A stretch of 48,008 bases of DNA from Clostridiales bacterium (GTDB lineage: Bacteria; Bacillota; Clostridia; Oscillospirales; Oscillospiraceae): contig JAJPXY010000136.1 in NCBI GenBank assembly GCA_021205205.1, forward strand, positions 1 to 48,008, written 5' to 3'. The stretch's first letter is position 1, and every line of letters begins with the position of its first letter. The notes under the pieces were generated by a model. The model was not told where the DNA came from. It worked only from the letters and a program-made list of their open reading frames with translations, and searched no databases. The position numbers were made by a program, and so were the translations under genes. Below, piece after piece: positions 1-48,008 of the stretch.

Positions 1-1488
1 GACGCCCCGGAGGACGCACTGGCCGCTCTCGTCTCGGGGAACCCTGACCGGGGAGGAGGAGCGGGTCTCCACGCCGGTCAGCACCGCGTCCGGGTGGGCG
101 AAGCCCCGCACCTTCCGGTCCAGCAGGGGCAGTGCCCACCGCAGCGTCTCCAGGACGTAAGGGGGCAGGCAGCCGTACAGCGTGGTCCACTTCACGCCGG
201 GGCGGTAGGTGGGCGTCACGTCTCCGGCGGCGACGCTGGCCTGCCCGGCCAGGAAGTCCTCCACCCGCTGGGCGGGAGCCACGAAACCGCCGCCTCCCGC
301 CAGGAACGCCGCCAGCTCCCACTGCCGCTGGAACCGCACCCCGGCCAGAGGGTCCGCCCCGCCGAAGTCACTGGGGTTCACCCCCACCAGAAAGCCGCCG
401 TTGATGTTCGCCCCGTCCCTGGCCCGGAGGCTCATACCGTTGGTGACCAGCAGGCCCGGCTCCGAGGCCGAGGCCACCACCTGCCCGCCGGGGCAGACAC
501 AGAAGGAAAAGGCGCTGCGGCCGTTGGGCAGGCGGCAGCTGAGCCGGTAGTCGCTGGGGGGCAGTCTGTCCCACAGGTCGCCGTACTGGGCGCGGCTGAT
601 GGCCTCCTGCCGGTGCTCAATGCGCACGCCAATGGCGAAGGGCTTCTGCTCCAAGGGGATGCCCGCCTCCAGCAGCACCTGAAAGGTGTCCCGGGCGCTG
701 TGGCCGGGGGCCAAAATCAGCGTGTCGACGGGGAGGGTGTAGGTGTTCCCCTCGGCGCGCACCTGTACCCCGGTCAGGCGGCCACCCGCCTGCTCCAGCC
801 CCACCAGCTGGTGGCCGAAGCGCACGTCGCAGCCCAGCCGCACCAGCTCTTCCCGGATATTTTTCACCACCTGCCGCAGCATATCTGTACCTACATGGGG
901 CCGGAAGGAGTAGGCCACGTCCTCCGGCGCGCCCATGGCCACGAAGGTATCCAGCACCGTCTGGATGCGGGGGTCGTGGATGCCGGTGGTCAGCTTGCCG
1001 TCGGAGAAGGTGCCCGCGCCGCCCTCGCCGAACTGCACGTTGCTGTCCGGGTCCAGTTCGCCGGTGCGCCAGAACCGCTCCACCGCCGCCGTCCGCTGCT
1101 CCACAGGCGCGCCCCGCTCCAGCACCACGGAGGGGACTCCCGCCCGGGCCAGGTAAAGGGCGGCGAACAACCCCGCCGGCCCCATGCCCACCACCACCGG
1201 GGGCAGTCCTCCCTTGCGCTTGGGCGCGGGGAATTGGTACGCCTGCCGGGGCAGCTGACTGACCCGATTGTCCCGGACCCGACGCAGCACGGCGGCCTCG
1301 TCGTCCACCGCCGCGTTGACGGTCAGGACCATGTGGATGTCGTCCTTCCGCCGGGCGTCGATGGACTGCTTCACCAGCTCCAGCCGCCGGAGCTGATTGG
1401 GGGGCAGCCGCAGCAGCTTGGCGGCCTTGCGGTATAATTCTTCCTCCCGGTAATCCACCGGCAGGGAAAGGTTGTTGATTCGCAGCAT
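1..1488 (-). CDS. FAD-dependent dehydrogenase, COG2509-like (3' end cut by window edge)
   Basis: The minus-strand frame is open from an ATG at 1488 to the left edge, giving 496 codons without a stop, so the C-terminus is missing. After a short N-terminal domain of about 90 residues comes a dinucleotide-binding Rossmann motif (VVVGMGPAGLFAALYLARAG), the FAD site, followed by an NVQFGEGGAGTFSDGKL stretch and a conserved HVGTD segment. This is the pattern of the 'uncharacterised FAD-dependent dehydrogenase' family (COG2509), whose substrate is unknown. The start is supported by GGAAGG seven bases upstream. It is divergent from the next gene, with a candidate promoter at 1673-1701 and a heptad repeat in the leader. 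Family assignment is confident; biological role is not. Confidence 0.85.
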   Translation of the reverse strand, partial: MLRINNLSLPVDYREEELYRKAAKLLRLPPNQLRRLELVKQSIDARRKDDIHMVLTVNAAVDDEAAVLRRVRDNRVSQLPRQAYQFPAPKRKGGLPPVVVGMGPAGLFAALYLARAGVPSVVLERGAPVEQRTAAVERFWRTGELDPDSNVQFGEGGAGTFSDGKLTTGIHDPRIQTVLDTFVAMGAPEDVAYSFRPHVGTDMLRQVVKNIREELVRLGCDVRFGHQLVGLEQAGGRLTGVQVRAEGNTYTLPVDTLILAPGHSARDTFQVLLEAGIPLEQKPFAIGVRIEHRQEAISRAQYGDLWDRLPPSDYRLSCRLPNGRSAFSFCVCPGGQVVASASEPGLLVTNGMSLRARDGANINGGFLVGVNPSDFGGADPLAGVRFQRQWELAAFLAGGGGFVAPAQRVEDFLAGQASVAAGDVTPTYRPGVKWTTLYGCLPPYVLETLRWALPLLDRKVRGFAHPDAVLTGVETRSSSPVRVPRDESGQCVLRGV

Positions 1489-1635
1489 AGTTTTTCCTTC
1501 CAGATTGTATAGTAGCTATTGGCCTTGCATTTCGCCTCCCCTAAACGGGGAGACGGTCATACGCAGCATAGTGGAGGGTTTTTCGTCAGAATCAGTACGG
1601 CGCTCGGCAATCCCGCACTCAGCCCCGGTTTTCAT

Positions 1636-1667
1636 TGAATTGCACATTGCACATTGCTAATTGCTCA
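1636..1667. repeat. Heptad repeat (ACATTGC units)
   Basis: Tandem 7-base units ACATTGC, ACATTGC, TAATTGC, the reverse complement of the GCAATGT heptads found at six other places in the window. It sits between divergent genes. Confidence 0.7.
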
Positions 1668-1672
1668 CTATA

Positions 1673-1701
1673 AGTATACCATACTGAACTGACCCCGTCC
1701 A
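1673..1701 (-). promoter_or_regulatory. Candidate sigma-A promoter for the FAD dehydrogenase
   Basis: On the minus strand TGGACG and TATACT are separated by 17 bases and preceded by an extended -10 TG. It lies about 190 bases upstream of the ATG at 1488. A weaker + strand pair (TTGCAC at 1647-1652, 16 bases, TATAAG at 1669-1674) overlaps it and could serve the gene starting at 1732, making this a divergent promoter region. Confidence 0.45.
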
Positions 1702-1731
1702 GAGGGTGAAAACGTTCGTGAGAGGTGAACC

Positions 1732-2392
1732 ATGGTCGGTTATTTCGTCACCCAGGGCAGCCGCCCCCCGGTTTTTTCGGGAGGAGGTACTGGGCCTGCC
1801 CCTGCTCCGGGGCCAGCTGCCCCGGCGGGGCGACCCTGCCCGTTGGGAGCGGAAGGGCCTCAGATTCTTCCTGCGGGCGGGGGTGCATTGCCTGCTCAAC
1901 GGCCCGGAGAACGCCGCGCTGCCCCTGACCGAGACGGGGACGCTCTACCGCCGCAAGGCGGCGGACATCGCCCTGCTGGAGCTGGAGCGGCGGGGCGTGC
2001 CGCCCGAAACGGCGGTGGTGGGCCTCTGGGCCAGCCACGCCAGCCGGGAGCTGGAGGCCGCCTGCCGCGCCCTGGCGGGACAGGTGCGGGCGCTGGCTCT
2101 GGAGCTGCCGGAGCGGGAAACCATGTCCTGGGAGCTGCAACAGGACTGCGGCATCCCCGTGTTCCGGGGCGAGGGGGTCGTGACCCTCTGCTTCACCCCC
2201 GCCCCGCCTGGGGAGGGCCGCCTGCTGCTTGGGGAGCGGCGGCCCCAGGCGCCGGGCGTGACCTTCTCCGCGCCGGGGGTGGAACCGCCTCCCGGCTGCC
2301 AGGAGACGCCGCTGCTGGCCCTGCTGGGGGAGACGGGGCGGCTGGGCTGGGAGCAGATCCAGGTCCAAATTTCACAGGAGGAGCCGCCGTGA
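1732..2392 (+). CDS. Conserved-looking protein of unknown function, probable frameshift near its start
   Basis: No family recognised. The coding frame for most of the length ends with TGA at 2390-2392 and gives a soluble Leu/Arg/Glu-rich protein with no obvious motif or membrane segment. In that frame the only starts are a GTG at 1706 with a poor ribosome site, reading through SSPRAAAPRFF. In the next frame an ATG at 1732 follows AGAGGTG and begins MVGYFVTQGSRPPVF. Removing one base from the C6/T6 runs at 1764-1777 joins the two into a 219-residue protein (MVGYFVTQ...PPVFREEVLG), which I think is the true product. If the sequence is correct, the GTG form 1706-2392 (228 aa) is what is made. 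It sits just upstream of smc, which has its own promoter. Confidence 0.5.
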
Positions 2393-2427
2393 GCGGCACT
2401 TTTTTGGCGCGTCTCCCCTCTTTCCCG

Positions 2428-2456
2428 TTGCAATTTGGGCGGCGAACGGCTATAAT
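2428..2456 (+). promoter_or_regulatory. sigma-A promoter of smc
   Basis: TTGCAA at 2428-2433, exactly 17 bases, then a perfect TATAAT at 2451-2456. Transcription would start near 2463, about 45 bases before the smc start codon. The -35 lies just after the stop of the upstream gene. Confidence 0.75.
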
Positions 2457-2506
2457 TAACCTGTATTGTTGTGTAAGTACGAGAATATGAAGATAGAGGT
2501 GTCGCC

Positions 2507-5500
2507 TTGTACCTGAAAGCGCTGGAAATTCAGGGCTTTAAGTCCTTCCCCGACAAAACCGTGCTGACCTTTGGCGAAGCCATCACCGCCATCGTGGGCC
2601 CCAACGGCAGCGGAAAATCGAATATTGCGGACGCCATCCGCTGGGTGCTGGGGGAGCAGTCCACCCGCGCCCTCCGGGGCGGCAAGATGGAGGACGTGAT
2701 TTTTGGCGGCACCGCCCGGCGCAAGCAGCTGGGCTACGCGGAAGTCTCCCTGATTTTGGACAACTCCGACGGCAGCTTTCCCATGGAGGAGAGCGAGGTC
2801 ATGGTCACCCGCCGCTACTACCGCTCCGGCGAGGGGGAATACTTCCTGAACCGCAGCTCCTGCCGCCTGCGGGACGTGAACGACCTGTTCATGGACACGG
2901 GCATGGGCCGGGAGGGGTACTCCATCATCGGCCAGGGCAAAATCGACGAGATTTTGTCCACCCGCAGCGGCGAGCGCCGGGCCGTGTTTGAGGAGGCGGC
3001 GGGCATCTCCCGCTACCGCCACCGGAAGGAGGACGCCGAGCGCAAGCTGGAGCGCACCCAGGATAATTTGCTCCGCATCGGGGACAAAATCGCCGAGCTG
3101 GAATTGCAGCTGGAGCCGCTGGAACAGCAGGCGGAGAAGGCGAAGCAATATCTCGCCATCCGGGACCGGCTGAAGGGGCTGGAGATCTCCCTGTGGATGG
3201 ACAACCTGGACCAGCTGCGGCAGCAGAGCCGCAAGCTCCAGGCCGACTGCGAGGCCGCCGCCCGTCAGAGGGACGAGGCAGCCGCCGCGCAGGAAAAATT
3301 ATACGCCCGGGCGGAGGAGCTGGCCGCCCAAATGCGGCAGCAGGACGTGGAAGCCGACCGCATCCGCGGTCAAATTTCCGACCTGGAGAGCCAGTCCAAC
3401 AGCCAGGAGTCGGAGATCGCCGTCCTCAAGGCCCAGGTGCGCAGCAACGAGGAAAACGCCCAGCGGCTCCAGCTGGAGCTGGAACAGCACACGGACCGGG
3501 CCGGTTCCATCGCTGCCCAAATCCAGCAGCGGCAGCAGCGGCTGGACGAGATCGAGGCGCGGCAGCAGGAGGTCCGGGAGGCCCTGTCCCAGCGGGAGCA
3601 GGAGTCCGCCGCCAACCAGCGGCAGTCCAGCCAGCTGGCCGAGCAAATCTACCGCTTGCAGGAGCAGGAGGCCATCCAAAACGCCTCCGCCGCCGACGCC
3701 CGGGCGCTGCTCTCCGCTCTGGCCGCCTCTGAGCAGGAGTTATTAGACCGGGAGACCAGTTTGCAGGGGCAGATCCAGAAAAACGACGACCTGTTGAAAC
3801 AGACCCAACAGGAGGCGGACGAGCGCAAAAAGCGCCGGGCCGACCTGCGGGAACAGGCCGACGGGCTGGAAAACGTGCTGGGGGGCTATCAGCTGCGGCT
3901 CCGCAGCCGCCAGCAGCGGCTGAAAGGGGCCGAGGACCAGGTCAATCGCCTGACCGTGGAGGAGGGCGGCCTGCGCAATCGGGTCAACCTGCTCTCCGAG
4001 ATGGAGCGGATGTATGAGGGCTATTCCAAGGCGGTTAAGTCCGTCATGCAGGCGGTCCAGCGCCGCCAGCTGTCCGGGGTACACGGGCCGGTGGCCAGCT
4101 TGATTCAAGCCCCGGAGCAGTACACCGTGGCCATCGAAATCGCCCTGGGCGGCGCCATGCAGAACCTGGTGGTCTCCACCGAGGAGGACGGCAAGGCCGC
4201 CATTCAATACCTGAAACGCCGGGACGCGGGCCGGGCCACCTTCCTGCCCCTGACCGCCGTGCGGCCCAACGCCCTCCGGGACCAGGGCGTGGAGCGCTGC
4301 CCCGGCTTCGTGGGGGTGGCCAGTGAGCTGGTCACCTGCCAGGACACCTACCGGGACATCGCCGCCAACCTGCTGGGGCGGGTGGTGGTGGTGGAGGACA
4401 TGGACGCCGCCATCGCAATGGCCCGGCGGTACCGCTATCACTTCAAAATCGTCACCCTGGACGGCCAGGTCTTAAACCCCGGCGGCAGCATGACCGGCGG
4501 CAGCGTCAGCCGCAGCGCGGGCATCTTGTCCAGAGCCAGGGAATTGGAGCGGCTCCAGGCCCAGCAGACCCAGCTGCAAAGCAGCCTGGATAAGGCCCGG
4601 AAGGACCGGGACAACTGCCAGCGGGAGGTCAACAGCGCCAGCTATGAGCTGGAGGTGGCCCAGCGGCAGCAGCAAGACCTGGACGGACAAATCAGAAAAA
4701 TCGAAACCGAAATCCTGCAGAGCGACCTGCGCCTCTCCACCCTCCGGGACAACCGCCAGCGGTGGAAGGGGGAGCTGGACACCATCGCCCAGCGCACCGC
4801 CCAAATCGAGGCCGACACCAACGAGGCCCAGAGCCGCATCGCCCAGCTGGAGGGCGAAGCCGCCGCTCTCCGCGCCCAGAGCGAGTCCAGGGAAAAGGGC
4901 CGGGAGGAGTATCGGAAGAAATCGGAGGAACTGGCCCAGGCCACCGCCGCCCTCCATGTGGAGGAGGCCGCCCTGGAGGGCGAGTCCGCCGCCGCCAAAA
5001 AGGCGCTGGAGGAATTGCAAACGCTGGAGCGGGACATCACCGGCGACCGGGACAGCCGTCTGCGGCAAATCGCCGACTGCGAGAGCCGGGGGACCCAACT
5101 GCTAGAGCGCATCGGCCAGCGGGAGGAGCAGCTCTCCGCCCTCCAGAGCCGGAAAACCGCCCTGAACGAACAGTTGACCCAGATGACCGCCAACCGCCTG
5201 ACCCAGGAGAAGCAGCGGGTGGAGGCCGACAAGGCCGCCCGGGACAAAAACGCCGAGCTGCTGAACATGGAACGGGAGTGCGCCGCCCTGGAGCAGAAGC
5301 ACAGCGGCGCGGCCATGGAGGAAAAACAGCTGCTGGACAAGCTGTGGGAAAATTACGAGCTGACCTACGACAGCGCCCAGTCCCAGCGGCAGGAACTGGA
5401 GTCCCCCGCCAAGGCCGCCCGGCAAATCGCCGAGGGCAAGCGGCAAATCAGCGCCCTGGGCGCGGTGAACGTGGGGGCCATTGAGGAATACCGCCGCATC

Positions 5501-6073
5501 CGGGAGCGGTACGACTACCTGACCGGCCAGCGGGACGACGTGGAGCAGTCCAAGGCCGAGCTGGAAACCATCATCGGGGACATCACCGGGGAGATGGCCA
5601 GCATCTTCCGGACCCAGTTCGACCGCATCAATGAGGCGTTCACCCAGACCTTCCAGGAGCTGTTCGGCGGCGGCACCGCCCGCCTGGAGCTGGAGGACCC
5701 GGCGGACATCCTCAACTGCGGCATCGAGATCAAGGCCCAGCCCCCGGGCAAGGCCCTGAAAACCCTGACCCTGCTCTCCGGCGGGGAGCGGGCGTTCGTG
5801 GCCATCGCCCTGTACTTCGCCTTTTTGAAGGTGCGGCCCGCCCCCTTCGTGGTCATGGACGAAATCGAGGCCGCGCTGGACGACAACAACGTGGTGCGCT
5901 TCGCCCACTATATGCGGGGCATGAGCGACAAGACCCAGTTCATCGTCATCACCCACCGCCGCGGCACCATGGAGGAGGCCGACATCCTCTATGGCGTGAC
6001 CATGCAGGAGCGGGGAGTGTCGAGAATGTTGTCGCTGGATTTGAACGAGGCGGAAAAGGCGATTGGCAACTAG
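2507..6073 (+). CDS. smc: Chromosome segregation protein SMC
   Basis: A 1188-residue SMC ATPase, the core of the bacterial condensin that compacts and helps segregate the chromosome with ScpA and ScpB. Visible parts in order: N-terminal head with Walker A (GPNGSGKSN, about residue 32), long Gln/Glu/Arg-rich coiled coil, hinge around residues 520-640 (GGAMQNLVVSTEEDGKAAI), second coiled coil, and C-terminal head with ABC signature LLSGGERA (about 1090) and Walker B VVMDEIEAALDD. Length matches the family. The start is TTG at 2507, chosen because AGAGGTG lies five bases upstream and the N-terminus MYLKALEIQGFKSF matches SMC proteins. scpA and scpB are not in the window; ftsY follows after the small insert at 6.2-6.5 kb, an smc-ftsY order common in Firmicutes. 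Confidence 0.98.
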   Translation: MYLKALEIQGFKSFPDKTVLTFGEAITAIVGPNGSGKSNIADAIRWVLGEQSTRALRGGKMEDVIFGGTARRKQLGYAEVSLILDNSDGSFPMEESEVMVTRRYYRSGEGEYFLNRSSCRLRDVNDLFMDTGMGREGYSIIGQGKIDEILSTRSGERRAVFEEAAGISRYRHRKEDAERKLERTQDNLLRIGDKIAELELQLEPLEQQAEKAKQYLAIRDRLKGLEISLWMDNLDQLRQQSRKLQADCEAAARQRDEAAAAQEKLYARAEELAAQMRQQDVEADRIRGQISDLESQSNSQESEIAVLKAQVRSNEENAQRLQLELEQHTDRAGSIAAQIQQRQQRLDEIEARQQEVREALSQREQESAANQRQSSQLAEQIYRLQEQEAIQNASAADARALLSALAASEQELLDRETSLQGQIQKNDDLLKQTQQEADERKKRRADLREQADGLENVLGGYQLRLRSRQQRLKGAEDQVNRLTVEEGGLRNRVNLLSEMERMYEGYSKAVKSVMQAVQRRQLSGVHGPVASLIQAPEQYTVAIEIALGGAMQNLVVSTEEDGKAAIQYLKRRDAGRATFLPLTAVRPNALRDQGVERCPGFVGVASELVTCQDTYRDIAANLLGRVVVVEDMDAAIAMARRYRYHFKIVTLDGQVLNPGGSMTGGSVSRSAGILSRARELERLQAQQTQLQSSLDKARKDRDNCQREVNSASYELEVAQRQQQDLDGQIRKIETEILQSDLRLSTLRDNRQRWKGELDTIAQRTAQIEADTNEAQSRIAQLEGEAAALRAQSESREKGREEYRKKSEELAQATAALHVEEAALEGESAAAKKALEELQTLERDITGDRDSRLRQIADCESRGTQLLERIGQREEQLSALQSRKTALNEQLTQMTANRLTQEKQRVEADKAARDKNAELLNMERECAALEQKHSGAAMEEKQLLDKLWENYELTYDSAQSQRQELESPAKAARQIAEGKRQISALGAVNVGAIEEYRRIRERYDYLTGQRDDVEQSKAELETIIGDITGEMASIFRTQFDRINEAFTQTFQELFGGGTARLELEDPADILNCGIEIKAQPPGKALKTLTLLSGGERAFVAIALYFAFLKVRPAPFVVMDEIEAALDDNNVVRFAHYMRGMSDKTQFIVITHRRGTMEEADILYGVTMQERGVSRMLSLDLNEAEKAIGN

Positions 6074-6119
6074 TAATTTGCAATGTGCAATGTGCAATTA
6101 GCTGTTAGCCGATGGCTAG
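6073..6119. repeat. Heptad repeat (GCAATGT / GCTGTTA units)
   Basis: Directly after the smc stop. In strict 7-base phase: GCAATGT, GCAATGT, GCAATTA, GCTGTTA, GCCGATG, GCTAGTG. It links the GCAAT-type heptads to the GCTAAC-type heptads seen at 28.1 and 31.2 kb. Confidence 0.75.
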
Positions 6120-6120
6120 T

Positions 6121-6190
6121 GTGTAGGGGCGGCCCGTGGCCGCCCTGGGTAAGCAGGTTGTTTTCCGGGCGGCCAAAGGCCGCTCTCAAT
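6121..6190. repeat. GTAGGGGCGGCC palindromic repeat, copy 1
   Basis: Starts GTGTAGGGGCGGCCCGTGG and continues with GCCGCCCTGGGTAAGCAG, then a degraded right arm GGGCGGCCAAAGGCCGCTC. Copies occur at 10.74, 24.52, 29.58 and 46.67 kb, with partial ones at 6.58 and 47.9 kb. Always intergenic; the arms can pair into a GC-rich hairpin. Confidence 0.8.
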
Positions 6191-6234
6191 GAGAGAATAA
6201 GCTACCTTCATTTGATAAAGGAGACTGAGAATCC

Positions 6235-6522
6235 ATGAAAAAGTATAAATTGTTGGGTGCTGATGGGGAAATATACCTTTCTGAAACACCGGGAGAGCTT
6301 GGCGGAAATGGGAAACTGAAAATTTATGGTCGGCTGGATTGCCCTTCTGCCCTGTCTACCATCAAAAGATTTCCCGGCAGCTATGAGAAGTGCCGTGTTT
6401 TCTTTGCGGATGAGAAAACAGCTCTTGCAGCCGGGTATCGTCCGTGCGGGAACTGCCTTCGGGCGAAGTATAAAGAGTACATGGAGGACCCTCAGAAATA
6501 CCGGGAGAAATTCGGGTTGTAA
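6235..6522 (+). CDS. Small Ada-like zinc-binding domain protein
   Basis: A 95-residue protein made of one Ada-type metal-binding fold: a DCPSA segment (about residue 36), KCRVFFADEKTALAAGYRPCGNC near the middle, and a charged tail. The AGYRPCGNC part matches the second Cys pair of Ada-type zinc domains; the usual first CxxxC is reduced to one Cys, so it is unlikely to act as the Ada methyl acceptor (inference). Standalone domains of this type are common and mostly uncharacterised. Start: ATG with GGAG ten bases upstream. It has clearly lower GC than its neighbours and is bracketed by GTAGGGGCGGCC repeats, suggesting later insertion between smc and ftsY. Confidence 0.75.
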   Translation: MKKYKLLGADGEIYLSETPGELGGNGKLKIYGRLDCPSALSTIKRFPGSYEKCRVFFADEKTALAAGYRPCGNCLRAKYKEYMEDPQKYREKFGL

Positions 6523-6582
6523 TTATTTACTAGTGGCTTCTATATTTGCCGTGACGAATAATATAGTATTGGATGGCATCAT

Positions 6583-6613
6583 CCGGGCGGCCAAGGGCCG
6601 CCCCTACAGGAGA
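6583..6613. repeat. GTAGGGGCGGCC palindromic repeat, half copy
   Basis: Only the right arm is present (CCGGGCGGCCAAGGGCCGC then CCCTACAGGAG). With the copy at 6121-6190 it flanks the AT-richer gene. The rest of 6523-6684 shows no gene. Confidence 0.65.
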
Positions 6614-6684
6614 GGAAAGAACAGGAAGCAACCCATTTACATGGGACACAATCGAAACGAGAGAACAAAACGGAGGCGACAACC

Positions 6685-7551
6685 ATGGGATTTTTCGATA
6701 AAATCAAGAAAATCGGCATTTTCAGCGGATTCAGCCAGCTGACCGACGACTTCTACGACGAGCTGGAGGAGAGCCTGATCCTGGCCGACATGGGCATGGA
6801 CACCACCATGAAGGCGGTGGACGAGCTGAAAAAGCGGGTGAAGGAGCAGAAGGTCAAGGAGGTGGCCCAGGCCAGGGAGATCATGAAGGACGTTCTGGTG
6901 GAAATGCTGGACCAGGGCACCACCCGGCTGCGCATTTACACCCGGCCCTCCATCGTGCTGTTCATCGGGGTCAACGGCGTGGGCAAGACCACCACCATCG
7001 GCAAAATCGGCGCCAGCCTCAAGGCCGAGGGCAAGACCGTCCTCTTCGCGGCGGCGGACACCTTCCGGGCGGCGGCCTCCGAGCAGCTGACCATCTGGGC
7101 GGACCGCTGCGGCGTCCCCATCGTCAAGCAGGGGGAGGGGGCGGACCCCGCCGCCGTGGTGTTCGACTCCATCAACGCCGCCCGGGCCAGAAAAATCAAC
7201 ATCGTGCTGGTGGACACCGCCGGGCGGCTCCACAACAAGCAGAACCTGATGAACGAGCTGAACAAAATCAGCCGGGTCATCCAGCGGGAGTGCCCCTACG
7301 CCTGCAAGGAGGTACTGCTGGTGCTGGACGCCACCACCGGCCAGAACGGGCTGACCCAGGCCAAGCAGTTCAAGGAGACCTGCGGCGTGACGGGCATTGT
7401 GCTGACCAAGCTGGACGGCACCGCCAAGGGCGGCATCGCCGTGGCCATCGCCCAGGAGCTAAAGGTGCCGGTGAAGTTCGCCGGGGTGGGCGAGGGCATC
7501 GACGACTTGAAGCCCTTCGATGCAAGAGAGTTTGTGGACGCGCTCATCTAA
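6685..7551 (+). CDS. ftsY: Signal recognition particle receptor FtsY
   Basis: SRP receptor GTPase that docks ribosome-SRP complexes at the membrane for co-translational insertion. The 288-residue protein has the NG domain only: a four-helix N domain (LTDDFYDELEESLILADMG), then G1 GVNGVGKTTT near residue 97, the DTFRAAA motif, DTAGR (G3) and TKLDGTAKGG (G4), ending GEGIDDLKPFDAREFV. The acidic A domain of enterobacterial FtsY is absent, as in many Firmicutes. The ATG follows GGAGG eight bases upstream. Confidence 0.97.
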   Translation: MGFFDKIKKIGIFSGFSQLTDDFYDELEESLILADMGMDTTMKAVDELKKRVKEQKVKEVAQAREIMKDVLVEMLDQGTTRLRIYTRPSIVLFIGVNGVGKTTTIGKIGASLKAEGKTVLFAAADTFRAAASEQLTIWADRCGVPIVKQGEGADPAAVVFDSINAARARKINIVLVDTAGRLHNKQNLMNELNKISRVIQRECPYACKEVLLVLDATTGQNGLTQAKQFKETCGVTGIVLTKLDGTAKGGIAVAIAQELKVPVKFAGVGEGIDDLKPFDAREFVDALI

Positions 7552-7588
7552 AATTAGCAATTAGCAATGTGCAATTCGCCGTTAGAAA
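7552..7588. repeat. Heptad repeat between ftsY and rph
   Basis: Units GCAATTA, GCAATGT, GCAATTC, GCCGTTA in 7-base phase fill almost the whole 49-base gap between ftsY and rph. Confidence 0.7.
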
Positions 7589-7600
7589 GGAAATGAGCCA

Positions 7601-8317
7601 ATGAACAGACGGGATGGACGGGCGGCAGACGCGCTGCGACCGGTGGAGATCACCCCCAACGTCAACGCCTTTGCGGAGGGGAGCTGTCTCATCCGCTGCG
7701 GCGAGACCATCGTGTATATCACCGCCTCGGTGGAGGACCGCACGCCGCCCCACGTGGCGGAGGGCCATGGCTGGCTGACGGCGGAGTACTCCATGCTGCC
7801 CCGGGCCAACCGCACCCGCAGCCGCCGGGACGTGAGCAAATTGAAGCTGAACGGACGCAGCGCGGAAATTCAGCGGCTCATTGGCCGCAGCCTCCGGGCG
7901 GCGGTGGATTTGAGCAAGCTGGGGGAGCGCACCATCACCATCGACTGTGACGTGTTGCAAGGGGACGGCGGCACCCGCACCGCCTCCATCACCGGCGGCT
8001 TCGTGGCCCTGGCCCTGGCCTGCCGGAGGCTTCTGGCGGAGGGGAAAATTGCGGAAAACCCCATCCTCTCCAACGTGGCGGCCATCTCCGCGGGCATTGT
8101 GAACGACGTGCCCCTGCTGGACTTGCAGTATTACGAGGACTCCGGCGCGCAGGTGGATTTGAACTGTGTGATGAACGCCAAAGGGGAGCTGATCGAGATT
8201 CAGGGCACCGGCGAGGGCCGGGCCTTCACCCTGGCAGAGCAGCAGGAGCTAGTGGCCCTCTGCCAGAAGGGGATCAACGAACTCATCGAATTACAGAATC
8301 AGGTTTTGGGGGGATAA
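7601..8317 (+). CDS. rph: Ribonuclease PH
   Basis: Phosphorolytic 3'-5' exoribonuclease that trims tRNA 3' ends. The 238 residues match the family length. Visible markers: N-terminal GRAADALRPVEITPNVNAFAEG, SVEDRTPPHV, the Arg-rich NRTRSRRDVSKLKLNGRSAE segment, CDVLQGDGGTRTASITG and the C-terminal EIQGTGEGRAF. Start supported by AAAGGAAA ahead of the ATG. First gene of a tight run: rdgB follows four bases after the stop. Confidence 0.97.
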   Translation: MNRRDGRAADALRPVEITPNVNAFAEGSCLIRCGETIVYITASVEDRTPPHVAEGHGWLTAEYSMLPRANRTRSRRDVSKLKLNGRSAEIQRLIGRSLRAAVDLSKLGERTITIDCDVLQGDGGTRTASITGGFVALALACRRLLAEGKIAENPILSNVAAISAGIVNDVPLLDLQYYEDSGAQVDLNCVMNAKGELIEIQGTGEGRAFTLAEQQELVALCQKGINELIELQNQVLGG

Positions 8318-8321
8318 CGGC

Positions 8322-8918
8322 ATGAAATTCGTCTTAGCGAGTCATAATCAAAACAAATTGAAGGAGCTGCGGGAGATCCTGGGCGCGCTGGGGATTGAAA
8401 TTGTCCTCCAGTCCGAGCTGGGGCTGGACCTGGAGCCGGAGGAGACCGGCGAGACCTTCGAGGAAAACTCCCTCATTAAGGCAAAGGCCGTTATGGAGGC
8501 CAGCGGCCTCCCTGCCATCGCCGACGACTCCGGCCTCTGCGTGGACAAGCTGGGAGGCGGCCCGGGGGTCTACTCCGCCCGGTACGGCGGCCCCGAGCTG
8601 ACCGACCCCCAGCGGTGTCAGCTGATTTTGCAGACCATGCAGGGCCAGTTCCCCCGGACGTGCAAGTTCGTCTGCGTCGTCACCTGCTGCTTCCCCGATG
8701 GGAAGGTGCTGACGGCCCGAGGGGAGTGCCCGGGGACGGTGGCCTTCACCCCCATGGGAAGCGACGGCTTCGGCTACGACCCCATCTTCTTTGTCCCCAA
8801 ACTGAAAAAGACCTTCGCCCAGCTGAGCGCGGAGGAGAAAAACGCCGTCTCCCACCGGGGCAACGCTCTGCGGGCCTTCGCCGGGGAGCTGGAGGCGTAT
8901 TTGAAGGAGAACATGTAA
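8322..8918 (+). CDS. rdgB: RdgB/HAM1 dITP/XTP pyrophosphatase
   Basis: Non-canonical purine NTP pyrophosphatase that removes dITP, ITP and XTP from the nucleotide pool. The 198-residue protein shows the family motifs: N-terminal LASHNQNKLKELREIL, the ETGETFEENSLIKAKA segment, ADDSGLCVDKLGGGPGVYSAR, and GFGYDPIFF near the C-terminus. Pairing with rph is a widespread gene neighbourhood. Confidence 0.97.
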   Translation: MKFVLASHNQNKLKELREILGALGIEIVLQSELGLDLEPEETGETFEENSLIKAKAVMEASGLPAIADDSGLCVDKLGGGPGVYSARYGGPELTDPQRCQLILQTMQGQFPRTCKFVCVVTCCFPDGKVLTARGECPGTVAFTPMGSDGFGYDPIFFVPKLKKTFAQLSAEEKNAVSHRGNALRAFAGELEAYLKENM

Positions 8919-8922
8919 CTTT

Positions 8923-9267
8923 ATGGAACTGACGAGCAAACAGCGCGCCCAGCTGCGCGGCATGGCCAACGGCCTGGAGACGGTGCTGACCATCGGCAAG
9001 GACGACATCAGCGAAAACCTGGTAAAACAGGCCGACGACGCCCTGGAAGCGCGGGAGCTGATTAAATGTAAGGTGCTGGAGAGCAGCACCCTCTCCGCGA
9101 AGGAAGCCTGCAACGAGCTGGCAAAGCGCACCCGCTCCGAGCCGGTGCAGGTCATTGGCGGCAAGTTCGTCCTCTACCGCCACAGCCACAAGCTGGGGGA
9201 GAAATGCATCAACCTTGTGCAGCCCAAACAGCGGAAAACCGCCGGGCGGAAGTACGAAAGGAACTGA
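8923..9267 (+). CDS. yhbY: YhbY-family RNA-binding (CRM domain) protein
   Basis: A 114-residue CRM-domain protein of the YhbY/YqeI family, associated with large ribosomal subunit assembly. Begins LTSKQRAQLRGMANGL, with the conserved IGKDDISENLV segment and the ELIKCKVLE strand; a basic tail (KQRKTAGRKYERN) follows the domain. It starts four bases after rdgB; the only GGAG lies in the rdgB tail, so translation is probably coupled. It belongs to the conserved yhbY-nadD-yqeK-rsfS neighbourhood. Confidence 0.93.
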   Translation: MELTSKQRAQLRGMANGLETVLTIGKDDISENLVKQADDALEARELIKCKVLESSTLSAKEACNELAKRTRSEPVQVIGGKFVLYRHSHKLGEKCINLVQPKQRKTAGRKYERN

Positions 9268-9270
9268 CCT

Positions 9271-9507
9271 ATGGAATATCCAAAAAGCTGGGAAAAGGAA
9301 GTATCCGCCTGGATGAACGACGACGATGCCTACGGCGACGTGGTCATCACCCGGGACGAGAGCGGCCCCGCCGTCCACAAGGTGAAGAAAATCGACTGGC
9401 TGGCCACGTTGGGGGCCAACTGGCGGAGCGTGCTGGCGGCTGTCGCGGCGGCAGCCGCGGTGGTGAGCGTCCTGGCGCTGGTGGTGAAGGCGTGTCGGGG
9501 CAAATGA
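9271..9507 (+). CDS. Small single-pass membrane protein of unknown function
   Basis: A 78-residue protein with a charged N-terminal half (WEKEVSAWMNDDDAYGDVV) and one C-terminal membrane helix (Ala/Val/Leu-rich, about residues 52-72) ending KACRGK. No family recognised. It starts three bases after yhbY, and its TGA overlaps the nadD start (ATGA), so it is translated as part of the operon. In related gene orders yhbY is normally next to nadD, so this is an insertion of unknown role. Confidence 0.7.
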   Translation: MEYPKSWEKEVSAWMNDDDAYGDVVITRDESGPAVHKVKKIDWLATLGANWRSVLAAVAAAAAVVSVLALVVKACRGK

Positions 9508-10697
9508 AAATCGGAATCTACGGCGGCACCTTCAACCCGCCCCACCTGGGGCACATGGCGGCGGCCCGGGACGTGTCCGCCGCTCTGGAGCTGGACAAGC
9601 TGCTGCTGATTCCAGACCGGACGCCGCCCCACAAGGAGCTGCCCGCCGGTTCCGCCTCGCCGGACCAGCGGCTGGAGATGACCCGCATTGCCGCCGACCG
9701 GCTCTCCGGCGGGGCCACGAAGTTCACCGTCTCCGACGTGGAGCTGGGCCGCACCGGCAGGAGTTACACCGCCGACACCCTGACTCAGCTGCGGGAGCAG
9801 TTCCCAGAGGACGAGCTGTGGTTGCTGATGGGGACGGATATGTTCCTGACCCTCCACACCTGGTATCGGCCCGATGTCATCTGCCAAAAGGCCCACATCG
9901 CCGCCTTTGGCCGGGCGGCGGGGGACGAGGCCCGGTTCGCGGAGCAAAAGGCCCGCCTGGAGCGGGACTACGGGGCCACAGTGGAAATTATTCCTCTCCC
10001 CGGTCTGGTGGAGGTGTCCTCCACCCAGCTGCGGCGGGAGCTGGCCCAGGGCGGCGGACAAGAGCTGCTGGACGAGAGCGTCTACGGCTACATCCTCCGG
10101 CAGGGGCTATACGGCGTGGAGAAGGACCTGACCTGCCTCTCGCTGGAAGATTTGCGGGCGGCGTCCTACTCCATGGTCAAGGCCAAACGGCTGCCCCACA
10201 TCCGGGGCACCGAGGAGGAGGCCGCCCTGCTGGCCCGGCGCTGGGGGGCGGACGAGACGGCGGCCCGGAAAGCCGCCATCCTCCACGACTGCACAAAATA
10301 TTGGAATCTCGAAGAACAGTTGCAATATTGTGAAAAATGTGGTATCCTATTAGACCAGGTCGAGCGGGAGACCCTGTCTCTGCTCCACGCCAAAAGCGGC
10401 GCGGAGGTGGCCCGGCGGGTGTTCGGGATGCCGGAGGAGATTTGCAGCGCCATCTGCTGGCACACCACCGGCAAGGCGGATATGACCCTGCTGGAGAAGA
10501 TCCTCTACATCGCCGACTACGCGGAGCCAAGCCGCAGCTACGACTGGTGCCGGGAGCTGCGGGAGCTGGTGCTGGAGGATCTGGACGCCGCCGTCCTCTA
10601 CGGGTTGAACGTCACCGTCAGCCACACCCGGAAAAAGGGCCAGACCATTCACTACCGGACGCTGGAGGCGAGAGAGTACCTTTTGGCCCAGCGGTAA
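9504..10697 (+). CDS. nadD: Fusion of nicotinate-nucleotide adenylyltransferase (NadD) and YqeK HD hydrolase
   Basis: A 397-residue two-domain protein. Residues 1-200 are NadD, which makes deamido-NAD from nicotinate mononucleotide and ATP: GGTFNPPHLGH near the start, PPHKEL, LLMGTDMFLTLHTW and VSSTQLRREL. Residues about 205-397 are YqeK, an HD-domain hydrolase (family members cleave Ap4A symmetrically): KRLPHIRGTEEEA, LHDCTK (about 261), CWHTTGKADMTLLEKILYIADYAEPSR, HTRKKGQTIHYRT. In most Firmicutes these are adjacent separate genes. There is no stop or ribosome site between them. The start at 9504 overlaps the preceding stop; upstream in-frame codons lack NadD similarity. Confidence 0.95.
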   Translation: MKIGIYGGTFNPPHLGHMAAARDVSAALELDKLLLIPDRTPPHKELPAGSASPDQRLEMTRIAADRLSGGATKFTVSDVELGRTGRSYTADTLTQLREQFPEDELWLLMGTDMFLTLHTWYRPDVICQKAHIAAFGRAAGDEARFAEQKARLERDYGATVEIIPLPGLVEVSSTQLRRELAQGGGQELLDESVYGYILRQGLYGVEKDLTCLSLEDLRAASYSMVKAKRLPHIRGTEEEAALLARRWGADETAARKAAILHDCTKYWNLEEQLQYCEKCGILLDQVERETLSLLHAKSGAEVARRVFGMPEEICSAICWHTTGKADMTLLEKILYIADYAEPSRSYDWCRELRELVLEDLDAAVLYGLNVTVSHTRKKGQTIHYRTLEAREYLLAQR

Positions 10698-10738
10698 GTA
10701 GTAAAAAGATTCATTTTGTTCCGTTTTTCACCGCGCAA

Positions 10739-10810
10739 GTGTAGGGGCGGCCCTCGGCCGCCCAGCGAACCGCCATCTTGCCAAGGGCAACCACGGGCCG
10801 CCCCTACAGG
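10739..10810. repeat. GTAGGGGCGGCC palindromic repeat, copy 2
   Basis: Left arm GTGTAGGGGCGGCCCTCGG, right arm CCACGGGCCGCCCCTACAGG, separated by about 30 bases. It fills most of the gap between nadD/yqeK and rsfS. Confidence 0.8.
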
Positions 10811-10898
10811 TGACTGGAAGGTTTTCCATGCAGTATCGTTGCGGCAAAACAAACGGGATACCCCATACAGCATTTATACGTTAAAGGAGAAACACAGC

Positions 10899-11267
10899 AT
10901 GGCAGAAGCCTTAGAGTTGACCGCCGCCATCGTCAACGCCATCGACAAAAAGCGCGGCATGAACATTGAGGTGCTCCACACCACCGACGTGACCACCCTG
11001 GCGGACTACTTCGTCATGGCCACCGCCGCCTCCACCACTCAGCTGCGCACCCTGTCCGACGCGACGGAGGAGGCCGCGGAGAAGCTGGGCGAGACCCCCT
11101 ACAGCGTGGAGGGGGAGCGGGAAAGCGGCTGGCGGGTGCTGGATTTCAGCACCGTCATCGTTCACCTGTTCCTGCCGGAGCAGCGGGAGTTCTACAGCCT
11201 GGAGCGGCTGTGGCAGGACGCGGAGACGGTGGATATCGCCCCCTTCCTGGCGAAGCCGGAGGAATAA
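10899..11267 (+). CDS. rsfS: Ribosome silencing factor RsfS
   Basis: A 122-residue RsfS/Iojap protein that binds L14 on the large subunit and blocks subunit joining in slow growth. Conserved features: DVTTLADYFVMATA, the ESGWRVLDFSTVIVHLF core, EQREFYSLERLW. The ATG at 10899 has AAAGGAGA eight bases upstream; longer in-frame starts run through the repeat. It completes the yhbY-nadD-yqeK-rsfS set. Confidence 0.95.
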   Translation: MAEALELTAAIVNAIDKKRGMNIEVLHTTDVTTLADYFVMATAASTTQLRTLSDATEEAAEKLGETPYSVEGERESGWRVLDFSTVIVHLFLPEQREFYSLERLWQDAETVDIAPFLAKPEE

Positions 11268-11273
11268 AAACGC

Positions 11274-11330
11274 AGAAACCCCTCCGTCACGGCTTCGCCG
11301 TGACACCTCCCCTTTCAGGGCAGGGAGCGA
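11274..11330. repeat. CCCCTCC/GGGGAGG palindromic repeat, copy 1
   Basis: GAAACCCCTCC, then the perfect hairpin GTCACGGC-TTC-GCCGTGAC at 11286-11304, then ACCTCCCCTTTCAGGG. Related copies at 11.49, 26.53, 26.75 and 30.87 kb. No T-run follows, so not an obvious terminator. Confidence 0.7.
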
Positions 11331-11354
11331 AGCGCAGGGAGGCACTAAGTGCCG

Positions 11355-11392
11355 GAAGTGCCACTTGAGGGCAGAAGTGCCGCTTGACGGCG
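11355..11392 (+). repeat. 19-bp tandem duplication
   Basis: Two head-to-tail 19-base units starting GAAGTGCC and reading CTTGA near the middle, with four differences. Part of the 476-base gene-free stretch 11268-11743. Confidence 0.6.
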
Positions 11393-11486
11393 GAGACAAG
11401 AGGTGTGGTCAGTTATGGAACAGTCGTTCTTCGAGGAAAACTGGTACTACACTGGATACCAAAGTTGATCCCCAAAATAGGCACTA

Positions 11487-11630
11487 GCCCCCTTGCCTCC
11501 CCTGAGAAGCGCTGGCCGAATGGCCAATTCCTCTTTAGCGCAAATGCAGGGAGCTATGGCCCTTTAGGGCCATGCGAGTCGCAAAGGGGAGGAGGGCCAC
11601 CGCCTTTAGGCGGTGGCGGAGGGGTTTTCC
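11487..11630. repeat. CCCCTCC/GGGGAGG palindromic repeat with nested ~79-bp insert
   Basis: Outer arms TTGCCTCCCCTGA and AAGGGGAGGAGGG with the CCACCGCC-TTTA-GGCGGTGG hairpin and GGAGGGGTTTTCC end. Between the arms (about 11505-11583) lies a module starting AAGCGCTGGCC and ending GGCCATGCGAGTCGCA. The same module, in reverse orientation, is inserted at the same place of the copy at 30.87-31.0 kb. Confidence 0.8.
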
Positions 11631-11640
11631 GTTGGAGCCG

Positions 11641-11667
11641 TTGACGAGCTTGGTTCAAGGGTATAAA
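11641..11667 (+). promoter_or_regulatory. Candidate promoter of leuS
   Basis: TTGACG at 11641-11646 and TATAAA at 11662-11667, spacer 15 bases (short). It would leave a leader of about 70 bases. I see no T-box in 11268-11743. Confidence 0.45.
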
Positions 11668-11743
11668 CGAGGAATTTCCGCATAGGTTCTATTGATTTTC
11701 GCCAAACAACATCCGTTGAGTATTTTCAGAGAAAAGAGTGATC

Positions 11744-14272
11744 ATGTTGAAATACGATTTTGCAGCCATTGAGAAGAAATGGCAGAAGAAGTGGCAGGAC
11801 GCCAAAGCGTTCCAGGCCGTCACCGGCGACACCACCCGGCCCAAGTGGTACGGCCTGGTGGAGTTCCCCTACCCCTCCGGGGCGGGGCTGCACGTGGGCC
11901 ATCCCCGGCCCTACACCGCCATGGACGTGGTGGCCCGGAAAAAGCGCATGGACGGCTACAACGTCCTGTTCCCCATCGGGTACGACGCCTTCGGCCTGCC
12001 CACCGAGAACTACGCCATCAAGAACCATGTGCATCCGGCGGCCGTCACCCAGGAGAACATCAAGAACTTCACCCGCCAGCTCCATATGCTGGGCTACTCC
12101 TTCGACTGGGACCGGCTCATCGACACCACCGACCCCAAATATTACAAGTGGACCCAGTGGATCTTCCTCCAGCTGTTCAAGCACGGCCTGGCCTACAAGA
12201 CCACTATGCCCGTGAACTGGTGTACCTCCTGCAAGTGCGTCCTGGCCAATGAGGAAGTGGTAGAGGGCGTCTGCGAGCGGTGCGGCTCCCCGGTGGTCCG
12301 CAAGGAAAAGAGCCAGTGGATGCTGAAGATCACGGACTACGCCCAGAAGCTCATCGACGGCCTGGACGACGTGGACTATATCGAGCGGGTCAAAATCCAG
12401 CAGAAGAACTGGATCGGCCGCTCCACCGGCGCGGAGGTCAACTTCCAGACCACCGAGGGGGACGTCCTCACCGTCTACACCACCCGCTGCGACACGCTGT
12501 TCGGCGCGACTTACATGGTCATCGCCCCGGAGCACGCCTACGTGACCAAGTGGAAGGACAAGCTGACCAACTACGACGAGGTGGAAGCCTATGTGAAGAA
12601 GGCCGCCTCCAAGTCCGACTTCGAGCGCACCGAGCTTGCCAAGGACAAGACCGGCGTCAAGCTGGAGGGCGTCCGGGCCATCAACCCCGTCAACAACGAG
12701 GAGATCCCCATCTTCATCTCCGACTACGTGCTGGCGACCTACGGCACCGGCGCAATTATGGCCGTGCCCGCCCACGACACCCGTGACTTCGAGTTCGCCA
12801 AGGTCTTTGATCTGCCCATCATCCAGGTGGTCGCCAGCAGCGACGGCGCGCTGGTGGACCTGAGCAAAGAGGCGTTCACCGACGTGGCCACCGGCGTGAT
12901 GGTCAACTCCGGCTTCATCACCGGCATGACGGTGGAGGAGGCCAAGGAGGCCATGATCAAGTACCTGGAGGAGAACCACATCGGCCACGCCCAGGTCAAC
13001 TACAAGCTGCGGGACTGGGTGTTCTCCCGCCAGCGGTACTGGGGCGAACCCATCCCCATCGTCAACTGCCCCAAGTGCGGCTATGTGGCCCTGCCGGAGG
13101 ACCAGCTGCCCCTGCTGCTGCCCGAGGTGGAGAGCTACGAGACCACCGACGACGGCGAATCCCCCCTCTCCGCCATGACCGACTGGGTGAACACCACCTG
13201 CCCCTGCTGCGGCGGCCCCGCCCAGCGGGAGACGGATACCATGCCCCAGTGGGCCGGTTCCAGCTGGTACTTCCTGCGGTATGAGGACCCCAACTGTGAC
13301 ACCGCCATCGCCTCCAAGGAGGCCCTGGAGTACTGGGGTCAGGTGGACTGGTACAACGGCGGCATGGAGCACACCACCCTCCACCTGCTCTACAGCCGGT
13401 TCTGGAACAACTTTCTCCACGACATCGGCGTAGTGCCCTACGCGGAGCCTTACGCCAAGCGCACCAGCCACGGCATGATCCTGGGCAAGAACCCCCATTA
13501 CGTGGGCAACTTCGAGACCCAGGAGGAAAAGGACGCCATGGTGGAGAAGTACGGCAGTCAGGCCCTCCGCCCCTCCGTCAAGATGTCCAAGAGCCTGGGC
13601 AACGTGGTCAACCCCGACGACGTCATCCGGGAGTACGGCGCGGACACCATGCGGCTGTATATCATGTTCATCGGCGACTTCGAAAAGACCGCCACCTGGT
13701 CCGACGAGGCGGTGCGGGGCTGCAAGCGGTTCCTGGACCGGGTCTGGAACCTCCAGGAGAAGTGCGGCGACAGCCTGGAATACTCCCAGGCCAACGTGGC
13801 TGCCATCCACAAGGCCATCAAGAAGGTCAACGAGGACATCGAGGCCATGAAGTTCAACACCGCCATCGCCACCATGATGGCCCTGACCAACGACTTCTAC
13901 GCCAACGGCTGCACCAAGGGCGATTTGAAGGCCCTGCTGCTGCTGCTCTCCCCCATCGCCCCCCATATCTGCGAGGAGATGTGGGAGAACCTGGGCTTTG
14001 CCGACAGCGGCATGATCTGCAAGCAGCCCTGGCCGGAGTATGACGAGTCTAAGACCGTTGCCGCCACGGTGCAGTTGGCGGTGCAGGTGGCAGGCAAAGT
14101 CCGCGCCAACATCGTGGTGCCCACCGACGCCGACGACGAGGCCGTGGTGGCCGCGGCGCTGGCCGACGTCAAGATCCAGCGCCAGGCCGAGGGCAAGCAG
14201 CTGGTGCGGAAGATTGTCGTGCGGGACAAGAAGTCCAAGGCCGTGAAGATCGTCAACCTGATTTTTAAGTAA
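11744..14272 (+). CDS. leuS: Leucyl-tRNA synthetase
   Basis: Class I aminoacyl-tRNA synthetase charging tRNA-Leu. Features in order: [19 protein letters not shown] with the HIGH-type HVGH (about residue 50), zinc-type Cys pairs ([17 protein letters not shown] and CERCGSP), the CP1 editing domain with a [18 protein letters not shown] core, a second CPKCGY/CPCCGG set, and [10 protein letters not shown] (about 612), then the anticodon-binding domain. Length 842 is normal. I prefer ATG 11744 ([13 protein letters not shown]) over GTG 11738 two codons earlier; AGAG lies just upstream in either case. An open frame of 879 codons antisense to it is a codon-bias shadow. Confidence 0.98.
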
Positions 14273-14280
14273 TGCGTACT

Positions 14281-14335
14281 GAACAAAGCCATAAGCATTG
14301 AAAGGCAGGGCCTTTCGTGTCTGTCGGTTTTGTTC
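14281..14335 (+). other. Two-tier inverted repeat after leuS
   Basis: Outer pair GAACAAA (14281-14287) with TTTGTTC (14329-14335) enclosing GAAAGGC (14300-14306) with GCCTTTC (14310-14316). Right after the leuS stop it may act as a transcript end, but there is no clean T-tail. Confidence 0.45.
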
Positions 14336-14337
14336 AA

Positions 14338-14372
14338 GGGAACGTTGCAGTTTTTTGTTCTGCAACGTTCCC
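14338..14372. other. 13-bp perfect inverted repeat at the edge of the AT-rich island
   Basis: GGGAACGTTGCAG (14338-14350), a nine-base T-rich loop, and CTGCAACGTTCCC (14360-14372). Base composition changes sharply to AT-rich right after it. It may be a terminator-like hairpin or the scar of an integration; no second copy is seen at the right end of the island. Confidence 0.55.
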
Positions 14373-14574
14373 TACTACCATATGATTTAGAGTGCGTTGT
14401 GTGTATACATCTAAAGATTATAATTAGATTGAACTCGTTGGTTTTGCTGTACACTTTCTTTTGCCTGACCAACACTTTGCGCTATCTCAGTAGACACTAG
14501 TTAGATTTCTACTAATTAGCCAAAATTCTACCTTATCTCCCTTTATATTTTCATGAAGCCAAAAAAGTTTTCTT

Positions 14575-14602
14575 TGACTTTTTTGGGGTTTTGTGGTATA
14601 AT
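14575..14602 (+). promoter_or_regulatory. Strong sigma-A promoter in the AT-rich island
   Basis: TTGACT at 14575-14580, 16 bases, then extended -10 TGG plus TATAAT at 14597-14602. The leader to the ATG at 14821 is about 210 bases. It contains a perfect 8-bp stem (TTTTGTAT at 14674-14681 with ATACAAAA at 14686-14693, loop CCGT). Confidence 0.75.
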
Positions 14603-14820
14603 ACAGTTACGAGATGGGGTGTTTTAAAATCTTACCTTACAATGTATTCTCATGTGATTTTTGTGTATAGGGGTTTTGTATCCGTATACAAAAATTGCAT
14701 GGGGATTTTTTTATCTCTGGTTTTGTGTTCCTTGGAAATTGAATAGGGAAGAGGGATTTTTGTTGATTGCAGTTAAATGACATAGTACATAATTCGCGAA
14801 TAATGAGAGGAGAACTCTAT

Positions 14821-15427
14821 ATGATTAAAAAAATACTTCTTGAAGCGCCTTTAAATATTTGGAAAATCGTAAAATATGTGTTGATAGGCCTGGTTGCTAT
14901 TGGTGGGATTATTTTTCATGCTTTCAGATCCATAGTAAAGTTTATTTGCATTTGTTGCGAGCATCCACTTGTTATTATTTATCAACCTGCGATTGCAATG
15001 TTTTATTTAGCTATATATGAGGAAAAATTTGATTCAATAATTAGGGCTTTTATTAGTAGAACTATCGAGTTGCCTCAAATCGCAGAGGGCTATTTCTGTT
15101 ACTGGAATCATTGAATTTAGAGATCGAATCAAAGGTAATAGTGATCAATTTGAAACAGCTTTATCAAGACAAAAGGGAGCGTATAGCTATATGACGGCTA
15201 TTATTTCTTTGATCGCAATCTATGCAGCAATCGATGCTAGTAATGCTAACAGTGTCAACACGCTACTATTAGCTGCTGGAATCGTCATTTTTGTTTGCAT
15301 AGTATCAACAAATTTGTATGAAACATTATTTTTTTCTAATGATGTTGTGAAAAAATTTACGATAAGTGGTGTGCTAGCTGTAATAAATACATTAAATAAA
15401 ACCTTACAAAGGCCTTACAATTCATGA
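14821..15427 (+). pseudogene. Frameshifted AT-rich membrane-protein gene of unknown function
   Basis: A reading frame from ATG 14821 (GAGAGGAG eight bases upstream) gives 97 residues starting MIKKILLEAPLNIWKIV and stops at 15114. A second frame, open well upstream of ATG 15191, continues ...AISVTGIIEFRDRIKGNSDQ and runs to 15427. Dropping one base near GAGGG (15085-15089) fuses them into a 201-residue protein with two N-terminal membrane segments, a soluble middle, and two further membrane segments (TAIISLIAIYAAI, LLLAAGIVIFVCIV). No family recognised. Composition is far more AT-rich than the neighbours, indicating recent acquisition. If sequence and frame are right, the two halves would be separate membrane peptides instead. 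Confidence 0.6.
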
Positions 15428-15472
15428 AAGTGCTCGGCCTTCGCCGCACAAATAAAATCCTTTTCTAGCGCG

Positions 15473-15501
15473 TAAAACCCCGTCCGCATCCGCGGACGGG
15501 G
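15473..15501 (-). terminator. Rho-independent terminator of the GIY-YIG gene
   Basis: 10-bp stem CCCCGTCCGC / GCGGACGGGG with a four-base loop, followed on the minus strand by TTTTA. It begins one base past the gene's stop codon. Confidence 0.8.
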
Positions 15502-15759
15502 TCACTTTGTCCCGTCGATCAGTTTTAACTTCTCCCGGCGGGACAGCCTCTTGATTGCCCTTTCCCGGCGGAGGGCGTCCCCCTTGGTGGGATGTTCCTC
15601 CCGGTACACCACCCGCACCGGCAGACGGCTGCGGGTGTACTTGGCGCCACGGCCCCGGTTGTGGACTTCTGCCCGCCGGTCCACGTCGGCGGCGATGCCG
15701 GTGTAGAGGGTGCCGTCGGCGCACCGGACCATATAGACCCACCAGCTGTGGGGTTCCAT
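15502..15759 (-). CDS. GIY-YIG domain protein, UPF0213/YhbQ family
   Basis: An 85-residue single-domain GIY-YIG nuclease-like protein: WWVYMVRCADGTLYTGIAAD holds the two motif strands (VYMV and YTGI), DVDRRAEVHNRG the conserved Arg region, and the EEHPTKGDALRRERAIKRL helix the catalytic-region Glu. Substrate of the YhbQ group is unsettled. The ATG at 15759 is chosen because GGAGG lies eight bases upstream; an upstream in-frame start adds 18 unconserved residues. It is the only minus-strand protein gene in the 1.7-26.4 kb + strand block. Confidence 0.9.
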   Translation of the reverse strand: MEPHSWWVYMVRCADGTLYTGIAADVDRRAEVHNRGRGAKYTRSRLPVRVVYREEHPTKGDALRRERAIKRLSRREKLKLIDGTK

Positions 15760-15839
15760 GGGCGTCGCCTCCTTTTCGCTGCTTTTCCCCCAGAATAACG
15801 CGAAAAGGCCCAAATTGCAAGGGGTTCCCCGCGCAAGAA

Positions 15840-15863
15840 CGCCGCCCAGCCGGGCGGCGCTTT
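15840..15863. terminator. GC-rich hairpin, possible terminator
   Basis: CGCCGCCC, loop AGCC, GGGCGGCG (15840-15859). The + side is followed by CTTTATTATAT, the minus side by TTCTT. Which transcript it ends is unclear. Confidence 0.4.
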
Positions 15864-15876
15864 ATTATATATAAAA

Positions 15877-16035
15877 CGAATCGGAAGATTCGGAGCTTTT
15901 AGTCTGCCCCTCGCGCCGACAGCTGCCAGCGAGTGGAGCAGTGAGGTCAGATCAAGATGTGGCCCATCTATTCAGAAGCTGCGGCGAAAGCGGACCCCGG
16001 AGGGCTTCCGCCGAAGCTCCTTGCTTGACTGTCCC
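15877..16035 (-). ncRNA. Possible rod-shaped structured RNA (strand uncertain, minus preferred)
   Basis: No protein gene is credible here. Four nested pairings form a long rod (+ coordinates): GGAGCTT 15892-15898 with AAGCTCC 16014-16020; GCCCCTC 15906-15912 with GAGGGC 16000-16005; CGCCGACAGCT 15914-15924 with AGCTGCGGCG 15977-15986; AGATG 15955-15959 with CATCT 15965-15969. On the minus strand the rod is followed at once by a hairpin (CGAATC/GATTCG, 15877-15892) and TTTTA, and preceded by a TGG-TAGGAT extended -10. On the + strand a strong terminator lies at 16123-16145. The shape recalls 6S RNA, but I recognise no family-specific sequence. Confidence 0.35.
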
Positions 16036-16121
16036 TATCCTACCACACCGCCCCCGCGAATTGTTGGCGAAACTGCAAAAGAGTTGTGAAAAGAACATGA
16101 ATCGTTTTGCGAATTTTGCAC

Positions 16122-16146
16122 AAGCGGAAGTTTCTTCCGCTTTTTG
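16122..16146 (+). terminator. Rho-independent terminator upstream of ktrB
   Basis: Perfect 8-bp stem AGCGGAAG / CTTCCGCT with loop TTT and a five-T run. It ends a + strand transcript before the ktrB promoter; no + strand gene precedes it closely, so that transcript may be non-coding. Confidence 0.75.
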
Positions 16147-16189
16147 TCATTTATAGCGGTGAGAGCAGCCTTTTCCCGGCGCAAAGGGC

Positions 16190-16218
16190 TTGCAATCTCC
16201 CGGAAGGTTTGCTATGAT
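16190..16218 (+). promoter_or_regulatory. sigma-A promoter of ktrB
   Basis: TTGCAA at 16190-16195, 17 bases, TATGAT at 16213-16218, with an extended -10 TGC. The leader to the GTG start is about 135 bases, GC-rich and rich in potential pairing (GGCGGACGGGG with CCCCGCCG), so regulation by RNA structure is possible; I cannot match it to a known riboswitch. Confidence 0.65.
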
Positions 16219-16360
16219 AAGAAAAAGGGAGTGTTTTCCCACAAAACAGGGCAAAGGGTCGCCCGGAGCCGAAGCGACCGGCGATACGGCGGACGGGGCG
16301 GGCTGCCGCCGTCCGATTCCCCGCCGTTTTCCCGGCCCACGGCAGGAGGTCCCCGCAACC

Positions 16361-17692
16361 GTGAAACAGCAGCGCAGAAAAGTCCATTTTTCCGCCAACC
16401 CGGGGCGGGTGCTGGCGTTCAGCTTTTTCGCCATCATCCTGGTGGGAACGGCGCTGCTGACGCTGCCCGTCTCCAGCCGGGATGGAACCTGGACCAGCCC
16501 CCTGACCGCCCTGTTCACCGCCACCAGCGCCACCTGCGTCACCGGCCTCGCCACGGTGGACACCGGCCTGTGGTGGAGCGGCTTCGGCCAGGCGGTGATT
16601 TTGGTGATGATCCAGCTGGGCGGGCTGGGCTTTATGACGGTGTTTTGCACCTGCGCCATCCTGCTGCGCCGCCGCCTGTCCATCTCCCGGCAGATGGTGC
16701 TGATGGGGGCGCTGAACGTCAACACCGCCGACGACGCGGTGGACATCGCCAAACACGCGGTGCTGCTGACCCTCGCCTTCGAGGGCGCGGGGGCGGCGGT
16801 GCTGGAGGCGCGGTTCGTGCCGCAGTACGGCTGGGCCAAAGGCATCTGGTACGGCGTGTTCCACGCGGTGTCCGCCTTCTGCAACGCCGGGTTCGACCTG
16901 GTGGGCGGAATGGCGAACTATGTTCACGACCCGGTGGTGAACCTGACGCTAATCACTTTAATCATCTGCTCTGGCCTGGGCTTTTTCGTCTGGGAGGAAC
17001 TGCTGTGGCACCGGGAGAGGGCGCTTTCCCTGCCCAGCCGCCTGGTGCTGCTGACCACGGCGGCGCTGGTGGTCTCCGGCACGGTGTTCTTCCTGCTGCT
17101 GGAGTGGGACGGTGCGTTCCGTGGCTTTTCCGGCCCGGAAAAACTGCTGGCCGCACTGTTCCAGTCGGTGACGCTGCGGACGGCGGGCTTTTCTACCGTG
17201 GACCAGGGGACGCTGACTGAGAGCAGCCAGGCTCTGAGCATCTTCTATATGCTCATCGGCGGCGGCTCCGGCTCCACCGCCGGAGGCATCAAGGTGGGCA
17301 CCGCGGCGGTGCTGGCCCTGGCTCTGCGCTCCGGCCTCCACGGCCGGGAGCGGGTGACGGTGCGGGGCCGCACCATCCCCCACAGGCAGGTGTTCAACGC
17401 CATGACGCTGACGCTGCTGGTGGTCATGGCCTTCTTCGCCGGGGCGGTGTTTCTCTCCGTCCGGGAGGGGCTGCCCTTCCTGGCCGCCGCTTTCGAGACG
17501 GCCTCCGCCATCGCCACGGTGGGCCTTTCCACCGGCATCACGGCGTCCCTCTCCGCCCAGTCCCAGGCGGTACTCATCTGCCTGATGTACCTGGGAAGGG
17601 TGGGTATTCTGTCCTTCTCCTTCGCAGTGCTGACCCACAGGCCGGTAGAGGAAAAAATCAGCTATCCCTATGTGGATATGATGATCGGATAA
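16361..17692 (+). CDS. ktrB: Potassium uptake channel KtrB (TrkH/KtrB family)
   Basis: Membrane subunit of Ktr-type K+ (often Na+-assisted) uptake. The 443-residue protein has four M1-P-M2 repeats with the selectivity-filter glycines at TCVTGLATVDT (about 58), FCNAGFDLV (173), RTAGFSTVD (272) and ATVGLSTGIT (385). It contains the GGGSGSTAGGIK loop typical of the third repeat. The GTG start at 16361 is chosen because AGGAGG lies 11 bases upstream and MKQQRRKVHFSANPGRVL is the usual KtrB N-terminus; 57 upstream in-frame codons resemble no KtrB. ktrA follows after a 172-base gap. Confidence 0.95.
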   Translation: MKQQRRKVHFSANPGRVLAFSFFAIILVGTALLTLPVSSRDGTWTSPLTALFTATSATCVTGLATVDTGLWWSGFGQAVILVMIQLGGLGFMTVFCTCAILLRRRLSISRQMVLMGALNVNTADDAVDIAKHAVLLTLAFEGAGAAVLEARFVPQYGWAKGIWYGVFHAVSAFCNAGFDLVGGMANYVHDPVVNLTLITLIICSGLGFFVWEELLWHRERALSLPSRLVLLTTAALVVSGTVFFLLLEWDGAFRGFSGPEKLLAALFQSVTLRTAGFSTVDQGTLTESSQALSIFYMLIGGGSGSTAGGIKVGTAAVLALALRSGLHGRERVTVRGRTIPHRQVFNAMTLTLLVVMAFFAGAVFLSVREGLPFLAAAFETASAIATVGLSTGITASLSAQSQAVLICLMYLGRVGILSFSFAVLTHRPVEEKISYPYVDMMIG

Positions 17693-17693
17693 C

Positions 17694-17843
17694 GTCAATG
17701 TGCAATGTGCAATGAGCAATTTGCAATTATGGGGGAAAACGAATGTGGTCGCTTTCCTGCTGGACCCATTGTTTTTTGGCTGCGTTCCGATTCTGGAACG
17801 GCAGCGAAAAGTCCGACCATTGCACATTGCTAATTGCTAATTC
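17694..17843. repeat. Opposed heptad repeats between ktrB and ktrA
   Basis: Left block (17694-17729): GCAATGT, GCAATGA, GCAATTT, GCAATTA. Right block (17818-17843): ACATTGC, TAATTGC, TAATTCC, the inverse orientation. Between them lies a small GTTCCGATTCTGGAAC hairpin. The element forms almost all of the ktrB-ktrA gap. Confidence 0.7.
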
Positions 17844-17864
17844 CCTGTTGGAGGGTACATGATC

Positions 17865-18539
17865 ATGAAAACCTACGCAGTTGTGGGCCTGGGGCGCTTT
17901 GGCGACGCCGTGGCCCGGGAGCTGATGCGCCCCGTCAGGGGCCGCCGCCCCTCCAACGAGGTGCTGGCCATCGACATCAACGAGGAACACATCCAGACCA
18001 TCGCCGACCACGTGACCCGGGCGGTGCAGGCAGACCTGCGGGACCCGGAGGTGGTGCAGGCGCTGAACGTGGCGTCCTGCGATGTGGTGCTGGTGTGCAT
18101 CGGCTCCGACATCAGCACCAGCGTGCTGGTGACGCTGAACCTGAAAGAGGCCGGGGCCAAATGCGTCATCGCCAAGGCCAGCAGCGAGGCGCACCGCCGT
18201 ATTCTGGAGCGCATCGGCGCGGACCGGGTCATCTTCCCCGAACACGACGTGGGACGGCGGCTGGCCCACACCCTGAGCCAGCATAGCGCCTACGACCTGC
18301 TGGACCTGTCCGACGACTACGCGGTGGTGCGGGTCCCCATCCCCCGGAGTTGGTGGGGCAAGACCCTGGCGGAGCTGAACGTCCGGGCCAAATACGACAT
18401 CAACGTGCTGGCCGTGCAGGCCAGCGGCAGCAGCCAGCTCCAGGTTTCGCCCGCGCCCCAGACGCCCCTGCCGGAGCAGGGCGGCGTCATGTCCGTTCTG
18501 ACCAGCCAGGAGGCCCTGGCGCGGCTCCAGCAGCTGTGA
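17865..18539 (+). CDS. ktrA: Ktr potassium uptake regulatory subunit KtrA (RCK)
   Basis: Cytosolic gating ring subunit of the KtrAB transporter. N-terminal RCK_N Rossmann domain with VVGLGRFGDAVA (nucleotide-binding GxGxxG), an acidic strand end at VLAIDIN, DLRDPEVVQ and DVVLVCIGSD, then a C-terminal RCK_C domain (about 140-224; in this family it can bind c-di-AMP). 224 residues, normal length. ATG 17865 has GGAGGG nine bases upstream; an ATG two codons earlier is too close to it. The TrmH-like pseudogene begins 12 bases after the stop. Confidence 0.95.
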   Translation: MKTYAVVGLGRFGDAVARELMRPVRGRRPSNEVLAIDINEEHIQTIADHVTRAVQADLRDPEVVQALNVASCDVVLVCIGSDISTSVLVTLNLKEAGAKCVIAKASSEAHRRILERIGADRVIFPEHDVGRRLAHTLSQHSAYDLLDLSDDYAVVRVPIPRSWWGKTLAELNVRAKYDINVLAVQASGSSQLQVSPAPQTPLPEQGGVMSVLTSQEALARLQQL

Positions 18540-18551
18540 CGGGAGGGCGCG

Positions 18552-19312
18552 ATGGAACGAATCACCAGCCGCACCAATCCCCTGCTGGGCCACATCAAAA
18601 AACTGCTGAAGGACCGGAGTTGCCGCCGGGAGTCGGGGGAGTTCGTCTGTGACGGCGTGAAGCTGTTGGAGGAGGCCCTCCGGTGGGGCGCGGAAATTAC
18701 CACGCTGGTCTGCTCTGAGGGACTGGAACTGCCTGCCCTGCCCAAAACCGGGCGGCTGGTGCAGGTCCCCGCCGGGGTGATGGCCTCGCTCTCCCCCATG
18801 AAGGCCCCCAGGGGGTGCTGTTCACCTGCAAGCTGCCCGATTTGACCCCGCCGCAGCGGCTGGAGAGCCGGACCTATTTGGTGCTGGACGGCCTCCAGGA
18901 CCCCGGCAACGTGGGGACCATCTGGCGCAGCGCCGACGCCTTTGGCGCGGCGGGGCTGCTGCTCACCGGACACAGCGCCGACCCCTACAGCTGGAAGGCC
19001 GTCCGAGCCAGTATGGGCGCGGCGTTCCGCCTGCCCGTGTGGGAGGTCACGCCGGAGGAACTGAAAACCCTGTGCCGCTCCAGCGGCCTGCCCCTGTGGG
19101 GCACCGCCCTCCGTGCAGACGCCGCCGACCTGCGGCAACTGGACAGCGGCCCCTGAGCGCTGGCCGTCGGCAGCGAGGGCAGCGGCCTCTCCCGGGAGGT
19201 GCTGGCCCTGTGCGACGGGACGGTCATCATCCCCATGGAGCCCCAGTGCGAGTCGCTGAACGCGGCCATGGCCGCCACGGTGGCGCTGTGGGAGCGATAC
19301 CGCTCCAATTAG
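18552..19312 (+). pseudogene. SPOUT (TrmH-family) RNA 2'-O-methyltransferase, frameshift plus internal stop
   Basis: Three pieces in sequence order make one TrmH-type rRNA methylase. The first frame starts MERITSRTNPLLGHIKKLL with the N-terminal substrate-binding domain. At 18808-18814 it must shift by one base (the C5 run of GGCCCCCAGG) to continue GVLFTCKLPDL, then motif 1 LDGLQDPGNVGTIWRSADAFG. A TGA at 19154-19156 interrupts [15 protein letters not shown], followed by [23 protein letters not shown], which holds the SPOUT knot motifs 2 and 3. The intact protein would be 253 residues. A frameshift together with a nonsense codon favours a true pseudogene over a single sequencing error. Confidence 0.85.
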
Positions 19313-19380
19313 CAATGTGCAATGCGCAATTTGCAATTCGGAAAGACCCAACCATCGCACATTGCTCATTATACATTTTG
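19310..19380. repeat. Heptad repeats with both orientations
   Basis: GCAATGT, GCAATGC, GCAATTT, GCAATTC run directly after the pseudogene stop; the inverse block (CACATTGC, TCATTATAC) follows at 19357-19375. Lies between the pseudogene and dprA. Confidence 0.65.
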
Positions 19381-19427
19381 CTGCTTCATTTGATTCTGAG
19401 CTACCAACGCGATAAGGGGGGCGCTAT

Positions 19428-20672
19428 ATGCTGTCTGTGACAAAATACTGGGTGTGGCTCTCCACCGTCTGCGACCCGGACGCCGCCTGGCGGGTCTACC
19501 GCCACTTCGGTTCGCCGGAGACGGCGTATTTTGCCGACGCCGCGGAGTACCGGGCCATAGAGGGGCTGTCGGCTCGGCAGCTCGCCCGGCTGGAGGACAA
19601 GTCCTCCGCCTCCCGGCAGGTGGAACAAATTCTGACCGACTGCGAGCGGCTGGGCGTGCATATTTCCACCTGGCAGGACGCAGATTATCCCGAGCGGCTG
19701 CGGAACATCTACACGCCGCCTACGGTGCTTTACTTCCTGGGACACAGCTTGCAGCTGGGGGAGGAGTGCGCCATCGCCATGGCTGGTTCCCGGCGCTGCT
19801 CCGCCTATGGCCGCTCCATGGCGGAGCGGTTTTCCCGGGAGCTGACCCAGCAGGGCGCGCTGGTGGTGACGGGCATGGCCTCCGGCTGCGACGAGGCGGC
19901 GCTCATCGGCGCTATGCGGGCGGGCGGCCCGGTGGCCGCGCTGCTGCCCGGCGGGGTGGACGTGCCCTTCGAGAACAACGCCTATTACCGCCGACTCTAC
20001 GGGGACGTGGCCTCCCTTGGTGCCCTCATCAGCCCCTATCCGCCGGGGACCCCCAACGACCACGCCCACTTCCGTTTCCGCAACCCGGTGTTGACCGGCC
20101 TGTGCGTGGCCACCCTCTGCGTCGAGGCCCCCAGCCGCAGCGGAGTGCTGCAGGTGGCGGCCTGCGCCCAGGACCAGCAGCGGACGGTCTACACCGTCCC
20201 CGCCAACCTGACCTCCGCCGCCTCCGCGGGCACCAACGACCTGCTTTGCAGCGGGCTGGCCCTGCCGGTGCTGTCGGCGGAGCAGCTGCTGTTGCCATAC
20301 CGGGACAGATATGTCCGCCTGGCCCGCGCCGCTTCGGCTCCCCAGCCGGAAAAAGCGCCGCCGTCTCCTGCGCCAACGGCGGCCAAAAAGGCTGCGCCTG
20401 AGGCGGAAGTTCCCCCAAAAAAGCAAAAAAAGGTTGACAGCGGCCAAAAGTCAGACTATATTGACTTACGGAAAAGCGATTCTGTCTTTACGGACGACGA
20501 GCAGGCCGTGCTGCTGGCCCTCCAGCCGGGGGAAGCGTCCACCGAGGAGCTGGCCGCCCGGGTCGATATTCCCGTGGACCGCATGATGTCGGCCCTGACC
20601 CTGCTGCACCTGCGTGGCCTGGTGGAGGAGCTGCCCGGGAGCCGGTTCAAAACCGAGCTGCGGGTGAAATGA
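19428..20672 (+). CDS. dprA: DprA/Smf-like DNA processing protein, divergent
   Basis: DprA protects incoming single-stranded DNA and loads RecA during natural transformation. The 414 residues show an N-terminal helical region, a Rossmann-like DprA core (AMAGSRRCSAYG, GALVVTGMASGCDEAAL, GGPVAALLPGGVDVPFENN, LISPYPPGT, FRFRNPVLTGL, EAPSRSGVLQVAA), a Pro/Ala/Lys linker, and a C-terminal winged-helix domain (about 350-414). Several signature positions differ from the family: SGID..AH reads SGCDEAAL, FPxRNRIIAGL reads FRFRNPVLTGL, SGSLITA reads SGVLQVA, and VPG reads VPAN. The fold is recognisable; function as a RecA loader is uncertain. topA follows, the usual order. Confidence 0.85.
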   Translation: MLSVTKYWVWLSTVCDPDAAWRVYRHFGSPETAYFADAAEYRAIEGLSARQLARLEDKSSASRQVEQILTDCERLGVHISTWQDADYPERLRNIYTPPTVLYFLGHSLQLGEECAIAMAGSRRCSAYGRSMAERFSRELTQQGALVVTGMASGCDEAALIGAMRAGGPVAALLPGGVDVPFENNAYYRRLYGDVASLGALISPYPPGTPNDHAHFRFRNPVLTGLCVATLCVEAPSRSGVLQVAACAQDQQRTVYTVPANLTSAASAGTNDLLCSGLALPVLSAEQLLLPYRDRYVRLARAASAPQPEKAPPSPAPTAAKKAAPEAEVPPKKQKKVDSGQKSDYIDLRKSDSVFTDDEQAVLLALQPGEASTEELAARVDIPVDRMMSALTLLHLRGLVEELPGSRFKTELRVK

Positions 20673-20717
20673 CCGCCCTCGTCTTTCGCACTTCAATTCG
20701 TTGGAGGAATCTTCTTT

Positions 20718-23051
20718 ATGGCAAAAACCGATCTGGTGATCGTGGAATCACCGGCAAAGGCAAAAACGATTGGCCGATACCTCGGCCCCAACTATACCGT
20801 CATCGCCTCCATGGGCCACATCCGCGACCTGCCCAAGAGCAAGCTGGGCGTGGACATCGAGGCCGACTTCCAGCCCGACTATCAGCCCATCAAGGGCAAA
20901 GAGGACATCATCAAGAGCCTGCGCAAGGCCGCCAAAAACAGCGACCGCGTCTACCTGGCCACCGACCCGGACCGGGAGGGGGAGGCCATCTCCTGGCACC
21001 TGAAGGAGCTGCTAGAGCTGCCCGACGAGCGGACCTACCGGGTCACGTTCAATGAGATCACCAAGAGCGTTGTCAACCAGTCCATCGCCGCGCCCCGGGC
21101 CATCGACCAGGACCTGGTGAACGCCCAGCAGGCCCGGCGTATCCTGGACCGCATCGTGGGCTACCAGCTCTCCCCCCTGCTGTGGAAGAAGATCCGGCGG
21201 GGCCTCTCTGCCGGGCGGGTCCAGTCCGTGGCCACCCGGCTGGTGGTGGACCGGGAGCAGGAGATCCGCGCTTTCGTCCCCCAGGAATACTGGTCGCTGG
21301 ACGTGCGGCTGGAGCGCATCGCCCCCCAGGTGGGGTCCTTTGTGGCCCACTACCACGGGGAGGGCAAAAAGAAGGCCGAGCTGCCCAACGAGGCGGCGGT
21401 GGACGCCATCCTGGCCGACGTGGCGGTGAACCTCTTTGTGGTCACAGGCGTGCGCAAGGGGGAGAAGCAGCGCCAGCCCGCGCCCCCCTTCACCACCTCC
21501 ACCCTCCAGCAGGAGGCCAGCCGCAAGCTGGGCATGACCCCCAAGCGCACCATGTCCATCGCCCAGCAGCTCTATGAGGGCGTGGACATCGAGGGCGAGG
21601 GCGCCGTGGGCCTCATCACCTATATGCGTACCGACTCCCTGCGCCTGTCCGTGGAGGCCACCGACAGCACCCGCACCTTTATCCGCGCCCGCTACGGCGA
21701 AGCCTATCTCCCCGAAAAGACCCGCACCTACAAGGCCAAGTCCAACGCTCAGGACGCCCACGAGGCCATCCGCCCCACCAACGTGGAGCTGGCCCCTGAC
21801 GTGGTGCGCAAGAGCCTGACCTCCGACCAATATAAGCTCTACAAGCTCATCTGGAGCCGGTTCCTGGCCTGCCAGATGTCCAACGCCGTGTTCGACACCG
21901 TCTCCATCGACGTGACCAGCGGCACACACCTGTTCCGGGCCAGCCACCAAAGCATGAAGTTCTCCGGCTTCACCGCCGTCTATGTGAAGAGCAAGGAGGA
22001 GGGCGAGGAGGCCGTCGGCTCTCCCTTGCCCGACCTGGCCGAGGGCGAGACCGTCCGCAAGACCGCCCAGGACAAAGCCCAGCACTTCACCCAGCCGCCA
22101 CCCCGGTTCACCGAGGCCACGCTCATCAAGCTGCTGGAAGAGCGGGGCATTGGCCGCCCCTCCACCTACGCCCCCACCGTCTCCACCATTTTGGACCGCT
22201 ACTATGTGGTCAAGGAGGGCCGCGCCCTCCGGCCCACCCCCCTGGGGGAGGTCGTCACCCAGCTGATGGAGGACAAGTTCACCGACATCGTGGACCCCAA
22301 CTTCACCGCTCGGATGGAAAGCGACCTGGACGAGGTGGAGAAGGGCCGGGAGGACTGGAAGGAGCTGCTGCGCCGGTTCTACGCCGGGTTCCATGCCGAG
22401 ATGGAGCAGGCGGAAAAGGATTTGGACGGGGAGCGCATCAAAATTCCAGATGAGGTCTCTGACGAGGTCTGCGAGGTCTGCGGCCGACAGATGGTCATCA
22501 AAACCGGTAAATTTGGCCGGTTCCTGGCCTGCCCCGGCTACCCGGAGTGTACCTTCACCAAGCCCATCGTCATCGAGATGCCGGGCAAGTGCCCCAAGTG
22601 CGGGGGCCGCATCCTGAAAAAGACCAGCCGCAACGGCTACACCTACTACGGCTGCGAACACAACCGCTCCGTCAACGGCATGGTCTGCGACTTCATGACC
22701 TGGGACGTACCGGTGAAGGAAAACTGCCCCATCTGCGGCCAGACCATGTTCAAAAAGTCCGGCAGAGGGGCCAAAAAGCCATTCTGCATCAACGAAAAAT
22801 GCGAGAACTTCACGCCGGAGGAGCTGCGCCCCGGCTACCGCAAGCCCAAGGAAAAGACGGAGGACGCCGTCTCCCAGGCGGCGGCGGAGGCCGTTGCGGA
22901 GCCGTCCGCGGAGAAAACCGCCGACAAGAAAGCGGCGGCGAAGAAGTCCACAACGGCGAAAAAACCGCTGCGAAGAAATCCACCGCCAAGAAGGCGACCA
23001 CCACGAAGTCCGCCGCCAAAAAGGACCCAAACAAGCCCAAGCGGCAGCTGA
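20718..23051 (+). CDS. topA: DNA topoisomerase I, frameshifted in its C-terminal tail
   Basis: Type IA topoisomerase relaxing negative supercoils. Toprim domain at the N-terminus (LVIVESPAKAKTIGRYLG, DPDREGEAISWHL), catalytic Tyr in GLITYMRTDS (about 303), and three C-terminal zinc ribbons between about residues 585 and 700 (CEVCG...CPGYPEC; CPKCG...C; CPICG...CINEKC). The tail then becomes Lys/Ala-rich. As read, the frame leaves this tail at the A6 run 22959-22964 and ends PSGS at 23051. One extra A there restores KKTAAKKSTAKK... and QLTEAQRAALERGRLIRRAN, ending QQKSEE at 23140, where trmFO starts at once. The corrected protein has 807 residues. The catalytic core is unaffected either way. 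GAGGAA precedes the ATG. Confidence 0.95.
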   Translation: MAKTDLVIVESPAKAKTIGRYLGPNYTVIASMGHIRDLPKSKLGVDIEADFQPDYQPIKGKEDIIKSLRKAAKNSDRVYLATDPDREGEAISWHLKELLELPDERTYRVTFNEITKSVVNQSIAAPRAIDQDLVNAQQARRILDRIVGYQLSPLLWKKIRRGLSAGRVQSVATRLVVDREQEIRAFVPQEYWSLDVRLERIAPQVGSFVAHYHGEGKKKAELPNEAAVDAILADVAVNLFVVTGVRKGEKQRQPAPPFTTSTLQQEASRKLGMTPKRTMSIAQQLYEGVDIEGEGAVGLITYMRTDSLRLSVEATDSTRTFIRARYGEAYLPEKTRTYKAKSNAQDAHEAIRPTNVELAPDVVRKSLTSDQYKLYKLIWSRFLACQMSNAVFDTVSIDVTSGTHLFRASHQSMKFSGFTAVYVKSKEEGEEAVGSPLPDLAEGETVRKTAQDKAQHFTQPPPRFTEATLIKLLEERGIGRPSTYAPTVSTILDRYYVVKEGRALRPTPLGEVVTQLMEDKFTDIVDPNFTARMESDLDEVEKGREDWKELLRRFYAGFHAEMEQAEKDLDGERIKIPDEVSDEVCEVCGRQMVIKTGKFGRFLACPGYPECTFTKPIVIEMPGKCPKCGGRILKKTSRNGYTYYGCEHNRSVNGMVCDFMTWDVPVKENCPICGQTMFKKSGRGAKKPFCINEKCENFTPEELRPGYRKPKEKTEDAVSQAAAEAVAEPSAEKTADKKAAAKKSTTAKKPLRRNPPPRRRPPRSPPPKRTQTSPSGS

Positions 23052-23140
23052 CCGAGGCCCAGCGGGCGGCGCTGGAGCGGGGGCGGCTCATCCGCCGGGC
23101 CAACCGGGAGGCCGCCAAGCAGCAAAAATCGGAGGAATAA

Positions 23141-24442
23141 ATGGAACCTGTCGTCGTCATAGGCGCGGGGCTGGCGGGGTGCGAGGCCGCCTGGCAGCTG
23201 GCCAGGCGGGGCGTCCCCGTCACCCTGTACGAGATGAAGCCCCACAAGCAGACCCCCGCCCACAAAAGCCCGGATTTCGCGGAGCTGGTCTGCTCCAACT
23301 CCCTCCGGGCCAACAACGTGGAGAACGCCGTGGGCCTGCTCAAGGAGGAAATGCGCCGCTGCGGCAGCCTCATCATGGCCCAGGCCGACGCCCACGCCGT
23401 CCCCGCCGGGGGCGCGCTGGCGGTGGACCGCTATGCCTTTTCTGAGGGCGTCACCCAGGCCATCCGCAGCCACCCCAACATCACCGTGGTGGAGCAGGAG
23501 GTGACGGAGCTGCCCCCCGAGGGGCAGGTGCTGGTGGCCAGCGGCCCCCTGACCTCCGACCCTCTGGCGGACCATCTGGCCCGGCGGTTCCCCCAGCAGA
23601 ACTATCTGCACTTTTTCGATGCGGTGGCCCCGCTGGTGGCTTACGAGAGCATCGACATGGACAAAGCCTGGTTCGGCAGCCGCTACGACAAGGGCACTGC
23701 CGATTACATCAACTGCCCCATGAGCCGGGAGGAGTACGACGCCTTCTGGCTGGCCCTGTGCCAGGCGGAGGAGGCCAAGCTCCACGGCTTTGAGGACAAG
23801 AACGTCTTTGAGGGCTGTATGCCGGTGGAGGTCATGGGCCGCAGGGGGCACGACACCCTCTGCTACGGCCCCCTGAAGCCGGTGGGCCTCCCCGACCCCA
23901 GAACAGGGCAGGAGCCTTACGCCGTGGTGCAGTTGCGCAAGGACAACGCCCAGGGCAGCATTTACAACATGGTGGGCTTCCAGACCCACCTGACCTGGCC
24001 GGAGCAGAGGCGGGTGTTCCGCATGATCCCCGGCCTGGAGAACGCCGAGTTCGTCCGCTACGGGGTCATGCACCGCAATACGTATCTGGACTCCCCCCGG
24101 CTGCTGAACCGCTATTACCAGGTGGTGGACGAGCCACGGCTGACCTTCGCCGGGCAGATGACCGGCGTGGAGGGCTATGTGGAGTCCGCCGCCTCCGGCC
24201 TGCTGGCCGGGACAGAGCTGGCCCATCGGGTGCTGGGGCTGCCCCCTGTGGACTTCCCCCAGGAGACGGCGCTGGGCGCCCTGGCCCGGTACGTCAGCAC
24301 TCCCGCCGCCGACTTCCAGCCCATGAACGTCAACTTCGGCATCATCCCGCCTCTGGGCCACCGGGTCCGGGGCGGCAAGCGGGCGAAAAACGCCGAGCTG
24401 GCCCGCCGGGCGCTGGAGGCGCTGGCGGAGCTGAACCTGTGA
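23141..24442 (+). CDS. trmFO: Folate-dependent tRNA U54 methyltransferase TrmFO
   Basis: Methylates U54 of tRNA with methylenetetrahydrofolate and FADH2, the route used by many Gram-positives. 433 residues. FAD motif [21 protein letters not shown] at the N-terminus, [15 protein letters not shown], the Cys-containing [26 protein letters not shown] and the C-terminal [15 protein letters not shown], five bases ahead of ATG, lies inside the restored topA tail, supporting that topA truly ends at 23140. Confidence 0.97.
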
Positions 24443-24523
24443 CAAAAATTAGGTGGCATTTTACCCGGAAAGCCCTCTGCCGTTGGGCAAATAGGCACAC
24501 GGTTTAGCTTTTGGCTGCCGTAT

Positions 24524-24594
24524 GTGTAGGGGCGGCCCGTGGCCGCCCTGGGTAAGCAGAGGGGTTCCGGGCGGCCGAGGGCCGCTCCTACAGG
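24524..24594. repeat. GTAGGGGCGGCC palindromic repeat, copy 3
   Basis: GTGTAGGGGCGGCCCGTGG, then GCCGCCCTGGGTAAGCAG as in copies 1 and 5, then GGGCGGCCGAGGGCCGCTC. It occupies the centre of the 243-base gap between trmFO and plsX, which has no gene. Confidence 0.8.
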
Positions 24595-24685
24595 AGAATG
24601 GTGAAATTTTCCGGGTAAAGCTGTTATACCCGATTCAGCGGGACAGCCAAACGAGAAACAGAACAGAAAAAAAGAGGCCTTTTTC

Positions 24686-25735
24686 ATGAACATCATCATC
24701 GACGCGATGGGCGGCGACCTTGCCCCCGCGGAGCCGGTCCGGGGCGGACTGAAAGCCCACGAGGAACTGGGCTGCGACATCACCTTTGTGGGCCGGGAGG
24801 CCGACATCCGCCAGGTGCTGGAGCAGGACGGCGTCAAGGAGCTGCCCCAGGGCGTCACCATCGTCAACGCCACCGAGGTGGTGGAGATCTGCGACGACCC
24901 CTCCACCGCCTGGCGCAAAAAGAAGGATTCCTCCCTGTCGGTGGGACTCAGGCTGCTCCGGGACGACGGGGCGGACGCCTTTATCTCCGCCGGTTCCACC
25001 GGCGCCCTTTTGAGCGCGGGAACGCTGCTGGTCAAGCGCATCCCCGGCATCAAGCGGGCGGCGGTGGCCCCAGTGGTCCCCACCAGCAAGGACAACGCGG
25101 TCCTCATCGACGCAGGGGCAAACGCCGAGTGTACCCCGGAATATATGCTGCAATTCGCCTACATGGGCAGCTTTTACGCCGAAAAGGTGCTGGGCAAGCC
25201 CAATCCCAAAGTGGGTCTGCTGAACATCGGCACCGAACCCAGCAAGGGCAGCGAGCTGTATAAAGAAGTCCACGACCTGCTGCAAAAGGCCGGGGACGCC
25301 GGGCGCATCAACTTCGTGGGCAACGTGGAGCCAACCAATCTGGCCAGCCCCGACGCCTGCGACGTGCTGGTGGCCGACGGCTTCGTGGGGAACATCATGC
25401 TCAAGGCCATGGAGGGCACCGCCAACTTCATCGTGGACGCGCTGAAGGACCTGTTCAAAACCAACTGGAAAACCAAGACCAGCTACCTGTTCCTGCGGGG
25501 CAGCATGGGCGGCTTCCGGGAGCGGCTGGACAGCCGCTCCACCGGTGGTACCGCCATGCTGGGTATCCAAAAGCCCGTCTTTAAGGCCCACGGCAACAGC
25601 GACGCCTACGCCTTTTTGAACGCCGTGCGGCAGGCCAAGCTCTTTGTGGAGGCCGACGTGAACCGCGCCATTGTGGAAAACATCGACCACATGGTCCTGG
25701 ACACCCCCAAACAGGCCACCGGAACGGAGAAATAA
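24686..25735 (+). CDS. plsX: Phosphate acyltransferase PlsX
   Basis: Converts acyl-ACP to acyl-phosphate, the first step of the PlsX/PlsY route to phosphatidic acid. 349 residues. Starts MNIIIDAMGGDLAPAEPVRG with the family DAMGGD motif; SAGSTGALLSAGTLLVKRI, NIGTEPSKGSELYKE and DGFVGNIMLKAMEG are conserved. AGAGG lies seven bases before the ATG. rnc follows after 28 bases; acpP, commonly found between plsX and rnc in Firmicutes, is not here. Confidence 0.97.
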   Translation: MNIIIDAMGGDLAPAEPVRGGLKAHEELGCDITFVGREADIRQVLEQDGVKELPQGVTIVNATEVVEICDDPSTAWRKKKDSSLSVGLRLLRDDGADAFISAGSTGALLSAGTLLVKRIPGIKRAAVAPVVPTSKDNAVLIDAGANAECTPEYMLQFAYMGSFYAEKVLGKPNPKVGLLNIGTEPSKGSELYKEVHDLLQKAGDAGRINFVGNVEPTNLASPDACDVLVADGFVGNIMLKAMEGTANFIVDALKDLFKTNWKTKTSYLFLRGSMGGFRERLDSRSTGGTAMLGIQKPVFKAHGNSDAYAFLNAVRQAKLFVEADVNRAIVENIDHMVLDTPKQATGTEK

Positions 25736-25763
25736 CCATTTGAACAGAAAGAAGGGCGAAAGC

Positions 25764-26441
25764 ATGAAGACACTGGAAGAAAAGCTGGGCTATCACTTTC
25801 GGGACCCCTCCCTGCTGGAGAACGCCCTGACCCACAGCTCCTACGCCAACGAGCACCACATGGGCAGCATCCACTCCAACGAGCGGCTGGAGTTTTTGGG
25901 CGACTCGGTGCTGGGCATGGTGACGGCGGACAGCCTGTACCACACCTTCCCCAACCTGCCGGAGGGGGAGCTGACCCGTCTGCGGGCCAACCTGGTCTGC
26001 GAGGGGAGCCTGGCCATGGTGGCCCGACAGCTGGACCTGGGCAGCTACCTCAAGCTGGGCAAGGGCGAAGCCTGCGGCGGCGGCGGCCAGCGGCCTTCCA
26101 TCATCGCGGACGCGGTGGAGGCGGTGCTGGCGGCGGTCTATCTGGACGGCGGCATCAGTCAGGCCCGGCGCATCGTGCAGCGGTTTATCCTCAGCAACAT
26201 CGACCAGGTGCAGGAGGCCAGCCGGGACCACAAAACCTACCTCCAGGAGCTGGTACAGCGGAAAAGCGGCCAGAGCCTCAGCTATCGGCTCATCGGGGAA
26301 TCCGGCCCAGACCACGACAAGACCTTCACCATGGAGGTACTGCTGAACGGAACCAGCGTCGGCTCCGGCAGTGGCAGGAGCAAAAAAGAAGCCGAGCAGA
26401 TGGCCGCAAAGGCGGCCATCGCCCGGTTGGAAGGAAAGTAA
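25764..26441 (+). CDS. rnc: Ribonuclease III
   Basis: Double-strand-specific endoribonuclease for rRNA and mRNA processing. 225 residues: RNase III domain with NERLEFLGDSVLG (catalytic Glu/Asp near residue 40), IIADAVEAVLAAVYLDGG (second catalytic pair), then a double-stranded RNA-binding domain (KTYLQELVQRKSGQ ... SKKEAEQMAAKAAI). ATG 25764 has GAAGGGCGAA upstream; earlier in-frame codons are noise. Last + strand protein gene before transcription converges. Confidence 0.97.
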   Translation: MKTLEEKLGYHFRDPSLLENALTHSSYANEHHMGSIHSNERLEFLGDSVLGMVTADSLYHTFPNLPEGELTRLRANLVCEGSLAMVARQLDLGSYLKLGKGEACGGGGQRPSIIADAVEAVLAAVYLDGGISQARRIVQRFILSNIDQVQEASRDHKTYLQELVQRKSGQSLSYRLIGESGPDHDKTFTMEVLLNGTSVGSGSGRSKKEAEQMAAKAAIARLEGK

Positions 26442-26477
26442 TTCAATTTGCAATTTGCAGTGTGCAATTAGCAATGA
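26441..26477. repeat. Heptad repeat after rnc
   Basis: Units GCAATTT, GCAGTGT, GCAATTA, GCAATGA in 7-base phase, starting at the rnc stop codon. Confidence 0.65.
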
Positions 26478-26527
26478 TGCGTGGTTCACGCCTATCCCTT
26501 TGAACCAGCTTTGTCAATTTTTCTGGC

Positions 26528-26590
26528 AGGAAACCCCTCCACCATGCTTCGCATGGTCCCCCTCCCCTTTCAGGGGAGGCGAGGGGAGGA
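26528..26590. repeat. CCCCTCC/GGGGAGG palindromic repeat, uninterrupted copy
   Basis: GGAAACCCCTCC, hairpin ACCATGC-TTC-GCATGGT, then CCCCCTCCCCTTTCAGGGG AGGC. The 40 bases to its left (ATCCCTTTGAACCAGC...) also match the left flank of the copy at 30.87 kb, so this is the same element without the ~77-bp insert. Confidence 0.75.
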
Positions 26591-26753
26591 GAGTGCTTAT
26601 TCGTATGTCTTGCGTTTTAAGAAGCATAGCACAAATTTTCTGCAAAAATAGCTAGTTTGTTTCTATTTTCTTTCCTTTTTAGCGATTCGCAAGAAAAATG
26701 TTTGGTTAATATTGTAAACCTTTCCCAGAAAAAATTATCGTTCCGGAACTGAC
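26591..26753. other. AT-rich convergent intergenic segment
   Basis: Gene-free AT-rich DNA at the point where + strand genes (left) and minus-strand genes (right) meet. I see no clear terminator hairpin with a T-run, no gene and no convincing dif site. Confidence 0.5.
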
Positions 26754-26818
26754 CGCCCCTCTCGCCTCCCCTGAAAGGGGAGGTGGCACGGCGTAAGCCG
26801 TGACGGAGGGGTTTCTCC
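26754..26818. repeat. CCCCTCC/GGGGAGG palindromic repeat, inverse orientation
   Basis: CTCGCCTCCCCTGAAAGGGG AGGTGG, hairpin CACGGC-GTAA-GCCGTG, then ACGGAGGGGTTTCTCC. Faces the copy at 26528-26590 across the AT-rich segment. Confidence 0.75.
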
Positions 26819-26835
26819 TCAAAGCTGGCTAACAG

Positions 26836-27883
26836 CTAAAGGCGAAGCCGATCCGCCACCGCCGGGCGGAAGGCATCGAAGGCGCTGGGCACGGCGTACA
26901 CCGCCGCCAGCTCCTCCGCCCCGGCCCAGACCCAGCCGTCGGGCAACTCCGGGCTGCCCATCTCCGCCAGCAGCGAGTCCATATGCCACTCCCGGTGGGT
27001 GAAGATGTGCTTGCCCGTGGGACCGGGGGCCACAGAGACGGCCCCGGTCAGGTACTCCGGCGTCACGTCGGAAAGCTCATTGGGGAACTCCCACAGCCGG
27101 GCCAGCAGCCCCCCGCTGGGGGCGGCGGCGCAGCGCCACCTTATCCTCCCAAAAGAGCAGGTACACCCGGCGGCTCTCCACTTTTCGGGGCCGCTTGGCG
27201 GCCTTGACGGGCAGCTCGGCGGTGCGGCCCTGCTGGCAGGCAACGCACCACGCCGCCACCGGGCAGTGTTCACAGTCCGGCGCGCCGTTGGGCAGGCAGA
27301 CCAGCGCCCCCAGTTCCATCAGCGCCTGGTTGTAGGCCCCCGGCAGGTTCCGGGGCATGGTGTCCAGCAGCAGCTGACGGATACGCTGCTTGGTCTCCGG
27401 GCGGGTGATGTCCCCCTCGTCCCCGGTGAGCCGGGCGACCACCCGGAGGACGTTGCCGTCCACGGCAGGCACCGCCTGGCCGAAGGCGATGGAGGCAATG
27501 GCCCCGGCGGTGTACTCCCCCACGCCGGGGAGGGTCAGGATGTCCTCGTAAGAACTGGGGAACTGTCCCCCGTGGACCTCCATGATCTCCCGGGCGGCCT
27601 TTTGCAGGTTCCTGGCCCGGTTGTAGTACCCCAGCCCCTGCCACAGCTTGAGCAGCGTGTCCTCGTCCACACGGGCCAAGTCGGCCACCGTGGGCAGCGC
27701 CTCCATGAACCGGGCGTAATAGCCCAGCACCGCCGCCACCCGGGTCTGCTGGAGCATGATCTCCGACACCCAGACGTGGTACGGGGTGGGGTCGCTGCGC
27801 CAGGGCAGGGTGCGGCAGTGGTCGTGGTACCAGTTCACCAGAGGGAAGGACGCGGCGGCGCAGCGTGCAGCGGAATCGGACAT
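26836..27883 (-). pseudogene. mutY: A/G-specific adenine glycosylase MutY, frameshifted
   Basis: MutY removes adenine mispaired with 8-oxoguanine. From ATG 27883 (GGAGG eight bases upstream) the frame encodes the HhH-GPD glycosylase: WYHDHCRTLPWR, EIMLQQTRV, LPGVGEYTAGAIASIAFG, catalytic Asp in VDGNVLRV, and the FeS cluster cysteines CLPNGAPDCEHCPVAAWC. It leaves frame at the C6 run (+ strand about 27111-27116). The other frame, ending at 26836, carries the rest: LLARLWEFPNEL and the C-terminal Nudix-like 8-oxoG recognition domain (GKHIFTHREWHMDS). Removing one base gives 348 residues, normal for MutY. As read, the protein would stop at 27077 without its C-terminal domain. Sequencing error and real mutation are both possible. 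Confidence 0.88.
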
Positions 27884-28074
27884 GGAGGTTTCCTCCTTTT
27901 CGTGGGGCAAACGGCGGCTTGACGGGGCCGCCCGGTTTGTGGTAAACTAAACAGGCGTGAGAGTAGTTCCTGGCACAATGTGCTGTGCTTATGGCGTACG
28001 TTGCTTTACTTTACAAACGGGTGGTTACGCTTCCAGCTTTCCTGTTAGATGTTCGCTTTAGACTGGTAGTACCC

Positions 28075-28109
28075 AACTAACGGCTAACGGCTAACAGCTA
28101 ACAGCTTAC
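28075..28109. repeat. Heptad repeat upstream of tRNA-Leu
   Basis: GCTAACG, GCTAACA, GCTAACA, GCTTACA in 7-base phase, ending six bases before the tRNA. It belongs to the same family as the GCAATGT heptads. Confidence 0.7.
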
Positions 28110-28114
28110 ACAAT

Positions 28115-28199
28115 GCGGGTATGATGGAATTGGCAGACATGCAAGATTTAGGTTCTTGTGCCTTACGGCGTGCAGGTTCGACCCCTGTTACCCGCACCA
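28115..28199 (+). tRNA. tRNA-Leu, anticodon TAG
   Basis: Acceptor stem GCGGGTA pairs with TACCCGC, then A and an encoded CCA. The anticodon stem CAAGA/TCTTG encloses TTTAGGT, anticodon TAG (reads CTN). A long variable arm (TGCC-TTAC-GGCG) marks class II tRNA-Leu, and the T-arm loop is TTCGACC. 85 bases including CCA. It is the only + strand gene in the minus-strand half and is followed by its own terminator. Confidence 0.95.
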
Positions 28200-28210
28200 C
28201 ATCGGAGCAA

Positions 28211-28248
28211 GCGCACATCGGCTGAAAACTGGCCGATGTGCGCTTTTT
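28211..28248 (+). terminator. Rho-independent terminator of tRNA-Leu
   Basis: 12-bp perfect stem GCGCACATCGGC / GCCGATGTGCGC, nine-base loop, then TTTTT. It lies between the tRNA and the convergent obgE stop and may stop transcription from both sides. Confidence 0.9.
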
Positions 28249-28253
28249 GCGTT

Positions 28254-29534
<1,281 letters not shown>

Positions 29535-29575
29535 ACGGCCCTCCTTATGACTGTGGAACCCATGTGAAACAGGTT

Positions 29576-29646
29576 TGCAGGGGCGGCCCGTGGCCGCCCG
29601 AAAAATCAACCGCCTGTTTCGGGCGGCCACGGGCCGCCCCTACAGG
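29576..29646. repeat. GTAGGGGCGGCC palindromic repeat, copy 4
   Basis: Near-perfect inverted repeat: GGGGCGGCCCGTGGCCGCCC and its complement GGGCGGCCACGGGCCGCCCC, with a 20-base spacer. It lies in the obgE leader, so its RNA would form a very stable hairpin about 30 bases ahead of the obgE ribosome site. Confidence 0.85.
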
Positions 29647-29670
29647 ATGGATGTTCCTGCCTGATGCCAG

Positions 29671-29704
29671 AAAAAACGCACCGAACGAAGTATGTCCGGT
29701 GCGT
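29671..29704 (-). terminator. Terminator of the rplU-prp-rpmA operon
   Basis: Minus strand: ACGCACCG, 13-base loop, CGGTGCGT, then a run of six T. It begins 13 bases after the rpmA stop. Confidence 0.85.
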
Positions 29705-29717
29705 TAAAGGCGAGTGA

Positions 29718-30002
29718 TTACTGCTCGATGGCTTCGACGATGGAGACCTGCTTGCGGTCTTTGCCGAGGCGCTCGAACTTGACGGTGCCGTCCTTCAGGG
29801 CGAACAGGGTGTCGTCCTTGCCCTTGCCCACGTTGGTGCCGGGGTGGATCTTGGTGCCGCGCTGACGGACCAGGATGTTGCCGGCCAGGACGAACTGCCC
29901 ATCACCGCGCTTGACGCCCAGACGCTTGGCCTCGGAATCCCGGCCGTTGCGGGTGGAGCCAACGCCCTTTTTGTGGGCGAAGAACTGGATGGAAATCTTC
30001 AT
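29718..30002 (-). CDS. rpmA: Ribosomal protein L27 with cleavable N-terminal extension
   Basis: 94 residues. The N-terminus [13 protein letters not shown] carries the short extension found in Firmicutes, cut by Prp after the FF pair so that mature L27 starts AHKKG and reaches the peptidyl transferase centre. Then [20 protein letters not shown] and the conserved [21 protein letters not shown]. prp is directly upstream, seven bases away. Confidence 0.98.
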
Positions 30003-30008
30003 AGGTCG

Positions 30009-30338
30009 TTACACCTCCATAACTTCAATATAATCGGGATAGTCCTCGTGGAGGGCGGTGAGATAGACCATCATCCCCACCAGCATGGTCTGGCAGGTGT
30101 TCTCGTCCATCTCGGAAAGCCCCCCCGGCAGACGGAGGGATAGGTGGCCGGAGTCCGGCTCCAGCTTGACGGCGGCGGCCAGGCCCAGCACCTCGTTAAA
30201 GGTACACTCGACCATGCCCGCCACGGCGGAGACGGCGGCACAGACAATGTCGCTGCCCTCCTCGCCATAGCCGCTGTGACCGCTGATGTCGAAGCTGACG
30301 ATGCGGTCCCCCTCCATATGAAAGGCTGCGGTGGTCAT
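30009..30338 (-). CDS. prp: Ribosomal-processing cysteine protease Prp
   Basis: Cleaves the N-terminal extension of L27. 109 residues, DUF464/YsxB family. Catalytic His21 in DISGHSGYGEEGSD and Cys33 in IVCAAVSA match the known H-C dyad spacing. It lies between rplU and rpmA as in other Firmicutes, and the L27 here has the matching cleavage site. Confidence 0.95.
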   Translation of the reverse strand: MTTAAFHMEGDRIVSFDISGHSGYGEEGSDIVCAAVSAVAGMVECTFNEVLGLAAAVKLEPDSGHLSLRLPGGLSEMDENTCQTMLVGMMVYLTALHEDYPDYIEVMEV

Positions 30339-30346
30339 TGCAACCC

Positions 30347-30661
30347 TCAGGCCACGGTGATCTTGCCGATGGTCACCTTGGTGTAGGGCTGACGATGGCC
30401 CTGACGCTTGCGGTAGCCCTTCTTGGGCTTATACTTGAAGATACGGATCTTCTTGCCCTTGCCGTTTTTGACGACACTGGCCTCCACGCTGGCGCCCTCC
30501 ACCACGGGAGTGCCGAAGATGGTGTTGTCGCCGTCGATCACGGCCAGGACCTGGTCGAAGGTCACGGTATCGCCGGCCTCCACGGGCAGCTTCTCGATGA
30601 AGAGGGTGTCGCCCTCCGCCACCTTGTACTGCTTGCCGCCGGTCACGATAATTGCTGTCAT
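30347..30661 (-). CDS. rplU: Ribosomal protein L21
   Basis: 104 residues: [18 protein letters not shown] at the start and [27 protein letters not shown] near the end, typical of L21. First gene of rplU-prp-rpmA. The leader is about 95 bases (see promoter). Confidence 0.98.
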
Positions 30662-30755
30662 GCGGTTGCACCTCTTTCCTTAATAACGGGCTCGCTCTTG
30701 CAGGTGTTGAGGCCCTTGGGGCAGACCTCACCCTTGTTGCCTACTCGATGCGGCT
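30662..30755 (-). promoter_or_regulatory. rplU leader, possible L21 leader RNA
   Basis: Untranslated leader of about 95 bases between the rplU promoter and ATG. It has paired segments (GAGGTCTGCC with GGGCCTC on the minus strand) and GAAAGAGGTG just ahead of the start. Firmicutes often carry an autoregulatory L21 leader here; I judge by position, not by a sequence match. Confidence 0.4.
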
Positions 30756-30760
30756 TGAAT

Positions 30761-30789
30761 AGTTTATCAGTTTTTGCCGGGCTTGTCAA
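30761..30789 (-). promoter_or_regulatory. sigma-A promoter of rplU-prp-rpmA
   Basis: Minus strand: perfect TTGACA (30789-30784), 17 bases, TGA-TAAACT (30766-30761) with extended -10. Confidence 0.85.
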
Positions 30790-30864
30790 CGGTTTTCGCG
30801 GAATTTTCCCTGTAAAAAATATTCTGGTTATCCCTTTGAATCAGCCTTGTCGGTATTGCCGACA

Positions 30865-31002
30865 CGAAACCCCTCCACCATGCTTCGCATGGTCCCCCTC
30901 CCCTTTTGCGACTCGCATGGCCTAAAGGCCATAGCTCTCTGCATTTGCGCAAAAGAGGAATTGGCCATTTGGCCAGCGCTTCACAGGGGCGGCAAGGGGC
31001 GA
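30865..31002. repeat. CCCCTCC/GGGGAGG palindromic repeat with nested ~77-bp insert
   Basis: CGAAACCCCTCC, hairpin ACCATGC-TTC-GCATGGT, CCCCCTCCCCTTT; then an insert at about 30907-30983 (TGCGACTCGCATGGCC ... GGCCAGCGCTTCA) before CAGGGGCGGCAAGGGGC. The insert is the reverse complement of the one at 11505-11583 and is absent from the otherwise matching copy at 26528-26590. It contains palindromes ATGGCCTAAAGGCCAT and GGCCATTTGGCC. Confidence 0.8.
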
Positions 31003-31209
31003 GTGCTTGTCGTGTAATGCTGGTTTTGTTCGGCAGATACAGGATTTTCGGCAGAGAAGCCCTGCTCTAGCCACTAAAAATGTGGTTAGTCCAAGCGGAT
31101 AGTCTGCAAAATATTTTCTTGGCGGCGCAGCCCTTCCAGCACTATACTTTTAATTCGTAGCACCTGGCTAACAGCTAACAGCTAGTAGCTAATAGCTCGT
31201 CAAATATTC
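31003..31209. repeat. Gene-free stretch with heptad repeat at 31163-31198
   Basis: 31003-31160 shows no gene or clear signal. 31163-31198 holds heptads GCTAACA, GCTAACA, GCTAGTA, GCTAATA, adjoining the prfC stop. Confidence 0.6.
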
Positions 31210-32820
31210 TTACAGTCTGGCTCCGCCAAACTCGGACAGCTCCAGCCCCCGGGCCTTGTTCTTGTCCATCACCCAGTTCACCGACCAGGGGGCGGAGAAC
31301 AGCAGCAGCTTGGCCCCGTGGTAATCCTCCACCAGCTTCACATCCTGGCCGTCGCCGATGATAAGGTCCTCGATCAGGTCGCCATCGAACCGGTCAATCC
31401 ACCGCAGGTACTCGTAGGGCAGGCTTTCCATCACCAGGTCCACCTTGTACTCGTTCTTCATCCGGTACTCGAACACGTCGAATTGCAGGGTGCCCACCAC
31501 GCCCACAATGACCTCCTCCATGCCGGTGTAGGGGATCTTGAAAATCTGGATGCCGCCCTCCTGGGCGATCTGCTCGGTGCCCTTGATGAACTGCTTGCGC
31601 TTGAGGGTGTCCTTGGGCCGCACCCGACGGAAATGCTCCGGCGCGAAGGTGGGGATAGGGTCAAACTGGAAGTTCTTCCCCGGCGCACAGAGGGTGTCAC
31701 CGATGGTGAACATCCCCGGGTCAAAGACGCCGATGATGTCCCCGGCGTAAGCCTCCTCGATGATCTCCCGCTCGGCGGCCATCAGCTGCTGGGGCCGGGA
31801 GAGCTTCACCTTCCGCTGCTGCTGCACCAGATAGACCTCCTCGTCCGCGTCGAACCGGCCGGAGCAGACCCGGACGAAGGCGATGCGGTCCCGGTGGGCC
31901 TTGTTCATGTTGGCCTGGATTTTAAACACGAAGCCGGAGAAGCTGTCGTCGAAGCTGTCCACCGTCACGTCCCCAGCCCGGCGGGACAGCGGCGCTGGCG
32001 TCATGCGCAGGAACGCCTCCAGGAAAGGCTCCACGCCGAAGTTGGTCAGGGCGGAGCCGAAGAACACCGGGGAGAGCTTGCCGTGGCGCACCTTGTCCAT
32101 ATCGAACTCAGCCCCGGCCCCCTCCAGCAGCTCCACCTCGTCGGCCAGCTGGTCCCGCTTGGCCTGACCGATCAGGTCCACAAGAGCCGGGTCGTCCAAC
32201 TCCACCTCGGTGGCGGTGGCGGCCCTGGCGTTGGTGTGGGAGGTGAAGTGCAGGATTTTGCGCTCCCGCAGGTCATAGACGCCCTTGAACTCCTTGCCGC
32301 AGCCGATGGGCCAGTTCATGGGGCAGGTCTCCACCCCCAGCTCGGACTCGATTTCCTCGCACAGCTCGAAGGGGTCCCGGGCCTCCCGGTCCATTTTGTT
32401 GATGAAGGTGAAGATGGGGATGTCCCGCATGGCGCAGACCTTGAACAGCTTCCGGGTCTGCGGCTCCACGCCCTTGGCGGCGTCGATGACCATGACGGCG
32501 CTGTCCGCCGCCATCAGGGTGCGGTAGGTGTCCTCGGAGAAGTCCTGGTGGCCCGGCGTGTCCAGGATGTTGATGCAGAAGCCCTCGTACTGGAACTGCA
32601 TGACCGACGAGGTGACGGAGATGCCCCGCTGCTTTTCAATTTCCATCCAGTCGGAGGTGGCGGCCCGGGCGTTTTTCTTGCCCTTGACCACACCGGCCTG
32701 GTTGATGGCCCCGCCGTAGAGCAGCAGCTTCTCCGTCAGGGTGGTTTTGCCGGCGTCCGGGTGGGAGATGATGGCAAAGGTGCGCCGGCGTTCGATTTCC
32801 GCTTGGAATTTATGAGACAT
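31210..32820 (-). CDS. prfC: Peptide chain release factor 3
   Basis: Translational GTPase that recycles RF1/RF2 after termination. 536 residues. G1 SHPDAGKTTLTEKLL, NARAATSDWMEIEKQRGISVTSSV, G3 LDTPGHQDFSEDTYRTL and NKMDREARDP (G4), then the beta-barrel domain and the RF3 C-terminal domain. ATG 32820 has GGAGG five bases upstream. Own promoter at 32979-33007. Confidence 0.97.
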   Translation of the reverse strand: MSHKFQAEIERRRTFAIISHPDAGKTTLTEKLLLYGGAINQAGVVKGKKNARAATSDWMEIEKQRGISVTSSVMQFQYEGFCINILDTPGHQDFSEDTYRTLMAADSAVMVIDAAKGVEPQTRKLFKVCAMRDIPIFTFINKMDREARDPFELCEEIESELGVETCPMNWPIGCGKEFKGVYDLRERKILHFTSHTNARAATATEVELDDPALVDLIGQAKRDQLADEVELLEGAGAEFDMDKVRHGKLSPVFFGSALTNFGVEPFLEAFLRMTPAPLSRRAGDVTVDSFDDSFSGFVFKIQANMNKAHRDRIAFVRVCSGRFDADEEVYLVQQQRKVKLSRPQQLMAAEREIIEEAYAGDIIGVFDPGMFTIGDTLCAPGKNFQFDPIPTFAPEHFRRVRPKDTLKRKQFIKGTEQIAQEGGIQIFKIPYTGMEEVIVGVVGTLQFDVFEYRMKNEYKVDLVMESLPYEYLRWIDRFDGDLIEDLIIGDGQDVKLVEDYHGAKLLLFSAPWSVNWVMDKNKARGLELSEFGGARL

Positions 32821-32978
32821 AGAATCCTCCAAAAGAGTACAAAATGAAATAAATAGTCCAACTTATACGTTTTGTATATTTACGTGGGACTGGTCAGACA
32901 GCGTCCCGCTGAAATAAACTGCTTCATACGCCCTCCATCCCGCCACAGGGCGGCACAAATAAAATCAGCACTCTTGTT

Positions 32979-33007
32979 ACCATAACACAGGAAAAGTATT
33001 GTGTAAA
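32979..33007 (-). promoter_or_regulatory. sigma-A promoter of prfC
   Basis: Minus strand: TTTACA (33007-33002), 17 bases, TGT-TATGGT (32984-32979) with extended -10. The leader is about 150 bases. Confidence 0.65.
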
Positions 33008-33023
33008 CGAAAAATTTCACAGC

Positions 33024-33054
33024 AAAAGCGGCTCCGGAGTTCGGAGCCGCTTTT
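33024..33054 (-). terminator. Terminator after the lipoprotein gene
   Basis: AAAAGCGGCTCCG / CGGAGCCGCTTTT with a five-base loop; symmetric. It lies 16 bases past the stop at 33071 and closes the long minus-strand transcription unit that includes the his genes. Confidence 0.85.
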
Positions 33055-33070
33055 GGGTACAGGCGTGGGA

Positions 33071-33652
33071 TTATTCCGCCGGGGTGATCCGCAGGGTGGC
33101 GTCGTACAGGGACTCCACCTCATCGGCGATTTCGGTGCTGGAGTCGCCGTCGTCGGCCACAGTCTCCGCAGTGGTGGAGACGCTGACGTCGAAAATCTCA
33201 TAATCTCCGTCCCACTCCACGGTGACGGCTTTGTCTGTCTCCCCCGCGTTGGCGATGAAGCGCCCATACTGCTGAGACATCACGTACTCCTCCTCGCCCT
33301 GGACAAAGGCGGCGTATTCCTCCGTGTCGTAGGCGGTCAGCTCCACCACCAACGCGCCCTCCCCGCTGTAGGTCAGGGTGAGGGTCATGGCAGAGCCGCT
33401 GTCTCCGCTCTCCTGAGCGGTGAGGACAACGGAGCAGTCGTCGTCGCTGTAGACTTCGGTCCCCACCGGAGTATCCACATACCAAAGGGCTTCGGCGGTG
33501 GAGGACTCCTCCTCCAGCACCTCGAAGCCGTCTGCGCCCGGGTCAAGGGAGCTTTCGGCGGCAGCTTCCGAAGAACCGCCGCAGGCGGTCAGGGACAGGG
33601 CCAACATCAGGGCCAGCGCCAGAGTGAGAAAGCGTTTGCTGCTGCGTTTCAT
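33071..33652 (-). CDS. Putative lipoprotein of unknown function
   Basis: 193 residues. Basic start MKRSSKRF, hydrophobic segment, and lipobox LTAC with the lipidated Cys at position 24, followed by Gly-Gly-Ser-Ser. The mature part is acidic (Asp/Glu/Ser/Thr-rich) with mainly beta-strand character and no recognised domain. GGAAGGAGA lies ahead of the ATG. It starts 18 bases after the YczE-type gene stop, suggesting co-transcription. Confidence 0.8.
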   Translation of the reverse strand: MKRSSKRFLTLALALMLALSLTACGGSSEAAAESSLDPGADGFEVLEEESSTAEALWYVDTPVGTEVYSDDDCSVVLTAQESGDSGSAMTLTLTYSGEGALVVELTAYDTEEYAAFVQGEEEYVMSQQYGRFIANAGETDKAVTVEWDGDYEIFDVSVSTTAETVADDGDSSTEIADEVESLYDATLRITPAE

Positions 33653-33670
33653 GGTTCTCGTCTCCTTCCG

Positions 33671-34339
33671 TCAAGAGGGAGTGTCAGTGGTCTGTTTCCC
33701 ATAGAGCAGAGGAATGGCAATGGACTTTTTGAGCACCTCGATGAGCGGCCCCATGAAGAAGGCGGTGATGACCGTGCCGATGCCCACCACCGCGCCGCAG
33801 GCATACCCGATGATCACGCAAATCAGGTCGCTGACGATGCGGATGAACCGGAACGGCACCACTTTCCCCGCCACCTGGGGCTTGCAGTCGGTGATGAACA
33901 GAGGAATGGCGTCGTAGGTGGAGACGCCCAGGTCGGCGGTGTAGTAGAGGGCGGAGGCCAGACAGCACAGAAAGATGCCGATGATGAGCAGCACCACCCG
34001 GGCGGGCAGCCCCGGTTCCGGGACAACCAAGTCGATGCACCACTCGGAGAACGTCACCAGGTAGCCCACGAAAAACATATTCAGGAAGGTGGCCAAACCG
34101 ATATAGTGCCGTTCCAGAAAAAAGTCAATGACCAGCAGCACCAGGTTGGCGGCAGCGTAGAAGGTGCCGTAGCTGGCGAAAACAGGGATAAACTGAAATT
34201 GGTTGTGCAGCCCCTGGGCGAAGCACTGGAAGGGGTCAACGCCGAACACGGCGGCGTTGAAAAAGCCTACAGCCACGCCGCAGATGCACACGCCCACCAG
34301 CGACATGATGAGCCGCCTGACGAAAAGCTTGTCCCGCAT
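33671..34339 (-). CDS. YczE/YitT-like integral membrane protein
   Basis: 222 residues with about five hydrophobic segments (LIMSLVGVCICGVAVGFF, FYAAANLVLLVIDFFL, VVLLIIGIFLCCLASALYY, LICVIIGYACGAVVGIG). The segments with the ADLGVSTYDAIPL loop, ending at a VVGIGTVITAFFMGPLI stretch, match the YczE/YyaS family of unknown function. Starts 33 bases after hisE; may ride on the his transcript. Confidence 0.8.
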   Translation of the reverse strand: MRDKLFVRRLIMSLVGVCICGVAVGFFNAAVFGVDPFQCFAQGLHNQFQFIPVFASYGTFYAAANLVLLVIDFFLERHYIGLATFLNMFFVGYLVTFSEWCIDLVVPEPGLPARVVLLIIGIFLCCLASALYYTADLGVSTYDAIPLFITDCKPQVAGKVVPFRFIRIVSDLICVIIGYACGAVVGIGTVITAFFMGPLIEVLKKSIAIPLLYGKQTTDTPS

Positions 34340-34372
34340 AGAGAGTTCATCCTTTCCCTTCGGTTAGAAAAA

Positions 34373-34993
34373 TCAAGTATTCAAATCGGTGGTGTGAAAG
34401 GTCTTTAGATTGCCGGTTTTCCCGCTGCGGCGGTCCAGCTCGTCCGCCAGCGCCGCCAGGGGGATGTCTTTTGCCACCATCATGGCCAGCAGGTGGTAGA
34501 GCAGGTCCGCCGTCTCATAGGCGATTTTCTCCCTGTCCACGGCCTTGCCCGCCAGCAGGAGCAGACTGCACGCCTCTCCCACCTTTTTCAAAATCTTGTC
34601 CAGCCCCTGGCCGAACAGATAGGCGGTGTAGGAGTCGGCGTCGCCGCTGGCCCCCCGTTGGGCGATGATGTCATAGACCTCATCCACCCCCAGTCCCCGG
34701 GCGGCGCAACGGACGTTCAGCGCGTCCATCACCGCGGAGAGAGGGACCTCCTGCTGGCAGAGCAGCACAGTGACGTGATAGATCACGTCGTTCAGCTCCC
34801 CCACCGTCTCGGCGGCATCGTCATTTTTCGCGGCAATAACCGCCTCGAAGGTCTCCTCGCCGCACTTTTTCAGGATCTTATCCAGCCCTTGGGTGTAGAG
34901 GTAGTTGGTGTAGGACTTGCCGCCCACGGGGTGGTTCTTCCGATCCAGAGCCACGTCGTACTGCTCCTGGATGGCCTGCTGCGCCCGGCTCAT
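34373..34993 (-). CDS. hisE: Phosphoribosyl-ATP pyrophosphatase HisE, tandem double domain
   Basis: Second step of histidine synthesis (PRATP to PRAMP). 206 residues, about twice a normal HisE. Repeat 1 (about 20-95): SYTNYLYTQGLDKILKKCG, EETFE at 46-50 and ELND at 66-69, the full EExxE...ExxD metal site. Repeat 2 (about 115-190): SYTAYLFGQGLDKILKKVG aligned at a 94-residue offset, but EExxE has become EACSL (140-144) while ETAD is kept (160-163). So only repeat 1 looks catalytic; repeat 2 may be a built-in structural partner (inference; HisE enzymes are dimers). Start overlaps the hisI stop by four bases. Confidence 0.93.
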   Translation of the reverse strand: MSRAQQAIQEQYDVALDRKNHPVGGKSYTNYLYTQGLDKILKKCGEETFEAVIAAKNDDAAETVGELNDVIYHVTVLLCQQEVPLSAVMDALNVRCAARGLGVDEVYDIIAQRGASGDADSYTAYLFGQGLDKILKKVGEACSLLLLAGKAVDREKIAYETADLLYHLLAMMVAKDIPLAALADELDRRSGKTGNLKTFHTTDLNT

Positions 34994-35319
34994 GCTTCTT
35001 CATCCCAGATGTCCCGGAAGAAGCAGCTCCGCGCCCCGGTGTGACAGGTCGGCCCCTTGGGATCGCAGATGTAGAGCAGGGTGTCAGTGTCGCAGTCGGT
35101 GATGATTTTCTTCACAAAGAGGAAGTTGCCGCTGGTCTCCCCCTTGTTCCAAAGCTTCTGGCGGCTGCGGCTCCAAAACCAGGCGGTGTGGGTCTCCAGC
35201 GTTTTCAGGTACGCTTCCTCGTTGGTGAAGCCCAGCATTAGGATGTCTTTCGTCTCCCGGTCCTGGATGATGACGGGAATCAAATCGGATTTTTGAAACA
35301 AATCTTTGGGTTCAATCAT
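34990..35319 (-). CDS. hisI: Phosphoribosyl-AMP cyclohydrolase HisI
   Basis: Third step of histidine synthesis. 109 residues: VIIQDRETKDILMLGFTNEEA, WSRSRQKLWNKGETSGN, DCDTDTLLY and the zinc-binding CDPKGPTCHTGARSCFF. In many bacteria hisI and hisE are fused; here they are separate, overlapping (ATGA). Confidence 0.97.
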   Translation of the reverse strand: MIEPKDLFQKSDLIPVIIQDRETKDILMLGFTNEEAYLKTLETHTAWFWSRSRQKLWNKGETSGNFLFVKKIITDCDTDTLLYICDPKGPTCHTGARSCFFRDIWDEEA

Positions 35320-35331
35320 GCTCTCACCTCA

Positions 35332-36087
35332 TTACCGCACGGGGATATTCTGGCCCCGCAGATAGTCCTTCACCTGGGGAACGGTCAACTCCCCGAAGTG
35401 GAACAGGGAGGCCGCCAGCGCCGCGTCCGCGTCCGCCTGCTGGAACACCTCCGCGAAATGCTCCAGGCTGCCGCAGCCGCCGGAGGCGATGACGGGAATG
35501 TTCACCGCGTCGGTGATGGCCTTGGTCATTTCGAGGTCGAAGCCCTGCTTGGTGCCGTCGGCGTCCATGCTGGTCAGCAAAATCTCGCCTGCGCCCAGCG
35601 CCTCGCCCTCCTTGGCCCACTCCACCGCGTCCTTCCCCGTGGGGATGCGGCCTCCGGCCACGACCACTTCGTAGCCGCCCTCGTCCCGGTGGCGGGCGTC
35701 GATGGCCAACACCACACACTGGCTGCCGAACCGCTCCGCAGCGCGGGAAATCAGGGTGGGGTCCTTGACGGCGGCGGAGTTGACGCTGATTTTGTCCGCC
35801 CCGGCCCGGAGCAGCTCCTGAAAGTCCTCCACGGTGCGGATGCCGCCGCCCACCGTCACGGGGACGTAGACCCGCTCCACCGTCCGGCGCACCATGTCGG
35901 CCACGGTCTTGCGGGCCTCGTAGGTGGCGGTGATGTCCAGAAAAACGATTTCATCGGCCCCCTGCTGGGAGTAGTAGGCGGCCAGCTCCACCGGGTCGCC
36001 TGCGTCCCGGATGTTGACGAAGTTGACCCCCTTGACCACCCGGCCGTCCCGCACATCCAGGCAGGGAATGATTCTCTTTGCTAACAT
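35332..36087 (-). CDS. hisF: Imidazole glycerol phosphate synthase cyclase subunit HisF
   Basis: (beta/alpha)8 barrel that with HisH makes IGP and AICAR. 251 residues; [18 protein letters not shown] at the start, [37 protein letters not shown] and [13 protein letters not shown]. 12 bases before hisI. Confidence 0.98.
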
Positions 36088-36102
36088 AGGGTTCCCTCCT
36101 CC

Positions 36103-36831
36103 TTACGGGTTGGCCTGGCTGCCGCCCACGCGGACCGCCGCCGCCAGGTCGATGGTCCCGGCGTAGTAGGCTTTGCCGATGATGGCCCCGTAGAGGCCCA
36201 TTTCCTCCAGCTTGACGATGTCCTCCAGCACATGGACGCCGCCGGAGGCCACGATTTGGCAGGAGACGGCGCTCTGGAGCTTTTGCAGGCTGTCGAAGCT
36301 GGGGCCGGAGAGCATCCCGTCGGTGTCGATGTCGGTGAACACCAAGGTTTTCACGCCCAGTTGTTCCATAGAGCGGGCGAAGTCCAGGTAGTGCAGACCG
36401 CTGCCCTTCTCCCAACCGGCGGTTTTCACCTCGCCGTCCTTGGCGTCCACGCCCACGGCGATGCGCTCGCCGTAGCGCTCCACGGCCTCCCGGACAAACT
36501 CCGGGTGTTCCACCGCGGCGGAGCCAATGACCATGCGCCAGACACCCATGGCGTCCACCGCCTCCAAGTCGGCCATGGTGCGGATGCCGCCGCCCATCTC
36601 CACCTGCAAGCCGCTCTCCTGAGCCACCCGGCGGACGATGTCGCCGTTGACCCGGACGCCCTGCCGGGCGCCGTCCAAATCTACCATGTGAATGACCTTC
36701 GCTCCCGCGGCGGCGAACTCCTTCGCCACGGCCAGGGGGTCGTCCGCCACCTGATGGACGGTGTCAAATTCTCCCTTTTTGAGGCGGACCACCCGCCCGT
36801 CCTTTAAGTCGATTGCCGGTTCGATGATCAT
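36103..36831 (-). CDS. hisA: ProFAR isomerase HisA
   Basis: Opens the ribose ring of ProFAR in step four. 242 residues; IIEPAIDLKDGRVVRLKKG, HMVDLDGARQG, VEMGGGIRTMADL, VFTDIDTDGMLSGP and VASGGVHVLEDI. Start overlaps the hisH stop (36828-36831). Confidence 0.98.
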   Translation of the reverse strand: MIIEPAIDLKDGRVVRLKKGEFDTVHQVADDPLAVAKEFAAAGAKVIHMVDLDGARQGVRVNGDIVRRVAQESGLQVEMGGGIRTMADLEAVDAMGVWRMVIGSAAVEHPEFVREAVERYGERIAVGVDAKDGEVKTAGWEKGSGLHYLDFARSMEQLGVKTLVFTDIDTDGMLSGPSFDSLQKLQSAVSCQIVASGGVHVLEDIVKLEEMGLYGAIIGKAYYAGTIDLAAAVRVGGSQANP

Positions 36832-37436
36832 CGGTTCAGCCCTCCAAAGTTCCGCAGCATTTGCAGCCCAATGTCCCCGGACTTCTCCGGGTGAAACTGG
36901 GTGCCAAAGACGTTGCCCCGCTGGACGGCGGCGGTGATCTCCGTGCCGTAGTCGGTGGTGGCGATGACATCCTTCGGCTGAGCGGGCATCCCCCGGAAGG
37001 AGTGGGCGAAGTAGACATAGCTGCCTTCCTCCACCCCGTCGAACAGGGGGGAGGGGGTGTGGAATTGCAGACTGTTCCAGCCGATGTGGGGCAGCTTGTA
37101 CTGGGTCTGGATGTACTCCACCGTGCCGGGGATGAGGCCCAGCCCCTGGGCCTCCCGAATTTCGTACCCCGCTTCGAACAGCAGCTGCATTCCCAAGCAG
37201 ATACCCAAAACCGGCTTTTTCGCGCTCTGGCGGCGAATTTCCGCCATCATGCCCCGCTGTTCCAGCTTGGCCGCCGCGTCGTGGAAGGCCCCCACGCCGG
37301 GCAGGATGATGGCGTCCGCCAGCTCCAGCTCCTCGGGGTCCGCCGTGACGCGGGTGGAAAAACCCAGGTATTTCATGCCGTTGTTTACACTCATCAGGTT
37401 GCCCACGTCGTAGTCAACCACAGCGATATATCCCAT
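36828..37436 (-). CDS. hisH: Imidazole glycerol phosphate synthase glutaminase subunit HisH
   Basis: Class I glutamine amidotransferase supplying ammonia to HisF. 202 residues; catalytic Cys in GICLGMQLLFE (about 79), PHIGWN, and the His/Glu of QFHPEKSG near the C-terminus. ATG 37436 has GAGGAG eight bases upstream; a GTG three codons earlier overlaps the hisD stop and is less likely. Confidence 0.97.
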   Translation of the reverse strand: MGYIAVVDYDVGNLMSVNNGMKYLGFSTRVTADPEELELADAIILPGVGAFHDAAAKLEQRGMMAEIRRQSAKKPVLGICLGMQLLFEAGYEIREAQGLGLIPGTVEYIQTQYKLPHIGWNSLQFHTPSPLFDGVEEGSYVYFAHSFRGMPAQPKDVIATTDYGTEITAAVQRGNVFGTQFHPEKSGDIGLQMLRNFGGLNR

Positions 37437-37441
37437 CTGTC

Positions 37442-38719
37442 TCACTCCTCAAACCGCACGCGAATGGAGTTGGCGTGGGCGGTAAGATGCTCCGCCTGGG
37501 CGAAGCACTCCACCTCCCGGTGGACGGCCTCCAGGGAGGGCCGGTCAAATTCCAGCACGCTCATGGTCTTTAGGAAGCTGTCCACCGACAGCGGCGAAAA
37601 GAACCGGGCCGTCCCGCTGGTGGGCAGCACATGGTCCGGCCCCGCCAGGTAGTCTCCCAACGGTTCCGGGGCGTAGCTGCCCAAAAACACCGCTCCGGCG
37701 TTCTTGATGCCGGGGAGCAGGGCGCGGGGGTCGGCGGTGCAAATTTCCAGATGCTCCGGGGCCTCCAGATTGGCCAGCTCCACCGCCCGGTCCAGCGTGT
37801 CGCAGACGATGACCGCGCCGAAGTCCCGGAGGGAGGCCTCGATGATGTCCCGGCGGCTGAGGGCGGCGGACTGGCGGATAAGCTCTTTGTCCACCGCCTG
37901 GGCCAGCTCCTCGCTGGTGGTCAGCAGCATGGAGGAGGCCATCTTGTCGTGTTCCGCCTGGCTCATCAGGTCGGCGGCCACATATTTGGGGTCGGCGGTC
38001 TCGTCGGCAATGACCAGCACCTCGCTGGGACCGGCCACCATGTCGATGTCCAGCGTGCCGTAGGCCATGCGCTTGGCGGCGGCCACGTAGGCGTTGCCCG
38101 GCCCCACCAGCTTATCCACCTTGGGGATGAACCCGGCCCCGTAGGTCAGCGCGGCCACCGCTTGGACGCCACCCACGCCGATGACCCGGTCCACCCCGGC
38201 GATTTTGTCCGCCGCCAGCACCGCCTGGTTCAGGTTCTCCGTGGGAGGCGTGACCATGATGAGTTCTTCCACCCCGGCCACCCGGGCGGGGACGGCGTTC
38301 ATCAGCACCGAGGAGGGGTAGGCGGCGGTGCCGCCGGGGACGTAGATGCCCACCCGGGTCAGGCCCCGCACCACGCGGCCCACCTTGCCCCCATCGGGGC
38401 TGGTCCACTCGGCGGACTTGGCCAGCAAATGCTCGTTGTAGTCCCGGATGTTGGCAGCGGCGTGCTCCATGGTCTGGATGAGCGCCGGGTCGCAGGCGTC
38501 GTAGGCCGCCTGCAATTCCCCGGCGGTGAACTCCTTCGGCTCCGCCTTGTCGAATTTCAGGGAATATTCCCGGACGGCGTCGTATCCCCGGGTCTCCACC
38601 GCGGCCATGATCTCCGCCGCGGACTTGGTGATGCTCTCGTTGGCCCGGGCGGCGCGGGTGCGCAGGTTGTCGATGAGCCGCAGCTCGGCCTCGCCGTCGG
38701 CCTTTACAATTTGAATCAT
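37442..38719 (-). CDS. hisD: Histidinol dehydrogenase HisD
   Basis: Last two oxidations to histidine, zinc-dependent. 425 residues; VGIYVPGGTAAYPSSVLM, GAGFIPKVDKLVGPGNAYV, DMVAGPSEVLVIADE, SQAEHD and the C-terminal GPDHVLPTSGTARFFSPL. The ATG at 38719 overlaps the hisG stop by four bases. The frame stays open upstream into hisG but that part is not HisD. Confidence 0.98.
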   Translation of the reverse strand: MIQIVKADGEAELRLIDNLRTRAARANESITKSAAEIMAAVETRGYDAVREYSLKFDKAEPKEFTAGELQAAYDACDPALIQTMEHAAANIRDYNEHLLAKSAEWTSPDGGKVGRVVRGLTRVGIYVPGGTAAYPSSVLMNAVPARVAGVEELIMVTPPTENLNQAVLAADKIAGVDRVIGVGGVQAVAALTYGAGFIPKVDKLVGPGNAYVAAAKRMAYGTLDIDMVAGPSEVLVIADETADPKYVAADLMSQAEHDKMASSMLLTTSEELAQAVDKELIRQSAALSRRDIIEASLRDFGAVIVCDTLDRAVELANLEAPEHLEICTADPRALLPGIKNAGAVFLGSYAPEPLGDYLAGPDHVLPTSGTARFFSPLSVDSFLKTMSVLEFDRPSLEAVHREVECFAQAEHLTAHANSIRVRFEE

Positions 38720-39354
38720 TTGCTGTCCCCCAGTTCCTGCTCGCATTTGGAGATAAAATCCAGAATTTCGTTTTTGTACAGCTTCATGCTGGCGGTGTTG
38801 ACGATGAGCCGGGCGGAGATGGGGGCCACCGTCTCGATGGGGACCAGGCCGTTGGCCTTGAGGGTTGCCCCGGTTTCCACGATGTCCACAATGCCGTCCG
38901 CCAGCCCCAGGATGGGGGCCAGCTCCACGCTGCCCTCGATTTTGATGACGTCCACGTCCATGCCCTTGGCGGCGAAGAACGCTCGGGTCACGTTGGGGTA
39001 TTTGGAGGCGATGACCCGGTACTTGTAGGTGCCGTAGAAGTCGGCCCCCTCCGGAACCGCCAGGGCGAAGCGGCACTTGCCGAACCCCAGGTCCAGCACC
39101 TCGTAGAAGGAGCCGCCCTTCTCCATAATGGTGTCCTTGCCCACGATGCCCAGGTCGCAGACCCCGTGCTCCACGTAGGTGATAACATCCGGGGCTTTGG
39201 ACAGCACCGCGTCCAGCGGGTAGTTGGGGATGGCGTGGATCAACCTCCGTCCCGGGTCCTTGATGGGGGAGCAGTCCATCCCCGCCCGCTCGAACAGGGC
39301 CACGGACTTGTCCTGCAAACGGCCCTTGGTCAGGGCGATGCGCAGCCGGCTCAT
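38716..39354 (-). CDS. hisG: ATP phosphoribosyltransferase, short form HisG
   Basis: Commits PRPP and ATP to histidine synthesis. 212 residues; RIALTKGRLQDKSVALFERAG, YVEHGVCDLGIVGKDT, IEGSVELAPILGLADGIVDIVETG. Lacks the C-terminal regulatory ACT-like domain of long HisG, so it needs HisZ, encoded just upstream with a four-base overlap. Confidence 0.98.
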   Translation of the reverse strand: MSRLRIALTKGRLQDKSVALFERAGMDCSPIKDPGRRLIHAIPNYPLDAVLSKAPDVITYVEHGVCDLGIVGKDTIMEKGGSFYEVLDLGFGKCRFALAVPEGADFYGTYKYRVIASKYPNVTRAFFAAKGMDVDVIKIEGSVELAPILGLADGIVDIVETGATLKANGLVPIETVAPISARLIVNTASMKLYKNEILDFISKCEQELGDSK

Positions 39355-40523
39355 ACCTCCACCTCTCTCTCTCCGTTTTCGTCCACCACGAGGACGGTAC
39401 GGATGTTTTTCTCCCGGGCCAGGTTCAGCGTCCCCTCCAGCCGGGAGCAGGGGGACAGCTCGCTGCTGCCCTGGGGCAGCGTGTCCACGATTTCCAGCGC
39501 CCGGGCCAGCATGGACGGCTCGTAGTGGATGACGGTCTGCACCTGGGGCAGCTCCACCCGGGGCAGACAGGCCGCCACCGCGTCCACGTCCACGGCGAAG
39601 CCGATGGCCTGGGCCGGGCGGCCAAAGGAGGCGCACAGCTTGTCGTACCGTCCGCCGGAGAGGACGGCGGTGCCTGCCCCCTCCACGTAGCCCCGGAAGA
39701 TAACGCCGGTGTAGTAGTCGATGCGGTGGACCATGCCCAGGTCGAAGCGGATGGCGTCGCCATAGCCCGCCGCCTGCAAAATCCGGTACAGCGCCCGCAG
39801 GTACTCAATGGACTCGTCCTCCCGGCCCAACAGCTCCTCCGCCTCGTCCAGCACCTCCGGCCCGCCAAAGAGGTAGGCCAGCCGCTTCACGGCGGCGCAG
39901 CCGGGCTGGTCTGCGTGGGCCGACAGATAGTCCCCCAGCGCGGCGAAGTTCTTGCCCTCGATGAGGCCGCGGACGGTCTCCATGTCGTCCTCCGCCAGGT
40001 CCATCCCCTCCATAAAGGAGGAGAAAATGCCCGCATGGCCGATTTCCACATGGAACTGCGTCACGCCGCAGGCCCGGATGGCGTCCACGGCGGCGGCGAT
40101 CATCTCCAGGTCGGCCTTTTTGCCGGAGGCCCCGATCAGCTCCACCCCGCACTGGGGAATTTCGCCGTTTTCGCCCTTGTTGCCGCTGCTGGAGCGGTAG
40201 ACGCACTGGTTGTAGTAGAACCGACGGGGCAGGATGATGTCTTTCAGCTTGGTGGCCGCCACCCGGGCGATGGGGGTGGTGCCCTCCGGGCGGAGGACGC
40301 AGATTTTCCCGCTCCGGTCGATGACCTTCAACATGGACTCCTGGGGAATATTGCTGCCCGCCTGGGCAAAGACGTCGTAGTATTCCACATCGGGGGTGAT
40401 GATTTCCGTATAACCCCGCTGGCGGAACAGGTCGGTCAGCGTGGCCTGCACCTGGCGGCGCTCCCGGCACTCGCCGAACAGGCGGTCCCGGGTCCCCTCC
40501 GGGGTGTTTGGACTGTATCTCAT
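39351..40523 (-). CDS. hisZ: ATP phosphoribosyltransferase regulatory subunit HisZ
   Basis: Histidyl-tRNA synthetase paralogue needed by short HisG. 390 residues; class II motif 2-like LRPEGTTPIARVAATKL and RRFYYNQCVYR, then YYTGVIFRGYVEG and SGGRYDKL. TPEGTRDRLFGE at the N-terminus resembles HisS. Contains no anticodon-binding domain. First gene of the his cluster, with its own promoter. Confidence 0.96.
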   Translation of the reverse strand: MRYSPNTPEGTRDRLFGECRERRQVQATLTDLFRQRGYTEIITPDVEYYDVFAQAGSNIPQESMLKVIDRSGKICVLRPEGTTPIARVAATKLKDIILPRRFYYNQCVYRSSSGNKGENGEIPQCGVELIGASGKKADLEMIAAAVDAIRACGVTQFHVEIGHAGIFSSFMEGMDLAEDDMETVRGLIEGKNFAALGDYLSAHADQPGCAAVKRLAYLFGGPEVLDEAEELLGREDESIEYLRALYRILQAAGYGDAIRFDLGMVHRIDYYTGVIFRGYVEGAGTAVLSGGRYDKLCASFGRPAQAIGFAVDVDAVAACLPRVELPQVQTVIHYEPSMLARALEIVDTLPQGSSELSPCSRLEGTLNLAREKNIRTVLVVDENGEREVEV

Positions 40524-40542
40524 ATCTTTAACTCCTGACAGA

Positions 40543-40560
40543 GGAAGGGCTGGCCCTTCC
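40543..40560 (-). promoter_or_regulatory. Stem-loop in the his leader
   Basis: GGAAGGGC and GCCCTTCC separated by two bases, in the leader about 20 bases before the hisZ start. It could affect ribosome access or transcript stability; not followed by a T-run. Confidence 0.5.
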
Positions 40561-40573
40561 CCGATTTTGCACT

Positions 40574-40585
40574 TTAGCGCGCTAA
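40574..40585 (-). promoter_or_regulatory. Palindromic operator candidate of the his operon
   Basis: Perfect 12-base palindrome TTAGCGCGCTAA starting two bases downstream of the -10, covering the expected transcription start. Position and symmetry suit a dimeric repressor. A TrpR-related HisR (YerC) is a candidate because such repressors control his genes in some Firmicutes; I have no direct match. Confidence 0.6.
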
Positions 40586-40586
40586 T

Positions 40587-40615
40587 ACACTACCATAGTT
40601 CACCCATGCTGTCAA
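40587..40615 (-). promoter_or_regulatory. Promoter of the his operon
   Basis: Minus strand: perfect TTGACA (40615-40610), 17 bases, TGG-TAGTGT (40592-40587), extended -10. No T-box fits in the about 60-base leader. Confidence 0.65.
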
Positions 40616-40633
40616 CTGGGAAAATGCTGATTT

Positions 40634-41266
40634 TCACGGCACGTCGAACCGGGTTTCCCATGTTTCCGCATACTTGGCCTCCAGGCACAGCCGCAGCTGG
40701 TCGGGAGAGACCTTGTAGCGGTTCATCTCCGGCAGCGCGTCCAAGGAGAACCAGCCGCTGCGCAGCGTCTCGATGTTCTCGTGGAAGGTCCCGCCCTTCA
40801 GACGGCACAGGTAGAGCATCCGAATGACGGTGTAGAACTCATAGGGTTCGTTGTGGAGCCGCTGGTCGTGGACGGCCACCAGCCGGTAGGGTTCCACCTC
40901 TAGCCCGGCCTCCTCCCGGCTCTCCTTGGCGGTGTTGGCGGCGGGGTGCAGGTCGTACTCGCACCAGCCCCCCGGCGGCGCCCAGGTGCCGTCCAGCTCC
41001 TGCACCAGCAGCGCCCGGTCTGCCTCGTCAAAGAGGATGGCCCGGCTGTCGATTTTGGGGGTCTGGTAGATGTACTCGTGCTGGAAGATGTCCTGAATCT
41101 GCTCCAGCGGCTCGTCGGAGACCGAGGCGGTCATCTCCGCCGCCAGCGCCTGGATGCGCTGGAAGCGCTCATAGTCGAAGTCGTTTTTGGTATAAAACAG
41201 CCCCGCCGTGGAGATAGCCTGCAATTCTCTGGCCCAGTTCAGCACTTTTTCGGTGGTTTCGTTCAT
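40634..41266 (-). CDS. Nudix hydrolase with N-terminal extension domain
   Basis: 210 residues. An N-terminal helical domain of about 65 residues (MNETTEKVLNWARELQAI) precedes the Nudix fold: DSRAILFDEADRALLVQEL, then the Nudix box with PGGWCEY and KESREEAGLEV (about 97-124). This N-terminal domain plus Nudix layout is typical of ADP-ribose/nucleotide-sugar pyrophosphatase-like proteins (NUDIX_N); substrate unknown. Starts 15 bases after polC, likely the same transcript. Confidence 0.9.
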   Translation of the reverse strand: MNETTEKVLNWARELQAISTAGLFYTKNDFDYERFQRIQALAAEMTASVSDEPLEQIQDIFQHEYIYQTPKIDSRAILFDEADRALLVQELDGTWAPPGGWCEYDLHPAANTAKESREEAGLEVEPYRLVAVHDQRLHNEPYEFYTVIRMLYLCRLKGGTFHENIETLRSGWFSLDALPEMNRYKVSPDQLRLCLEAKYAETWETRFDVP

Positions 41267-41281
41267 TGTGGGTCGCTCTCC

Positions 41282-44200
41282 TTAAAAGAGGGTGATTTGA
41301 CTGGTTTCCGGCAGGCCGTCCATGGCCCCCATGAATTTCAGCTGCTCCAGCTGAGTCTGGGACAGCTTGGTACAGCAGTTGGCCACCTCCTCCACGGAGA
41401 TGAAGGGCTGGCCGTCTCGGGCCTTGAGCTGCTCCACGGTGGCCTCCGCCGCCGCCTCCCCCAGGCCGGGGAGAGAGGTGAAGGGGGGCATCAGGGACTT
41501 TTTCTCCCAGTCCACCCCGAAGCGGGTGGCCTGCATCTGGAGCAGGTCCATTTTGGCGAAAGTGAAGCCCCGGAGATAAAACTCATAGCACATCTCCAGC
41601 GTGGTGTACATCTTTTCCTCCACGTCGGTGGGGTTCTCCTTGCTTTTGATCTCCTTCATTTTGTCCTTGACGGTGTCCATGCCCAGACACATACAGGTGG
41701 CGTCCACCGCCTTGGCCCGGATGGAGAAATAGGCGGCGTAGAACGCCAGCGGCTCGTGGACCTTGAACCAGGCAATGCGGAAGGCCATCATCACGTAGGC
41801 CACCGCGTGGGCCTTGGGGAACAGGTATTTGATTTTCCGGCAGGATTCGATGTACCACTCGGGGATACCGTGCTCCCGCATTTCCTCCTCGATGCCCTCG
41901 GGCCAGCTCTTGCCCTTGTGGATGACGCCCTTTCGCACAGCCTCCATGAACTTGAAGCTCCGCAGCTCGTCGCAGCCCATGGAAATCAGGTAGAGCATGA
42001 TGTCGTCCCGGCAGCCGATGGCGTCGGTGACGGAGGCGGTGCCGCTAAGGATCAGGTCTTTGGCGTTGCCCAGCCACACGTCGGTACCGTGGGAGAATCC
42101 GGACAGCCGCAGCAGGGTGTTGAAGTTCTTGGGCTGGGTGTCGATGAGCATTTGCCGGGTGAAGGAGGTGCCGAACTCCGGGACGCCGCAGCTGCCGGTG
42201 GGACCCAGGATCGGGTCGTCCTCGTAGCCCAGCACCTTGGAGGAACAGAAGATGGACATGGTGTCCTTGTCGTCCAGGGGGATGGTGGTGGGGTCCTTCC
42301 CCGTCAGGTCCTGGAGCATTCGGATCATGGTGGGGTCATCGTGGCCCAGCATATCCAGCTTGAGCAGGTTGGACTCCATGGAGTGGTATTCAAAGTGGGT
42401 GGTGACGATGTCGGAGTTGGGGTCGTCCGCCGGGTGCTGCACCGGGCAGAAGTCGTAAATTTCCTTGTCGCCGGGGATGACCACCATGCCGCCGGGGTGC
42501 TGGCCGGTGGTGCGCTTCACGTTGGTGCAGCCCAGGGCCAGGCGGCTCTCCTCCGCCCGGGAGACCTTCAAATCCCGCTGCTCCAGGTATTTGAGGACGT
42601 AGCCGTAGGCGGTTTTCTCCGCCACGGTGCCCACGGTGCCCGCCTTGAATACGTGGCCCTCGCCAAACAGCTCGAAGGTGTACTTGTGGGCGCGGGCCTG
42701 GTACTCGCCGGAGAAATTCAGGTCGATGTCGGGGACCTTGGTGCCGCCGTAGCCCAAAAAGGTCTCGAAGGGGATGTTGAAGCCGTCCTTCACCATGGGC
42801 GTGCCGCAAACCGGGCAATTTTTGTCCGGCAGGTCTGCGCCGCAGCCGTACTCCCGGGTGTCCACGTCGAAGTCGGAGTGCTTGCACTTGGGGCAGCGGT
42901 AGTGGGGCGGCAGGCTGTTGACCTCGGTGATGCCGGAGAGGAAAGCCACGATGGAGGACCCCACGCTGCCCCGGCTGCCCACCAGGTAGCCGTGTTCCAG
43001 AGAGTTCTGTACCAGCTTCTGGGCGGACATATAAATCACGTCGTACTTCCGCTGGATGATACCGGGCAGCTCCAGGTCGATGCGGTCCTGGACGATTTTG
43101 GGCAGCTCGTCGCCGTAAAGTTCATGGGCCTTGTGGTAGACCAGATACTCCAGCTCCTTGTCCGAGTCCTTCAGCGTGGGGGCGAACAGCCCCTTGGGCA
43201 GGGGATTGATTTTGTCACACCACTTTGCGATGCGGTTGGGGTCGTCCACCACCACTTTTTTGCAGTCCTCCGGCCCCAGATAGGCGAACTCCTCCAGCAT
43301 TTCGTCGGTGGTCTTGAAGTAGATAGGCAGCTCCTCGTCGGCGCTGTCGTAGCCGTTGGCGGAGAGCAGGATGTGTCGGAAAATCTCCTGCTCCGGGTCG
43401 AGAAAATGCACGTCGCCGGTGGCGCAGACGGGCTTGTTCAGCTCCTTGCCCAGCCGGACGACGGTGCGGTTGAACTCCCGCAGCTCCTCCTCGTCTCTGG
43501 CCAGGCCCTTGGCCACCAGAAAGGCGTTGTTGCACAGGGGCTGAATTTCCAGAAAGTCGTACCAGCTGGCGATACGTTTCAGCTCATCCCAGTCCTTGTG
43601 GTTCTCCACCGCCTGGAACAGCTCCCCCGCCTCGCAGGCGGAGCCGATGATGAGGCCCTCCCGGTTGGCGTTGATGAGGCTCTTGGGCATGACCGGGCGG
43701 CGCTGGAAGTGCTCCAGATGGGCCAGGGAGATGAGCTTATAGAGGTTGCGCAGGCCGTTCTGGTTCTTGGCCAGCACGATGAGGTGCCGCAGGCGCTGCT
43801 TGCGCTTCCTGCCGCTTTGGAGGGTGGTCATGCGGTCGTTGATGCCGCCCACGTCCTGCACCCCCAGCTCCCGGAGCATTTTCCAGAAGGGGACCAGCAT
43901 ATAGCCCACCATGGCCGCGTCGTCGCAGGCCCGGTGGTGGTTGAATTCCGGCAGGTTCAGGTAGCCGGAGACGGAGTCCAATGTATATTTGCCCAGGTCG
44001 GGCAGCAGGTGCTGGGAGAGCACCAGCGTATCCAGCGAGGGGTTGTGGAAGGGACGGCCCATCCGCTGGCAGCCCTGGGCCAAAAAGCCCATGTCGAAGT
44101 CGGCGTTGTGGGCGGCCAGCAGCCGGTCCCCGGCCCAGTCCAGGAACTGGTTCAGGGCTTCCTCCTGGCTGGGGGCACCCGCCACCATCTCGTCGGTGAT

Positions 44201-45490
44201 ACCGGTCAGGCCCACAATCTTCCGGGGGATGGGCTTGCCGGGGTCCACAAAGGTGTCGAATTTGTCCAGGATCTGGTCGCCCTTGAGGATCACCGCGCCG
44301 ATCTCGATGATGCGGTCCTTGGTGCGGCTGAGGCCGGTGGTCTCCAGGTCGAAGCAGACGATCTCGTCGTCAAACCCGCTGCTGCACGCCCCCTTGACCA
44401 CCACCCGCTCGTCCACATCGTTGACGAAATAGGCTTCGGTGCCGTAGATGACCTTGATTTTGTCCCCGGCGGCGGCGCAGGCGTCGGGGAACGCCTGGGC
44501 CACCCCGTGGTCGGTGATGGCGATGGCCTTGTGGCCCCACTTGATGGCCCGCTTGACCGCGTCCTTCACCTCGGTCAGGGCGTCCATGGTGGAGAACCGG
44601 GTGTGCAGGTGCAGCTCCACCCGCTTCTCCGGGGCGGTGTCCATCCGCTCCTCCGGCGGTTCCGCCGGGGCGATGGCGTAGGGGGACAGCTCCATATCCC
44701 CGGTGTAGTGGGACATACTGAGCTTGCCCTCCACGGTGACATAGCTGCCCTTTTTCAGCGCCTTCATCACCGGCTCCGCCTCCTTGTTCTCCATGAACTT
44801 GGAGACGGTGACGGAGTTGGTGTTGTCGGTGATGTTGAAGCTGACCACCCAGGCGCTGCGTTTTTTCAGCTCCCGGCTGTTGTCAGCGTAGATTTTCCCG
44901 GTGACGCACACCGTCCCCAGGTTCAGGTCCAAATCGCTCATGGGGATGGCGTGACCCCGGATGCGCTTGCCGTAGATCATCCCGGCCTCGGCGGCGGCGC
45001 GGGTGCGGGGCTTTTTGTTCCTGCGGGCGGGGGCCTCCATCCGCACGGCCTGGAGCTTTTTGGCCCGGAGGGCCTCGGTGCGGGCGAAGGGGTCGGCCTC
45101 CACCGGGGGGCGGTCCTCCATCGGCTCCGGCGCCCAGGTGGGGAAGTCAGGCTCCGGTGGCGGCTCCTCCGGCAGGGGGACGGTCTCATCCATCCAGGCC
45201 TCCACCGGGGCCACGTCCACCAGGGGCGCGGCGGGGCCGCCTTCGCTCTCCCCGGTCTGGCGGACCTCCACCCGATTCAGGGCGTAGGCGGTGCGGACCG
45301 CCCGCTCCAAGGCGGCCACGGTCTGCCCATCTGGGGCGGCGGGGAAGCTGACCTCCAGTTCCACCGCCCGCCGGGCAGGGTGAAGCACCGCGTGCCGCAC
45401 CTGGCAGCACGCGGCAGTTTTGGACAACGCCTCGTTCAGTTGGCACCGGGGAAACATCCCCAGCAGGGGAACGGTCTTGGGACTGTCCAT
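41282..45490 (-). CDS. polC: DNA polymerase III PolC-type alpha subunit
   Basis: Replicative polymerase of Firmicutes with built-in proofreading. 1402 residues. N-terminal domain and a Pro/Glu-rich linker (about 85-165); OB fold (TGKIYADNSRELKKRSAW, about 200); PHP domain beginning ELHLHTRFSTMDALTEV (about 291), interrupted by the DnaQ-type 3'-5' exonuclease CFDLETTGLS (about 380); polymerase core with GSRGSVGSSIVAFLSGI (about 830) and catalytic PDIDLNFSGE (about 918); zinc-type cysteines CPKCKHSD and CPVCG between them; C-terminal helix-hairpin-helix region. ispG is 28 bases upstream. A 1529-codon open frame on the + strand is only an antisense shadow. Confidence 0.98.
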   Translation of the reverse strand: MDSPKTVPLLGMFPRCQLNEALSKTAACCQVRHAVLHPARRAVELEVSFPAAPDGQTVAALERAVRTAYALNRVEVRQTGESEGGPAAPLVDVAPVEAWMDETVPLPEEPPPEPDFPTWAPEPMEDRPPVEADPFARTEALRAKKLQAVRMEAPARRNKKPRTRAAAEAGMIYGKRIRGHAIPMSDLDLNLGTVCVTGKIYADNSRELKKRSAWVVSFNITDNTNSVTVSKFMENKEAEPVMKALKKGSYVTVEGKLSMSHYTGDMELSPYAIAPAEPPEERMDTAPEKRVELHLHTRFSTMDALTEVKDAVKRAIKWGHKAIAITDHGVAQAFPDACAAAGDKIKVIYGTEAYFVNDVDERVVVKGACSSGFDDEIVCFDLETTGLSRTKDRIIEIGAVILKGDQILDKFDTFVDPGKPIPRKIVGLTGITDEMVAGAPSQEEALNQFLDWAGDRLLAAHNADFDMGFLAQGCQRMGRPFHNPSLDTLVLSQHLLPDLGKYTLDSVSGYLNLPEFNHHRACDDAAMVGYMLVPFWKMLRELGVQDVGGINDRMTTLQSGRKRKQRLRHLIVLAKNQNGLRNLYKLISLAHLEHFQRRPVMPKSLINANREGLIIGSACEAGELFQAVENHKDWDELKRIASWYDFLEIQPLCNNAFLVAKGLARDEEELREFNRTVVRLGKELNKPVCATGDVHFLDPEQEIFRHILLSANGYDSADEELPIYFKTTDEMLEEFAYLGPEDCKKVVVDDPNRIAKWCDKINPLPKGLFAPTLKDSDKELEYLVYHKAHELYGDELPKIVQDRIDLELPGIIQRKYDVIYMSAQKLVQNSLEHGYLVGSRGSVGSSIVAFLSGITEVNSLPPHYRCPKCKHSDFDVDTREYGCGADLPDKNCPVCGTPMVKDGFNIPFETFLGYGGTKVPDIDLNFSGEYQARAHKYTFELFGEGHVFKAGTVGTVAEKTAYGYVLKYLEQRDLKVSRAEESRLALGCTNVKRTTGQHPGGMVVIPGDKEIYDFCPVQHPADDPNSDIVTTHFEYHSMESNLLKLDMLGHDDPTMIRMLQDLTGKDPTTIPLDDKDTMSIFCSSKVLGYEDDPILGPTGSCGVPEFGTSFTRQMLIDTQPKNFNTLLRLSGFSHGTDVWLGNAKDLILSGTASVTDAIGCRDDIMLYLISMGCDELRSFKFMEAVRKGVIHKGKSWPEGIEEEMREHGIPEWYIESCRKIKYLFPKAHAVAYVMMAFRIAWFKVHEPLAFYAAYFSIRAKAVDATCMCLGMDTVKDKMKEIKSKENPTDVEEKMYTTLEMCYEFYLRGFTFAKMDLLQMQATRFGVDWEKKSLMPPFTSLPGLGEAAAEATVEQLKARDGQPFISVEEVANCCTKLSQTQLEQLKFMGAMDGLPETSQITLF

Positions 45491-45518
45491 AAACGCTCCT
45501 TTTCCGTTGGTATCACGC

Positions 45519-46559
<1,041 letters not shown>

Positions 46560-46670
46560 AGGAAAAACCTCACTTTGCAACGAAAACGGCCTGAATAACG
46601 AATAAATATGCCTGATTGTCTGCTTTCTTGGCTTTGACGCGATAAGCACGTTCTTTCTTATACTACGCAA

Positions 46671-46742
46671 GTGTAGGGGCGGCCCGTGGCCGCCCTGGGC
46701 AAGCAGGTGGTTTGCCGGACGGCCACGGGCCGCCCCTACAGG
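46671..46742. repeat. GTAGGGGCGGCC palindromic repeat, copy 5
   Basis: GTGTAGGGGCGGCCCGTGG, GCCGCCCTGGGCAAGCAG, then GGCCACGGGCCGCCCCTACAG. Lies in the gap between rseP and ispG. Confidence 0.85.
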
Positions 46743-46779
46743 GTGTTCGGTGAACGTTCCAAGTGAAATCAGCGAACCT

Positions 46780-47838
46780 CTACACAAAAATCTTATACAC
46801 ATCCTGGAGGGCCACCACCGCCATCAGCAGCAGCAGCGCGAACATCCCCGCAAGGTGGACATATTGCTCGTACTTGGCCGGGATGCGCCGCCGGGACACC
46901 AGGTAAAGCAGCCCGTTCAGCAACAGGAAGAACACCCGACCCCCGTCCAGGGCGGGGATGGGCAGCAGGTTCATGACGCTCAGGTTGATGGCGATGAACG
47001 CGGCGAAATAGAGCAAATTCAGAATGGCGTCCAGCACGGTGGCCGACGCCTCCCCCACCTCGCTCATGGTGTTGACGATGCCGATGGGGCCGCTCAAGTC
47101 GGAGAGTCCGGCCTGACCTGTAAAGAGCATTTCCAGGCTCCACCAGACGGTGCGCACAAAGTCCACCGCCGAATAGAACCCGTTGCGCAGCCGGACGGGG
47201 ATAGTGGCCTCCTCCACCCCCAGATAGATGCCGTAGCGCCAGACGGTCTCGCCGTCCACCTCATATTCCCGCAGAGTCAGGGGCAGGTCCTCAATTTTGA
47301 CTTTCTCCCCGTCCCGGCGGACCACCAGGTCCACCGTGTCCCCATCGCTCAGGGACAAAATGGTGGAGATGTCGCCGGAGAGCAACACCGCCTTGCCGTC
47401 GATGGAGAGGATCTCGTCCCCCGCCATCAGCATTTCCTCCCCCTCGCAGGGGCAGCCGTCCATAAAGCCGGTGATGGTGGCGGTGGCGTAGGAGGTGACG
47501 CTGGAGTAGAGGCACAGCAAAATCACCAGCCCCGCCAGGAAGTTGAAGGCTGACCCGGCGATGAGTACCAGGAACTGCTTCCAGCCGGAGGCGTTGCCAA
47601 AGGCGCGGGGGTTGTCGCTCTCCTCGTCCTCCCCCTCCATGGCGCAGTAGCCGCCGATGGGCAGCAGCCGCAGGGAGTAGAGGGTCTCCTTGCCCTGTTT
47701 GTGCAGCAGCAGCGGCCCCATGCCGATGGAGAACTCGTTGACCTGGATGCCGCAGAGCTTTGCGACGATAAAGTGGCCGAACTCGTGGACGGCGATGAGC
47801 AGACCGAACAGAATGACGGCAATGATAATATAAAGCAT
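46780..47838 (-). CDS. rseP: Site-2 protease RseP (M50 zinc metalloprotease)
   Basis: Intramembrane protease that cuts anti-sigma factors and signal-peptide remnants. 352 residues; zinc site HEFGH at residues 18-22 in the first membrane helix, GPLLLH and the GGYCAMEGEDEE segment, a PDZ domain (about 125-205), and the second active-site motif LLPIPALDGGRV (LDGG, about 307-311). Four membrane segments. GGAGGAACT lies just before the ATG. The usual upstream partner dxr would lie beyond the right edge. Confidence 0.95.
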   Translation of the reverse strand: MLYIIIAVILFGLLIAVHEFGHFIVAKLCGIQVNEFSIGMGPLLLHKQGKETLYSLRLLPIGGYCAMEGEDEESDNPRAFGNASGWKQFLVLIAGSAFNFLAGLVILLCLYSSVTSYATATITGFMDGCPCEGEEMLMAGDEILSIDGKAVLLSGDISTILSLSDGDTVDLVVRRDGEKVKIEDLPLTLREYEVDGETVWRYGIYLGVEEATIPVRLRNGFYSAVDFVRTVWWSLEMLFTGQAGLSDLSGPIGIVNTMSEVGEASATVLDAILNLLYFAAFIAINLSVMNLLPIPALDGGRVFFLLLNGLLYLVSRRRIPAKYEQYVHLAGMFALLLLMAVVALQDVYKIFV

Positions 47839-48008
47839 AGTTCCTCCATGGGGTGTGGGATAAATGCGAATGTAGGTGACACCTTTTTTACTGCCGTAAG
47901 TGTAGGGGCGGGGGAGGTGCGGCCCGAAAAGGTAGGGCGGTTAAAAAGTGGGTACAAGATTGGCATTTGTAACACACCCCAGGGAGGGACATTGCTTTAT
48001 TTTTTATT
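47839..48008. other. Gene-free right edge with a degenerate GTAGGGG repeat
   Basis: No open frame or clear promoter. A damaged GTAGGGGCGG copy lies at 47900-47940 (TGTAGGGGCGGGGGAGG). The last 15 bases are AT-rich. Confidence 0.5.

What the first reader, a model, noticed from the sequence alone, without database searches (positions are those of the whole stretch)
11487..31002. Nested mobile-like insert inside an intergenic palindrome family
The CCCCTCC/GGGGAGG element occurs at 11.27, 11.49, 26.53, 26.75 and 30.87 kb. The 30.87 copy equals the 26.53 copy (including about 40 bases of left flank) except for a clean ~77-bp insert. The same insert, reversed, interrupts the 11.49 copy at the same point. 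Its ends, TGCGACTCGCATGGCC and GGCCAGCGCTTCA, are imperfect inverted repeats, and it is itself palindromic. This is the signature of a tiny non-autonomous element that targets another repeat.
Basis: seen in the sequence. Interest (0 to 1): 0.7.

Follow-up and report, generated by a model that had tools for sequence, protein, structure and literature searches.

The report
Tiny hairpin elements nested in repeats
A 77-base folded DNA element in an uncultured bacterium of the class Clostridia has inserted cleanly into other repeats, and related genomes carry it and a still smaller partner element inside genes, often without breaking the reading frame, which makes it a good new case for asking how the smallest mobile DNAs move.

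Summary
A 77-78 bp insert ("I") interrupts two of the five named copies of the CCCCTCC hairpin repeat in the window (30907-30983 +, 11506-11583 -) at one point, CCCCTTT^CAGGGG, in the same orientation relative to the repeat. It is mobile: I matches in 17 of 32 genomes of the genus. It sits in three unrelated repeat families and at three sites of one protein gene that is uninterrupted in relatives. At six loci, including the window's 30.87-kb one, the host copy is filled in some species and empty in another; at one, exactly 77 bp are added between 1.9 kb and 264 bp of matching flanks. I has two hairpins with compensatory changes, and no terminal inverted repeats or target duplication were seen. 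I is itself interrupted by a 33/39-nt element ("J"), and J by J (also in the window, 11321-11392). J lies in frame in fructose-bisphosphatase of five genomes. IS200/RAYT-type transposase was not detected in 15 of 17 I-bearing genomes. Best reading: non-autonomous structured mini-elements, comparable with Rickettsia palindromic elements and REPs, mostly landing in hairpin loops and perhaps moving as folded single strands. Machinery unknown. New variant of a known kind.

The parts
30907..30983 (+). insert I (77 nt), two-hairpin mini-element, inside host arm
   Evidence: the same-locus host copy in G018 (L447) is empty
30826..31201 (+). whole host-A-type insertion at this locus, I included
   Evidence: absent in G005 (L446), where the flanking 9 bp AAATATTCT (window 30817-30825 and 31202-31210) is single: BLAST pieces overlap by 9 bases
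30868..31002 (+). host A hairpin arm, split at 30906/30984 by I
   Evidence: right limit by eye
11506..11583 (-). insert I (78 nt) in the right arm of a host A copy
11487..11627 (-). right arm of host A copy, interrupted by I
   Evidence: limits by eye
11276..11320 (+). left arm of the same host A copy, with hairpin GTCACGGCTTCGCCGTGAC
   Evidence: limits by eye
11321..11392 (-). J element (33 nt outer) interrupted by a second J (39 nt, 11335-11373), in the host A left arm
   Evidence: 72 nt = 33+39
26531..26590 (+). empty host A left arm; empty site CCCCTTT^CAGGGG at 26570/26571
   Evidence: limits by eye
26755..26815 (-). empty host A right arm; empty site at 26773/26774
   Evidence: limits by eye

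Best explanation
I is a non-autonomous mobile mini-element of about 77 nt made of two consecutive hairpins. It inserts cleanly (shown: no target duplication and no terminal inverted repeats at the junctions compared) into other palindromic repeats, mostly in or beside their unpaired loops, and more rarely into genes. It belongs to a guild of such elements: I (77 nt) and J (33 or 39 nt). J nests in I and in J, and lengths and open frames often leave a coding host readable. Inferred, not shown: it moves as a folded single strand (ssDNA or RNA), inserted by an activity supplied in trans that is not an IS200/RAYT-type Y1 transposase detectable in most carrier genomes. Host A itself looks like a MITE, with a 9-bp duplication at the one locus where this could be read.
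For: Dispersed family: matches in 17 of 32 genomes of the genus, up to 31 matches per genome, interrupted copies counting twice. Unrelated repeat hosts: A CCCCTTT^CAGGGG; B GCGTC^AGAAAAA (empty copies); C CCGCC^AAAGAAAA in another genus, sharing no more than 9-mers with A or B. Filled/empty same-locus host copies: L139 (G003) vs G005, exactly 77 bp added at subject 1896|1897, left flank 1.9 kb at 91%, right 264 bp at 84%; L060/L016, L213/L422, L199+L243+L166/L440; L106/L276; window 30.87 vs G018. Three I+J composites with net lengths 111, 111 and 112 nt at three unrelated sites of a GH3 gene, uninterrupted in the five other genomes aligned, one of them in part only. Compensatory change at pair 48-72: UA 23, GC 16, AU 9, GU 1, UG 1, unpaired 4 of 54; 41 doubly changed cells against a shuffled mean of 12.4, 0 of 500 as high. 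The long-range alternative fold gains none. Folds: host A and both J points in I are unpaired or mostly so. J: 16-nt core in 21 of 32 genomes, 60 matches in G000, reversed control 0 in all 32; same-locus I copy with and without J (L173/L105); standard lengths in 140 of 149 measured copies; in frame in FBPase of 5 of 11 aligned genomes at 3 sites.
Against: No enzyme was identified. Fixed point and orientation in host A could reflect founder insertions spreading with the host or by recombination: the host hairpin variant differs at L106/L276, L213/L422 and window/G018. In G057, another genus, I sits in a host-B-like repeat at a different point, GGCGT^AAAAG, in the opposite orientation relative to the host; in the host B folds that stretch is mostly in a stem, which speaks against a strict loop rule. 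One of eight host-B folds puts the usual point in a stem as well (L244, DNA set). Insertion points in genes were not tested for loops, and no random-position control was run. Two of five covariation measures do not exceed shuffles (pairs with a double change 2 vs 1.2, 112/500; further pair types 8 vs 8.4, 479/500); the covariation rests on two pairs, and RNAalifold's covariation term is small (-0.48). One of three GH3 composites breaks the frame, and the GH3 and LysR genes of that contig may be decaying.
Confidence: 0.57

Rival explanations
1. I entered each host family once or a few times, and later spread inside those repeats by amplification of the composite and by gene conversion between host copies, not by its own repeated movement.
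For: One point and one orientation in host A. Hairpin variants differ together with I at some same-locus sites (L106/L276; window/G018).
Against: Three sites in one gene without host flanks. At L139/G005 and L060/L016 the host hairpin is alike on both sides of the clean insertion. Conversion cannot explain entry into several host families, or two points and orientations in host-B-like repeats.
Confidence: 0.2
2. I is a MITE mobilised by a DDE transposase.
For: Small, non-autonomous, high copy; the host repeats look like MITEs, and A shows a 9-bp duplication at one locus.
Against: No terminal inverted repeats and no clear target duplication at the GH3, A or B junctions. None of 118 paired ends lies more than 200 bp apart (many fetched loci reach only about 600 bp to either side).
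Confidence: 0.08
3. I is a REPIN or IS200/IS605-type element moved by a Y1 (RAYT/TnpA) transposase.
For: Hairpins near both ends, no duplication, orientation-specific in host A.
Against: Y1 domain PF01797 detected in 7 of 32 genomes, in 2 of the 17 I-bearing ones and in 0 of the 7 with 10 or more I matches (three carriers are under 80% complete). No constant 4-5 nt 5' flank.
Confidence: 0.1
4. Not an insertion: one long ancestral element that lost the module in many copies.
For: Both forms are common in the genus.
Against: The same module sits in unrelated hosts and in a gene. The ends lack direct repeats that would drive precise deletion.
Confidence: 0.02

Closest known systems
Rickettsia palindromic elements (RPE); coding palindromes of Wolbachia and Methanocaldococcus (titles seen in a reference list only)
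   Same: Small palindromic non-autonomous repeats, intergenic and inserted in frame in conserved genes (passages of PMC2229807; section 13 of PMC10969869)
   Different: RPEs are given as 105-146 bp with 12-bp TIRs. Here the elements are 77 and 33/39 nt, without terminal inverted repeats, nested in each other, in Clostridiales/Oscillospiraceae MAGs.
REP / REPIN elements with RAYT transposases
   Same: Hairpin mini-elements; some REP families are reported inserted within palindromes (PMC3733652 section 7)
   Different: I does not bear a GTAG/CGTC tag at its ends (CGTC next to I in host B belongs to the host: it is in empty copies); Y1 transposase not detected in 15 of 17 carriers.
Small dispersed repeats (SDR) of Nostoc (recalled from memory; a look-up failed)
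   Same: Very small, structured, nested, found inside other repeats (recalled)
   Different: Recalled as 21-27 nt in cyanobacteria; no sequence comparison was made.
MITEs (host A and host B)
   Same: Host A copies in the window have inverted arms; 9-bp duplication at one locus
   Different: This is the target, not the insert.

Membership tests
Rickettsia palindromic elements | palindromic, small, high copy | tested here: met
Rickettsia palindromic elements | in-frame insertion in conserved genes | tested here: met
   J: FBPase in 5 of 11 aligned genomes, stretch of about 190-260 residues open in each; whole frame checked in one, G010. I+J: 2 of 3 GH3 insertions in frame
Rickettsia palindromic elements | terminal inverted repeats of about 12 bp (table in PMC2229807) | tested here: not met
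   ends TGCGACTC / GCGCTTCA are not complementary; the hairpins are internal
Rickettsia palindromic elements | sequence homology to an RPE family | not tested
   no RPE sequence was compared
REP/REPIN | GTAG or CGTC unpaired tag at one end of the element | tested here: not met
   ends read in 54 aligned copies; CGTC beside I in host B is host sequence
REP/REPIN | RAYT/Y1 transposase in the genome | tested here: not met
   PF01797 in 2 of 17 I-bearing genomes
MITE (DDE) | terminal inverted repeats | tested here: not met
MITE (DDE) | target site duplication | tested here: not met
   clean junction at L139/G005, GH3, host B against empty B; a 2-bp ambiguity in host B cannot be excluded
IS200/IS605 derivative | insertion 3' of a fixed 4-5 nt target | tested here: not met
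   left flanks vary: CCCTT, CCTTT, GCGTC, CCGCC, ACCCC, CCTAC, GCCAC and others
Nostoc SDR | nested very small structured mobile repeats with compensatory changes | tested here: met
   nesting; covariation; the definition itself is recalled, not read

The most novel reading that the evidence does not exclude
A guild of frame-tolerant hairpin mini-elements (33, 39 and 77 nt) in Oscillospiraceae that moves as folded single strands and uses the loops of other hairpins, including its own kind, as preferred landing sites, with an as yet undescribed enzyme or an RNA route; J's two standard lengths, both multiples of three, let it colonise core genes.
Probability: 0.3. Interest if true: 0.85.

Novelty: new variant of a known kind. 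Interest (0 to 1): 0.62.

Why it matters
As far as I know (recalled), how palindromic mini-elements such as those of Rickettsia move is still open. Here the same elements are seen filled and empty at the same loci in several related species, in repeats and in a core metabolic gene, with nesting and clean junctions. That gives a system in which target choice, strand, length and frame can be tested, and a set of genomes with and without the elements in which the missing enzyme can be sought by co-distribution.

Tried and rejected
Rejected: drift of one long element (same module in unrelated hosts); DDE MITE (no terminal repeats, no duplication); IS200/RAYT; reverse transcriptase route by presence alone (RVT_1 in 16 of 32 genomes, 8 of 17 I-bearing ones, none in G003, G015, G016, G019); phage or plasmid carriage (0 exact pattern matches in viral contigs; no match in plasmids or phages); known RNA family (only a tRNA in the window at gathering threshold). 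An autonomous long form was sought by pairing 5' and 3' ends: none of 118 paired ends lies more than 200 bp apart; 11 further 5' ends had no recognisable 3' end, 4 of them at contig ends. The pattern does not catch the three G057 copies, which were looked at. Gain was not polarised against loss by a species tree; the lack of direct repeats at the ends is the only argument for gain. The GH130 gene with a J (L211) was not compared with an empty ortholog. Of 73 distinct I sequences, 54 were aligned; 19 (8 with J inside, 11 others) were left out. The class 'B' (34 of 97) lumps host C copies of another genus with B. Of the 12 genomes matched for FBPase, 11 were aligned; G031 (66% identity) was left out. 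Of the 19 J copies with an uninterrupted counterpart (net 39 nt 12, 33 nt 6, 27 nt 1) many counterparts are other copies of the same repeat, not the same locus.

Literature searches showed nothing on such elements in Oscillospiraceae or Clostridiales in the rows listed (for example 25 of 4,458 papers and 10 of 152); most subscription papers are not held.

On the second reading searches were added. They made the L139 site firmer, showed host C to be a separate repeat, and brought the G057 counter-example, for which the odds of the best reading and of the novel case were lowered (0.60 to 0.57 and 0.35 to 0.30).
Full report
What was checked. The five copies of the CCCCTCC/GGGGAGG hairpin were read directly. 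11.27+11.49 and 26.53+26.75 are inverted arms of two larger MITE-like copies; 30.87 is an arm of a third. The arms at 11.49 and 30.87 are interrupted at the same point, CCCCTTT^CAGGGG, by the same 77-78 bp module (I). Relative to the host the orientation is the same; both host and insert are flipped at 11.49. In the window's own genome (G000, 2.16 Mb, 164 contigs) a query of host plus insert gave 41 matches. The insert alone gave nine, five of them strong: four in this host and one (L005) in a different repeat.

I is a family. It matches in 17 of 32 genomes of the genus (up to 31 matches per genome, interrupted copies counting twice) and in two other genera among 300 genomes drawn from the family (7 of 300 genomes, 3 of 106 genera). 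No match in viral contigs, plasmids or phages. Among 97 context-distinct full copies, 61 sit in host A; 34 sit in host B or in a third host, C, by a flank rule that does not part them; 2 fitted neither rule, one cut by a contig end. Empty host B copies read GCGTC^AGAAAAAGG, filled ones GCGTC-[I]-AGAAAAAGG, so junctions are clean there too. Host C (CCGCC^AAAGAAAA, genome G085) is a repeat of its own: flanks of three copies match each other at 73-94% and share no more than 9-mers with A or B. Over 129 context-distinct 5' ends, none has the left flank expected of I reversed in host A. An exception to the fixed-point rule is in another genus: two G057 copies whose flanks resemble host B (71-84% where they match) carry I at a different point, GGCGT^AAAAG in the one aligned in full, and in the opposite orientation relative to that host. 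This adds independent insertions, and in the host B folds that stretch is mostly in a stem.

Empty and filled loci. Ninety filled sites with both flanks were compared with all fetched loci, and five had an empty host copy at the same locus. L139 (G003) vs G005 (L421, extended as L472): 1.9 kb of left flank at 91%, right flank 264 bp at 84%, exactly 77 bp inserted between adjacent bases. L060 (G005, filled) vs L016 (G000, empty). L213 (G014) vs L422 (G005). L128/L106 (G016) vs L276 (G005). A sixth is the window's own 30.87 locus: in G018 (L447) a host copy with the same inner part and flanks is present without I. In G005 the whole host is missing, and the 9-bp AAATATTCT that flanks the host in the window is single there. 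In some pairs the hairpin variant left of I also differs, so recombination between host copies is probably at work as well.

I inside a gene. On contig L146 (G014) an open frame with a GH3 domain (PF00933) carries five insertions that the orthologous genes of five aligned genomes lack (one of the five is aligned only in part): three I copies, each already containing J (net 111, 111 and 112 nt), and two J-type elements of 39 nt. Four keep the frame; the third composite, 29 nt from the contig end, does not. No host A, B or C flank is seen at these sites, so I (with J as a unit) can enter other DNA. A LysR-type gene on the same contig is also split by J-like sequence. Its frame is further disturbed downstream, so decay of this region is possible.

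Structure. In an alignment of 54 distinct copies two local hairpins hold: 96.8% of cells paired. Pair 48-72 switches between UA 23, GC 16, AU 9, GU 1 and UG 1, with 4 unpaired. 41 cells changed on both sides against a shuffled mean of 12.4, 0 of 500 shuffles as high; slid controls give 0 or 1 such cells. Against this, the number of doubly changed pairs (2; 112 of 500 shuffles as high) and of further pair types (8; 479 of 500) do not stand out, the signal rests on two pairs, related copies weaken shuffle tests, and RNAalifold's covariation term is only -0.48 and its 5' hairpin is closed differently. The long-range palindrome gains no covariation. I read this as constraint on a folded single strand, RNA or DNA.

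J and nesting. A 16-nt J core occurs in 21 of 32 genomes (60 matches in G000, 160 in G014), the reversed control in none. J interrupts I at two fixed points, GCTCC^CTGC and the apical loop GGCCATT^CGGCC; a 20-nt module uses the first point in other copies. L173 (G014) and L105 (G019) are same-locus I copies with and without J. J interrupts J, also in the window at 11321-11392 (39 nt inside 33 nt). Of 156 distinct J starts, 149 had a recognisable end: 63 and 77 have the two standard lengths (33 and 39 nt as net insertions), 9 are nested. In fructose-1,6-bisphosphatase (G010: 668 residues, PF06874 over the whole profile) J is in frame at three sites in G005 (two nested, 78 nt), G010, G011, G018 (two sites) and G019, five of the 11 genomes aligned out of 12 matched; the aligned stretch is open in all 11. 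Site c in G010, G011 and G018 may be one event.

Loops. In single-strand folds the point in host A is unpaired with both energy sets. J's two points in I are unpaired or mostly so (one flanking base 0.48 in the RNA set). In host B the usual point has at least one flanking base unpaired (0.84 or more) in seven of eight folds of four copies; L244 in the DNA set puts it in a stem. No random-position control was run, and the G057 point is a counter-example.

Machinery. PF01797 (IS200/RAYT) is detected in 7 of 32 genomes, in 2 of the 17 with I and in 0 of the 7 with ten or more I matches. RVT_1 is in 16 of 32 and in 8 of 17. No long form of I was seen. The enzyme is unknown.

What is known. RPEs of Rickettsia are the closest in behaviour: palindromic, in frame in conserved genes (section 13 and passages of PMC10969869; passages of PMC2229807). 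REPs are the closest in size, and some are reported inside palindromes (PMC3733652 abstract, passages and section 7; REPIN passages of PMC3116915). Nested tiny repeats in Nostoc are recalled, not read. I and J miss the 12-bp terminal repeats listed for RPEs and the tag and transposase of REPs, so membership is not claimed.

Verdict. It is wider than proposed: a set of hairpin mini-elements that use each other, other repeats and genes as hosts.

Noticed in passing
L028 1501-1640; L029, L030: A different hairpin insert of about 105 bp sits near the same point of host A (CCCCTCCC^...AGGGGGAGG).
   Followed up: no
L005 vs L059, L077 (host B): A further module of about 40 nt (CAGGAGCGCC...GAGGGTA) is present in G000 and absent in G016 and G019 at a same-locus host B copy.
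   Followed up: partly
L305, L307 (genome G057): In another genus I lies in host-B-like repeats at a different point and in the opposite orientation; its first bases differ (TGCGATGGGC).
   Followed up: partly
window 6121, 10739, 24524, 29575, 46671: Another palindromic repeat family (GTGTAGGGGCGGCCCGTGGCCGCCC...), five copies in the window.
   Followed up: no
window 6053-6120, 7544-7590, 17696-17728, 19306-19352, 26444-26476: Short runs of CAATTAGCAATGTGCAATT-type units.
   Followed up: no
L009, L015, L016, L018, L020, L025: Contigs end within about 12 bp of a host A arm: the repeat breaks the assembly, so copy numbers are lower bounds.
   Followed up: partly
L146 5433-5897 +: LysR-type regulator with its helix-turn-helix split by J-like sequence.
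   Followed up: partly
L211 3472-4695 -: GH130-type gene (PF04041) with a J in frame near residue 164.
   Followed up: partly
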